A stretch of DNA of 64,000 bases, from assembly GCA_964019415.1 (NCBI GenBank), contig OZ025868.1, forward strand, positions 4,008,143 to 4,072,142. Reading direction: 5' to 3'. Within the stretch, counting starts at the first letter, position 1, and each line of letters begins with the position of its first letter. Of this stretch, positions 1-64,000 are shown one piece after another. A program made the translations under genes and the position numbers. This DNA comes from Ianthella basta. Its lineage: Eukaryota > Porifera > Demospongiae > Verongiida > Ianthellidae. Below the pieces are notes generated by a model. It ran no database searches and was not told where the DNA came from. It saw nothing but the letters and a program-made list of their open reading frames with translations.

Positions 1-82
1 CCTGACATTAACATTTCGTTATTCCTCACTTTTGCCAGATTACTCAGTGTCATGCTTTACACCATTTTTACTATACCCTCAC

Positions 83-975
83 TTTCACATTTTGTGGTGA
101 AGTTCCCCATGACCTTTGCCCTCTGTCCGTCTGCTCCCTCTCCCTTCCTCACAGCCTCCACCTCAATCCTGTAAGTGGTGCCAGGTTGGAGGGAGGTCAG
201 AGTGTGGGAGGCGTCACTGTCAGCAGGTTGAGTGACATTGATGGAGCCATCTTGGGTGGAGTGGGACACAGTGAAGGAGTAGCACTTGGGGTAGCCAGCT
301 GACCAGGTGACACTCAAAGTGGTGGCTGTTCTGTTTGCCAAGGTCAGGGAGGAGATGGTCACCTCCATAGCTAAAAGTGAAACAATTTACTATATTTTGG
401 TGATTGCGTCAATGTGTTAACTGGCAGAGGAGAAGCACTTACGCTCAATGACTGGCATAAACACATTGCTGGCATTAATGACATCAACATCAGTGCACTG
501 ATACCTCTCCCTCAAGTTGGTGTAGTTGTCCACCACTAGCTCCTGATAAGTGGTGGTGCGAGGAAGGGCAGTGTGTCCAGGGATGGCTGATGGGTCCACA
601 TTGAACATGTCACCAACACTCCAGGAGATACCTCCTGTTGTAGTACACCTGAGGGTGATGTTACCAGTTCTACACACATAAGGGGCAGCTGGGTGGGTCT
701 GAGTGAGGACCACTGAACCTATAATGAATAATTGTGTGTTGCAGGATTCACCCATAGGCTATCTCACTGCAAAATGACACACACAAGACAGAAGGCCAGT
801 TAACCGACTAGCTTGGCTAGCTGTACACACGTAGTCATAGACGCTAATCAATTATAGCCATAACCGTTATGAATGGTTATAAGTTCTGTTGGTGACATGA
901 CCTTGTCCATCACTTACCAGTTGAGACTGCAAACGCGCACAGAAGTACATGTACACACAGAGGTATGGCCTCCAT
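83..975 (-). CDS. R1: Ig-FnIII receptor, 5' part (3' end off window)
   Basis: Three exons are readable. The signal-peptide exon (975-918) begins [13 protein letters not shown] and ends in a phase-1 donor GTAAGT. The Ig exon (718-443) follows acceptor TTATAG; it has the LRC, SW and RYQC landmarks of an Ig fold plus an extra cysteine in YVCRT, and ends at donor GTAAGT. The FnIII exon (370-83) carries the TLSVTW core tryptophan and the [13 protein letters not shown] strand, then a slightly extended end (TTKCE) before donor GTGAGG. All introns are phase 1. The stalk, membrane and tail exons lie beyond position 1, so the tail class is unknown. The first exon matches that of R5, R6, R9, R10 and R12. 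The role as a cell-surface recognition receptor is inferred from domains; the ligand is unknown. Confidence 0.85.
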
Positions 976-1985
976 TTTCTCGCACTAGGTAATTTCCCCA
1001 TGGCTATAACCACCCATGAATGTAATTAACTTGTCCTCACACAGCTGCAGTGCAAGCATAGATATTCTAACTATGGTGCAAGTCAGGACTAGCAAAGACA
1101 AATGTCATGAAGAAGAGTTCCATAGTAATGTCCTGGGCAAGTATGTTGCATGAACTTATAACCAATGCAAAACAGCATTACGTTTATATAATCACTAGCA
1201 GTGTGTGACGGTTGAGAAAGCTAGTAGAAGTATATTTGAACAAGTAACTTGGCCGTTATGGATTGTGTCACTGGACAATTATGTTAGCTCATACATCAGA
1301 TTGCAAGGCACTAGCAGCAGAGATTGTATGATAGTTGGCTTCCATTCTCTCTATATAAAGCTCGACCACCCTGCACCTGCACAAACACTCATCAACTCAA
1401 CAATTCTACCATTATGTTGGTATCATACTGTAATTATGCATGCAAGGTTGGGCCGAGGTCTCCCCCCAAATGTCACTGGAAGCAAGACATGGTGGAGTAA
1501 ATGGCTTGATCATTTATACTGAAAATTGGAATTTACTTCAAGATACTGGGATAAAAGTACATCGACACCCAATTTGACCATCTGCAACAGTTCCAATATT
1601 TGCAGCCCATGGCCATGTGTGAAGTCAGAGTAGAGACCATTTCACATGTCCAGCCCTCTGCACAGCTTCTACTCAGTTTGTGAAATACCCTTTTCTCCAT
1701 GGAGTTATGCAATAGCGGATGCAGTGGATAGGGACTGGCCATGCAAGACAAAATAGGATATAGAGGTGAAAACATACAATTGCAGACATGTACAGTAATT
1801 GTGTAAACTGACACTGCCCATTGTCTACACACAAGCCATATTTTCAAACCATTCACTTGTAGTACAGCTATTAGCACTAATGCACAGCAAGACATTATGT
1901 TGAGTCAGCATGCAGGCGTGCTATGTATAAATTGGATAACAACTCTGAGCATAGTCAACATGCACTCTTCATTCCTGCCATCGCT
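976..1985. other. Intergenic spacer between R1 and R2
   Basis: No convincing exon is visible. Open frames here (for example 1205-1522 plus and 1533-1895 minus) lack domain, splice or paralogue support. A TATA-like stretch near 1352-1360 (minus strand reading TTTATATAG) could be part of the R1 promoter; this is a weak guess. No second signal-peptide exon is seen here, unlike the other units. Confidence 0.4.
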
Positions 1986-3652
1986 TCAACTTGACACATT
2001 GATGTACTTGCTCTCTTGTGACTTGGAGCTCATCTCAATGGGCAGGTAGGATGGGTTAGCCTGCAGCTTCTCTCCCTCCTCCTCCTCCCTTGTTGGTGGC
2101 TCCTCCCCTTCTGGACCTGCTTTGACACTGTCCCCTCCACCTGCATGGAGGGAGGCAGCAGCCCTGCTTCACAGGAGGGACTGGGACAGCTGAGGGGTGC
2201 TGCACAACTCACCACCTCTCAGCTCAGCTCTGCACCTCTGCAGTCTCTTGTACATCACTGCATGCACCACTGCACTGACTGTGCAGGTGGACAGTGACAG
2301 TGTCAACACAAGTGATAGGAGAACTGACAGCACTGTCACTGTGGTCTGACATGTATCTGTGTAGAGGAGTGAATGATGTCTACTCACACTGTTTGATTGA
2401 ATGTGGTTTCTTACTCTTATAATTATATATAAACTTACTTTGTGTGTGATCCTCAATATAATTATAGAGTAGCTAGTGCACAAATAATAATGAAGTGTGG
2501 TATATTAAAATTCAGATTGGAAGCAATTATTCATTCCCAAGACACACTAACTACTGTGTAGAATATCATGTGTATGTACTGTAGATGCATTAAATGAAGT
2601 TCACTCACCCAGTGTTACATCCCCTGAAGATGCACCAGGTGTTGGTGTAGGGGTGTCAGCAGTTGATGAGGTGTAAGTAACAGCTGAATCTGTCAGTATA
2701 GTAACATAATACAAATGAACGAAAATATGGTTTTTGATCCACTATGCATCTATCACTCTATGTGTGACATGAAATCCCAAGGCAAAATGCAATTAAACAA
2801 ATTAAATAATTATAGAGCTCAACTCACCTTCAGTAGTGAAGTTCCCCATGACCTTTGCCCTCTGTCCGTCTGCTTCCTCTCCCTTCCTCACAGCCTCCAC
2901 CTCAATCCTGTAAGTGGTGCCAGGTTGGAGGGAGGTCAGAGTGTGGGAGGTGTCACTGTCAGCAGGTTGGGGGACATTGATGGAGCCATCTTGGGTGGAG
3001 TGGGACACAGTGAAGGAGTAGCACTTGGGGTAGCCAGCTGACCAGGTGACACTTAAAGTGGTGGCTGTCCTGCTTGCCAAGGTCAAATTGGAGATGGTCA
3101 CATTGGGAGCTGTAGATAGGTATATGAGCGAGTGAACATTGCATAAGAGTGTTAAGAGCAAATGCACCTTACCTTCAAGTTGTGTAAGAAGTACGTCATT
3201 GGCAAAGACACCCATCACAACAACACTGCACTGATACCTCTCCCTCAAATTGGTGTAGCTGTCCACCACTAGCTCCTGATAGGTAGTGGTGCGAGGAAGG
3301 GCAGTGTGTCCAGGGATGGTTGATGGGTCCACATTGAACATGTCATCAATACTCCAGAATACACCATCTGCTGTGCCATACTGACACCTGAAGGTGATGT
3401 TACCAGTTCTACACACATAAGGGGCAGCTGGGTGGGTCTGAGTGAGGACCACTGAACCTGTACGACAGTGTCAAAACCAGTCATTTGGCTAGGTAAAGAA
3501 ACATTGTCAACACTATACTTCACTTCATGATATCACCCACAGTAATAGCTAAATGTGTAGCTACAGTAGCATATAGAGATGGGTGACTGATTACCTTTTG
3601 TTCCTGACAGTATCCAAGACAGTATCACAATCAAGAATTTGCAGGACTCCAT
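1986..3652 (-). CDS. R2: Ig-FnIII receptor with short NPxY/YxN tail, intact
   Basis: Complete six-exon model. Signal peptide 3652-3595 (MESCKFLIVILSW); Ig 3457-3173; FnIII 3109-2828; Ser/Thr/Pro stalk 2689-2609; membrane exon 2356-2213, about 25 hydrophobic residues then YKRLQR; tail 2140-1986 ending TGA. All five introns are phase 1 with GT-AG ends. The tail has an acidic run (REEEEGEK), then NPSYLPI, an NPxY-type motif (PTB binding or endocytosis in known families), then KYINV, a YxN-type motif (Grb2-like SH2 binding in known families). Type I membrane topology is expected. The Ig domain differs from its paralogues mostly around the FG loop (YQCSVVVMGVFAND). No lesions seen. Signalling partners are inferred, not shown. 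Confidence 0.88.
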
Positions 3653-5837
3653 TTTGTTGAGTGGATTGCCAGGTACTTTCCCTGCCATGATGTCATTAGA
3701 CACTAACATTATGATTAATTGCATACACACACTCTCATCCACATATTACTAAAGTCATGTTGTGCCATGTGCCCTTTGAGCAATGTGCAGCACATGTGTG
3801 ATAAATAACGTCTCATGCTTCTCGAAATATGTAGCATTATGGCATACACTGAAATTTCTGAATAAAGGACAGCTTGGGACCCAGCATTTTGCCCCTTGTA
3901 GGGAGGTTGTCCTCTATACATATCTATTACCGAACTTCACTAGCCAAAACTTTGAATTAATGAAGCCAAACGTTTCAACAACTATGCAGTTGTCATTGCC
4001 AGTGATGAATACAAAACAAAAGATAACCTCACTTTAAGTACACTAAAGAGGTGGTAAAAAGGTGTGAAATCAAAACGGGAGTGACAGCTAATGACATACA
4101 TGAATAAATTAACCATTGAAATTAAGGGGGGAGGTTGTCCTCTTTCAGAGGTGGAAAATACATTGGCATAGTATGTAGGTTAGGACAGTAAACCTTCTCC
4201 TTTATAGGGAGATAATTTGTATTATATCCTTTATAGGAAGCGTCCTTCAATAGAGATTCCACTGTATAGCTACTGTAAACTGTTCAATGGTTTGTGAAGT
4301 TATAATCAAATAATAGCACACATTTCAGAACCCAAAAGTAGGTATTGGCCATATCCGTGTGTCAGTCATATGGTACCTGTCTTTACCAGCCCAACTATGA
4401 TGTATAACATTCACTATATAGCTATGTAAGTACACCTGCATGTGGTTATATATCACTGTACAGATTTTGAGAAGAATACCACATCACAGACAAGATGGCC
4501 TTATTAGTTAGTCATGCAGCATCCCCAACGGTCTGATCTAAAACGTTAACATTTCCATCCATGTGCCCAGTAGGCCAGCAGCAGTAGAATGAGCACTGCA
4601 TATCATCATTAATTGAGCACGTAGCAAAGAGGGATCAATCAGTCACATTCAGTGAAGTCAGATATCTGGGAGGTTTCGGGACTAAGGACCAGTGAGCTCT
4701 TGAGTGTTGGTTGGGCGTTGCGTATGGTCGGTAATAAAGTAACTTTACCTTCGTCCAATTGCCTCCAAACAAGCACAGTGTCAAGAAATGTTAGTCATCA
4801 ACATCCACTGAGGTCGGTATTCAGGGAGGAGCGGTGACTGAGGAACAGTAAGTTCTTGAACATTGCGGACTGTTGGAGAGCTACGTACATTTACCAGTTA
4901 AACATCTTTACCCTAGTTCAATTGCCTCCAAACAAACACAGTAGAAAGACGATGCAGTATTTAACACTCACTGAGGTCAGCGTTTAGGGAGGTTCAGGTC
5001 TTTATGAAATGGTATAACAGAGTGCCTCACTGAAGGAGGTCGAGCGGCCATGTTTTCATGATCAGGAAGAAAAGGGAATTTCCCTGCACCTGTACTAAGT
5101 CCTAATAACGTACGTACCGTAGTATTTGGCTATAGCACTCTTACACAGTGTACTTCTGCGCCGAACGTAACATCAGCAGTAGGGGACGACTCCGAGGGTG
5201 CGTAGCTAAGTCTTAGCTAGCAAACAATTCTTCATTACATTGCCTTACTAGCTGTATTTGTGGTGGCTATGGTGGTTAGCTAGCATGTGGTGACGGTATA
5301 CGTAGCTAGCTAGCTATATAAATGCAGCTAAATAAAATCTTAATTGCACAGTTACATGCATGCCACATATAATACTATAAGCTGACTGCTAGCGTAAATA
5401 GATCTATGATGATGAACATAGCTAATGTCATTTTCTGTAGCATGCCTATGTTCATTCATCCTGCACTTAAGGTCCTTAGCTGTTTGGCACAAACCTAAGA
5501 AGATCCAGTAAGAACTGGTGCACGGCAGTACACAATAATCTAGTGTCACGTTTCTGAAAGCTGAAGTGGCAACTATAATGAATGATTTGCTGCAATATAT
5601 TTAGCTACGTAGCTAGCTATCAACCTGATTGGCCTTGGTTCCTTCTATTTTGATGTATTTAATGCTTGCTAGCTATAGAGCCAACATAATGGACAGGTAC
5701 AATGGATTAGCTTGCTTACACACCATACGTTCATGCACAATGTTGTGTAGAAAGTTTTGACTACTGTAGCTACAGCTTTTGAATGCATGTTTCAATATAC
5801 AAGTTATATTGTACAATGAAGTTCCATTCTGTGTATT
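3653..5837. other. Intergenic spacer R2-R3 with diverged foldback remnant
   Basis: No supported gene. Positions about 3905-4025 are a diverged half-copy of the foldback repeat found complete at 15678-15832 (shared words include accgaacttcactagccaaaactttgaa). The rest is AT-rich, with GCTAGC-type runs near 5210-5310. Open frames at 4652-4837 and 5352-5549 show no domain, splice or paralogue support. Confidence 0.5.
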
Positions 5838-7256
5838 TCAACTGGACATCACATTGATGTACTTGCTCTCTTGTGACTTGTAGCTCATCTCAATGGGCAG
5901 GTAGGATGGGTTAGCCTGCATCTTCTCTCCCCCCTCCTCCTCCCTTGTTGGTGGCTCCTCCCCTTCTGGACCTGTTTTGACACTGTACCCTCCCCCTGCA
6001 TGGAGGGAGGCAGCAGCCCTGCTTCACAGGAGGGACTGGGACAGCTGAGGGGTGCTGCACAACTCACCACCTCTCAGCTCAGCTCTGCACCTCTGCAGTC
6101 TCTTGTACATCACTGCATGCACCACTGCACTGACTGTGCAGGTGGACAGTGACAGTGTCAACACAAGTGACAGGAGAACTGACAGCACTGTCACCGTTAT
6201 TTGACTCCATCTGTGCGAAGGAGTGAAAATAGACGTCTACTTACACTTCTTGATTGAAAGTCATTTCTTACTCTTGTAAAAACTTACTTTGTATGTAGTT
6301 CTCAATAGAATAGTGCTCAAACAATAATGAAGTGTGGTATAGTAAAATTCAGATTAGAAGCAAATGCAGATTCATTCCCAAGACACACCAGCTACAGTGT
6401 GGAATATATACGTATGTACGTACTGTACATCCATTAGTAATGTACACTCACCCAGTGTTCCATCCCCTGAAGATGCATGAGGTGTCGGTGTTGGGGTGTT
6501 GGTGGCTGTTGATGTTGAAGTAACAGCTGTATCTGTTAGTATTGAAAATAACACAATCAAATGAAGATATGTCATTTTGAACCACTCTGCATCTGCGTAT
6601 CACTCTATATGTGACATGAAATCCTAAGCCAAAATACAAATAAAACAAATATAGAGCTCAATTCACCCAACTCACCCAACTCACGTATGTAGTCACTTTT
6701 ATACGAACATAGTAATGTCGTGATGATATTCTGTGATCACACCGTCCTCACCATCAGTAGTGAAGTTCCCCATGACATTTGCCCTCTGTCCGTCTGCTCC
6801 CTCTCCCTTCCTCACAGCCTCCACCTCAATTCTGTAAGTGGTGCCAGGTTGGAGGGAGGTCAGAGTGTGGGAGGTGTCACTGTCAGCAGGTTGGGGGACA
6901 TTGATGGAGCCATCTTGGGTGGAGTGGGACACAGTGAAAGAGTAGCACTTGGGGTAGCCAGCTGACCAGGTGACACTCAAAGTGGTGGCTGTCCTGCTTG
7001 CCAAGGTTAAGTTGGAGATGGTCACTTCAGAATCTGTACATAATAATATATGTATCATTAACATGTGCACAGACAAATGTAAGTGAGCACTGTAAGAGTG
7101 TTCACTTAAGAGCCGACTTCACCTTCAATCACTGGAATAAAATTGTTGCTGTTAAAAATGCTAGCCATCACAGCAGTGGTACACTGATACCTCTCCCTCA
7201 AGTTGGTGTAGCTGTCCATCACTACCTCCTGATAGGTGGTGGTGCGAGGGAGGGCA
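5838..7256 (-). pseudogene. R3: 5'-truncated short-tail Ig-FnIII receptor
   Basis: Paralogue of R2. Readable exons are Ig 3' fragment 7256-7123, FnIII 7033-6752, stalk 6532-6452, membrane exon about 6209-6063 and tail 5995-5838. The tail keeps NPSYLPI, MSYKSQ and KYINV. The Ig exon is cut at about 7256, where unrelated repeat sequence begins, so its first half and the signal peptide are missing. At the usual membrane-exon acceptor, a 1-nt deletion relative to R2 brings an immediate stop; an acceptor AG about 20 nt further in (GTGACAG) would restore the frame and keep most of the membrane segment. Probably a dead gene unless it receives upstream exons. Confidence 0.8.
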
Positions 7257-7741
7257 ATATACAATATACACCACTAATCTAAAGTAAATAATATAATATA
7301 ATATAATATAATATAATATAATTCCCGGGGGGTTAGGCACCCCTCACGAACATGTGATAGGTGTGCCTTTGAAGTATGGGAGATTTTAAGACTTTTAAAT
7401 GAGGCAGAATTTTTAATTAGGCCTTCGTTCTTCTACAAGCAGCCCGCAAAATTCTAATATAAATGTTCATAGCATAACACTTAATGTATGGTGCATTTAT
7501 ATTGATGCATAGTGGTATCTTGTATATGAATGCAACTGGGCTCGTTGAGACGTGAAACTTGGTGGACACATCCAAGTGGTCCACCTTCCTATGTTATTAG
7601 CGGGATTTCTTAATTAGTCTCAAAATGGCTGACATATGTGAGGTGTATGTTGTATTCAACCAGCCCGGCCCGCTCAGTCATGACACTTGGTGGACCTAGC
7701 CAGATTAGCCAACTGTTCATGTCATTAGCAGGATTTCTTAA

Positions 7742-9186
7742 AGGTCCACTGTCGCATTTTTTTTAATTTTCATATTGATAGTGCTTTGTGAAACATCTTC
7801 AATGATACCCATTTCAGTGTGCTCTGCCTCACGATGGGGGAGTTACGAGGGCGCAAAGTCGCAAAAAAAGACCAATTATGCGTGGGCGTTTCCGGTTTTC
7901 CGGTGGCAGCTATGCTAAAACGTCGTGACGTCACAGTAGGCTCCGGAATGTTTGCACAAGTATGGAGGAGAGTAGGCCAGGCAACGGACTGAACAAGAAA
8001 TCGTTATCTCCTGCGAGTCTTTATCTTAAGATGAAGGCGAAACTTCTTGAGACAATGAAGGAGATGCCCCTGCTGATTCTGAAATAGATCTGGGCATGCG
8101 GATTGCGCAGCCGTACGGCACGACATCAATTTTGCGACACGACCAATAATAGGGTGACGCACGTTCTCAGCCCTACAAACGCCGATTCGCACCATTCTTG
8201 GACTGTTACAAGAGCATACGAAACAGAGATGGTACACTAGCCTAGAGCAGATTTGTCACCGCCTACAAGGTGTAACAGCTGAAATACGAAGTACACCGAA
8301 AACATATTTCGGAGCACTCGGCACGTATTTCAGGTCACTGGCTCGCACATCGCGAGACGTCAGCATCTCTCCACTCCTACTTGCTAGGTAGTAGGGCACA
8401 CACAAGCTCTGGTCACAGCAAAAGGTTCTGACTTCAGAGGAAAAACCGTCCCCTGCTCTCTACCGAGAACAGCTGCGCAGAGCACGAGGAGGTGGGGGCA
8501 TCGAAATGGCCCTGGGACACCTTTTTCGCCATCCTAAAGCTACTACTCACCCTTTCGTCCTTTGTAGCGATTTGTCGTCTTCTCGATTGGCTTTCTCTGT
8601 GCTAGGAAAGACTCTCCTGTAAGTTAAAGCGGCATTCGGATTCTGACGGATGTACTAGAGTGAGCAAAGTGGTTGTTGCTAGAATATTTACACCAAGAAA
8701 CAGCGAAATGGCAGGTAGGGCATCAGTCACAATCCGAAAGGCGCTCTAACGTACGGGAGAGTCTTACCAAGCACAGAAAGACCCTGCCAACAGCTGCTGG
8801 CCACCGCTTCTTCAGACTATCGCTCTTTGTGAAATGAAGCAGCGACCGTTGCCTCCACCATAGATCTATGCCTCCACTGGCCCTACTACATCCTCCAGCA
8901 ACGCATTTGTGATGCATCGGGGCGAGTTCATCAGCAAGAGGGACGTGAATAGCCAGTCGGCGATTGTCTTCCCACACGGCGTGCGACACGTTCAAGCATT
9001 GCACAAGTGTACGGCAAGCCTACTGTGACGTCACAGCAATATGGCGGATTTCTTCGGCCGATTTTCCGGAAGTGAGCCATTATCGCTCTACCAGGGAATT
9101 TCGAAGCGCTCTAACAGCGATTTTCGGTGGTTTTAGACAATAATCTATCATATAAAGGCAACTTGTATAACCGTGACAGTGGACCT
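7742..9186. mobile_element. TTAA-flanked DNA transposon (piggyBac-like ends), non-autonomous
   Basis: Ends are inverted: AGGTCCACTGTC at the left and GACAGTGGACCT at the right, flanked by TTAA at 7738-7741 and 9187-9190. The uninterrupted second repeat unit has a single TTAA at the matching site near 10880, so the insertion and target duplication are directly visible. TTAA duplication is typical of piggyBac transposons. Subterminal inverted similarity is also seen (GTGACGTCACAGTAGGCT near both ends). No intact transposase frame; a THAP-like exon lies on the minus strand. Confidence 0.75.
8768..9004 (-). pseudogene. THAP-domain-like exon inside TTAA element
   Basis: The minus-strand frame contains HHKCVAGGCS followed by LLHFTKSDSLKKRW. 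This matches the N-terminal pattern of THAP zinc fingers (C-x(2-4)-C, then an LHxFP-like segment and a KKW-type helix). It ends at a plausible donor (GCTTG then GTAAGAC). A possible second exon starts near 8622 after TTACAG, but the distal Cys/His pair was not found. Probably a decayed host-gene or transposase fragment carried by the element. Confidence 0.45.
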
Positions 9187-9758
9187 TTAATTAGTTGCAA
9201 AATGGCCGAGAAAAGTGAGGTTCATTGCATAACTTACCGACCCAGCCCTGCTAAGTCATGATACTAAGTGGATGTAGTTAGATGACCAATTTCCTCATGT
9301 CATTAGCAGTATTGCTTAATTAGTCACAAAATGGAGGCGATGTTTTGAACAATCACATGTTGACACCAATTTGTAGGCATTTGCCGCTATGCTGGAGCAG
9401 AGCAGCACCAACATGTACACTTGCTCACAACTATCCAGCCACAATATCCAGCTACTGCACCACCACATAGATAAATACAACCGCCATCACCACCACCACA
9501 GTGGAAGTTGCAATGAGCACACCAGTATAATATTATGTGCTAGAGCTGCAAGAAAACAGACCACCACATCAGGCGCTGCTACCACATACTACTACCACCA
9601 CCACCACACAGTGCAAGTTACAATATTACGGCCACCACATGCATTCCTAGATGAAAATGACCACCACCACTGCCACCACATGGTGCCAGTATAATGCATG
9701 CATTCAGTATATCTGCCATTGCTCTAGAAAACACACCACCACCACCACCACACAGTGC

Positions 9759-10450
9759 AAGTTACAATATCGCAGCCACCACCACCTGTGCCAGTAGAGT
9801 ATCTGTGCTAGTTGGTCATAGAAAAAAAGCACCACCAGTGCAAGTTACAGTAGCCACCACCACATGTGTCAGTAGAGTATCTGCGCTAGTTGGTCATAGA
9901 AAAAGACCACCAGTGCAAGTTACAGTGGCACCAGCACCATTCGCACCACCACATGTGCCAGAAAGTAAATGCGCTCAATGGCTGAAGAAAAAGACCACCA
10001 GCACAAGTTACAGCTGGTCAGAACCTGCACCACCGCCATTGGAGTGCACGCTGCAGCAAGCAAATGTAACTTGCCTAAGGGCATGCCATTGAATTTCTTT
10101 CCATGCACCCTCAATTCAATGGCATGCCCTTAGGCAAGCTTACATTTGCTTGCTGCAGCGTGCACTCCAATGGCGGCGGTGCAGGTTCTGACCAGCTGTA
10201 ACTTGTGCTGGTGGTCTTTTTCTTCAGCCATTGAGCGCATTTACTTTCTGGCACATGTGGTGGTGCGAATGGTGCTGGTGCCACTGTAACTTGCACTGGT
10301 GGTCTTTTTCTATGACCAACTAGCGCAGATACTCTACTGACACATGTGGTGGTGGCTACTGTAACTTGCACTGGTGGTGCTTTTTTTCTATGACCAACTA
10401 GCACAGATACTCTACTGGCACAGGTGGTGGTGGCTTCGATATTGTAACTT
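9759..10450. repeat. Foldback 1: ~690-bp near-perfect palindrome
   Basis: Arms of about 330 bp run 9759-10093 and 10112-10450 around a spacer of about 20 bp. Each arm holds tandem sub-repeats of about 75 bp containing GTGCAAGTTACAGT and CACCACCACATGTGTCAGTAG. His-rich and Pro-rich open frames here come from CAC/CCA repeats and are not genes. The extruded hairpin would be very stable. Confidence 0.85.
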
Positions 10451-11518
10451 ATAATATAATATAATTCCCGGGGGGTTAGGCACCCCTCACGAACATGTGA
10501 TAGGTGTGCCTTTGAAGTATGGGAGATTTTAAGACTTTTAAATGAGGCAGAATTTTTAATTAGGTCTTTGTTCTTCTACAAGCAGCCCGCAAATCCTAAT
10601 ATAAATGTGCATAGCATAACACTTAATGTATGGTGCATTTATATTGATGCATAGTGGTATCTTGTATATGAATGCAACTGGGCTCGTTGAGACGTGAAAC
10701 TTGGTGGACACATCCAAGTGGTCCACCTTCTTATGTTATTAGCGGGATTTATTAATTAGTCTCAAAATGGCCGACATATGTGAGGTGTATGATGTATTCA
10801 ACCAGCCCGGCCCGCTCAGTCATGACGCTTGATGGACCTAGGCAGATAATGCAACTGTTCATGTCATTAGCAGGATTTCTTAATTAGTTGCAAAATGGCC
10901 GAGAAAAGTGAGGTTCATTGCATATCTTACCGACCCAGCCCTGCTAAGTCATGATACTAAGTGGATGTAGTTAGATGACCAATTTCCTCATGTCATTAGC
11001 AGTATTGCTTAATTAGTCACAAAATGGAGGCGATGTTTTGAACAATCACATTTTGACATCAATTTGTAGGCATTTGCCGCTATGCTGGAGCAGAGCAGCA
11101 CCAACATGTACACTTGCTCACAACTATCCAGCCACAATATCCAGCTACTCATTACCACATAGATAAATACAACCGCCATCATCACCACCACAGCGGAAGT
11201 TGCAATGAGCACACCAGTATAATATTATGTGCCAGAGCTGCAAGGAAACAGACCACCACATCAGGTGCTGCTACCACATACTACTACCACCACCACCACA
11301 CAGTGCAAGTTACAATATTACGGCCACCACATGCATTCCTAGATGAAAATGACCACCACCACCACCACCACATGGTGCCAGTACAATGCATGCATTCAGT
11401 ATATGCGCCATTGCTCTAGAAAAAACACCACCACCACCACCACACAGTGCAAGTTACAATATCGCAGCCACCACCACCTGTGCCAGTAGAGTATCTGTGC
11501 TAGTTGGTCATAGAAAAA

Positions 11519-12107
11519 GAGCACCACCAGTGCAAGTTACAGTAGCCACCACCACATGTGTCAGTAGAGTGTCTGCGCTAGTTGGTCATGGAAAAAGAAC
11601 ACCAGTGCAAGTTACAGTAGCCACCACCACATGTGCCAGTAGAATATCTGCGCTAGTTGGTAATTGAAAAAGACCACCAGTGCAAGTTACAGTGGCTCCG
11701 GGCCAGCACATGCAAGTTACAGCTGGTCAGAACCTGCACTGCTGCCATTGTAATGCACGCTGCAGGAAGCAATTGTAACTTGCCTAAGGGCATGCCATTG
11801 AATTTCTTCCCATGCACCCTCAATTCAATGGCATGCCCTTAGGCAAGCTTACAATTGCTTGCTGCAGCGTGCATTACAATGGCAGCAGTGCAGGTTCTGA
11901 CCAGCTGTAACTTGCATGTGCTGGCCCGGAGCCACTGTAACTTGCACTGGTGGTCTTTTTCAATTACCAACTAGCGCAGATATTCTACTGGCACATGTGG
12001 TGGTGGCTACTGTAACTTGCACTGGTGTTCTTTTTCCATGACAAGCTAGCGCAGACACTCTACTGACACATGTGGTGGTGGCTACTGTAACTTGCACTGG
12101 TGGTGCT
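11519..12107. repeat. Foldback 2: ~590-bp palindrome, second unit
   Basis: Arms run about 11519-11800 and 11822-12107, with the same sub-repeats and the same central words (GCCTAAGGGCATGCCATTGAAT) as foldback 1. The sub-repeat arrangement inside the arms has diverged, and changes are mirrored between the two arms, which suggests arm-to-arm correction. Confidence 0.85.
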
Positions 12108-12167
12108 ATATATATACATATATACGAACATGAAGCCATACGAATACCTAAATCTGAAAACAATATA

Positions 12168-12186
12168 GGGGCGCCTTCGGCGCCCC
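12168..12186. repeat. Perfect GC-rich hairpin with TTC loop
   Basis: GGGGCGCC, TTC, GGCGCCCC forms an 8-bp perfect stem in otherwise AT-rich sequence at the right edge of the foldback block. It lies just beyond the last surviving exon of R4, where the ITIM-class genes should continue to their next small exon. Could be a remnant element terminus. Confidence 0.6.
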
Positions 12187-12238
12187 AAAAATACTCATCG
12201 CAATTAAATATATCACAGTAGTGCAGCATAGTGCCTAC

Positions 12239-13962
12239 CTTGCAATGGGTGTCGTTGATGCTTCAGTTTTGGTGGCTGCACAACAATTAGAGTTTGGGTA
12301 CACATGACTATCAACTTCAACATTTACTGCACAAACAAACATACACCTACCAGGCATAGCTGTTCGTCTGCACACAAAGTGCATCACAAGGACGATTACT
12401 ATAATTGGAACAACAATGAGCACAAGAGCTACCAGACCTCCAACAACACCTCCAACAATGGCATATACACCTGCATTGTGTGGCACGGCATAGGTGACAA
12501 ACAACAGAAGAGTGCTGAGCCAAACAATGACATAAAAGTACAAAACTGTACTCTGTGCAATTACATGTATGGCAATTGTGAGGAAATGTTGCAATTGAGA
12601 AGTTACCTCATGACAGTTACGAATGATTAAATGCATGGCAAGCAAGTACAACACATGCAATCAATGCACAAATAAATATCAGCACACTTTACTACTTTAC
12701 AGCAAGGTCTCTGACAGGCCCAATCAATATGCGTAGCTGACTAATCAATGCAATATCATAAGAATCACCAATACAGATACACCAATGCCACGAAGCAGAG
12801 GTACAGAATGGCAATATGGCACTTGAACTTATGGTACCAAGAATGTGTACATCTCACCAGTTGAAGCTACAGTAGGCGTTGAAGGAGGAGACGAACTCAT
12901 CGCTGTTGGCAAGGTGGTTCCAGAAGTTGTAGTAGTAATGTCTGTCAGCATACGTCATGTACAAGCAAGCAATGAAAGTACGTACAATCTTCCCTCACTG
13001 CTACCTTGCACTCATGCAGCAGTGCAGACAGTAAATTAAACACAACCTGAACTACTAAACCCACAGAATTGTAAGTCACACTTTGCTCACTATCAGTAGT
13101 GAAGTTCCCCATGACCACTGCCCTCTGTCCGTCTGCTCCCTCTCCTTTCCTCACAGCCTCCACCTCAATGATGTAAGTGGTGCCAGGTTGGGGGGAGGTC
13201 AGAGTGTGAGAGGTGTCACTGTCAGCAGGTTGGGTGACATTGATGGAGCCATCTTGGGTGGAGTGGGACACAGTGAAGGAGTAGCACTTGGGGTAGCCAG
13301 ATGACCAGGTGACACTCAAAGTGGTGGCTGTCTTGCTTGCCAATGCAAGGTCAGGGAGGAGACATTCACCTCCATAGCTAAAGGTGAAATGAATTACTAT
13401 ATTTGGTGATTGCGTCAATGTGTTAACTGGCAGAGGAGAAGCACTTATGCTCAACAACTGGCATAAACGCATTGCTGGTAGTAATGACATCAACATCAGT
13501 GCACTGATACCTCTCCCTTAAGTTGGTGTAGCTGTCCACCACTACCTCCTGATAGGTGGTGGTATGAGGGAGGGCAGTGTGTCCAGGGATGGTGGATGGG
13601 TTCACATTGAACATGTCACCAATACTCCAGGAGATACTTCCTGTTGTAGTACACCTGAGGGTGATGTTATCAGCTGTTCTACACACATAAGGGGCAGCTG
13701 GGTGGGTCTGAGTGAGCACCACTGAACCCAATCGAAATAAGAATTGTATTACTATTATAATGTTATGCATACATTGTTAGAGATCCTATCTACAAATCTA
13801 CACACGTTGTACAGTGTGACTTGCTACTCACTTAGCCCATACATAATAACTGTTCATTGACTGATTGATTGATATTATACAACATTAATCACCTGCTCCC
13901 CCTGACAGTGTACAGCAGAGAAGTACATGTATAGCAACCAACATTCCAAAGTGGCACTCCAT
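12239..13962 (-). pseudogene. R4: ITIM-class receptor pseudogene lacking its ITIM tail
   Basis: Exons: signal peptide 13962-13893 (MECHFGMLVAIHVLLCC), Ig 13721-13449, FnIII 13377-13091, stalk 12941-12858, membrane exon 12470-12351, first cytoplasmic exon 12326-12239 (contains HVYPN). Lesions: the usual Ig acceptor is lost, leaving a TTCAG acceptor 6 nt inside; the Ig donor GT is changed to AT; the FnIII exon carries a 5-bp insertion that shifts the frame near its start; and the small exon plus ITIM exon present in R5 and R12 are absent, replaced by the 7.3-12.2 kb repeats. The membrane exon matches R5 apart from substitutions. Almost certainly non-functional. Confidence 0.85.
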
Positions 13963-14594
13963 TTCATTTTTGTGGTTTGAGAGGGAATTCCCCTAGATAT
14001 CAAATATTCTAATTAGCAATCATGATATACAACTGATTGATGCTCACAATTTGCAAAATTGCTTTTAGCTAATATATTCTCCAATTATAAATGAGCTACA
14101 TGTGTACACATAATAATACAAACCTGTCCATGACTACGTAGCTGTTGCCATATACTAGCTAGCTATATGTGTATCTATGTAGAGACCAACTTTGTATATA
14201 AACTAGACGAATGTAAATCATTGTGGGGGCGAGCGGGAGTATGAAGGGGCACGTTGGCAAATATAATGGTCGAGACAGCATGATGTGCACTAAGGTGGCA
14301 ATGCAGTGTATGTGTCCTGCCATGAAGTGCGAAGTCAGACATCATGGATGAATAGCATGCATATGATAGGCAGCAGGTCCTGGATAGAGTTATGCTTATA
14401 GCCGTCAACGGGTGTGGCTAAGGAAATTGCCTTCTTGGCACTGTAGTAAGCAATTATTGCTATAGTTGGAATGCCCAGACAACAGAGGCTATTATGAGCT
14501 GTCTAGCTATGTCATAGAAGGACTCAACGTCGACGAAAGCGAGCAAGAGTAAGAGAACTGAAGTATTAAAGCTACAGCACACTATGCACCAGGC

Positions 14595-14925
14595 CCGTGC
14601 AGTCCTTGTAGAGCAAACGCTTTCAGTTCACCCGCACTACCCTTAGGCCTACAGGCCCGCCGTCAAGTGGAAGTGTGTGTGAAACGCTAAAAACCGGCGT
14701 CATAGACTGCGCAATTGCAATTGCGCAGTAGAGAGGGGCAAAGTCGGCTACAGCGACAGCAAGCAAGAGAAGGTAACTGTCGAAGCAACAGCACACTGCG
14801 CACCTGGCCCATGGAGTCCTTGAGAACCAACTGGTCCAGTGCATCCTCACGCGTGATCCTGACCGGCCGCCCAGCGGAATCATAAGTATGTGAAGCGCTA
14901 CTGGACCGAGTCAACTTCAACCACA
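14595..14925 (-). other. Possible captured exons in GC-rich spacer
   Basis: Two diverged minus-strand segments resemble each other: one contains GRPVRITREDALDQLVLKDS and ends near a GTGCGC site (about 14808), the other contains a KAFALQGLHGP-like end near 14595-14640. A third relative occurs near 51600-51700. This looks like an exon of an unrecognised gene dispersed within repeats; the frame is not continuous and no function can be given. Confidence 0.25.
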
Positions 14926-15677
14926 AGGAGCAAGAGTTAGTGGCAAAACGCTAAACGCCGACGGCATGGCAGACTTGAACCGATCCGCTAAAGGCAGCAT
15001 GCACTTGCGCACTATGGATGGTATTGCGCAAGGTAAGCTATTGCGCAATGGTCAGACAAATATTGGTTCCCCGGGGCCATAAACGGCTTACCGTCCGGGG
15101 CCATAAACGGCTTACTGCCCATATATGGAAACTAGGCGAATGCAAGCATTGTGGGGCGAGCCTGAGCGAGCGTCAAGTACTCTTGCAGTGATTGTGGCCT
15201 AGAGAGTGGACGATGACAGGAATGGAGCACACATGCATGATGGGTGTAGGTGAATGAAACAGGTTAGGAAATGTGGTTAGGCCTACTGAGGCCGGACACA
15301 CCTCCATGCACATGAGTACCAAATGCAGATCATAAGACAGCAAGTTACTGCATTGATACCAGTTTGCCTCTAGTATGTTAATGGGTACACCCTGGACAAC
15401 TGGACTATTCTGTCATGTTACTGCCTTCTGATTGCTGCACCATGTCACAATGGCATGTTCTTGTATTGTGCATTATATTCCACTTGTTTGACATTATAAT
15501 TATTTCACATTATAAAGTTCAATGTAAAATGGTGGGAAAGATGGTGACTCTTTGACTGTCTTCCTCAGCATAATGTGCTAGACACCATGGCAACATGCAA
15601 GGTGATATCATGGAGTGGGGCAGACGGACAACTTATACCCATGCGAAAAATCCTGTGTGGCTAGGTACCGACATACG

Positions 15678-15832
15678 TATCTATCACCGAACTTCACTAG
15701 CCAAAACTTTGAATAAAACCAAACGTTTCGACAACTATACAGCTGTCATTCGCCACTGACGATGACAACTGTATAGTTGTCGAAACGTTTGGTTTTATTC
15801 AAAGTTTTGGCTAGTGAAGTTCGGTGATAGAT
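15678..15832. mobile_element. Perfect foldback MITE inside TIR unit
   Basis: Arms of about 70 bp read tatctatcaccgaacttcac at the left and are mirrored at the right, with a short centre around 15750-15760. Absent from the matching place in the duplicate at about 41860, so inserted after the duplication. A decayed relative lies at 3905-4025. Confidence 0.75.
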
Positions 15833-15895
15833 AGGTATAACTTATACCCATGCCCACAAACATACTGACAACGACATTGCATCAGCATGAATGCA

Positions 15896-16099
15896 CTAGA
15901 TTAGCAGCCTGCTCGAAGGAAACTCGCTGCAGCCAACTTTGATCGCTGAAGAGATCTGGTCCTTGGCTAGAACTATAGCTGGAGCGCGCTGTCCTTCCAG
16001 TGAAACGTTGACTGTAGCCGCCTGAGCATGAAGTTCACGCAAAAGCCGTGCATCAAAAATCGGCACCCTAGCCGACGTGGGGATCCGCTGCTTTCCCAT
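15896..16099 (-). other. Conserved 67-codon frame carried by TIR elements
   Basis: After an acceptor-like TTTGTTGTTGTAG, the frame opens MGKQRIPTSARVPIF, then has LLRELHAQAATVNVS and GQRAPAIVLA, and ends at 15896. Related frames occur near 17813-17920 (open), 17020-17060 (stopped early), 41890-42106 and 50517-50730. It may be one exon of a captured host gene. Function not recognised. Confidence 0.35.
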
Positions 16100-16385
16100 A
16101 GCTACAACAACAAAGGTAGGGGAGAGCGTCCTTGACATATGGCGTCGTGAGTGCGAGCGACGTTCCAACGGGGTGTGTGCGGTTGCTAAGGCATCTTTGC
16201 TTCGAAGTCTGCACGGTTGGTAAGACGTCTTTGTTTCGGAGTGTGCGCGGCCGGCAAGCGAACGGCGTGCAGCCGTGTTCTTCTACACTGGCGAAGAGAC
16301 TTGGCTTGGGGCATAGACGTCTTATGCTTGGGCTATGACCTAGACGAAATCGGCCCCGGGGGCCAAAACGAAATACCATCTATAC

Positions 16386-16420
<35 letters not shown>

Positions 16421-16483
16421 AAAACAGAGACTTCCGCCTACACTCCACGCCAGAGTGGGGTTCGCTCAGGCTCGCCCCAATTA

Positions 16484-17343
16484 AACTAGGCGAATGCAAG
16501 CATTGTGGGCCGGGGCGAGCCTGAGCGAGCATCACGTACTCTTGCAGTGATTGTGGCCTAGAGAGTGGGCGATGACAGGAATGGAGCACACATGTATGAT
16601 GGGTGTAGGTGAATGAAACAGGTTATAAGAAATGTGGATAGGCCTACTGAGGACGGACACACCTCCACATGAATACCAAATGCAGAGCATAAGACAGCAA
16701 GTTACTGCATTGATATATACCAGTTTTCCTCTAGTACGTTAATGGGTAAGTTACACCATGACAACATGCAAGGTGATATCATGAAGTGGGGGAGACGGAC
16801 TTACCCATGCCCACAAATATACTGACAACAACATTGCCTCAGCATGAATGCACTAGATGAGCAGCCTGCTCGAAGGGAACTCGCTGCAGCCAACTTTGAT
16901 TGCTGAAGAGATCTGCATGGTCCCTGGCTAGAACAATGGCTGGAGCGCGCTGTCCTTCTAGTGAAACGTTGACTGTAGCTGCCTGAGCATGAAGTTCACG
17001 CTAAAGCTGTGCATCAAAAATCGGCACCCTAGCTGACGTGGGGACCCGCTGCTTTCCTATAACTACAACAACAAAGGTAGGGGAGAGCGTCCTTGACGTA
17101 GCGTCGTAAGTGCGAGCGACGTTCCAACAGAGTGTGTGCGGTTGCCAAGGCATCTTTGTTTCGAAGTCTGCACGGTTGGTAAGACGTCTTTGTTTCGGAG
17201 AGTGCTCGGCTGGCAAGCGAACGGCATGCAGCCGTGTTCTTCTACATCGGTGAAAAGACTCGGCTTGGGGCATAGACGTCTTATGCTTGGGGCTATGACC
17301 TAGACGAAATCGGCCCCGGGGGCCAAAACGGCCATACCATCTA
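16484..17343. mobile_element. TIR element unit 2 (right end missing)
   Basis: Starts with aactaggcgaatgcaagcatt like unit 1, follows it without the segment around 15360-15560, and ends abruptly at the ccatctatacataa motif, where unit 3 begins. Its copy of the conserved frame is stopped after about 20 codons. Confidence 0.6.
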
Positions 17344-17348
17344 TACAT

Positions 17349-18225
17349 AACTAGGCAAATGCAAGCATTGTGGGGCGAGCCTGAGCGAGCATCACGTACT
17401 CTTGCAGTGATTGTGGCCTAGAGAGTGGGCGATGATAGGAATGGAGCTCACATGTATGATGGGTGTAGGTGAATGAAACAGGTTATAGGAAATGTGGATA
17501 GGCCTACTGAGGACGGAAACACCTCCACATGAGTACCAAATGCAGAGCATAAGACAGCAAGTTACTGCATTGATATATACCAGTTTTCCTCTAGTACGTT
17601 AATGGGTACACCATGGCAACATGCAAGGTGATATCATGACGTGGGGCAGACGGACAACTTACCCATGCCCACAAATATACTGACAACATCATTGCATCAG
17701 CATGAATGCACTAGATGAGCAGCCTGCTCGAAGAGAACTCGCTGCAGCCAACTTTGATTGCTGAAGAGATCTGCATGGTCCCTGGCTAGAACAAAGGCTG
17801 GAGCGCGCTGTCCTTCCAGTGAAACGTTGATTGTAGTCGCCTGAGCATGAAGTTCACGCAAAAGCCGTGCATCAAAAATCGGCATCCTAGCCGACGTGGG
17901 GACCCGCTGCTTTCCCATAGCTACAACAACAAAGGTAGGGGAGAGCGTCCTTGACATAGTGTCGTGAGTGCGAGCGACGTTCCAACGGGGTGTGTACGGT
18001 TGCCAAGGCATCCGCAGTCTGCACGGTTGGTAAGGCGTCTTTGTTTCGGAGTGTGCGTGGCTGGCAAGTGAACGGCATGCAGCCGTGTTCTTCTACACCG
18101 GCGAAGAGACTTGGCTTGGGGCATATATAGACGTCTTATGCTTGGGGCTATGACCTAGACGAAATCGGCCCCGGGGGCCAAAACGGACGTACCATCTATA
18201 CATAATGATAATAATAATAATAATA

Positions 18226-18265
<40 letters not shown>

Positions 18266-18320
18266 CAGAGACTTCCGCCTACACTCCACGCCAGAGTGGG
18301 GCTCGCTCAGGCTCGCCCCA
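17349..18320. mobile_element. TIR element unit 3
   Basis: Third tandem unit, with an expanded ATA/AAT trinucleotide run at about 18205-18262 and a complete right end (18300-18320). A fourth, truncated start lies at about 18394-18450 and abuts the 3' flank of R5. Confidence 0.6.
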
Positions 18321-18757
18321 ATGAGATGTACCAAACTTCCGGTTTTTGCACCACCCAGAAGAGAGGGGCTTCGCTTCGCTCGCCCAAATAAGTACTAGGC
18401 AAATGCAAGCATTGTGGGGCGAGCCTGAGCGAGCGTCTCGTACTCTTGCATTGATGGAGGGCTTCTCATAATGGTTCACAGCACGCTTTGGTTTACGTTG
18501 TACAGATTCCACAAATGTACTCTCTATCTATATATGAATGCACACTGCCTAACATGTAATAAGTACAGTAATTGAGAACACACCAGGGCATGTTAGCAAA
18601 GTGTTTACTCAATACAAACAGTTAGTGTTTAAATCACACAAACACAGTGATTGACACGCTCAGGTTGGAGGTTATATACATTACTACCAATAGTACTTTT
18701 GCTAATGTATACGTACATCACATATGCAAACGCTATTCTTTGCACTCATATACGGGA

Positions 18758-18868
18758 TTACTTAGTGCCACTAAACTTCACTTCAGAATACTGAACAGTA
18801 AACCACTCATTGTCAGGAGCTTTAATAGGGCGCTGCTCTGGGTTTTGCCAGTCAAGCTGGGCATAAGT
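18758..18868 (-). CDS. ITIM tail exon of R5
   Basis: A 111-nt terminal exon after acceptor TTTTATAG, phase 0, 36 codons plus TAA. It holds two tyrosines 25 residues apart: TYAQL (preceded by Gln from the previous exon) and VQYSEV. The spacing is close to ITIM-ITSM pairs bound by tandem SH2 domains. Near-identical exons occur at 29991-30101 (last residue Lys to Asn) and 58264-58374. Confidence 0.85.
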   Translation of the reverse strand, partial: TYAQLDWQNPEQRPIKAPDNEWFTVQYSEVKFSGTK

Positions 18869-21800
18869 CTATAAAAGAGAAACAAAGATTCTGTCACATC
18901 TCTCGCAATGTACACACACACAGGCATCTTCATACTACAGTGCCAGCAGAACATGTATGACAGAATTGTAGCTTAATGATGACTTCTTACCAGGGCATAA
19001 ACCAATGTGGAATTTCAACATTCAAGCATTCGTTAGTAAGAACAAACGAATGTTTTAATAATTTGGTGATATTTCATAGACATGATTGCGTCATTGCGCT
19101 AAAAAGATTTAGACATCAAAGCAAACTAACAAGTTGATGCAATAACTAAATATGGAGCTCGGCCACAGAGAAATCAGTCTGGTGGGCCAGCACCTCCACC
19201 TTGTGGAAGGAGGGTCTGGCTTCACTCATATACCATTTTTGTGCAGGATCTGACTTTCGCGATCCACTGGTTGGACCAATCGAATTGCAGAATGCGCGTG
19301 AACTGTAAACTTAACGTATACGCATAAACGTATTCGCTGTGACTATTCTTGATGCTTCTGTACTGAACAGCCTTCTCTTCTTCGAAGCAACCAATTTTAT
19401 GAAATGCTGAAGTCTTCACAATCCCTCTGTCGTAGCCATCAGTTGTACTCCTCGTCAGACTTGTATAATTTGAATGCAGAGTCATGGTGTAATGCATATG
19501 CATTACGTTTACAGTTTACGCACGTGCAGATTCTGCACAAAAACATTATACAAGTGAAGCCAGACCCTCCTTCTGCGGCCTGGCCAGCCAGACTACAGAG
19601 AGAAATGGCAACAGAAAGTCACAAGAAGACCAATATACGGGCACCCTTGATGCCATCCAAAAATCCTGGGTGTTAGCAAGCATTTTGTTCTGCACTTTAG
19701 AAGTAACAAACTGTACTTAATGTACACTATTGCTGGTTGTGGTGTATTTATATAGAATGCTCAAAAGTGCTGGAAATGCTCATCTTCAAACTTTCGAACG
19801 AATGTTTGAATGTTTCCACATTCTTTTACGCCCTACTTCTTACAGACTCATACTCTACCACGACAGTATTTCTACTGTCTAGTTTTAAGTTTATGCAAGG
19901 CACTTTGCTAAGCTTTACCTGTTTTGTGTCTTCACTGGCATTAGTGGTAGCTCCCTGACTACTGTATGAACAGCAGTACATAAAAAATACTCATCGTAAC
20001 TAAATATATCACAGTAGTGCAGCATAGTGCCTACCTTGCAATGGGTGTCGTTGATGCTTCAGTTTTGGCGGCTGCACAACAATTAGAGTTTGGGTACACA
20101 TGACTATCAACTTCAACATTTACTGCACAAACAAACATACACCTACCAGGCACAGCCTTTCGTCTGCACACAAAGTGCAACACAAGGACAATTGCTACAA
20201 TCAGAACAACAACGAGTACAAGAGCTACCAGACCTCCAAAAACACCTCCAACAAAGGCATTTACACCTGCATTGTGTGACACGGCATAGGTGACAAACAA
20301 CAGAAGAGTGCTGAGCCTATGCCAAGAAATGCAGTGTGAGTTTGGTGCTGTTTGATGACATAAAAGTACAAAACCGTACAATAACATGTATGGCAATTGA
20401 GGAAATGTTGCAATTGAGAAGTTACCTCATGACAGTTATGAATGATTAAATGCATGGCAAGCAAGTACAACACATGCAATCACCGCACAAATAATAATCA
20501 ACACACTTTACTACTGTACAGCAAGGTCTCTGATAGGCCCAATCAATATGCATAGCTGACTAATCAATGCAATGCCATAAATATCACTAACAGAGATACA
20601 CCAACGCCTTGAAGTAGAGGTACAGAATGGCAATATGGCAACTGCACTTACGGCACCATGAATGTGTACATCTCACCAGTTGAAGCTACAGTAGGTGTTG
20701 AAGGAGGAGACGAACTCATCGCTGTTGGCAAGGTGGTTCCAGAAGTTGTAGTAGTAATGTCTGTCAGCATATGTCATGTACAAGCAAGCAATACGCACAA
20801 TTACGTACAATCTTCCCTCACTGCTACCTTGCACTCATGCAGCAGTGCAGTCAGTAAATTAAACACAACCTGAACTACTAAACCCACAGAATTGTAAGTC
20901 ACACTTCGCTCACCGTCAGTAGTGAAATTCCCCATGACCTTTGCCCTCTGTCCGTCTGCTCCCTCTCCTTTCCTCACAGCCTCCACCTCAATCCTGTAAG
21001 TGGTGCCAGGTTGGAGGGAGGTCAGAGTGTGGGAGGTGTCACTGTCAGCTGGTTGGGTGACAGTGATGGAGCCATCTTGGATGGAGTGGGACACAGTGAA
21101 GGAGTAGCACTTGGGGTAGCCAGATGACCAGGTGATAGTCAAAGTGGTGGCTGTCTTGCTTGTCAAGGTTAGGGAGGAGACATTCACCTCCATAGCTAGG
21201 GGTGAAATGAATTACTATATTTGGTGATTGTGTCAATGTGTTAACTGGCAGAGGAGAAGCACTTACATTCATTAACTGGCATAAACACATTGCTGGTCAA
21301 TATAGCATCAACATCAGTACACTGATACCTCTCCCTCAAGTTGGTGTAGCTGTCCACCACTACCTCCTGATAGGTGGTGGTACGAGGGAGGGCAGTGTGT
21401 CCAGGGATGGTTAATGGGTCCACATTGAAAATGTCACCAATCCTCCAGGTGATACTTCCTGTTGTGGTACATCTGAGGGTGATGTTACCAGTTCTACACA
21501 CATAAGGGGCAGCTGGGTGGATCTGAGTGAGGACCACTGAACCTGTAATAAACATTAAGTACCATAGCTACATACTATTGTGTAGTGTATCGCACGTATA
21601 TCTCATTACAAACAATTACACAGCTAGACACACACAAGACAGAACTCAAGGGCTGGCTGGCTGTCTATAGCTAGCTGTTCACTTAGTTAGCTTGCTTATT
21701 AGCCACACAAGACAGAGACACTAATTACTAGAAATAATGAAAATTTTCTAGACAAATTGTAAGAATGTAGGGATGGCACAAAAAGTACAGAAACAAGTAA

Positions 21801-22856
21801 AGGCTGTTACACAGTGGAGCATTAATCATGGTCCCTACATGCAAGAATGTCACACCTTATAGTCCTACACCCTTGAATGTTGGTTAATGCTCCACTGTGT
21901 AACAGCCTTTACTTGTTTCTGTACTTTTTGTGCCATCCCTACATCCTTACAATTTTTCTAGAAAATTTTTATTATTTCTAGTTTCTATACTTTTATGGTG
22001 TGCAAGCTGCACATGCTAAGTGCCACTAGAGGACATCCATGCAGGTTACAGTATAGGACCTTATTTCTGTAATCCTGGAGCGAGGTGTCAGCTATCTCCT
22101 AGCTTCCGCGCCAGCCCACCTAAGAGCTTAGAAACGGTGACCGGAAGTTAGCCGAGTACTAATTAAAAATGGCGGGTCCACGGATGACCTTTAGAAACGA
22201 CGCGCAAGCTAACTTTGGCCAAAGCCCTTGTCTCGTATACACCTGAAACGGCCTCCTGACGATGTTTGCTAGCTTTTGGACAGAAACTGAAGGAACAGTA
22301 GGCGGAAAACTGCCGTTCTGAACGTCATCATAAAATGGCGTCTTGCGCGTAGCAACGTCTCCCGAAAGACTCGGTAACCCCAAAGTGTGAACAATACGCT
22401 TTCGGAGCCTATACTTCGAAAGAATACAGCTCGGTTAATTTTCAGTAGTTTCGTGTTCGAATTAGTTCGATAGCTAATTCTGTTCGTCAGTTACAGCTGG
22501 CAAAGAAGAATATGAAGACGAAAATGGATGTTTTCGAGTGTCATTTTCTCGCCGACAGACCACGTTCGCTTGCCTTCCAGGTCAGTTTAGTGTATGAATA
22601 TTTCGTATTTAGCCCTACGAAGCCTCGTTTTGGCAGTTTTCGACGCTTTTCGCGATTTCGTCCCTATACCAATGTATTGTGAATCGAAACACCCTGTACC
22701 ATCCCTACATAGAGAGTACTATCGTACTCTCTGATAAGCCATACTTATTATCAATGGCAGTAGGTACTGTTGGTGCAATGACCTTGTCCATCACTCACCA
22801 GTTGAGACTGCAAAAACGCACAGAAGTACATGTACACACAGAGATATGGTCTCCAT
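18758..22856 (-). CDS. R5: ITIM-class Ig-FnIII receptor, apparently intact
   Basis: Eight exons: signal peptide 22856-22799 ([15 protein letters not shown]), Ig 21542-21267, FnIII 21195-20914, mucin-like stalk 20760-20677 (TTTTSGTTLPT), membrane exon 20266-20147 (Gly/Val/Leu-rich span then FVCRRK), cytoplasmic exons 20122-20035 (HVYPN), 19961-19919 (SSQGATTNASEDTKQ) and 18868-18758. Intron phases are 1,1,1,1,1,2,0 and every junction fits. The last exon encodes TYAQLDW, then NEWFTVQYSEVKF and stop. QxYxxL plus VxYxxV is the ITIM/ITSM layout that recruits SHP-type tandem-SH2 phosphatases in vertebrate families, so an inhibitory role is inferred. Two transposon insertions sit in its introns without touching exons. 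It is the only ITIM-class unit here with a fully open frame. Confidence 0.88.
19175..19595. mobile_element. MITE with long terminal inverted repeats, copy 1
   Basis: The left end reads CAGTCTGGTGGGCCAGCACC and continues to GGAAGGAGGGTCTGGCTTCACT; the right end mirrors it (AGTGAAGCCAGACCCTCC to GGCCAGCCAGACTA). It sits in the intron before the ITIM exon of R5. Other copies are at 30406-30835 and 58681-59094, at the same relative place, so it predates duplication of the ITIM-class genes. A minus-strand open frame inside is probably incidental. Confidence 0.7.
21728..22734. mobile_element. Composite insertion with captured promoter and first exon
   Basis: The paralogues R6, R9 and R10 read ctaattataagccat at this intron position. 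Here about 1 kb is inserted between ctaatta and taagccat. The left 254 bp (21728-21981) is a foldback starting CTAGAAATAATG and ending CATTATTTCTAG-like. The right end is a hairpin (AGAGAGTAC TATC GTACTCTCT) ending CTGA. The middle has CCGGAAGT (22141), AAAATGGCGG (22166) and AAAATGGCGTC words and a plus-strand ATG exon. It could be a TA-targeted TIR composite or a Helitron-like element (AT target, CTRR-like end, 3' hairpin). The copy in R12 is at 61232-62312. Confidence 0.65.
22512..22580 (+). pseudogene. Captured first exon (23 codons) inside insertion
   Basis: ATG frame MKTKMDVFECHFLADRP ends at a phase-0 donor CAG then GTCAGT. It is the same length in the R12 copy (62090-62158). It lies downstream of ETS-like and YY1-like words, as a gene start would. 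A divergent minus-strand frame starts about 100 bp away in the R12 copy (61994-61737, MYRLRKRIVHTLG), but its ATG is AAG here. Parent genes not recognised. Confidence 0.4.
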
Positions 22857-23006
22857 TTTCTTGCACTAGGTATTTTCCCCATGGTTATAACAACTCATGA
22901 ATATATTTAATTTGTACACTTACACTTGTACATGTACAGAGCTCGAGTGGATCAAGACCAGCCCAGACACAAGTCAAGTCCTAGCACAAACAGTACCTAG
23001 TTGTGT

Positions 23007-23330
23007 CCTATATAAGCAAGTAACTTGGATATGCATGTACTCAGCTGCTGCAAACACCGTCATAAACTTGAGGGTTAGTCATGTGCAATTGCTAAGAAAA
23101 TTAAAGTCAATTAGCACAAGTGACTAGGCTGACATTGTTTGTGCCATAGGACTATTTTGTCAGCTCATGCACCAGCTTGCAAGTTACTAGCAGAAGAGGT
23201 GTAGTTGCATTCCAATGTCAGCCATACTGAATAATTTACATGAACAATTATCAACGAGATAATTTCTACGACACAGTGGGACAATGCAAATCAACTCTCA
23301 TTGGGGTCTCCCATCAATTGTTTATATATA
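23007..23330 (-). promoter_or_regulatory. Candidate TATA boxes upstream of R5 signal-peptide exon
   Basis: On the minus strand, TATATAGG lies at 23014-23007, about 150 bp before the proximal start codon, and TATATATAAA lies at 23330-23321, between the distal and proximal signal-peptide exons. Both are kept in R6, R9, R10 and R12. No initiator evidence; TATA words are common in AT-rich DNA. Confidence 0.3.
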
Positions 23331-23362
23331 GCATTTTGTCAGTACCCACACAGCACTGCTAC

Positions 23363-23423
23363 CTGCTCTTCCTGACAGTAGACAACATAGACATATAGCC
23401 AATGTTTTGAAGTAGATCTCCAT
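23363..23423 (-). CDS. Alternative (distal) signal-peptide exon of R5
   Basis: ATG frame MEIYFKTLAICLCCLLSGRA followed by a phase-1 donor (CAG then GTAGCAG). It is hydrophobic like a secretion signal, in the same phase as the proximal signal exon, and similar to the signal exon used by R4 and R11 (both end LSG-GA or LSG-RA). Repeated at 27839-27779, 34373-34313, 37670-37610 and 62994-62934. The conserved frame, length (61 nt) and donor support use as an alternative first exon. Confidence 0.6.
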
Positions 23424-23638
23424 TTTGTTTTGTGGTCTCAGTAGGTGTTCCCCTAGTGCTTAGCTTATTGTTATAATGGCCACACTGAATGTACACACCT
23501 TGTAGCATTTGTACATGTACCCATGGCATGAAGATTTGTACTTAGGTACATGCAAAATTACACGTATGTATATACTAGTACATAGCAAGGTTTGGTATAT
23601 ACCTGTGTATATAGCACATCCTGCGTGACATGGAAGTA

Positions 23639-24770
23639 CGGTAGCCGCAGAAAATATGTTTACATTGCGAAGCGAACTTCGCCAGAAAACTTCGGGCGAA
23701 CTTCGCACGAACTACAGGCGAGCTTCGTACGAACTTCGGGTCGACTTCGTACGAACTTAGAGCCAAGTTCGGGGCAACTTCGAGCGAACTTCGAACGAAG
23801 TTCGGGGCGACTTCGAGCGAACTTCGAACGAAGTTCGGGGCGACTTCGAGCGAAGTTCGAACGAAGTTCGGGGCGACTTCGAACGAAGTTCGGGGCGTCT
23901 TCGAGCGAACTTATGGCTGAACTTCGTACGAACTACGGGGACAACTTCGAAAGAACCGTTACTGTTTTGAGTTAGCATTGTAGTGCGCTTGTGCTAATCT
24001 GAAGAATTTCGCGCCTGCATGAGGAGCAATAATATTATGATCCGAGATTTTGGGAAGAGAGTGCAGAAGGAAGATCCTCAAGTATGCCTGCTCAGCGAAA
24101 AGGAAGGAAAGAAGATACAAGTCGAGCGAAAGGTACACGCTGTCTACGTTACCGTGTAAGCTGTTTTGTAATAAAGTAGCAGCAAGTGCATGATAAATTG
24201 CAACTTCCAATAACGTTCAGCTATATAATAACCTCTTTAGGATCTCACACGTTGGTATTCTGGGAAGAAGAAGGTTTAACTTCAATACTAAAGGCTTCCC
24301 AGGTTGTGGAACCATTGCAGCCTAAGAAAGGTTCCAAGGCAACGATGGTGATAACGATCTGTCAAACTTGGTCGTTCTTCGAACGAAGTCGAGCCAACTT
24401 TGTTGGCGAACTTGGACTGACGAACTTCGTACAAATTTCTGGGCAATTTCGCTCGAACTTCGGTGCAACTTCGAACGAACTTCAATGCAACTTCGAACGA
24501 ACTTCAATGCAACTTCGAACGAACTTCAATGCAACTTCGAACGAACTTCAATGCAACTTCGAACGAACTTCAATGCAACTTCGAACGAACTTCAATGCAA
24601 CTTCGAACGAACTTCGGGACAACTTCGAACGACCTTCGGGGCAACTTCGCTCGAACTTAAGACACACTTCGTACGAACTTCCATCCCACTTCGGGCGAAC
24701 TTCGTACGAAGTACGAGCGAAGTTCGCGAAGAAAGAACTTCGTATGGTAACATAATTTTTGCCGCTACCG
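23639..24770. mobile_element. TA-flanked TIR element filled with GAACTTCG repeats
   Basis: The left end CGGTAGCCGCAG and right end GCCGCTACCG are inverted and flanked by TA. The empty site is seen in R9-R12 flanks as gacatggaagtatgag. Inside, 23674-23960 and 24370-24745 are blocks of GAACTTCG/CGAAGTTC words at 11-bp spacing (33-bp and 22-bp higher units), separated by about 400 bp of unique sequence. Long open frames in all directions follow from the 33-bp period. No transposase seen; TA duplication suggests a Tc1/mariner-type mobiliser. Confidence 0.75.
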
Positions 24771-25009
24771 TATGACATATAGTCATTCACATTAAGTATG
24801 AGAGCAAAGAATGAATATGAAGAGCACAGAACAATATAGTAGCTGGATGTCATCACAGGTTTAGCACATGATACAAATCCAATCCAGAGCCAAGAATACT
24901 ACACATTTAAAACAGGAACTCTATTAACAGTATATCTTAGCTGCAGTGAACCATCTGACTACTTGCATTCAAAATTTTCTTGCTTTAACACAGTATTAAC
25001 GCAACTCTT

Positions 25010-27272
<2,263 letters not shown>

Positions 27273-27778
27273 TTTCTTGCACTAGGTATTTTCCCCACGG
27301 TTATAACAACTCATGAATATATTTAATTTGTACACTTACACTTGTACATGTACAGAGCTCGAGTGGATCAAGACCAGCCCAGACACAAGTCAAGTCCTAG
27401 CACAAACAGTACCTAGTTGTGTCCTATATAAGCAAGTAACTTGGATATGCATGTACTCAGCTGCTGCAAACACTGTCATAAACTTGAGGGTTAGTCATGT
27501 GCAATTGCTAAGAAAATTAAAGTCAACTAGCACAAGTGACTAGGCTGACATTGTTTGTACCATAGGACTATTTTGTCAGCTCATGCACCAGCTTGCAAGT
27601 TACTAGCAGAAGAGGTGTAGTTGCATTCCAATGTCAGCCATACTGAATAATTTACATGAATACTTATCAACGAAATAATTTTTACAACACAGCGGGACAA
27701 TGCAAATCAACTCTCATTGGGGTCTCCCATCAATCATTTATATATAGCATTTTATCAGTACCCACACAGCACTGCTAC

Positions 27779-27839
27779 CTGCTCTTCCTGACAGTAGACA
27801 ACATAGACATATAGCCAATGTTTTGAAGTAGATCTCCAT
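27779..27839 (-). CDS. Alternative (distal) signal-peptide exon of R6
   Basis: Same 61-nt ATG exon as at 23423-23363 with the GTAGCAG donor, about 570 bp upstream of the proximal signal exon of R6. Start, frame and donor are intact. Confidence 0.6.
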
Positions 27840-28241
27840 TTTGTTTTGTGGTTTCAGTAGGTGTTCCCCTAGTGCTTAGCTTATTGTTATAATGGCCACA
27901 CTGACTGTACACACCTTGTAGCATTTGTACATGTACCCATGGCATGAAGATTTGTACTTAGGTACATGCAAAATTACACGTATGTACATACTAGTACATA
28001 GCAAGGTTTGGTAATATACCTGTGTATATAGCACATCCTGCGTGACATGGAAGTATGAGATATAGTCATTCACATTAAGTATGAGAGCAAAGAATGAATA
28101 CGAAGAGCACAGAACAATATAGCAGCTGGATGTCATCACAGGTTTAGCACATGATACAAATCCAATCCAGAGCCAAGAATGTTACACATTTAAAACAGGA
28201 ACTCTATTAACAGTATATCTTAGCTGCAGTGAACCATCTGA

Positions 28242-28678
28242 CTATTTGCATTCGAAATTTTCTTGCTTTAACACAGTAGCTCGCAACTCTTCTATATCAT
28301 GCCATGTTGGCGTGTTGATGCACTTGCTCTCTTGTGACTTGTAGCTTGTCTCAATGGGCAGGTAGGATGGGTTAGCCTGCATCTTATCTCCCTCTTCCTC
28401 CTCCTCCCTTGTTCGTGGCTCCTCCCCTTCTGGAGCTGATTTGAAGTGAGCTTTAATCACTGCAGCAACATTGAATTCCAGTTCACTATGAAGGATGTAC
28501 ACTCCAGTTGGTACACACATGTACATCTGCACATGTGGTCAGTGTCTACAGATCTTACTTGCTACAGGCTCTAAATTTCTTCTGCATGCAATGACCAATA
28601 TCAGTCCTGCAACAGTGGCACTAATGCATATAGCCACAAGGGTCAGTACTCCTCCAACAAGACCTCCAAATAATGTTC
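28242..28678 (-). pseudogene. R7: orphan membrane-tail exon, shortened
   Basis: The membrane exon with acceptor ATTAG is followed by the long-class tail start ([24 protein letters not shown]), which then jumps straight to SKCINTPT. The segment with YMNV and the second NPSY is missing, consistent with deletion between the two SYxSQE-coding repeats. The stop codon found in the paralogues is TGG here, so the frame runs 20 codons further. The terminal tyrosine is cysteine. No stalk, FnIII or Ig exons lie directly upstream; after a short (TG)n the sequence jumps to a distal-signal-exon fragment. Not a gene on its own. Confidence 0.8.
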
Positions 28679-28748
28679 CTAATCATTATGTAGAAAGGAA
28701 GTGTGTGAATGTGTGTGAATGTGTGTGTGTGTGCGTGTATGTGCGCAC

Positions 28749-28788
<40 letters not shown>

Positions 28789-28789
<1 letters not shown>

Positions 28790-28980
28790 TCCCATCAATC
28801 GTTTATATATAGCATTTTATCAGTACCCACACAGCACTGCTACCTGCTCTTCCTGACAGTAGACAACATAGACATATAGCACACACATAATAATACAAAC
28901 CTGTCCATGACTACGTAGCTGTTGCCATATACTAGCTAGCTATATGTGTATCTATGTAGAGACCAACTTTGCATATAAAA
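28789..28980. other. Rearrangement junctions upstream of R7
   Basis: (TG)n joins directly to the tctcccatcaatcgtttatata region normally found upstream of proximal signal exons. At about 28879 this joins the acacataataatacaaacctg spacer known from 14105 and 40330. Two illegitimate joins within 200 bp mark the deletion that removed the R7 ectodomain. Confidence 0.6.
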
Positions 28981-29765
28981 TAAGTAATAAACATTGAACA
29001 GTTAACTCGTGTAAGGCACTGATTGATGAATGTGGCAGAGAATCTAAGTTTAGTTGCCTTTCCACCTCTCACGATTGGACAGCATGGCATGGTCTGGTTT
29101 GGTTTGACCACTGCTTACACTCAACGTAAGTACAGTACCCAAGCCAATTTCAAACCGAACTGGGACAGTGAAAATAGTCTATCATACATACACTTTCATA
29201 CAGCAATATGTTTCACCATCATAATGGGATGGTTCGCAGTCAAAACATCACATTCAATTTTGAACTCTCCCTGAAATGTTTTTGTGTGGTGTACGTGGAT
29301 GCTGGTGAGAACACCACCCGGTAGTCTGCGTCCAAGTGATTGAATTTCACACAATGGCAGATACAAGAATTCAAAGTTTGCTGTTTGTCACGTCCAGTGC
29401 ACTGTCTGGGCAGCAGCAACCCCACAAATTGCATACGGGTTACAATGTCCCAAGGATGATAAGCCATGCATCATTACATGCACCACTGCATTGAGCCATA
29501 AAGAAAAGCTAACCAATAGCTAGGAAGGTGTATGTAAAACCATGTAAGGGCGATCACACTCACCAATCAGAATGGTTGGAATACAGGAGATTGTAAAACC
29601 TTTGCAACTGAAGATCAGATGCACCTGTACGTACCATACCAAGGGACATGGCAAAGTGACTACGCCACCTATTTGGAGGGATCTCGATGGAGGGCTTCTC
29701 ATAATGGTTCACAGCACGCTTTGGTTTACGTTGTACAGATTCCACAAATGTACTCTCTATCTATA
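28981..29765. repeat. Conserved 3' flank of ITIM-class genes, copy 1
   Basis: Near-identical to 52051-52837; a short end of it is also at 18440-18530. It lies downstream of the ITIM exon. One minus-strand frame (29745-29560, starting MESVQRKPKRAVNHYEKPS) ends at a GTGAGTG donor-like site and could be a 3' exon of another gene, but the 52-kb copy has a stop in it. No function assigned. Confidence 0.45.
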
Positions 29766-29990
29766 TATGAATGCACACTGCCTAACATGTAATAAGTACA
29801 GTAATTGAGAACACACCAGGGCATGTTAGCAAAGTGTTTACTCAATACAAACAGTTAGTGTTTAAATCACACAAACACAGTGATTGACACGCTCAGGTTG
29901 GAGGTTATATACATTACTACCAATAGTACTTTTGCTAATGTATACGTACATCACATATGCAAACGCTATTCTTTGCACTCATATACGGGA

Positions 29991-32243
29991 TTAGTTAGTG
30001 CCACTAAACTTCACTTCAGAATACTGAACAGTAAACCACTCATTGTCAGGAGCTTTAATAGGGCGTTGCTCTGGGTTTTGCCAGTCAAGCTGGGCATAAG
30101 TCTATAAAAGAGAAACAAAGATTCTGTCACATCTCTCGCAGTGCACACACACACAGGCATCTTCATACTACAGTGCCAGCAGAACATGTATGACAGAATT
30201 GTAGCTTAATGACGACTTCTTACCAGGGCATAAACCAATGTGGAATTTCAACATTCCAGCATTCGATAGTAAGAACAAACGAATGTTCTAATGATTTGGT
30301 GATATTTAATGGACATGATTGCGTCATTGCGCTAAAGGTTTAGACATCAAAGCAAACTAACAAGTTGCTGCAATAACTAAATATGGAGCTCGACCACAGA
30401 GAAATCAGTCTGGTGGGCCAGCACCTCCACCTTGTGGAAGGAGGGTCTGGCTTCACTCATATACCATTTTTGTGCAGGATCTGACTTTTGCGATCCACTG
30501 GTTGGACCAATCGGATTGCAGAATGCGCGTGAACTGTAAACGTAACGTATACGCATAAACGTATTCACTGTGACTATTCTTGATGCTTCTGTACTGAACA
30601 GCCTCCTCTTCTTCGAAGCAACCAATTTTATGAAATGCTGAAGTCTTCACAATCCCTCTGTCGTAGCCATCAGTTGTACTCCTCGTCAGACTTGTATAAT
30701 TTGAATGCAGAGTCATGGTGTAATGCATATGCATTACGTTTACAGTTTACGCACGTGCAGATTCTGCACAAAACTGTTATACAAGTGAAGCCAGACCCTC
30801 CTTCTGCGAGGTGGAGGGGCTGGCCAGCCAGACTACAGAGAGAAATGGCAACAGAAAGTCACAAGAAGACCAATATACGGGCACCCTTGAGTACACATGA
30901 CTATCAACTTCAACATTTACTGCACAAACAAACATACACCTACCAGGTATAGCTGTTCGTCTGCACACAAAGTGCAACACAAAGACAATTGCTACAATCA
31001 GAACAACAACGAGTACAAGAGCTACCAGACCTCCAACAACACCTCCAACAATGGCATTTACACCTGCATTGTGTGATACGGTATAGGTGACAAACAACAG
31101 AAGAGTGCTGAGCCTATGCCAAGAAATGCAGTGTGAGTTTGGTGCTGTTTGATGACATAAAAGTACGAAACTGTACAATTACATGTATGGCAATTGAGGA
31201 AATGTTGCAATTGAGAAGTTACCTCATGACAGTTATGAATGATTAAATGCATGGCAAGCAAGTACAACACATGCAATCACCGCACAAATAATAATCAACA
31301 CACTTTACTACTGTACAGCAAGGTCTCTGATAGGCCCAATCAATATGCATAGCTGACTAATCAATGCAATGCCATAAGGATCACTAACAGAGATACACCA
31401 ATGCCTTGAAGTAGAGGTACAGAATGGCAATATGGCAATGGCACTTACGGCACCATGAATGTGTACATCTCACCAGTTGAAGCTACAGTAGGCATTGAAG
31501 GAGGAGACGAACTCATCGCTGTTGGCACGGTGGTTCCAGAAGTTGTAGTAGTAATGTCTGTCAGCATGTGTCATGTACAAGCAAGCAATACGCACAAGTA
31601 CGTACAATCTTCCCTCACTGCTACCTTGCACTCATGCAGCAGTGCAGTCAGTAAATTAAACACAACCTGAACTACTAAACCCACAGAATTGTAAGTCACA
31701 CTTCACTCACCGTCAGTAGTGAAATTCCCCATGACCTTTGCCCTCTGTCCGTCTACTCCCTCTCCCTTCCTCACAGCCTCCACCTCAATCCTGTAAGTGG
31801 TGCCAGATTGGAGGGAGGTCAGAGTGTGGGAGGTGTCAGCAGGTTGGAGGACATTGATGGAGCCATCTTGTGTGGAGTGGGACACAGTGAAGGAGTAGCA
31901 CTTGGGGTAGCCAGCTGACCAGGTGACACTCAAAGTGGTGGCTGTCTTGCTTGTCAAGGTTAGGGAGGAGACATTCACCTCCATAGCTAAAGGTGAAACA
32001 AAATACTATATTTTAGTGATTGCATCAATGTGTTAACTGGCAGAGGAGAAGCACTTATGTTCAATGACTGGCATAAACACATTGCTGGTCAATATAGCAT
32101 CAACATCAGTACACTGATACCTCTCCCTCAAGTTGGTGTAGCTGTCCACCACTACCTCCTGATAGGTGGTGGTATGAGGGAGGGCAGTGTGTCCAGGGAT
32201 GGTTGATGGGTCCACATTGAACATGTCACCAATCTTCCAGGAG
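29991..32243 (-). pseudogene. R8: ITIM-class receptor, truncated and rearranged
   Basis: Ig 3' fragment 32243-32059, FnIII 31986-31711 (6-bp in-frame deletion), stalk 31557-31474, membrane exon 31063-30944 intact. The first cytoplasmic exon is cut after about 27 nt (30919-30893): a deletion of about 445 bp relative to R5 joins it to the MITE flank and removes the small SSQGATT exon. The ITIM exon (30101-29991) is intact but orphaned. The Ig donor is AT instead of GT. The Ig 5' half is replaced by (TG)n sequence from a long-tail unit. Confidence 0.82.
30406..30835. mobile_element. MITE with long terminal inverted repeats, copy 2
   Basis: Best-preserved copy of the family at 19175-19595: both ends keep CCAGCxCCTCCACC before GAAGGAGGGTCTGGCTTCACT. 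It lies between the R8 deletion scar and the orphan ITIM exon. Confidence 0.75.
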
Positions 32244-32576
32244 AATGTGTGTGAATGTGTGTGTGTGTGCGTGTATGTGCGCATGCATGTGCGCGCGTGT
32301 GTGTGTGCGCAATATGGGAGTATGCTAGCTAATCATACACGGTTGGGTCCAAGTTGCTAGCTACAGTATGTACTAGGAAATTAGGAATGCAGAGAGAAAA
32401 TACAGTACATGGGATGGTGGTGGGATGAGATAGTAAATTTGACACCTTTCATGTAGATAAATCCTACACAATCATTTGACATCTTACAGGGTGTACTAGC
32501 TATAATGCTTCTGTGCACTGATGCCTCTGGAAATTCCTGAAACAAGTAAACTCATAGAACACACAAAAAACTTTTT

Positions 32577-32620
<44 letters not shown>

Positions 32621-32634
32621 TGTGTACGTCTCAC

Positions 32635-33806
32635 CAGATGAAGCTCCATTACGCATTGGAGGAGGAGACGAACTCATTGCTGTTGGCAAGGTGGTTCCAG
32701 AAGTTGTAGTAGTAATGTCTGTTAGCATATGTCATGTACAAGCAAGCAATGAAAGTACGTACAATCTTCCCTCACTGCTACCTTGTACTCATGCAGCAGT
32801 GCAGTCAGTAAATTAAACACAACCTGAACTTCTAAACCCACAGAATTGTAAGTCACACTTCGCTCACCATCAGTAGAGAAGTTCCCCATGACCTTTGCCC
32901 TCTGTCCATCTGCTCCCTCTCCTTTCCTCACAGCCTCCACCTCAATCCTTTAAGTGGTGCCAGGTTGGAGGGAGGTCAGAGTGTGGGAGGTGTCACTGTC
33001 AGCAGGTTGGGTGACAGTGATGGAGCCATCTTGGGTGGAGCGGGACACAGTGAAGGAGTAGCACTTGGGGTAGCCAGCTGACCAGGTGACACTCAAAGTG
33101 GTGGCTGTCCTGTTTGTCAAGGTTAGGGAGGAGACATTCACCTCCATAGCTAAAGGTGAAATGAATTGCTATATTTGGTGATTGTGTCAATGTGTTAACT
33201 GGCAGAGGAGAAGCACTTACGCTCAACGACTGGTATAAACACATTGCTGGCATTAATGACATCGACATCAGTGCACTGATACCTCTCCCTTAAGTTGGTG
33301 TAGCTGTCCACCACTACCTCCTAATAGGTGGTGGTGGGGGGTAGGGCAGTGTGTCCAGGGATGGTTGATGGGTCCACATTGAACATGTCACCAATCCTCC
33401 AGGAGATACTTCCTGTTGTGGTACACCTGAGGGTGATATTATCAGCTGTTCTACACACATAAGAGACAGCTGGGTGGGTCTGAGTGAGGACCACTGAACC
33501 TGTAATAAACATTAAGTACCATAGCTACATACTATTGTGTAGTGTATCGTACGTATATCTCACTACAAACGATTACACAGCTAGACACACACAAGACAGA
33601 ACTCAAGGGCTGGCTGGCTGTCTATAGCTAGCTGTTCACTTAGTTAGCTTGCTTATTAGACACACAAGACAGAGACACTAATTATAAGCCATACTCATTA
33701 TCAATGGCAATAGGTACTGTTGGTGCAATGACCTTGTCCATCACTCACCAGTTGAGACTGCAAAAACGCACAGAAGTACATGTACACACAGAGATATGGT
33801 CTCCAT
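32635..33806 (-). pseudogene. R9: receptor ectodomain without membrane or tail exons
   Basis: Signal peptide 33806-33749, Ig 33499-33221, FnIII 33149-32868, stalk 32718-32635. Two nonsense changes: CAG to TAG in the Ig domain (after TTTY) and TAC to TAA in the FnIII domain (after QPGTT). After the stalk, a (CA)n tract and about 270 bp of long-class intron lead into degenerate (TG)n that joins the truncated Ig of R8 at about 32243. So the membrane and tail exons were lost in the same event that truncated R8. Dead as a receptor. Confidence 0.85.
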
Positions 33807-34312
33807 TTTCTTGCACTAGGTATTTTCCCCATGGTTATAACAACTCATGAATATATTTAATTTGTACACTTACACTTGTACATGTACAGAGCTCGAGTGG
33901 ATCAAGACCAGCCCAGACACAAGTCAAGTCCTAGCACAAACAGTACCTAGTTGTGTCCTATATAAGCAAGTAACTTGGATATGCATGTACTCAGCTGCTG
34001 CAAACACTGTCATAAACTTGAGGGTTAGTCCTGTGCAATTGCTAAGGAAAATAAAGTTAATTAGCACAAGTGACTAGGCTGACATTGTTTGTGCCATAGG
34101 ACTATTTTGTCAGCTCATGCACCAGCTTGCAAGTTACTAGCAGAAGAGGTGTAGTTGCATTCCAATGTCAGCCATACTGAATAATTTACATGAACACTTA
34201 TCAACGAGATAATTTCTACGACACAGTGGGACAATGCAAATCAACTCTCATTGGGGTCTCCCATCAATCGTTTATATATAGCATTTTATCAGTACCCACA
34301 CAGCACTGCTAC

Positions 34313-34373
34313 CTGCTCTTCCTGACAGTAGACAACATAGACATATAGCCAATGTTTTGAAGTAGATCTCCAT
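34313..34373 (-). CDS. Alternative (distal) signal-peptide exon of R9
   Basis: Intact 61-nt ATG exon with GTAGCAG donor, about 560 bp upstream of the proximal signal exon. Retained although the rest of R9 is broken. Confidence 0.5.
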
Positions 34374-34830
34374 TTTGTTTTGTGGTTTCAGTAGGTGTTC
34401 CCCTAGTGCTTAGCTTATTGTTATAATGGCCACACTGAATGTACACACCTTGTAGCATTTGTACATGTACCCATGGCATGAAGATTTGTACTTAGGTACA
34501 TGCAACATTACACGTATATACTAGTACATAACAGGGTTTGGTATATACCTGTGTATATAGCACATCCTGCGTGACATGGAAGTATGAGATATAGTCATTC
34601 ACATTAAGTATGAGAGCAAAGAATGAATACGAAGAGCACAGAACAATATAGCAGCTGGATGTCATCACAGGTTTAGCACATGATACAAATCCAATCCAGA
34701 GCCAAGAATGTTACACATCTAAAACAGGAACTCTATTAACAGTATATCTTAGCTGCAGTGAACCATCTGACTATTTGCATTCGAAATTTTCTTGCTTTAA
34801 CACAGTACCTCACAACTCTTCTATATCATG

Positions 34831-35354
34831 TTATGTTGGCGTGTTGATGTACTTGCTCTCTTGTGATGCGTAGCTCATCTCGAAGGGCATATAGGATGGG
34901 TTGACCTGCAACTTTGCATGCTCTTCAACATCAGCCACATCCTGTGGAGCCATCTTGACATTCATGTATTGATGCTCTTGTGACTTGTAGCTCGTCTCAA
35001 TGGGCAGGTAGGATGGGTTAGCCTGCATCTTATCTCCCTCTTCCTCCTCCTCCCTTGTTCGTGGCTCCTCCCCTTCTGGAGCTGATTTGAAGTGAGCCTT
35101 AATCACTGCAGCAACATTGAATTCCAGTTCACTATGAAGGATGTACATTCCAGTTGGTACACACATGTACATCTGCACATGTGGTCTGTGTCTACAGATC
35201 TTACTTGCTACAGGCTTTAAATTTCTTCTGCATGCAATGACCAATATCAGTCCTGCAACAGTGGCACTAATGCATATAGCCACAAGGGTCAGTACTCCTC
35301 CAACAAGACCTCCAAATAATGTTCCTAATCATTATGTAGAAAGGAAGTGTGTGA

Positions 35355-35400
<46 letters not shown>

Positions 35401-35451
35401 ATGCGTGTGTGTGCGTGTACGTGTGTGCATGCATGTGTGTGCGCCTGCGTG

Positions 35452-35485
<34 letters not shown>

Positions 35486-35860
35486 TGTGTGCTTGTGTAT
35501 GTGCTGGTGTGTGCTCGTGTGTGTATGTGTGTGCGTGTGTGTGTGCGTGTGTGTGTGTGTGTGTGCGCACACGCGCGATATGGGAGCATGCTACGTAGCT
35601 AATCATACACGGTTGGGTCCAAGTTGCTAGCTACAGTATGTACAAGGAAATTAGGAATGCAGAGAGAAAATACAGTACATGGGATGGTGGTGGGAAGAGA
35701 TAGTAAATTTGACACCTTTCATGTTGATAAATCTGCAAATTGATAAATAAACAATCATTTGACATCTTACAGGGTGTACTAGCTATATTGCTTCTGTGCA
35801 CTGATGCCTCTGGAAATTCCTGAAGCAAGTAAACTCGTAGAACGCACAAAAAACTTCCGA

Positions 35861-35909
<49 letters not shown>

Positions 35910-37102
35910 ACACCATGAATGTGTACATCTCACCAGTTGAAGCTACAGTAGGCATTGAAGGAGGAGACGAACTCATCGCTGTTGGCAAGGTGGTTCCAGA
36001 AGGTGCAGCAGTAATGTCTGTCAGCATATGTCATGTACAAGCAAGCAATGAAAGTACGTACAATCTTCCCTCACTGCTACCTTGCACTCATGCAGCAGTG
36101 CAGTCAGTAAATTAAACACAACCTGAACTACTAAACCCACAGAATTGTAAGTCACACTTCGCTCACCATCAGTAGTGAAGTTCCCCATGACCTTTGCCCT
36201 CTGTCCGTCTACTCCCTCTCCTTTCCTCACAGCCTCCACCTCAATCCTGTAAGTGGTGCCAGGTTGGAGGGAGGTCAGAGTGTGGGAGGTGTCACTGTCA
36301 GCAGGTTGGGTGACACTGATGGAGCCATCTTGGGTAGAGTGGAACACAGTGAAGGAGTAGCACTTGGGGTAGCCAGATGACCAGGTGACACTCAAAGTGG
36401 TGGCTGTCTTGCTTGTCAAGGTTAGGGAGGAGACATTCACCTCCATGGCTAAAGGTGAAATGAATTACTATATTTGGTGATTGCATCAATGTGTTAACTG
36501 GCAGAGGAGAAGCACTTACGTTCAATGACTGGCATAAACGCATTGCTGGTCAATATAGCATAAACATCAGTACACTGATACCTCTCCCTCAAGTTGGGGT
36601 AGCTGTCCACCACTACCTCCTGATAGGTGGTGGTGCGAGGGAGGGCAGTGTGTCCAGGGATGGTTAATGGGTCCACATTGAAAATGTCACCAATCCTCCA
36701 GGTGATACTTCCTGTTGTGGTACATCTGAGGGTGATGTTACCAGTTCTACACACATAAGGGGCAGCTGGGTGGGTCTGAGTGAGGACCACTGAACCTGTA
36801 ATAAACATTAAGTACCATAGCTACATACTATTGTGTAGTGTATCGTACGTATATCTCATTAAAAACGATTACACAGCTAGACACACACAAGACAGAGCTC
36901 AAGGGCTGGCTGGCTGTCTATAGCTAGCTGTTCACTTAGTTAGCTTGCTTATTAGACACACAAGACAGAGACACTAATTATAAGCCATACTCATTATCAA
37001 TGGCAGTAGGTACTGTTGGTGCAATGACCTTGTCCATCACTCACCAGTTGAGACTGCAAAAACGCACAGAAGTACATGTACACACAGAGATATGGTCTCC
37101 AT
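34831..37102 (-). CDS. R10: Ig-FnIII receptor with long NPxY/YxN tail, intact
   Basis: Exons: signal peptide 37102-37045, Ig 36795-36520, FnIII 36448-36167, stalk 36017-35934 ([13 protein letters not shown]), membrane plus tail 35324-34831. All junctions are phase 1 and open. The tail has [28 protein letters not shown] and terminal KYINTPT: two NPxY-type and two YxN-type sites, six tyrosines in about 65 residues. It is the only long-tail unit in the window with the terminal tyrosine intact. The stalk-membrane intron has degenerate (TG)n (35346-35575) and (CA)n (35867-35908). In known families NPxY binds PTB domains or clathrin adaptors and YxN binds Grb2-like SH2 domains; adaptors here are inferred. 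Confidence 0.9.
35346..35575. repeat. Degenerate (TG)n tract in R10 intron
   Basis: About 230 bp of TG with many GC/AC interruptions, the longest such tract here, upstream of the R10 membrane-exon acceptor. Cys/Val- and His/Thr-rich open frames over it are artefacts. Confidence 0.95.
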
Positions 37103-37609
37103 TTTCTTGCACTAGGTATTTTCCCCACGGTTATAACAACTCATGAATATATTTAATTTGTACACTTACACTTGTACATGTACAGAGCTCGAGTGGATCA
37201 AGACCAGCCCAGACACAAGTCAAGTCCTAGCACAAACAGTACCTAGTTGTGTCCTATATAAGCAAGTAACTTGCATATGCATGTACTCAGCTGCTGCAAA
37301 CACTGTCATAAACTTGAGGGTTAGTCATGTGCAATTGCTAAGAAAATTAAAGTCAATTAGCACAAGTGACTAGGCTGACATTGTTTGTGCCATAGGACTA
37401 TTTTGTCAGCTCATGCACCAGCTTGCAAGTTACTAGCAGAAGAGGTGTAGTTGCATTCCAATGTCAGCCATACTGAATAATTTACATGAACACTTATCAA
37501 CGAGATAATTTCTACGACACAGCGGGACAATGCAAAATCAACTCTCATTGGGGTCTCCCATCAATCGTTTATATATAGCATTTTATCAGTACCCACACAG
37601 CACTGCTAC

Positions 37610-37670
37610 CTGCTCTTCCTGACAGTAGACAACATAGACATATAGCCAATGTTTTGAAGTAGATCTCCAT
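37610..37670 (-). CDS. Alternative (distal) signal-peptide exon of R10
   Basis: Intact 61-nt ATG exon with GTAGCAG donor, about 570 bp upstream of the proximal signal exon; TATATATAAA lies between them. Confidence 0.6.
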
Positions 37671-38134
37671 TTTGTTTTGTGGTTTCAGTAGGTGTTCCCC
37701 TAGTGCTTAGCTTATTGTTATAATGGCCACACTGAATGTACACACCTTGTAGCATTTGTACATGTACACATGGCATGAAGATTTGTACTTAGGTACATGC
37801 AACATTACACGTATATACTAGTACATAGCAGGGTTTGGTATATACCTGTGTATATAGCACATCCTGCGTGACATGGAAGTATGAGATATAGTCATTCACA
37901 TTAAGTATGAGAGCAAAGAATGAATACGAAGAGCACAGAACAATATAGTAGCTGGATGTCATCACAGGTTTAGCACATGATACAAATCCAATCCAGAGCC
38001 AAGAATGTTACACATCTAAAACAGAAACTCTATTAAAAGTATATCTTAGCTGCAGTGAACCATCTGACTATTTGCATTCGAAATTTTCTTGCTTTAACAC
38101 AGTACCTCGCAACTCTTCTACTGTGTATATCATG

Positions 38135-39017
38135 TTATGTTGGTGTGTTGATGCACTTGCTCTCTTGTGATGTGTAGCTCATCTCAATGGGCACATAGGA
38201 TGGGTTGACCTGCAACTTTGCATGCTCTTCAACATCAGCCACATCCTGTGGAGCCATCTTGACATTCATGTATTGATGCTCTTGTGACTTGTAGCTCGTC
38301 TCAATGGGCAGGTAGGATGGGTTAGCCTGCATCTTCTCTCCCTCTTCCTCCTCCTCCCTTGTTCGTGGCTCCTCCCCTTCTGGAGCTGATTTGAAGTGAG
38401 CCTTAATCACTGCAGCAACATTGAATTCCAGTTCACTATGAAGGATGTACATTCCAGTTGGTACACACATGTACATCTGCACATGTGGTCTGTGTCTACA
38501 GATCTTACTTGCTACAGGCTTTAAATTTCTTCTGCGTGCAATGACAAATATCAGTCCTGCAACAGTGGCACTAATGCATATAGCCACAAGGGTCAGTACT
38601 CCTCCAGCAAGACCTCCAAATAATGTTCCTAATCATTATGTAGAAAGGAAGTGTGTGAATGTGTGTGAATGTGTGTGTGTGTGCGTGTATGTGCGCACGC
38701 GTGTGTGTGTGCGTGTGTGTGCATGTGTGTGTGTGTGTGCGCGATATGGGAGTATGCTAGCTAATTATACACAGTTGGGTCCAAGTTGCTAGCTACAGTA
38801 TGTACAAGGAAATTAGGAATGCAGAGAGAAAATACAGTACATGGGATGGTGGTGGGAAGAGATAGTAAATTTGACACCTTTAATTTTCATGTTGATAAAT
38901 CCTACACAATCATTTGACATCTTACAGGGTGTACTAGCTATATTGCTTCTGTGCACTGATGCCTCTGGAATTTCCTGAAGCAAGTAAACTCGTAGAACGC
39001 ACAAAAAACTTTCGAAA

Positions 39018-39060
<43 letters not shown>

Positions 39061-40183
39061 ACACCATGAATGTGTACATCTCACCAGTTGAAGCTACAGT
39101 AGGCGTTGAAGGAGGAGACGAACTCATCGCTGTTGGCAAGGTGGTTCCAGAAGTTGTAGTAGTAATGTCTGTCAGCATATGTCATGTACAAGCAAGCAAT
39201 ACGTACAATCTTCCCTCACTGCTACCTTGCACTCATGCAGCAGTGCAGTCAGTAAATTAAACACAACCTGAACTACTAAACCCACAGAATTGTAAGTCAC
39301 ACTTCGCTCACCGTCAGTAGAGAAGTTCCCCATGACCTTTGCCCTCTGTCCGTCTGCTCCCTCTTCCTTCCTCACGTACAGCCTCCACCTCAATCCTGTA
39401 AGTGGTGCCAGGTTGGAGGGAGGTCAGAGTGTGGTAGGTGTCACTGTCAGCAGGTTGGGTGACATTGATGGAGCCATCTTGTGTGGAGTGGGACACAGTG
39501 AAGGAGTAGCACTTGGGGTAGCCAGATGACCAGGTGACACTCAAAGTGGTGGCTGCCTTGCTTGTCAAGGTTAGGGAGGAGACGTTCACCTCCATAGCTA
39601 AAAGTTAAAATGAATTACTATATTTGGTGATTGCGTCAATGTGTTAACTGGCAGAGGAGAAACACTTACATTCAACGACTGGCATAAACACATTGCTGGT
39701 CAATATAGCATCAACATCAGTGCACTGATACCTCTCCCTTAAGTTGGTGTAGCTGTCCACCACTACCTCCTGATAGGTGGTGGTGGGGAGTAGGGCAGTG
39801 TGTCCAGGGATGGTGGATGGGTTCACATTGAACATGTCACCAATACTCCAGGTGATACTTCCTGTTGTAGTATACCTGAGGGTGATGTTACCAGCTGTTC
39901 TACACACATAAGGGGCAGCTGGGTGGGTCTGAGTGAGGACCACTGAACCCAATCGAAATAAGAATTGTATTACTATTATAATGTTATGCATACATTGTTA
40001 GAGATCCTATCTGCAAATCTACACACGTTGTACAGTGTGACTTGCTACTCACTTAGCCCATACATAATAACTGTTCATTGACTGATTGATTGATATTATA
40101 CAACATTAATCACCTGCTCCCCCTGACAGTGTACAGCAGAGAAGTACATGTATAGCAACCAACGTTCCAAAGTGGCACTCTAT
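38135..40183 (-). pseudogene. R11: long-tail receptor with lost start and frameshift
   Basis: Signal exon 40183-40114 is homologous to that of R4, but its ATG is ATA and the next in-frame ATG is ACG. Ig 39942-39670 uses the displaced TTCAG acceptor, as in R4. FnIII 39597-39312 has a 4-bp GTAC insertion that shifts the frame. Stalk 39168-39085 and membrane-tail exon 38628-38135 are open; the tail has [16 protein letters not shown] and NPSYVPIEMSY, with a terminal CIN in place of YIN. The 5' half derives from the R4-type duplication while the tail is long class, so R11 is a natural tail-swap chimera, now inactive. Confidence 0.85.
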
Positions 40184-42367
40184 TTCATTTTTGTGGTTTG
40201 AGAGGGAATTCCCCTAGATATCAAATATTCTAATTAGCAATCATGATATACAACTGATTGATGCTCACAATTTGCAAAATTGCTTTTAGCTAATATATTC
40301 TCCAATTATAAATGAGCTACATGTGTACACATAATAATACAAACCTGTCCATGACTACGTAGCTGTTGCCATATACTAGCTAGCTATATGTGTATCTATG
40401 TAGAGACCAACTTTGTATATAAACTAGACGAATGTAAATCATTGTGGGGGCGAGCGGGAGTATGAAGGGGCACGTTGGCAAATATAATGGTCGAGACAGC
40501 ATGATGTGCACTAAGGTGGCAATGCAGTGTATGTGTCTGCGATGAAGTGCAAAGTCAGACATCATGGATGAATAGCATGCATATGATAGGCAGCAGGTCC
40601 TGGATAGAGTTATGCTTATAGCCGTCAATGGGTGTGGCTAAGGAAATTGCCTACTTGGCACTGTAGTGAGCAATTATTGCTATAGTTGGAATGCCCAGAC
40701 AACAGAGGCTATTATGAGCTGCCTAGCTATGTCATAGAAGGACTCAACGTCGACGAAAGCGAGCAAGAGTAAGAAAACTGAAGTATTAAAGCTACAGCAC
40801 ACTATGCACCAGGCCCGTGCAGTCCTTGTAGAGCAAACGCTTTCAGTTCACCCGCACTACCCTTACAGGCCCGCCGTCAAGCGGAAGTGTGTGTGAAACG
40901 CTAAAAACCGGCGTCATAGACTGCGCAATTGCAATTGCGCAGTAGAGAGGGGCAAAGTCGGCTACAGCGACAGCAAGCAAGAGAAGGTAACTGTCGAAGC
41001 AACAGCACACTGCGCACCTGGCCCATGGAGTCCTTGAGAACCAACTGGTCCAGTGCACCCTCACGCGTGATCCTGACGGGCCGCCCTACAGCGGAATCAT
41101 AAGTATGTGAAGCGCTACTGGACCGAGTCAACTTCAACCACAAGGAGCAAGAGTTAGTGGCAAAATGCTAAACGCCGACGGCATGGCAGACTTGAGCCGA
41201 TCCGCTAAAGGCAGCACGCACTTGCGCACTATGGATGGTATTGCGCAAGGTAAGTTATTGCGCAATGGTCAGACAAATATTGGTTCCCCGGGGCCATAAA
41301 CGGCTTACCGTCCGGGGCCATAAACGGCTTACTGCCCATATATGGAAACTAGGCGAATGCAAGCATTGTGGGGCGAGCCTGAGCGAGTGTCAAGTACTCT
41401 TGCAGTGATTGTGGCCTAGAGAGTGGGTGATGACAGGAATGGAGCACACATGCATGATGGGTGTAGGTGAATGAAACAGGTTAGGAAATGTCGATAGGCC
41501 TATTGAGGACGGACACACCTCCATGCACGTGAGTACCAAATGCAGATCATAAGACAGCAAGTTACTGCATCGATACCAGTTTGCCTCTAGTATGTTAATG
41601 GGTACACCCTGGACAACTGGACTATTCTGTCATGTTACTGCCTTCTGATTGCTGCACCATGTCACAATGGCATGTTCTTGTATTGTGCATTATATTCCAC
41701 TTGTTTGACATTATAATTATTTCACATTATAAAGTTCAATGTAAAATGGTGGGCAAGATGGCGACTCTTTGACTGTCTTCCTCAGCATAATGTGCTAGAC
41801 ACCATGGCAACATCCAAGGTGATATCATGGAGTGGGGCAGACGGACAACTTATACCCATGCCCACGAATATACTGACAACGTCACTGCATCAGCATGTAT
41901 GCACTAGATGAGCAGCCTGTATCGAAGGGAACTCGCTGCAGCCAACTTTGATCGCTGAAGAGATCTGGTCCCTGGCTAGAACAATGGCTGGAGCGCGCTG
42001 TCCTTCCAGTGAAACGTTGACTGTAGCCGCCTGAGCATGAAGTTCACGCAAAAGCCGTGCATCAAAAATCGGCACCCTAGCCGACGTGGGGATCCGCTGC
42101 TTTCCCATAGCTACAACAACCAAGGTAGGGGAGAGCGTCCTTGACATATGGCGTCGTGAGTGCGAGCGACGTTCCAACGGGGTGTGTGCGGTTGCTAAGG
42201 CATCTTTGCTTCGAAGTCTGCACGGTTGGTAAGACGTCTTTGTTTTGGAGTGTGCGCGGCTGGCAAGCGAACGGCATGCAGCCGTGTTCTTCTACACTGG
42301 CGAAGAGATTCGGCTTGGGGCATAGAAGTCTTATGCTTGGGGCTATGACCTAGACGAAATCGGCCCC
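39300..42367. repeat. Segmental duplication, copy 2 (partner 13080-16358)
   Basis: Near-identical to copy 1 from the FnIII exon outward. Left of about 39300 the two copies differ in class: R4 has an ITIM-class membrane exon, R11 a long-tail exon. The right side is cut by the DIRS element at 42368, inside the same TIR element seen in copy 1. Includes TIR element copy 41349-42367. Confidence 0.85.
41349..42367. mobile_element. TIR element unit 5, interrupted by DIRS
   Basis: Same start (actaggcgaatgcaagcatt) and internal frame (41890-42106) as unit 1. Broken at GGCCCC by the DIRS insertion; the next bases of the target (GGGGGCC) resume at 49096. Confidence 0.6.
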
Positions 42368-42417
42368 GGTGTCACGGTTTATTCCATCCCCCCAGTTTTG
42401 TATCCCCCCGGGTAAAA
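42368..42417. repeat. DIRS left inverted terminal repeat
   Basis: Starts GGTGTCACGGTTTATTCC and ends near CCCGGGTAAA. Partner at 49046-49095. Confidence 0.75.
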
Positions 42418-42712
42418 TAAACTAGGATACTTCATCCCTTGAAGTTTAACCACGGGGCGGTTAAACAAGGTTAATGGACGTAATGTTGCGTCACTGTTTT
42501 TCACAGTATTTCCGCCATTATGGCGAACTTTGGCCGGCGCCGAGTCTGAAATATTCAAATGCGCTAGATCCAATCCTCGTCGGTTTAGGGGGGATATGAG
42601 CCTCAGCCCTTCACGACAGTGTCATTCGGTTAGTAACAACCGTTACCTGAAGAGTCCGCCTGCGTCTCCCGCTCGCTCGTCTGGTGCTCGCCTTTGCTAC
42701 GGTCCTTACGGC

Positions 42713-44928
42713 ATGGCCGAAGAAAACGCCTCCTCTGCTTCCGAAACTGGAGTGGCAGCCGCCCTCAAGTCCCTGCAGGAGCAGCTGAAGGAGCAGCAGC
42801 GGACGCAGGCCTCTATCCTGCAGCAACTAGGCGCTCTTCAGCAAGCCTCGGTCTCCGCCTCCGCCTCTTCCCCTACCCCCACCCCCGCTGCGTCGGGGCT
42901 TCCGCTGGCGACCGGTCTTGAAGTTCCTTCCGGTGAGTTCTTATCACGCACTATTTTATCACTCCGTGCTCTCGCTTCCTCTCTATTTACTTGCCCTGCA
43001 TGCATGTTACTGGGTAGTTGTGCTTGCGGGTGTGTATGAACATTCTTGTGTCGGTTTGGAATGGGGTTACCATTACCAGTGTGTGTGTGTGTGTGTGCGT
43101 GTGTGCATGTGGGTGTGTATGCATGCATGAGTGTAGGGTCAAGGGGGAGTTCTCAGTGTCTCATTTTGCTGCTCTTAGTGGGACTCCATAGGCTTCATTG
43201 GCATGTTAGGGGCAGGTCATTTAGGTGGGCCTATTTTGGCTCATGGGGGTCTACGGGCTCCGCCTATGGTGGAGCATACTTACTTGGTTACTTGGTATAG
43301 TGGTTAGGGGTCAGAGTCCCTTGGCCTGCTCTACGTAGTTACGTCTTGTTCGGTGGGCACATTTGTAGGGCAGCAAGTGGTCGGCTGCTGGGCTACGGGG
43401 AATGCCATGGCCAGCAGGCAATGGCATCTGTATAGGGTGGCTTCCTGGCGGTAGTTCAGAAGGGTTTTTTTGCGAATGGTCTGGTCTGCTTGCTTTTGGG
43501 GCAGCAGAATGGTCTGGTCTGCTTGCTATTGGTGAAGCAGAATGGTCTGGTCTGCTTGCTATTGGGGCAGCAGAATGGTTTGGTCTGCTTGCCTTTGGTG
43601 CAGCAGAATGGTCGGGTCTGCTTGCTATTGGGGCAGCAGAATGGTCGGGTCTGCTTGCTATTGGGGCAGCAGAATGGTCTGGTCTGCTTGCTACTGGGGC
43701 AGCAGAATGGTTGGGTCTGCTCGCTATTGGGGCAGCAGAATGGTCTGGTCTGCTTGCTTTTGGGGCAGCAGAATGGTCTGGTCTGCTTGCTATTGGTGAA
43801 GCAGAATGGTCTGGTCTGCTTGCTATTGGTGCAGCAGAATAGTTTGGTCTGCTTGCTATTGGGGCAACAGAATGGTCTGGTCTGCTTGCTATTGGGGCAG
43901 CAGAATGGCTCTGGGCTGCTTGCTATTGGGGCAGCATAATGGTTTGGTATGCTTGCTGTTAAAGCAGCGAATGGTTTGGTCGGTTGTCATTGGCGAAGCA
44001 ATCTGAATAGGTTGGGCCAACTGCCCCCCCCCCCCCCTCCTTTTTGGGGGGGGGAGCCATCAGTATGGTCTGGGCTGCTTGCTTTGGTGGTTTAGTAGGC
44101 AGTTGTGGTCACATCTGGGGTATAGGGTACCAGGGTCCATACCAGTCGGGCAAGTTCAGGGGTATAGCCAGTCCGGTCACTGGCTAAATTGGTGCCTTGT
44201 TCTTGTCTTTTGTTTTGTTTCACCCAGCGGCCCAAGATGTTGGGGTCAGTGCCAAAGACATGGTCCCAGTGGCTTCGGTGGTAAAAGGGGCTTCAGGTGA
44301 ACCAGCCAAGCAGAAGTCAGGTCTCGTGCTGGGGGGAGGTCTTCCTGCTATCCCTGCAGACATCCTGAAAAAAGTGGCTGATAATTCTTATATAGAATTA
44401 TCTGAGTTTCTGCCTGAAAAGATTCAGGAAGCCAGCCTTTACCCAGAGGGCAAAAACAAAAAGAAGGCCCAGCCAATTGACAAATTTGTTGACTGGGTGC
44501 TGGCGTTTTCAGTGTTCAGCCAGGCGCTTCTGACTAGGGACGCAAGTATCGCCAGTGATCTGTTGGTCTTTGTGGGGACTGTAGCTAGGTTGGCCCGGGA
44601 TCACCCAGGGGCTGCTTGGGCTTCGTATGAGAGCATTTTCCGGGCAAACGCTGTGGCAGATCCGTCCACTAAGTGGAACAAGCTAAACCAAGAAGTGTGG
44701 GCTCTGAGTATGGTTAGCAAATTGGCTCAGAGCTCCAGCACGTCATCAGCTCAGCCTCCACCAAAGCGGAGGGCCCTGGCATGCTACAAGTGGAATGAGG
44801 GGGTATTTTGCCCGTTCAAGGCTTGTAAATTCGTGCATGCGTGCTCGCACTGCTTGAGCCCCCAGCATCGGGCTTCAACCTGTCCAGGGGCACCCAGCTC
44901 CTCGCCAGCTTCAAGAAAGGCTAATTAA
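42713..44928 (+). CDS. DIRS gag-like protein, two exons
   Basis: Exon 1 (42713-42932) starts MAEENASSASE and contains a Gln-rich coiled-coil-like stretch (LQEQLKEQQRTQ), then Ser/Pro-rich sequence, and ends at a phase-1 donor GTGAGT. Exon 2 (44228-44928) follows TTTCACCCAG, joins in frame, and has a helical core (DWVLAFSVFSQAL) and a C-terminal Cys/His cluster (CPFKACKFVHACSHC) suggestive of a zinc-binding nucleic-acid motif. The 1.3-kb intron holds a minisatellite. Assignment as gag rests on position and the Cys/His cluster. Confidence 0.65.
43474..43960. repeat. 33-bp minisatellite in DIRS gag intron
   Basis: About 14 copies of a unit containing GGTCTGGTCTGCTTGCTATT then GGGGCAGCAGAAT. Because 33 is a multiple of three, all plus frames stay open (repeating AEWSGLLAIGA); these frames are not genes. 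Confidence 0.95.
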
Positions 44929-45271
44929 GGCATCATCTGTACTGCTGTACTAGTATAGTTGTATCTGGTAGCATGCTGGAGTTCATATTGGCTCAGCTGT
45001 AGCAGCTTACACACACTCCTTGTGCGTGTTTCCTGTACCAATCATTTATGATCTCCCCAGCATGCCCAAGGTCATTGGTGGCATACCTTCAGTCAGTGGT
45101 AGGCTGAGGGCTATATATATATATATATATATGTGAATATAAACATATAATAATAACATTAAGGAGAAGAAAATACGCAGGTACAGGGGCTGTAATTAAA
45201 ATATACATATTATATAATTATTTTATAGTAACAATAGTAATTCTTCATATTCCCTGCTACCTTTAGATGGC

Positions 45272-47047
45272 ATGCTTAGCCAGTGTGCTCTACCTACCTC
45301 TCAAAGGGCTGCACCTTTGTTGGCAGACCGTTTTTGTCGGCTGCAGGCAGTAAAGGGGACCCAATCTCCTTGGATTCCTGAGGCAGCTCGGGGGATCCAT
45401 ACCCCATTAAATATTGATGCCTGGGTTCAGGCTTTGCAGGATCACCCCAACAAGACTTGGGTGGACAGTCTTTTGTCAGGTTTAAAGGAGGGGGTCCGGA
45501 TTGGGTTTAACCCTAATGCGTCTTGTGGCTCGGCTAAAACTAATATGCAGTCGGCCATGGCTCACCCCGCCATCGTGGAGCAGTATTTACACAAGGAAGT
45601 AGCAGCTGGCAACGTGGCTGGTCCTTTCCCTCTTGTCGCTCTGAGGGATGCAGTCATCTTGAATCGCTTTGGTGTCATCCCAAAAGCACACAAACCCGGT
45701 AGTTGGAGGCTGATTGTGGATCTGTCATTCCCCCATGGGTGCAGTGTCAATGAGGGCATTTCCGCCAATGATGCCAGCATGGCTTATTCTTCAGTCGAAG
45801 ATGCAGCCCAGGTAGTCACAAAATTGGGAAAAAATACCTTGCTGGCGAAAATCGACATTGCCAGTGCCTTTCGCATAATTCCAGTCCACCCTGATGATCG
45901 CCATCTACTGGGCATGAAGTGGAAGAACGAGGTGTTTATCGATAAACAGCTTCCTTTCGGCTTGAGATCAGCCCCGGTCCTGTTCAATGCTGTGGCTGAT
46001 GCCCTTGAATGGATCCTGAGGAAGAGGGGTATCTCCCACGTGATCCACTACCTGGATGATTTTTTAGTCTTTGGCACTCCGGGTTCCGAGGAATGTTCAC
46101 AGTTCCTGGAGTGCCTGAGGGAAACCTGCGAAGAGCTAGGTATCCCACTGGCACTGGAGAAGGTTGCTGGTCCTTGCACCCAGTTAACATTTCTAGGCAT
46201 AGAATTGGACACTGAAAAGATGCAGGCCCTCCTTCCAGAAGACAGGCTGCTTCGTTTAAAGGCTGAGCTGCATGCCTGGCTGGACAAAAAATCCTGCACC
46301 AGGAGGGAGCTGGAACATTTAATTGGGGTGCTTCAGTTCGCATCAAAGGTAGTCCCCCAAGGCCGGCCCTTTGTCAGGAGGATGATAAACCTCCTTTCAG
46401 TAGCAAAAGAAGGCCATCACCATATCCGCCTCAATGCCGAATTTCGTTCAGATTTGGCTTGGTGGTGGTCCTTTGCGGAAGCATGGAATGGCATCTCATT
46501 CCTCCAGCTGTGTAATGCGCTGGTACCCTCATGCAATGTGTCCACCGATGCTTCGGGTTCATTTGGGTGCGGGGCTTGTTGGGGCACTCTATGGCTGCAG
46601 GGTCAGTGGCCTGCTGAGTGGGCTACCATGAACATCATGGTCAAGGAATTGGTTCCTGTGGTATTGGCATGTGCCATTTGGGGCCCTCATTGGTCTGGGC
46701 GTCATGTCCACTTTCATATTGTCAACATGTCAGTGGTACAGGTGCTGCAAAAAGGGGCTTCTAAAGAGCCCTCAGGAGTTGTCATGCACCTCTTGCGGTG
46801 TCTGTCTTTCTTCACTGCCATCTTCCATCTTACAATTTCTTCAAGCCACATTGCCGGGGCCCTAAACAGTATTGCTGACAACATTTCCAGAAACAATCTG
46901 GGTTCTCTCCCGGTGCAGGTTCCGGGCATTCAACCCCATCCATCAGCAATTCCAGCCTCTCTCTGGTCACTCCTAGTCCTGGAGCGGCCAGATTGGACCT
47001 CCAAAAGGTGGAGAAGGCTCTTCATGGATTTTATTCATCTGGTCTAG
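45272..47047 (+). CDS. DIRS reverse transcriptase and RNase H
   Basis: 591 codons from ATG, preceded by a TTTAG acceptor-like site. RT landmarks: WRLIVDLSFPHG, KIDIASAFRIIPVHP (first catalytic Asp), LPFGLRSAPVLFN, and YLDDFLVFG (46049) with the catalytic Asp pair. RNase H follows from VSTDASGSFGCG, with NIMVKELVPVV (Glu) and later NSIADNISR. Domain order and motifs match the DIRS group rather than LTR elements. The frame is uninterrupted. Its end overlaps the recombinase frame by about 55 nt. Confidence 0.88.
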   Translation: MLSQCALPTSQRAAPLLADRFCRLQAVKGTQSPWIPEAARGIHTPLNIDAWVQALQDHPNKTWVDSLLSGLKEGVRIGFNPNASCGSAKTNMQSAMAHPAIVEQYLHKEVAAGNVAGPFPLVALRDAVILNRFGVIPKAHKPGSWRLIVDLSFPHGCSVNEGISANDASMAYSSVEDAAQVVTKLGKNTLLAKIDIASAFRIIPVHPDDRHLLGMKWKNEVFIDKQLPFGLRSAPVLFNAVADALEWILRKRGISHVIHYLDDFLVFGTPGSEECSQFLECLRETCEELGIPLALEKVAGPCTQLTFLGIELDTEKMQALLPEDRLLRLKAELHAWLDKKSCTRRELEHLIGVLQFASKVVPQGRPFVRRMINLLSVAKEGHHHIRLNAEFRSDLAWWWSFAEAWNGISFLQLCNALVPSCNVSTDASGSFGCGACWGTLWLQGQWPAEWATMNIMVKELVPVVLACAIWGPHWSGRHVHFHIVNMSVVQVLQKGASKEPSGVVMHLLRCLSFFTAIFHLTISSSHIAGALNSIADNISRNNLGSLPVQVPGIQPHPSAIPASLWSLLVLERPDWTSKRWRRLFMDFIHLV

Positions 47048-47890
47048 CAGTTTCTACTCAGAGGGCATACTCTTCCGGGCAAAAGCGTTTCTTGGCCTTC
47101 TGCACCAAGTTTAACCTCCCAGCACTGCCTCCATCTGAGCACACCATCATGTTATTTATTTCTCAACTAGGCTTGGAGGGTCTATCTCTATCTACTATCA
47201 AGAGCTACTTGGCATCTATTCGCAATTTACTCATTAATCATGGTTTTCAAATCACTAACATTTATACCCCTCGGGTGGATCTGGTATTGAGAGGGATAAA
47301 GCGGGTAAAGTGTAATGTGGCAAGTTCCAAAGTTCGGCTCCCAATCACCCCTGCTATTTTGGGGGACCTAAAGAAAGTTTGGAGGAGCAACACTTTGGAC
47401 AACCGTATGCTTTGGGCTGCAGCTTGCCTGGGCTTCTTTGGGTTCCTACGTTGCGCAGAGTTTACCATCTCCACAGTCAATGCCTTCGACCCATCTAAGC
47501 ACTTAACTCTGGGGGATGTGTTGGTAACACCTGACCTTCAGTGTTCAACGTTGGCGGTAAAAATCAAGATGTCTAAAACCGACCAATTTGGGAAAGGGGT
47601 GTGGATATATTTCCAGCGTACTGGTGTCGCCCTATGCCCAGTGGAAGCTATGTTAGAATACATCAAGCTGCGTGGGACAAAGGAAGGTCCACTGTTTCTT
47701 ACCAGCGAGGGTCAACCACTTACGCGCAGCTATTTCGTGGGCAGTCTCAGAAAAGCTCTCGCCCTGGCTGGTATCAATGACTCCAATTATGCAGGACACA
47801 GCTTCCGCATTGGGGCAGCAACTACAGCTCTCTCAGAGTTTCTGATGCCAAGATAAAGATGCTTGGAAGATGGGAAAGCTCAGCCTATCA
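46993..47890 (+). pseudogene. DIRS tyrosine recombinase, frameshifted near active Tyr
   Basis: The frame holds an N-terminal SAM-like segment (TQRAYSSGQKRFLAF), the first catalytic Arg in FFGFLRCAEFT and the HxxR box in GHSFRIGAATTA. It ends in a stop at 47856. The next conserved block (LGRWESSAYQLYL, catalytic Tyr codon about 47886) is in another frame, so an indel lies between about 47815 and 47850. Unless bypassed, this copy makes no active recombinase. The true start codon is uncertain. Confidence 0.8.
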
Positions 47891-47956
47891 GTTGTATTTA
47901 CAAACCCCACGTCAGGAGTTGGCGGCTATTTCACCCATCTTAGCTAAATCCTAACA

Positions 47957-49045
47957 ATGGTTATGCAACAGATAAGTTGTTTTTGGTATGGCCCATCCAA
48001 TGCTATTGTGTAATGTGTGGGTTAATTTGCCCATTATTCTTCAATTCTGCTTGCTTATGTCGTTTTTTTGGGGGAGTGCTAATTCTCTGTTTATGGCAGT
48101 TCACTAGCCCTCGTGGCAGTATGTGGCTAAAAATCCCCATTCCAAAAAACACGTGCGTAGAATTGAAGTGGGTGTCGTTTCAGGTTCCTTTGGGTTTCCA
48201 CTTCCGGAAGGCGCACATCGGATGTCGCACGCTTCAAATTAGGCAAGGGGGTCGCACACATTTACATGGTGGGCCAACAGGGGCCATTACGGCTACCCTA
48301 ATCCGACAGGCACCTGTCAGGTTGGTTTAGTAAAGGTGAGTTGTGAGGGGGGTGTTATCCCCTGGCCCTCACAACATAAAAAATATCTCGGATGCATACC
48401 CGGGCCTTCCGCCAACTCATTGTTTCCTTGGAAGCAAGGGTTGAAAAGATATTGTACACGACCCCCAAGCAGCGGAAGACCCTAGAGGAACCGGGTTGAC
48501 GATAGGTGCTTAGCAGGGGGAGGAAGTGTAGTCGGTGGTATAGGGGTGACCCAGTGGAGGACATTAACCGACTTCGAATTTCTGAGTATTTCTTAACTCT
48601 TTTTGGTGTGTTTCACCTCGAGGGGTTGTTCTGACAGCCATCAACCCTGCTTTGACAAGCAGTATCTAAGATTCAGACCGTTTCATGCTCCTCACATGCT
48701 CAGGCTGTAGCGTCGATGTAACTGCACATCGATGTCCACCAGTTTGCGAAGCTGCACGCCGTACTGCTACTCAAACACTTCTGCTCGTTGTAGTAGTGCC
48801 CTCTTGACATTCTTCGAGAACCCAGAGGACTACACAAGCATCCCAGCCATGGTAGAAGGACAAAAACCTCACCGCGGTCGTCAGGTAACAAGATCGATGT
48901 GGTATTCTGCAAGGACTGCGAAGGAAGTGCAGGGTTCGCAGATATCATCACCTAACAGTCTCTTCTGGTAGTGGTAAGTCTCATCCTGCAGCAGGGTGCA
49001 TTTTACTAGCTTCTATCAGCATTTCTGTGTCGTTTAACCAACCTT
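47957..49045. other. DIRS 3' non-coding region
   Basis: No conserved frame found. DIRS elements usually carry an internal complementary region here matching both ends; short GGGGG/CCCCC words occur, but no clear match could be established by eye. Confidence 0.4.
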
Positions 49046-49095
49046 CGGTTACCCGGGGGATACTTTATACGGGGGGTTAAATAAACTGTGACACC
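49046..49095. repeat. DIRS right inverted terminal repeat
   Basis: Reads ...TTACCCGGGGGATACTTTAT to AATAAACTGTGACACC; the inverse of the left end with several mismatches. Confidence 0.75.
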
Positions 49096-49102
49096 GGGGG
49101 CC

Positions 49103-49239
49103 TGTCACTGGAAAATTGGTCCTGAAAAAAATGGTCCTAGGATCAATTTTTTCATCGAAAATATTGGTCCCCCGGACCAGAATTTTCTGAAAATAATGGT
49201 CCTACCCTGAAAATTTTGGTCCCTTTAAACAGGGTGACA
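49103..49239. mobile_element. Small element with TGTCAC...GTGACA ends and six GGTCC repeats
   Basis: It begins TGTCACTGGAAAATTGGTCC and ends with CAGGGTGACA. About six diverged repeats of GAAAATnnTGGTCC, some inverted, fill it. It sits directly beside the DIRS right flank, where the TIR element should continue. Family not recognised. Confidence 0.45.
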
Positions 49240-49462
49240 CAATTCTTGAAATAGCTAGCTATGTATGCATAATACAAGGTAGATTATAATAGTACAGCAT
49301 CTAATAATACATAGGATAGCTACATAGTGTCCAATAGTACATGGCTAAGAATAATAATACAGCATCAAACAATACACATAGGATAGCTAATTTAAAATTA
49401 TAGTGCCCAATAGTACATAGACAATGTTGCTAGCTAACATGCACAGTCACTACAGAATCATG

Positions 49463-49815
49463 CACTGTTCTTGCTAGCTTCATGTGTTTGTTTCATCTTG
49501 TAGTACAGCTCTCCCTCTGACACCTGAAACTTCTTGGCCTTCTTTCGAATAACTCTTTTCCTGCTGTCAGGGCATCCTTTAGAATGGTAGGTAGAGATAC
49601 GCTTCTTCAATTAAGTCGTCGTTCTTCTCTTATCCAGGTCCTGTACTGTGCTTCTCTTCATCTACATTGTATTCCTCTCCGCTGCCGACGCTGTGCTTCT
49701 TCTCTTCGCCGTCCATAGCTCCATAATTCTGTAAGTTCTTCTTGTTGGCACCTCTCGCACGATCGTCACGATCCGATCTAGCCACCGCATCAACTAAACA
49801 AGCTAACATGACCAA
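49463..49815 (-). pseudogene. Two-exon remnant with basic YYK motif
   Basis: The upstream minus-strand frame (49815-49630) contains RSDRDDRARGANKKNL and an acidic end. A downstream frame (about 49609-49463) reads STYHSKGCPDSRKRVIRKK, then FQVSEGELYYK, and a stop. The pattern of basic residues followed by GELYYK resembles the lead-in to integrase zinc-binding domains in KRBA2-like or retroelement-derived proteins. Probably a fragment of such a gene; the core is missing. Between here and the small element, 49250-49440 is AT-rich with a diverged tandem repeat. Confidence 0.35.
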
Positions 49816-49961
49816 GGCAGACCTTACAAGCTCAGCACTACTGATACCTTAGTACCTTTAGACGTTAGAGTGTTTGAACTGAGCTTGCTGCCACCCCACT
49901 GCGATCGCTGCATGCAGTTTATACAAGACGGACCAATATTCCATATATACATAATAATAAT

Positions 49962-51099
49962 AACTAGGCGAATGCAAGCATTGTGGGGGAGCCTGAGCGA
50001 GCGTCACGTACTCTTGCAGTGATCGTGGCCTAGAGAGTGGGCGATGACAGGAATGGAGCACACATGCATGATGGGTGTAGGTGAATGAAACAGGTTATAG
50101 GAAATGTGGATAGGCCTATTGAGGACGGACACACCTCCATGCACATGAGTACCAAATGCAGAGCATAAGACAGCAAGTTACTGCATTGATACCAGTTTAT
50201 CTCTAGTATGTGAATGGGTACACCCTGGACAACTGGACTAATCTGTCCTGTTACTGCGTTCTGATTGTGCGTTCTGATTGCTGCACCATGATTGTGTTGA
50301 GTCACAATGGCATGTTCTTAATTGTATTGTGCATTATATTTCATTTGTTTTGACATAATTATTTCGCATAATAAACTTCAATGTAAAATGGTGGGCAAGA
50401 TGGTGACTCTCTGACTGTCTTCCTCAGCATAATGTGCTAGACATGGTGATATCATGGAGTGGGGCAGACGGACAACTTATACCCATGCCCACGAATATAC
50501 TGACAACGTCACTGCATCAGCATGTATGCACTAGATGAGCAGCCTGTATCGAAGGGAACTCGCTGCAGCCAACTTTGATCGCTGAAGAGATCTGGTCCCT
50601 GGCTAGAACAGTGGCTGGAGCGCGCTGTCCTTCCAGTGAAACGTTGACTGTAGCCGTCTGAGCATGAAGTTCACGCAAAAGCCGTGCATCAAAAATCAGC
50701 ACCCTAGCCGACGTGGGACCCGCTGCTTTCCCATAGCTGCAACAACAAAGGTAGGGGAGAGCGTCCTTGGCATAGCGTCGTGAGTGCAAGCGACGTTCCA
50801 ATGGGGTGTGTGCGGTTGCTAAGGCATCTTTGTTTTGAAGTCTGCACGGTTGGTAAGGCGTCTTTGTTTTGGAGAGTGCGCGGCTGGCAAGCGAACGGCA
50901 TGCTGCCGTGTTCTTCTACACCGGCGAAGAGACTCAGCTTGGGGCATAGACGTCTTATGATTGGGGCTATGACCTAGACGAAATCGGCCCCGGGGGCCAA
51001 AACGGACGTACCATCTATACATAATAATAATAATAATAATAAAACAGAGACTTCCGCCTACACTCCACACCAGAGTGGGGCTCGCTCAGGCTCGCCCCA
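49962..51099. mobile_element. TIR element unit 6
   Basis: Complete unit with both ends: actaggcgaatgcaagcatt at the left and ctcaggctcgccccaa at the right. Contains the conserved frame (50517 to about 50730) and a short AAT run (51022-51043). Confidence 0.65.
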
Positions 51100-52050
51100 A
51101 TAATAATAATAACTAGACGAATACAAGGCATTGTGGGGGCGAGCGGGAAGTTTATTTTGTTTTTGTCCTCAATGGTTTTTTATTATTATTATCAAGAACA
51201 TACATGCACACATGCGTACAATTGCAATCAGGATTTAGTTAGAAATTAGTTGTAGTGCATGCTGTCATAATAATATTGCCGGCGGGCAGATGGGTGGGGT
51301 CTGGGTATGATGGAGACTACAGCTAATTTCAGAATGGTTGGCCAAAATGGCAAATGGCAGAACGGCCAAATGGCGTGACGTCACTAGTAGTTTTGCTGTT
51401 TGCTATTACGTCATGCCTATTGTTCAGTATTGCCATTTGCTGTGACATCACGTCATTTGCCATTTGCCATGTTGGCCAGTCATTCTGAAATCAACTGTAC
51501 ATCTGAACAGCCAGGAACTGGCAGCTTCGGTGTGCTAAATATTGCCCAATTCCATAATATAGCCAGCAAGAGTAAGAGAACTTAACTATCAAAGTAACAG
51601 CACACATCCCACCTGGCCCATAAAGTCCTTGTATGGCTAAACGGGCCAGTTCACCTTCACTATCTTGACAGTCACCTGTCCAGCAGAAGATTACACTAAA
51701 AGCCGGCACCAGAGACTGCGTAATTGCACCAGCTCAAGAGACAAAAGTACCCCGTCACAGAGGCGGCTGTAGCAAGCAAGTGTAAGAGACCTTACTTACG
51801 TACCAAAGATGGTAAACTATTGCGCAATGCAGCGAACGTTCCATATAAGGTAAAGTATTGCGTAACCACGCCATACCAAAAATCATTGTGCAACCGTGAT
51901 GTACCAAAAACTATTGCGCAACCGCGACGTACCAAACTTCCGGTTTTCGCACCACCCAGATGAGAGGGGCTTCGCTTCGCTCGCCCCAATAAAACAGAGA
52001 CTTCCGCCTACACTCCACGCCAGAGTGGGGCTCGCTCAGGCTCGCCCCAA
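51100..52050. other. Repeat debris
   Basis: A mosaic: a partial unit start at 51113-51150, inverted short repeats near 51330-51480 (GCCATTTGCCATTTGG-like words on both strands), a relative of the 14.6-kb exon-like segment at about 51600-51700, TTGCGCAA-type repeats at 51800-51930, and a partial TIR end at 51955-52050. No supported gene. Confidence 0.4.
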
Positions 52051-52837
52051 ATAAACATTGAACAGTTAACTCATGTAAGGCACTGATTGGTGAATGTGGC
52101 AGAGAATCTAAGTTTAGCTGCCTTTCCACCTCTCACGATTGGGCAGCATGGCATGGTCTGGTTTGGTTTGACCACTGCTTACACTCAACATAAGTACTGT
52201 ACCCAAGCCAATTTCGAACCGAACTGGGACAGTGAAAATAGTCAATCATACATACACTTTCATACAGCAATATGTTTCACCATCATAATGGGATGGTTCG
52301 CAGTCAAAACATCACATTCAATTTTGAACTCTCCCTGAAATGTTTTTGTGTGGTGTACGTGGATGCTGGTGAGAACACCACCCAGTAGTCTGCATCCAAG
52401 TGATTGAATTTCACACAATGGCAGATACAAGAATTCAAAGTTTGCTATTTGTCACGTCCAGTGCACTGTCTGGGCAGCAGCAACACCACAAATTGCATAC
52501 GGGTTACAATGTCCCAAGGATGATAAGCCATGCATCATTACATGCACCACTGCATTGAGCCATAAAGAAAAGCTACCCAATAGCTAGAAACGTGTATGTA
52601 AAACCATGTAAGGGTGATCACACTCACCAATCAGAATGGTTGGTTTACAGGAGATTGCAAAACCTTTGCAACTGAAGATCAGATGCACCTGTACGTACCG
52701 TACCAAGGGACATGGCAAAGTGACTACGCCACCTATTTGGAGGGATCTCGATGGAGGGCTTCTCATAATGGTTCACAGCACGCTTTGGTTCACGTTGTAC
52801 AGATTTCACAAATGTACTCTCTATCTATATATGAATG
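52051..52837. repeat. Conserved 3' flank of ITIM-class genes, copy 2
   Basis: Near-identical to 28981-29765. It continues, after the LTR element, into gaatgcacactgcttaac at 58042, as the uninterrupted copy does at 29768. So the LTR element inserted into this flank downstream of R12. Confidence 0.7.
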
Positions 52838-53107
52838 TGTGGCGGAGCACATTGTTGACCATAGCTATGGACTGTTCTAGAGCTAGGCATGGCATGACCA
52901 TGGCTGTAACTATTAGATTGTTAGCGCTGTTAGCTGTGTATTTGTGATTAGTAGTTCCGGAACATTCGGAGACTCTAGCTACATCTGTATGCTTTTTGTA
53001 TGCTGAGTCAGTCCTTTGTTTAATGATCTGTGTTGGCTCCAGCGCTGAATCAGTGTTTGCGTGCATCTCGGTGTCCCGAACGAGTTCAGTCTAGATTGTT
53101 CGCTACA
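52838..53107 (+). repeat. 5' LTR
   Basis: 270 bp, TGTGGCGGAGC to TTCGCTACA. The next bases (53108 on: tttggtggcagcggtggg) are the likely primer-binding site; the tRNA was not identified. Confidence 0.92.
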
Positions 53108-53213
53108 TTTGGTGGCAGCGGTGGGATCTCTCCTTCGTCGGTGGAAGGTGAGACTCGATTCAGCGAGTGCTAAAGGACCGAACATTGGCAACCGCCGTCA
53201 GAGGTGACTGGAG

Positions 53214-55616
53214 ATGCCGAGGGGAGGCGGGAAAAACACCGAGGACGACGCGAGCGAAGCAGGAGCTGTGACGGAGACGGCTGCGTCCCTGGCGATGATT
53301 GACCTGCTACGTGAACAACAGCGTGTGATGATGGAACAGCAGCAGGAACAACAGCGCGCAATGATGGAGCAACAAAGGGCTCAGCAAGAGTTGTTACGGG
53401 CTGTTTTCGACCAGCAGAAGCAGGAAATGACGGCGCACCGGGAGGAGATGTCCGTGATCCTCCGGAAAGTCACGGAGGTTGAGGAACGGCCTAAGGTGAG
53501 GGTGCCCAAGCCTACTCTACAGAAACTTTCCGTAGATGATGACATTGAGGATTTCCTGAGTACCTTTGAGAGGGTGGCAGCCCAGCAAGAGTGGCCACAG
53601 GATGTGTGGGCGGTACAGCTGGCAGGCCTCTTATCAGGAAAAGCAATGGCAGCCTACACTAACCTAGCCAGAGAGGAGTCAGGAGACTATGCAAAGGTGA
53701 AAGCTGCTATCCTCCTGCGATACGAAGTAAATGAGGAGACACATCGGAGGAGGTTCCGACAAGACAAGAAGCGTGGCGACGAGTCATACCGCGAGTATGT
53801 CAGCAGATTGCAGGATAGGCTGCAAAGGTGGGACAAATCTCAGGACCTGCCGTGGGAGCAGATGATCCTACTTGAGCAGGTCTACAATAGCGTCCCTCAG
53901 GAGCTGGCTGTGTGGCTGCGTGAGAGGAAGCCACAGTCTGCACAACAGCTGGCCGAACTTGCGGACGACTACTCCTTAGCAAGGCATGGCACGGGGGAGA
54001 CTACATCTGTGAAGGATGTGGTGAGCAGCCCAGGGAGCAGCAAGTCCAGAGAGTCGTTCAAGGGGCCAACCCAGAGCAAGCCACCGTCCAAGTCACACCT
54101 GGACTCAGGGAGAAGTCAGACCAACTCGCGGGGAGAGAAGCAGTGTTTCCAGTGCGGCAAGTGGGGTCACCTTATGTACAGCTGCCCCAACAAGAAAGAG
54201 TCGAGGGTGAGGGCTGAGCCCAAACCAGCCCTGCAGGCCTGTACGGATGTCGCCTGGAACACGGAAGGCAGCAAGTACTTGCGACGCGGGACAGTGGACG
54301 GTCGGAGGGTTCAAGTTCTGATTGACACAGGATGCGACCAGACCATGGTTTCAGCCAGACGGGTACAACCAGAGAGGGTGAGTCTGGGTGATGGAGTGCC
54401 AGTATTGTGTGTGCATGGTGATACGGTGCAGTATCCCACCGCAGAGGTGGAGATTAGGATCGGGCCTTGGAGTAAGAGGGCCAAAGTGGCTGTAGCGCCC
54501 AGTTTGCCGGTAGATGTCCTGTTGGGGAGGGACCTTTACTGTCCAGGGGTGGAGCTGCAGCCAGGGTTAGGCCTAGCAGTGGTGACCAGGAGCCAGGCTA
54601 GGAGGGGCTTTGCACAGGGGGTAGCTCAGCCACAAGTAGATAAGGGCCCGGAGGATATAGAGGCAAGGGGAGAGGAGCTCCCCTGTGAACTGTCAGGGGA
54701 TGGCTCAGATGACGTGGAGACAAGGGGGGAGGAACCCCCCAGTGACCAGTCGCTGTACATGGATGGCAGCCTGGTAGACGGGTTGGAGACAGAGGAGGAA
54801 TGCCTGGGTGAGCAGTTGGCTGATGATTCTGATGTGCTAGAGGGCTCGCCTGGGGGAACACCGGTCAGCCCCAGGGAGATATCCACGGTACCTAGTTGTA
54901 GTGATAGGGATGGTCCTTTGGCACGGGTGTCCAAGGAGGAGCTGCAGGAGTGGCAGAAACAGGATCCCACACTACAACACGCACGAGCAGTAGCCTCCCC
55001 AGAAGGGGAAGATGAGCCAGGAGAGGAACGGGTTGGGTTTTTGTACAGAGAGGGATTGCTGTATCGCAGATGGAGGCCAAAGGGAACGGAGTTGGGAGAT
55101 GTCCGTGGGTGTGAGCAGCTCGTTCTCCCACGGAGGTGCCGAGACATGGTGCTAAGGATAGCTCATGACATTCCATTTGCTGGACATCTTGGGGTTACTA
55201 AGACCAAGGACCGGATCCTGCAGAGGTATTACTGGCCAGGAGTCTTCACGGACATTGCCAAGTACTGCCGGACATGTCAGGTCTGTCAGCGGAGTGGGTC
55301 ACGTCATGCGCCACGTGCCCGAATGATCCCAATGCCTGTGATTGAGAAGCCATTTCAGCGCATAGCAATGGACATTGTCGGACCATTACCCAAGACAAGC
55401 CGGGGTAACAGATACATTCTGGTTATTTGTGATTACGCAACCCGCTACCCAGAAGCAGTAGCCCTACCCACAGTTGTAGCTCCGAGAGTGGCAAAGGAGT
55501 TGATCCAACTGTTTGCCCGGGTTGGCATCCCGGAGGAAATCCTCACTGACCAAGGTACCAACTTCATGTCAACACTATTAGAAGAGCTGTATCATCTGCT
55601 GCAGATTCGGAGCTAG
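53214..55616 (+). CDS. LTR element gag-protease-integrase frame
   Basis: 800 codons from ATG. Residues about 20-90 are a Gln/Glu-rich coiled coil. A retrotransposon gag core runs about 110-250 (DIEDFLSTFERVA, WAVQLAGLLSGKA). Zinc knuckle CFQCGKWGHLMYSC is at about 311. Protease active site LIDTGCDQT is at about 370, with the flap-side VDVLLGRD at about 435. A long acidic linker follows. The integrase HHCC zinc domain (HDIPFAGHLG ... CRTCQVC) is at about 650-690, then the catalytic core with MDIVGPL (Asp, about 720) and ILTDQGTNF (Asp, about 779). The frame ends in a stop before the catalytic Glu; the rest continues in another frame downstream. Confidence 0.88.
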   Translation: MPRGGGKNTEDDASEAGAVTETAASLAMIDLLREQQRVMMEQQQEQQRAMMEQQRAQQELLRAVFDQQKQEMTAHREEMSVILRKVTEVEERPKVRVPKPTLQKLSVDDDIEDFLSTFERVAAQQEWPQDVWAVQLAGLLSGKAMAAYTNLAREESGDYAKVKAAILLRYEVNEETHRRRFRQDKKRGDESYREYVSRLQDRLQRWDKSQDLPWEQMILLEQVYNSVPQELAVWLRERKPQSAQQLAELADDYSLARHGTGETTSVKDVVSSPGSSKSRESFKGPTQSKPPSKSHLDSGRSQTNSRGEKQCFQCGKWGHLMYSCPNKKESRVRAEPKPALQACTDVAWNTEGSKYLRRGTVDGRRVQVLIDTGCDQTMVSARRVQPERVSLGDGVPVLCVHGDTVQYPTAEVEIRIGPWSKRAKVAVAPSLPVDVLLGRDLYCPGVELQPGLGLAVVTRSQARRGFAQGVAQPQVDKGPEDIEARGEELPCELSGDGSDDVETRGEEPPSDQSLYMDGSLVDGLETEEECLGEQLADDSDVLEGSPGGTPVSPREISTVPSCSDRDGPLARVSKEELQEWQKQDPTLQHARAVASPEGEDEPGEERVGFLYREGLLYRRWRPKGTELGDVRGCEQLVLPRRCRDMVLRIAHDIPFAGHLGVTKTKDRILQRYYWPGVFTDIAKYCRTCQVCQRSGSRHAPRARMIPMPVIEKPFQRIAMDIVGPLPKTSRGNRYILVICDYATRYPEAVALPTVVAPRVAKELIQLFARVGIPEEILTDQGTNFMSTLLEELYHLLQIRS

Positions 55617-55619
55617 AAT

Positions 55620-57792
55620 TAGAACCAGCCCTTACCATCCACAGACCGATGGATTAGTGGAGAGGTTCAATGGGACCTTGAAGAGTATGTTGAGGAAATT
55701 TGTTGGAAACAACCAGAAGGACTGGGATTCTTATCTACCATACGTTCTGTTCGCCTACCGTGAGGTGCCTCAGGAGTCTACGGGATTTTCCCCGTTCGAG
55801 CTTCTTTACGGGAGACGAGTCAGGGGCCCTCTAGATGTCCTGCGGGAGTGTTGGACTGGAGAAGAGCAGAATAGGGAGACAGTTGAACAGCTGTTAGACG
55901 TGCAGGAAAGGATGCGTGAGGTGACAGGACTTGTCAGGGAAAACTTGCAGAAAGCCCAGCAAAGGCAGAAGCGACACTATGATAGGGGTGCCCGGGAGCA
56001 GAAAATTGCAGTTGGTGATGAGGTGCTAGTCTTGCTACCGCATCCACAGAACCGGTTGAAACTGGAGTGGATGGGGCCGTTCGAGGTGACCAAGCAAGTT
56101 GGCGATGTTGACTACGAGGTAGCTACACATGGTAGGAGGAATGCAAGGAAGATATATCACGTGAACCTGATGAAGAAGTGGCACCGACCTGCTGAAACTG
56201 AAGCGGCCACAGCATTCTTAGCCCTAACTAAGGTTGGAGCTGGAGGGCAAAGTGAGAGTGACCATGTGCAAGATGTTGGGGTAGCAGACGGTCTCAATTT
56301 ACTTGGGGAATCAGAAGAGGAGACCCCAAGCAACGTATCCACACTGACTGAAGACCAGCATGAAGAGTTGGAGCAGATCCTACAGGAGTTTCCAAAACTC
56401 TTCAGCGAGAAGCCAGGGAGGACGTCTATGGTTACCCATTCCATCTATGTGGAGGAGGCAGTGCCAATCAGGCAGAGGGCCTACCGTGTACCTTACTCAC
56501 AGAGGGATCTAGTCCAGAAAGAGATTGCTGGGATGTTGGCAGATGGGGTGATCCGTCCATCTAAGAGCCCTTGGGCTTCTCCAATAGTGCTTGTCCCCAA
56601 GAAAGATGGAGGAGTCCGACTGTGTGTGGACTATCGCAAGCTGAACCAGTTGGCCAAATTTGATGCATACCCAATGCCATGGACTGAGGAGGTCCTGGAT
56701 AGGATTGGTCCTGCCACTGTGATCACTACCCTGGACTTAGTGAAGGGCTACTGGCAGATTCCGCTGGCCCCAGAGTCGAAGGAGATGACAGCATTTACAA
56801 CCCCTTTTGGATTATTTGAGTTTGAGGTAATGCCGTTTGGACTGCACAATGCACCAGCAACTTTTCAGCGGCTGATGAATTACACCCTCCAAGGTTGCGA
56901 GGGGTTTGCAGGTGCTTATTTGGATGATGTGATTATCTACAGCCGGTCTTGGGATGAACACCTGGACCACCTTCGGGAGGTGTTCCAAAGGCTGCAGGAG
57001 GCCGGGCTAACTCTGAAGGTGGCTAAGTGTCAGTTTGCAAAGGAGGTTCACTACCTAGGTCATGTGGTTGGGGGTGAAGTTGTGAACCCAGATCCAAGCA
57101 AGATTCACTGTGTGCGGGAGCACTCCCGACCAAAGACTAAGAAGGATGTCAAATCCTTCCTTGGCTTGGCAGGCTATTATCGACGCTTTGTCCCTAAATA
57201 CTCCACCATTGCAGCTCCTTTGTCAGACCTAACCAGAAAAGGGAAACCGGAGCAGATCCTTTGGTCTCAGGAGTGTGAGGCTGCTTTCATGGCTTTGAAG
57301 GAGCTACTTGTGAGTGCTCCAGTACTGCAGATCGTTGATCCGAACAAGCCTTACACATTGCAAACTGATGCATCTGGCCGGGGACTGGGAGCAGTCCTGA
57401 GTCAAATTGGGGCAGATGGGGAAGAACACCCAATCGCGTATGCCAGCCGAAAGCTACTCCCCAGGGAGGAGAACTATGCAGTTATCGAGAAGGAGTGTTT
57501 GGCCATTGTGTGGGCATTGCAAGTGTTCCACACCTACCTGTTTGGGGCCACATTTGAGGTCCAAACTGACCATCAACCACTGTCATGGCTGCATAGGATG
57601 AAGGCCAACAATGCCCAGTTGACGAGGTGGGCACTGTTCTTGCAGCCCTATTGCTTCCGGCTGACATACAGGAAGGGAGCGATGAATGGCAATGCTGATG
57701 CCTTATCTCGTACACCAGATGATACCGGCGAGAGGAAGAACCCTCACCACTATCATGAAGGGGAGAGGAGATGTGGCGGAGCACATTGTTGA
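55620..57792 (+). CDS. LTR element integrase C-part, reverse transcriptase, RNase H
   Basis: Continues in a different frame just after the stop. It opens with the integrase segment bearing the catalytic Glu (HPQTDG ... ERFNGTLK), then FAYREVPQESTGFSPFELLYG and a C-terminal GPF-type module (MGPFEVTKQVGDVDYEV). Reverse transcriptase follows: RLCVDYRKLN (about 56620), LDLVKGYWQIPL, FGLHNAPATFQRLMN, YLDDVIIYS (about 56920), then RNase H from TLQTDASGRGLGAVL (about 57360) to NADALSR. The frame ends inside the 3' LTR. The break upstream looks like a few-base insertion. Confidence 0.88.
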
Positions 57793-58041
57793 CCATAGCT
57801 ATGGACTGTTCTAGAGCTAGGCATGGCATGACCATGGCTGTAACTATTAGATTGTTAGCGCTGTTAGCTGTGTATTTGTGATTAGTAGTTCCGGAACATT
57901 CGGAGACTCTAGCTATATCTGTATGCTTTTTGTATGCTGAGTCAGTCCTTTGTTTAATGATCTGTGTTGGCTCCAGCGCTGAATCAGTGTTTGTGTGCGT
58001 CTCGGTGTCCCGAACGAGTTCAGTCTAGATTGTTCGCTACA
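57772..58041 (+). repeat. 3' LTR
   Basis: 270 bp, matching the 5' LTR except about three substitutions; followed by the GAATG duplication. Confidence 0.92.
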
Positions 58042-58263
58042 GAATGCACACTGCTTAACATGTAATAAGTACAGTAATTGAGAACACACCAGGGCATGTT
58101 AGCAAAGTGTTTACTCAATACAAACAGTTAGTGTTTAAATCACACAAACACAGTGATTGACACGCTCAGGTTGGAGGTTATATACATTACTACCAATAGT
58201 ACTTTTGCTAATGTATACGTACATCACATATGCAAACGCTATTCTTTGCACTCATATACGGGG

Positions 58264-58374
58264 TTACTTAGTGCCACTAAACTTCACTTCAGAATACTGA
58301 ACAGTAAACCACTCATTGTCAGGAGCTTTAATAGGGCGCTGCTCTGGGTTTTGCCAGTCAAGCTGGGCATAAGT
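58264..58374 (-). CDS. ITIM tail exon of R12
   Basis: Intact 111-nt exon identical in protein to that of R5 (TYAQLDW ... VQYSEVKF). Out of frame with the present R12 reading because of the upstream insertion. Confidence 0.75.
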   Translation of the reverse strand, partial: TYAQLDWQNPEQRPIKAPDNEWFTVQYSEVKFSGTK

Positions 58375-61300
58375 CTATAAAAGAGAAACAAAGATTCTGT
58401 CACATCTCTCGCAATGTACACACACACAGGTATCTTCATACTACAGTGCCAGCAGAACATGTATGACAGAATTGTAGCTTAATGATGACTTCTTACCAGG
58501 GCATAAACCAATGTGGAATTTCAACATTCAAGCATTCGTTAGTAAGAACAAACGTATGTTTTAATGATTTGGTGATATTTCATAGACATGATTGCGTCAT
58601 TGCGCTAAAAAGGTTTAGACATCAAAGCAAACTAACAAGTTGATGCAATAACTAAATATGGAGCTCGGCCACAGAGAAATCAGTCTGGTGGGCCAGCACC
58701 TCCACCTTGTGGAAGGAGGGTCTGGCTTCACTCATATACCATATTTGTGCAGGATCTGACTTTCGCGATCCACTGGTTGGACCAATCGGATTGCAGAATG
58801 CGCGTGAACTGTAAACATAACGTATACGCATAAACGTATTTGCTGTGACTATTCTTGATGCTTCTGTACTGAACAGCCTTCTCTTCTTCGAAGCAACCAA
58901 TTTTATGAAATGCTGAAGTCTTCACAATCCCTCTGTCGTAGCCATCAGTTGTACTCCTTGTCAGACTTGTATAATTTGAATGCAGAGTCATGGCATAATG
59001 CATATGCATTACGTTTACGCACGTGCAGATTCCGCACAAAACTGTTATACAAGTGAAGCCAGACCCTCCTTCTGCGGCCTGGCTAGCCAGACTACAGAGA
59101 GAAATGGCAACAGAAAGTCACAAGAAGACCAATACACGGGCACCCTTGATGCCATCCAAAAATCCTGGATGTTAGCAGGCATTTTGTTCTGCACTTTAGA
59201 AGTAACAAACTGTACTTAATGTACACTATTGCTGGTTGTGGTGTATTTATATAGAATGCTCAAAAGTGCTGGAAATGCTCATCTTCAAACTTTCGAACGA
59301 ATGTTCAAATGTTTCCACATTCATTTATTCCCTACTTCTTACAGACTCATACTCTACCACGACAGTATTTCTACTGTCTAGTTTTAAGTTTATGCAAGGC
59401 ACTTTACTAAGCTTTACCTGTTTTGTGTCTTCACTGGCATTAGTGGTAGCTCCCTGACTACTGTATGAACAGCAGTACATAAAAAAATACTCATCGTAAC
59501 TAAATATATCACAATAGTGCAGCATAGTGCCTACCTTGCAATGGGGGTTGTTGATGCTTCAGTTTTGGCGGCTGCACAACAATTAGAGTTTGGGTACACA
59601 TGACAACTCAACTTCAACATTTACTGCACAAACAAACATACACCTACCAGGCATAGCTGTTCGTCTGCACACAAAGTGCAACACAAGGACAATTGCTACA
59701 ATCAGAACAACAACGAGCACAAGAGCTACCAGACCTCCAACAACACCTCCAACAATGGCATTTACACCTGCATTGTGTGACACGGCATAGGTGACAAACA
59801 ACAGAAGAGTGCTGAGCCTATGCCAAGAAATGCAGTGTGAGTTTGGTGCTGTTTGATGACATAAAAGTACAAAACCGTACAATAACATGTATGGCAATTG
59901 AGGAAATGTTGCAATTGAGAAGTTACCTCATGACAGTTATGAATGATTAAATGCATGGCAAGCAAGTACAACACATGCAATCAACGCACAAATAATAATC
60001 AGCACACTTTACTACTGTACAGCAAGGTCTCTGATAGGCCCAATCAATATGCATAGCTGACTAATCAATGCAATGCCATAAGGATCACTAATATAGATAC
60101 ACCAACGCCTTGAAGTAGAGGTACAGAATGGCAATATGGCAACTGCACTTACGGCACCATGAATGTGTACATCTCACCAGTTGAAGCTACAGTAGGCGTT
60201 GAAGGAGGAGACGAACTCATCGCTGTTGGCAAGGTGGTTCCAGAAGTTGTAGTGGTAATGTCTGTCAGCATATGTCATGTACAAGCAAGCAATACGCACA
60301 AGTACGTACAATCTTCCCTCACTGCTACCTTGTACTCATGCAGCAGTGCAGTCAGTAAATTAAACACAACCTGAACTACTAAACCCACAGAATTGTAAGT
60401 CACACTTCGCTCACCGTCAGTAGTGAAATTCCCCATGACCTTTGCCCTCTGTCCGTCTGCTCCCTCTCCTTTCCTCACAGCCTCCACCTCAATCCTGTAA
60501 GTGGTGCCAGGTTGGAGGGAGGTCAGAGTGTGGGAGGTGTCACTGTCAGCAGGTTGGGTGACAGTGATGGAGCCATCTTGGGTGGAGTGGGACACAGTGA
60601 AGGAGTAGCACTTGGGGTAGCCAGATGACCAGGTGATAGTCAAAGTGGTGGCTGTCTTGCTTGTCAAGGTTAGGGAGGAGACATTCACCTCCATAGCTAG
60701 GGGTGAAATGAATTACAATATTTGGTGATTGTGTCAATGTGTTAACTGGCAGAGGAGAAGCACTTACATTCATTAACTGGCATAAACACATTGCTGGTCA
60801 ATATAGCATCAACATCAGTACACTGATACCTCTCCCTCAAGTTGGTGTAGCTGTCCACCACTACCCCCTGATAGGTGGTGGTACGAGGGAGGGCAGTGTG
60901 TCCAGGGATGGTAGATGGGTCCACATTGAACATGTCACCAATCCTCCAGGTGATACTTCCTGTTGTGGTACACCTGAGGGTGATGTTATCAGCTGTTCTA
61001 CACACATAAGGGGCAGCTGGGTGGATCTGAGTGAGGACCACTGAACCTGTAATAAACATTAAGTACCATAGCTACATACTATTGTGTAGTGTATCGCACG
61101 TATATCTCATTACAAACAATTACACAGCTAGACACACACAAGACAGAACTCAAGGGCTGGCTGGCTGTCTATAGCTAGCTGTTCACTTAGTTAGCTTGCT
61201 TATTAGCCACACAAGACAGAGACACTAATTACTAGAAATAATGAAAATTTTCTAGACAAATTGTAAGAATGTAGGGATGGCACAAAAAGTACAGAAACAA

Positions 61301-62434
61301 GTAAAGGCTGTTACACAGTGGAGCATTAATCATGGTCCCTACATGCAAGAATGTCACACCTTATAGTCCTACACCCTTGAATGTAGGGACGATGGTTAAT
61401 GCTCCACTGTGTAACAGACTTTACTTGTTTCTGTACTTTTTGTGCCATCCCTACATCCTTACAATTTTTCTAGAAAATTTTTATTATTTCTAGTTTCTAT
61501 ACTTTTATGGTGTGCACATGCACATGCTAAGTGCCACTAGAGGACATCCATGCAGGTTACAGTATAGGACCTTATTTGGTGTGCACCTGCACATGCTAAG
61601 TGCCACTAGAGGACATCCATGCAGGTTACAGTATAGGACCTTATTTCTGTAATCCTGGAGCGAGGTGTCAGCTATCTCCTAGCTTCCGCGCCAGCCCACC
61701 TAAGAGCTTAGAAACAGTGACCGGAAGTTAGCCGAGCTAATTAAAAATGGCGGGTCCACGGATGACCTTTAGAAACGACGCGCAAGCTAACTTTGGCCTA
61801 AGCCCTTGTCTTGTATACACCTCAAGCGGTCTCCTGACGATGTTGGCTAGCTTTTGGACAGAAACTGAAGGAACAGTAGGCGGAAAACTGCCGTTCTCAA
61901 CGTCATCATAAAATGGCGTCTTGCGCGTAGCAACGTCTCCCGAAAGACTCGGTAACCCCAAAGTGTGAACAATACGCTTTCGGAGCCTATACATCGAAAG
62001 AATACAGCTCGGTTAATTTTCAGTAGTTTCGTGTCCGAATTAGTTCGATAGCTAATTCTGTTCGTCAGTTACAGCTGGCAAAGAAGAATATGAAGACGAA
62101 AATGGATGTTTTCGAGTGTCATTTTCTCGCCGACAGACCACGTTCGCTTGCCTTCCAGGTCAGTTTAGTGTATGAATGTTTCGTATTTAGCCCTACGAAG
62201 CCTCGTTTTGGCAGTTTTCGACGCTTTTCGCGATTTCGTCCTTATACCAATGTATTGTGAATCGAAACACCCTGTACCATCCCTACATAGAGAGTACTAT
62301 CGTACTCTCTGATAAGCCATACTTATTATCAATGGCAGTAGGTACTGTTGGTGCAATGACCTTGCTCATCACTCACCAGTTGAGACTGCAAAAACGCACA
62401 GAAGTACATGTACACACAGAGATATGGTCTCCAT
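58264..62434 (-). CDS. R12: ITIM-class receptor, ITIM tail cut off by frameshift
   Basis: Close paralogue of R5. Signal peptide 62434-62377, Ig 61046-60768, FnIII 60696-60415, stalk 60261-60178, membrane exon 59767-59648, cytoplasmic exons 59623-59535, 59460-59418 and 58374-58264. Every splice site is intact. The first cytoplasmic exon is 89 nt rather than 88: an extra base after VNVEVE shifts the frame and gives LSCVPKL then stop. As read, the product is a membrane receptor with a tail of about 20 residues and no tyrosine motif; the intact ITIM exon downstream is not reached. It could be a signalling-dead decoy, a dying gene, or an assembly indel. Intron insertions match those of R5. Confidence 0.82.
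58681..59094. mobile_element. MITE with long terminal inverted repeats, copy 3
   Basis: Same family and same intron position as 19175-19595. A small deletion near the right end removes part of the GTTTACAGTTTACGC stretch. Confidence 0.7.
61232..62312. mobile_element. Composite insertion in R12 intron (partner 21728-22734)
   Basis: Same boundaries and contents as in R5: foldback 61232-61493, captured promoter-like GC-rich part, plus-strand 23-codon exon 62090-62158 and 3' hairpin. Here the divergent minus-strand frame keeps its ATG (61994-61737, 85 codons). The insertion predates the R5/R12 duplication. Confidence 0.65.
61509..61646. repeat. 69-bp tandem duplication
   Basis: GGTGTGCAC...GGACCTTATT occurs twice in a row (61509-61577, 61578-61646), single in the R5 copy (about 21998-22066). 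A recent local duplication. Confidence 0.85.
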
Positions 62435-62933
62435 TTTCTTGCACTAGGTATTTTCCCCATGGTTATAACAACTCATGAATATATTTAATTTGTACACTTA
62501 CACTTGTACAGAGCTCGAGTGGATCAAGACCAGCCCAGACACAAGTCAAGTCCTAGCACAAACAGTACCTAGTTGTGTCCTATATAAGCAAGTAACTTGC
62601 ATATGCATGTACTCAGCTGCTGCAAACACTGTCATAAACTTGAGGGTTAGTCATGTGCAATTGCTAAGAAAATTAAAGTCAATTAGCACAAGTGACTAGG
62701 CTGACATTGTTTGTGCCATAGGACTATTTTGTCAGCTCATGCACCAGCTTGCAAGTTACTAGCAGAAGAGGTGTAGTTGCATTCCAATGTCAGCCATACT
62801 GAATAATTTACATGAACACTTATCAACGAGATAATTTCTATGACACAGTGGGACAATGCAAATCAACTCTCATTGGGGTCTCCAACGATCGTTTATATAT
62901 AGCATTTTATCAGTACCCACACAGCACTGCTAC

Positions 62934-62994
62934 CTGCTCTTCCTGACAGTAGACAACATAGACATATAGCCAATGTTTTGAAGTAGATCTCCAT
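62934..62994 (-). CDS. Alternative (distal) signal-peptide exon of R12
   Basis: Intact 61-nt ATG exon with GTAGCAG donor, 500 bp upstream of the proximal signal exon. Confidence 0.6.
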
Positions 62995-63453
62995 TTTGTT
63001 TTGTGGTCTCAGTAGGTGTTCCCCTAGTGCTTAGCTTATTGTTATAATGGCCACACTGAATGTACACACCTTGTAGCATTTGTACATGTACCCATGGCAT
63101 GAAGATTTGTACTTAGGTAGATGCAACATTACACGTATATACTAGCACATAGCAAGGTTTGGTAATATACCTGTGTATATAGCACATCCTGCGTGACATG
63201 GAAGTATGAGATATAGTCATTCACATTAAGTATGAGAGCAAAGAATGAATATGAAGAGCACAGAACAATATAGTAGCTGGATGTCATCACAGGTTTAGCA
63301 CATGATACAAATCCAATCCAGAGCCAAGAATGTTACACATTTAAAACAGGAACTCTAGTAAAAGTATATCTTAGCTGCAGTGAACCATCTGACTATTTGC
63401 ATTCGAAATTTTCTTGCTTTAACACAGTATTAACGCAACTCTTCTATATCATG

Positions 63454-63947
63454 TTATGTTCGCGTGTTGATGCACTTGCTGTCTTGTGATGCGTAGCTCA
63501 TCTCAATGGGCACATAGGATGGGTTGACCTGCAACTTTGCATGCTCTTCAACATCAGCCACATCCTGTGGAGCCATCTTGACATTCATGTATTGATGCTC
63601 TTGTGACTTGTAGCTTGTCTCAATGGGCAGGTAGGATGGGTTAGCCTGCATCTTCTCTCCCTCCTCCTCTTCCTCTCTTCTTCGTGGCTCCTTCCCTTCT
63701 GGAGCTAATTTGAAGTGAGCTTTAATCACTGCAGCAACATTGAATTCCAGTTCACTATGAAGGATGTACATTCCAGTTGATACACACATGTACATCTGCA
63801 CATGTGGTCTGTGTCTACAGATCTTACTTGCTACAGGCTTTAAATTTCTTCTGCATGCAATGACCAATATCAGTCCTGCAACAGTGGCACTAATGCATAA
63901 AGCCACAAGGGTCAGTACTCCTCCAACAAGACCTCCAACTAATGTTC
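63454..63947 (-). CDS. R13: long NPxY tail exon (5' exons off window)
   Basis: Membrane-tail exon after acceptor [37 protein letters not shown], the acidic run [37 protein letters not shown], and terminal DSKCINTRT with Cys in place of the last Tyr. Open throughout. The upstream intron begins a (TG)n tract at the window edge. The ectodomain must lie beyond 64000. Confidence 0.85.
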
Positions 63948-64000
63948 CTAATCATTATGTAGAAAGGAAGTGTGTGAATGTGTGTGAAAGTGTGTGTGTG

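Follow-up and report, generated by a model that had tools for sequence, protein, structure and literature searches.

Receptors of the KIR and LILR type carry several Ig domains and no FN3 domain, and their activating forms pair through a charged residue in the transmembrane (TM) segment. Across the KIR, LILR and PIR families, near-identical ectodomains are attached to inhibitory and non-inhibitory tails in tandem clusters that also hold pseudogenes and recombinant genes, a description that fits the sponge locus reported here as well. The locus is unlike KIR and LILR in that each predicted receptor has one Ig and one FN3 domain. Judging by their published description, the Alr genes of Hydractinia also resemble it: they too are linked in a cluster, where variable transmembrane genes of the IgSF stand among many pseudogenes. 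In the available portions of the sources, Alr proteins are said to have low overall sequence identity to each other (PMC11067881), and Hydractinia candidates to carry ITIM and hemITAM motifs (PMC12065747). In contrast to Alr, the sponge locus has an almost uniform FN3 domain and Ig start, one Ig and one FN3 domain per gene, three standard tails and 145 Ig places. The FcoR proteins of the Botryllus fuhc locus share with it a type I layout, Ig domains and long tails with ITIM, hemITAM or YxxI/L/V core motifs, but are described as combining a V-type Ig, a sushi and two C2-type Ig domains (PMC12065747), where the sponge receptors combine one Ig with one FN3. Among sponges, Ig-bearing proteins are known from Geodia, namely a receptor tyrosine kinase and adhesion molecules (PMC12018476, PMC11999971); these share an Ig-type ectodomain with the present receptors, which differ in forming a large cluster and in that a scan of two full-length models revealed no kinase domain. 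SRCR proteins with Ig/FN3 domains and TIR proteins with Ig domains have also been reported from sponges, with no such cluster in the available text of those reports (PMC4772301, PMC12909245), and a literature search that reached few subscription papers found no published cluster of sponge Ig-FN3/ITIM receptors.

The window, by which we mean the whole 64-kb stretch of DNA analysed, was searched by tblastn with exon peptides, and 13 exon sets were found on the minus strand: 11 Ig-FN3 units and two sets of TM and tail exons only. The Ig 5′ ends of the units, U1 to U11, lie at 719, 3458, 7261, 13728, 21543, 26966, 32317, 33500, 36796, 39949 and 61047, and the tail-only sets at 28679 and 63948, the latter at the window edge, have no associated ectodomain within the window. 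This number of sets and their coordinates match a preliminary description of the same DNA, which had counted all thirteen as Ig-FnIII units; that label holds for 11, the other two being tail-only. The predicted order in each receptor gene is signal peptide, one Ig, one FN3, a short Thr/Ser/Pro stalk, TM segment and tyrosine-bearing tail, with a single Ig exon and a single FN3 exon in every complete model. Three TM/tail classes (A, B and C), as first described, are borne out by the exon sets, and all three are represented among the five models whose reading frame is uninterrupted from start to finish and whose introns are all GT-AG (U2, U5, U6, U9 and U11).

All unit coordinates are on the minus strand. 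The complete class C model, U2 (1986-3652; 334 aa), comprises exons at 3652-3595, 3457-3173 (Ig), 3109-2828 (FN3; E = 4.2e-11), 2689-2609 (stalk), 2356-2213 (TM_C) and 2140-1986 (tail). Class B is complete in U5 (18758-22856; 336 aa), with exons at 22856-22799, 21542-21267 (Ig), 21195-20914 (FN3), 20760-20677 (stalk), 20266-20147 (TM_B), 20071-20035, 19961-19919 and 18868-18758, and in U11 (58264-62434), with exons at 62434-62377, 61046-60768, 60696-60415, 60261-60178, 59767-59648, 59571-59535, 59460-59418 and 58374-58264. The terminal ITIM-type exon of U5 (18758-18868) encodes the peptide TYAQLDWQNPEQRPIKAPDNEWFTVQYSEVKFSGTK, which recurs identically at 58374-58264 and is identical over 35 residues at 30101-29991. 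Class A is complete in U6 (25010-27272; 369 aa), with exons at 27272-27215, 26965-26687 (Ig), 26615-26334 (FN3; E = 4.6e-10), 26182-26099 (stalk), 25515-25396 (TM_A) and 25296-25010 (repeated-tyrosine tail), and in U9 (34831-37102), with exons at 37102-37045, 36795-36520, 36448-36167, 36017-35934, 35324-35205 and 35105-34831.

Five of the 11 units are broken. The class C unit U3 (5838-7261) has lost the 5′ part of its Ig exon and keeps FN3 (7028-6753), stalk, TM_C (6203-6069) and tail (5993-5844); the class B unit U7 (29991-32317) has a dinucleotide repeat in place of the 5′ part of the Ig, followed by FN3 (31984-31712), stalk, TM_B (31064-30951) and the ITIM exon at 30101-29991. The expected Ig acceptor AG is missing and the FN3 frame is broken both in U4 (class B; 12237-13728), which was found to adjoin neither a METIS-type signal exon nor an ITIM exon, and in U10 (class A; 38126-39949). 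Stops interrupt the Ig and FN3 of U8 (32632-33806), which has no TM exon ahead of the next unit. U1 (94-975) is truncated by the window edge and is open as far as visible in its signal (975-918), Ig (718-443) and FN3 (from 371) exons; it is assigned to class C from the genome context below the window, where its TM_C lies at C1:4007411. The tail-only sets consist of TM_A with a shortened tail A (28292-28680) and of TM_A with tail A at the window edge (63444-63949), where no ectodomain adjoins inside the window.

Every intron up to the TM exon is in phase 1 in the five complete models, as had been proposed for the array in general, although the last two introns of the class B tail are not. Nor do all units share the full set of signal, Ig, FnIII, stalk and membrane exons ascribed to them: besides the five broken units, a METIS-type signal exon was detected for only 6 of the 11, and U2 uses a different one. 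The array of the preliminary description thus exists, with several of its details corrected.

The FN3 domain matches Pfam PF00041 (4e-11; 43.4 bits against a cut-off of 25), and in the PDB it is related to tenascin, fibronectin, RPTPs and Dscam, among others. The first domain is assigned as a putative Ig from Pfam matches of its relatives. Over 64 Ig exons, W34, Y74 and C76 are invariant and C26 is nearly so, in the spacing of the B-strand Cys, C-strand Trp and F-strand YxC. At E ≤ 1, the curated profile Ig_2 was matched by 33 of 64 relatives (best 7.3e-6) and Ig_3 by 28 of 64 (best 5.2e-6). None of the three window copies scanned (U2, U6 and U11) matched a Pfam Ig model, and a PDB profile search with the Ig gave an antibody light chain as its best match, at E = 0.23. 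Within the window, Ig copies are 84-87% identical to the first row of the alignment and up to 96% identical to one another, whereas identity falls to 49% across the 64 exons of the wider cluster; the near-identical ectodomains of the preliminary description are therefore a feature of the window and not of the cluster.

This variation is unevenly distributed. In sampled copies, dS is ~0.06-0.16 in the FN3 core and the Ig start, which are homogenised, and ~1-2 in three highly diverged segments of the Ig; the introns are diverged too. Pairwise dN/dS by segment nowhere convincingly exceeded 1 (maximum 1.01), so positive selection is not claimed. Among the 8,000 best candidates scored, at least 51 database proteins were relatives, all of them ENA-derived. 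One of the 51 compared, P0005, differs from one collected Ig by a single mismatch (98.9% over 95 residues); for the other 50 the best matches are less alike, and the relatives thus yield no clean allele pairs.

Class B tails end in a conserved ITIM-type pair, YAQL followed by VQYSEV. The motif [SIVL]xYxx[IVL] at the second tyrosine (of the VQYSEV, VKYSEV or VQYTEI type) and the 25-residue spacing of the pair are each present in 17 of the 18 class B tails listed, and the ITIM-type tail is retained by divergent paralogues too. The first motif (YAxL) is without the usual residue at -2, and its YAQL spelling resembles KIR ITIMs. The ITIM exon found no match in the PDB. The tails of classes A and C carry NPSY (51 of 55 tail stretches) and Y[IVML]N[VIL] (52 of 55; YxNV), and their tyrosines form an ITAM-like pair that is off consensus at its last place: the strict form Yxx[IL]-x6-12-Yxx[IL] occurs in 3 of 55, and the relaxed form Yxx[IL]-x6-12-Yxx[ILV], with V allowed last, in 50 of 55. 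Short tyrosine motifs can also arise by chance alone. Unlike in the activating forms of KIR and LILR, charged residues are absent from the most hydrophobic 19 residues of the TM segments of U6, U5 and U2, which stand for classes A, B and C. In TM_C, a His follows directly on this hydrophobic stretch. KIR and LILR thus have the stronger activating side, given the rarity of strict ITAMs here and the lack of charged residues in these TM stretches.

Compared at the nucleotide level, the Ig exons of an A-tailed and a C-tailed unit are 99.6% identical, about one nucleotide apart, and those of A-tailed and B-tailed pairs are up to 97.5% identical. One chimera joins a C-type ectodomain to an A-type TM and tail, with its junction at the end of FN3. 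This chimera, itself a candidate unit, reads NPSN in its tail where the others read NPSY. On the Ig tree, tails A and B are intermixed within the sub-array of the window, tail A requiring 5 changes for 5 rows against a shuffled mean of 4.8. Tail C is clustered (3 changes; none of 500 shuffles as low), and tail exchange is thus not free everywhere. The resemblance to paired receptors put forward in the preliminary description is therefore upheld, and made more specific, by near-identical Ig domains on different tails, the ITIM-type tail and the chimera; activating partners of the KIR kind, with a charged TM residue, were not seen in the U6, U5 and U2 TM segments.

The window is a small slice of one very large cluster of predicted single-pass receptor genes. 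Contig C1 holds 145 distinct Ig places, some of them partial, within 1.83 Mb (3.72-5.55 Mb; 117 on the minus and 28 on the plus strand), out of 149 found, the other four lying elsewhere. Assembly duplication may inflate this number, since all three remote Ig pairs that were compared are 100% identical over ~300 bases, among them the pair at C1:4400397 and C1:5379990. That the size of the cluster partly reflects haplotype copies placed in one scaffold nevertheless seems to us rather doubtful: these pairs come from 4.29-5.41 Mb, beyond the window, whose own copies differ from one another even in their introns. A family of repeats dying without function, the scattered dead repeat that the preliminary description had named as the case against it, has in its favour the five broken units of the window and the stops in 7 of 71 collected Ig exons and 6 of 55 A/C tail stretches. 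What led us to reject the dead-repeat explanation is the confinement of the copies to one region, together with the existence of five complete models that have GT-AG introns; with FN3 and tails conserved as well, it is very improbable.

The best reading, to which we give a probability of roughly 60% on sequence evidence, is that the cluster is a paired-receptor-like recognition complex. A variable outer domain on three tails, one of them inhibitory in type, makes it a good candidate for the recognition of self and non-self or of microbes. The ligand of the Ig domain would be variable and may be a microbe, an allelic self marker or a fellow receptor of the same set; it would be bound mainly by the CC′FG side, where variation concentrates. 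Class B tails would recruit SH2 phosphatases and dampen signalling, and the tails of classes A and C, which have NPSY, YLPI and YxNV with ITAM-like spacing, may engage kinases or PTB/SH2 adaptors and so favour signalling or uptake. With opposite tails on near-identical ectodomains, a cell could set a single recognition event against a threshold, in the manner of paired receptors. The near-identical FN3 exon would be the place through which recombination or gene conversion joins Ig variants to different tails, a process that could also keep the shared exons uniform.

What such a complex recognises can be read in more than one way. The cluster may itself decide fusion or rejection, like the allorecognition complex of Hydractinia or fuhc of Botryllus, for which comparable descriptions exist in the available text (PMC11067881, PMC12065747). 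Here too a single linked complex holds variable IgSF receptors with inhibitory-type tails and interspersed pseudogenes; we consider this histocompatibility function plausible, though short of an expectation, and a cluster of such size also fits the recognition of microbes. If the proteins are innate receptors for microbes or symbionts, their copy number and the variation of their Ig domains would be a response to the microbiome, and tails of the inhibitory and uptake kinds would set tolerance against phagocytosis. Many variable Ig types within one genome and the ENA origin of all the database relatives speak for this possibility, which we hold tentatively. Motifs of the NPxY and YxxI kind are suited to uptake. 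Ordinary adhesion or cell-identity molecules without an immune role, in which homophilic Ig adhesion is linked by the tails to adaptors and nothing more, would likewise have an Ig-FN3 ectodomain, which is typical of adhesion molecules and has the PDB FN3 relatives noted above; we judge such a role unlikely, because the class B ITIM-type pair is conserved, the tails are mixed and the variation is concentrated in a few Ig segments.

Returning to the paired-receptor-like complex, its boldest form is a conjecture that we advance with reserve: a histocompatibility-type supergene, as yet undescribed, in an early-branching animal, with well over 100 receptors, in which the uniform FN3 exons would serve as recombination joints and variable Ig cassettes would be shuffled in the germ-line DNA onto inhibitory ITIM tails or ITAM-like adaptor tails. 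According to the available text of a 2025 review, the proteins proposed for allorecognition in sponges, cnidarians and ascidians show no conservation, and the mechanisms are still a mystery (PMC12065747); in a graft study of Amphimedon, as far as its available text goes, aggregation-factor adhesion genes were without significant enrichment (PMC5450542). The genes for self/non-self recognition in sponges being still unsettled, the cluster offers a concrete candidate locus. It also provides an unusually clear case of exons that stay uniform while the presumed binding segments between them diverge, and, if the paired-receptor reading is true, ITIM-type paired signalling would extend to another early animal lineage.

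Self-comparison of the window and tblastn with exon peptides showed related units arrayed across this part (4,008,143-4,072,142) of C1, a contig of a 209 Mb assembly in 96 contigs, and one unit read by eye gave the exon order signal, Ig, FN3, Thr/Ser/Pro stalk, transmembrane (TM) exon and tail. Exons were located across the window by script, and complete models were then spliced. Ig and FN3 sequence is present in 11 units (U1–U11, by increasing coordinate), and TM and tail stand alone at two places (28.7 kb and 63.9 kb), which together account for the 13 units of the preliminary description. Its three membrane/tail classes are also upheld by five complete models (two of class A, U6 and U9; two of class B, U5 and U11; one of class C, U2), all with an open frame from ATG to stop, GT-AG introns throughout, and phase 1 introns as far as the TM exon. 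The further statement that the units share all exons was wrong, because two of the 13 are TM/tail-only places and five of the 11 Ig-FN3 units are broken; U1 leaves the window.

Between and around these units, the window contains mobile elements and repeats. Two plus-strand frames at 45218-47856 carry a reverse transcriptase (RVT_1, 7.2e-20) together with a weak match to tyrosine recombinase that falls short of its cut-off, a retroelement that we take to resemble DIRS/Ngaro-type elements. Plus-strand frames at 53208-57792, with a SCAN domain (5e-13), aspartic protease, integrase, RT and RNase H, presumably represent a Ty3/gypsy-type element. Large direct and inverted repeats at 7307-12107 adjoin the truncated U3, an inverted pair at 9759-10450 matching at 97.4%, and a segment of ~1 kb, outside the placed receptor exons, is common to 15097-18322, 41314-42369 and 49962-51144. 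Minisatellites at 43474-43981, 23672-23939 and 24443-24703 comprise 15 repeats of a 33-base unit, and 22/33-base units rich in GAACTTCG.

The FN3 domain is a secure prediction, matching PF00041 at 4e-11, with PDB relatives that include tenascin-R and fibronectin. The Ig domain is predicted mainly from relatives: Pfam Ig models gave no match in the window copies U2, U6 and U11, and among 64 aligned Ig exons Ig_2 was matched at E<=1 in 33 (best 7.3e-6) and Ig_3 at E<=1 in 28 (best 5.2e-6). Trp34, Tyr74 and Cys76 are invariant in these 64 exons and Cys26 nearly so; against PDB, the Ig profile found nothing better than antibody light chain (E 0.23) and TCR alpha (1.4). Elsewhere in the assembly, C12:1688478-1713223 holds a dense FN3 array with the best PF00041 scores in a search of the genome, likely one or a few giant FN3 proteins.

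Class A joins TM_A to a tail with NPSYLPIE, YMNV and a second tyrosine block; class C joins TM_C to a short tail; and class B joins TM_B to two small exons and the last exon TYAQLDWQNPEQRPIKAPDNEWFTVQYSEVKFSGTK. At >=60% identity, a non-random sample of loci gave 36 TM_C, 10 TM_A and 7 TM_B places. Of 55 A/C tail stretches, 51 contain NPSY, 52 contain Y[IVML]N[VIL] and six contain a stop. ITAM spacing separates YLPI from Y[IM]NV; the strict ITAM consensus fits 3/55 of these tails, and an ITAM-like pattern with V permitted at the last place, chosen after seeing the tails, fits 50/55. A genome search with the class-B last exon (E<=10) gave 38 matches: 21 in the cluster, six on contig C2 (14.39-14.69 Mb) and 11 weaker. 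In 18 class-B tails (17 of the 38 matched places plus the window sequence), 17 match [SIVL]xYxx[IVL] at the second tyrosine and 17 keep the 25-residue spacing. Tyrosine motifs of these kinds would be expected to recruit SH2 phosphatases, kinases, PTB proteins or Grb2. A distant class-B-like tail, QQYAELEF...NFDVQYTEI, was found at 11 places at E<=1e-11 (C1 0.3-0.7 Mb and 2.37-2.45 Mb; C7:485850; C9:2665896), and the two-tyrosine module may be in use outside this receptor family.

Of the 64 Ig exons, 29 were assigned a tail class from the first TM exon downstream within the sequences sampled, and 28 entered the Ig tree, the one left out having its TM exon 8 kb away. Tail A required five changes over five rows (shuffled mean 4.8; 500/500 shuffles as low), tail B four over six rows (23/500) and tail C three over 17 rows (0/500). 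Tails A and B are therefore intermixed on the tree, and C is largely a separate group. Ig exons of A and B units reach 97.5% identity, and the A-tailed C1:4005472 and C-tailed C1:4008586 are 99.6% identical over the whole Ig exon, about one nucleotide apart. The C1:4005472 unit matches the C unit at 95.0% from the 5' side through the FN3 end; beyond that point its stalk is of the A/B type and it carries TM_A and a tail A reading NPSN. At the sequence level it is a C/A chimera joined at the FN3 end.

Divergence is also mosaic within exons. In 64 Ig copies, chosen as the best matches plus 18 divergent ones, dS over 1,557 distant pairs was 0.09 in codons 1-25, ~1.1 in 26-51, 0.58 in 52-80 and reached 2.4 in 81-100. 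In 47 FN3 copies, codons 1-15 gave 0.55 and the codons after them 0.06-0.16. Averaged over 33 whole units, nucleotide divergence stays at 0.02-0.09 through the greater part of the FN3 core and at ~0.08 where the Ig begins and in one middle stretch. It rises to 0.23-0.37 in the variable parts of the Ig, which by homology to other Ig domains we take to be BC/C, C' to D and FG/G, and is 0.37-0.55 in introns, where different subfamilies may be force-aligned. Selection on amino acids alone explains this poorly, because FN3 dS is low and high dS lies a few dozen codons off. Diversifying selection is not claimed, since dN/dS by segment gave it no support, with a maximum of 1.01 and nowhere clearly >1. 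Exchange between copies through the low-dS exons is the simplest cause of the mosaic; a constraint acting on the RNA or DNA is an alternative.

The whole assembly was searched with two different Ig exons and the places merged, giving at least 145 distinct Ig places, some of them fragments, at 3.723-5.550 Mb of C1; the first query by itself gave at least 143 among its best 150 candidates. Divergent copies may be missed because the best 150 of 165 and the best 150 of 204 candidates were scored. Among the matches listed, those on C1 lie on the minus (117) and plus (28) strands at a median spacing of 4.6 kb, and two each lie on C2 and C35. Three of three remote pairs compared on C1, hundreds of kb apart (4400397/5379990, 4436210/5413681 and 4292480/5075442), were 100% identical over ~300 bases, which points either to segmental duplication in the very recent past or to haplotype copies that the assembly retained, and because of this identity the 145 places may be an overcount. 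A second small group at C2:14388480-14701527 (~310 kb), with six class-B-type tails and two Ig relatives, is diverged from the main cluster.

In the literature searched, we found no report of a sponge Ig-FN3/ITIM receptor cluster. The kind of system is already known, since work on Hydractinia and Botryllus describes IgSF complexes with ITIM/hemITAM motifs (PMC12065747, PMC11067881); in contrast to those complexes, this cluster has a single Ig-FN3 plan with three standard tails, and is set apart by its size and exon-limited homogenisation. Its database relatives are ENA-derived proteins, compatible with host DNA from holobiont samples and at most a hint of a sponge. As a class of mechanism, it is probably a paired-receptor-like recognition complex (probability about 0.6). 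Such receptors might serve allorecognition, and microbe recognition seems a slightly less likely role.
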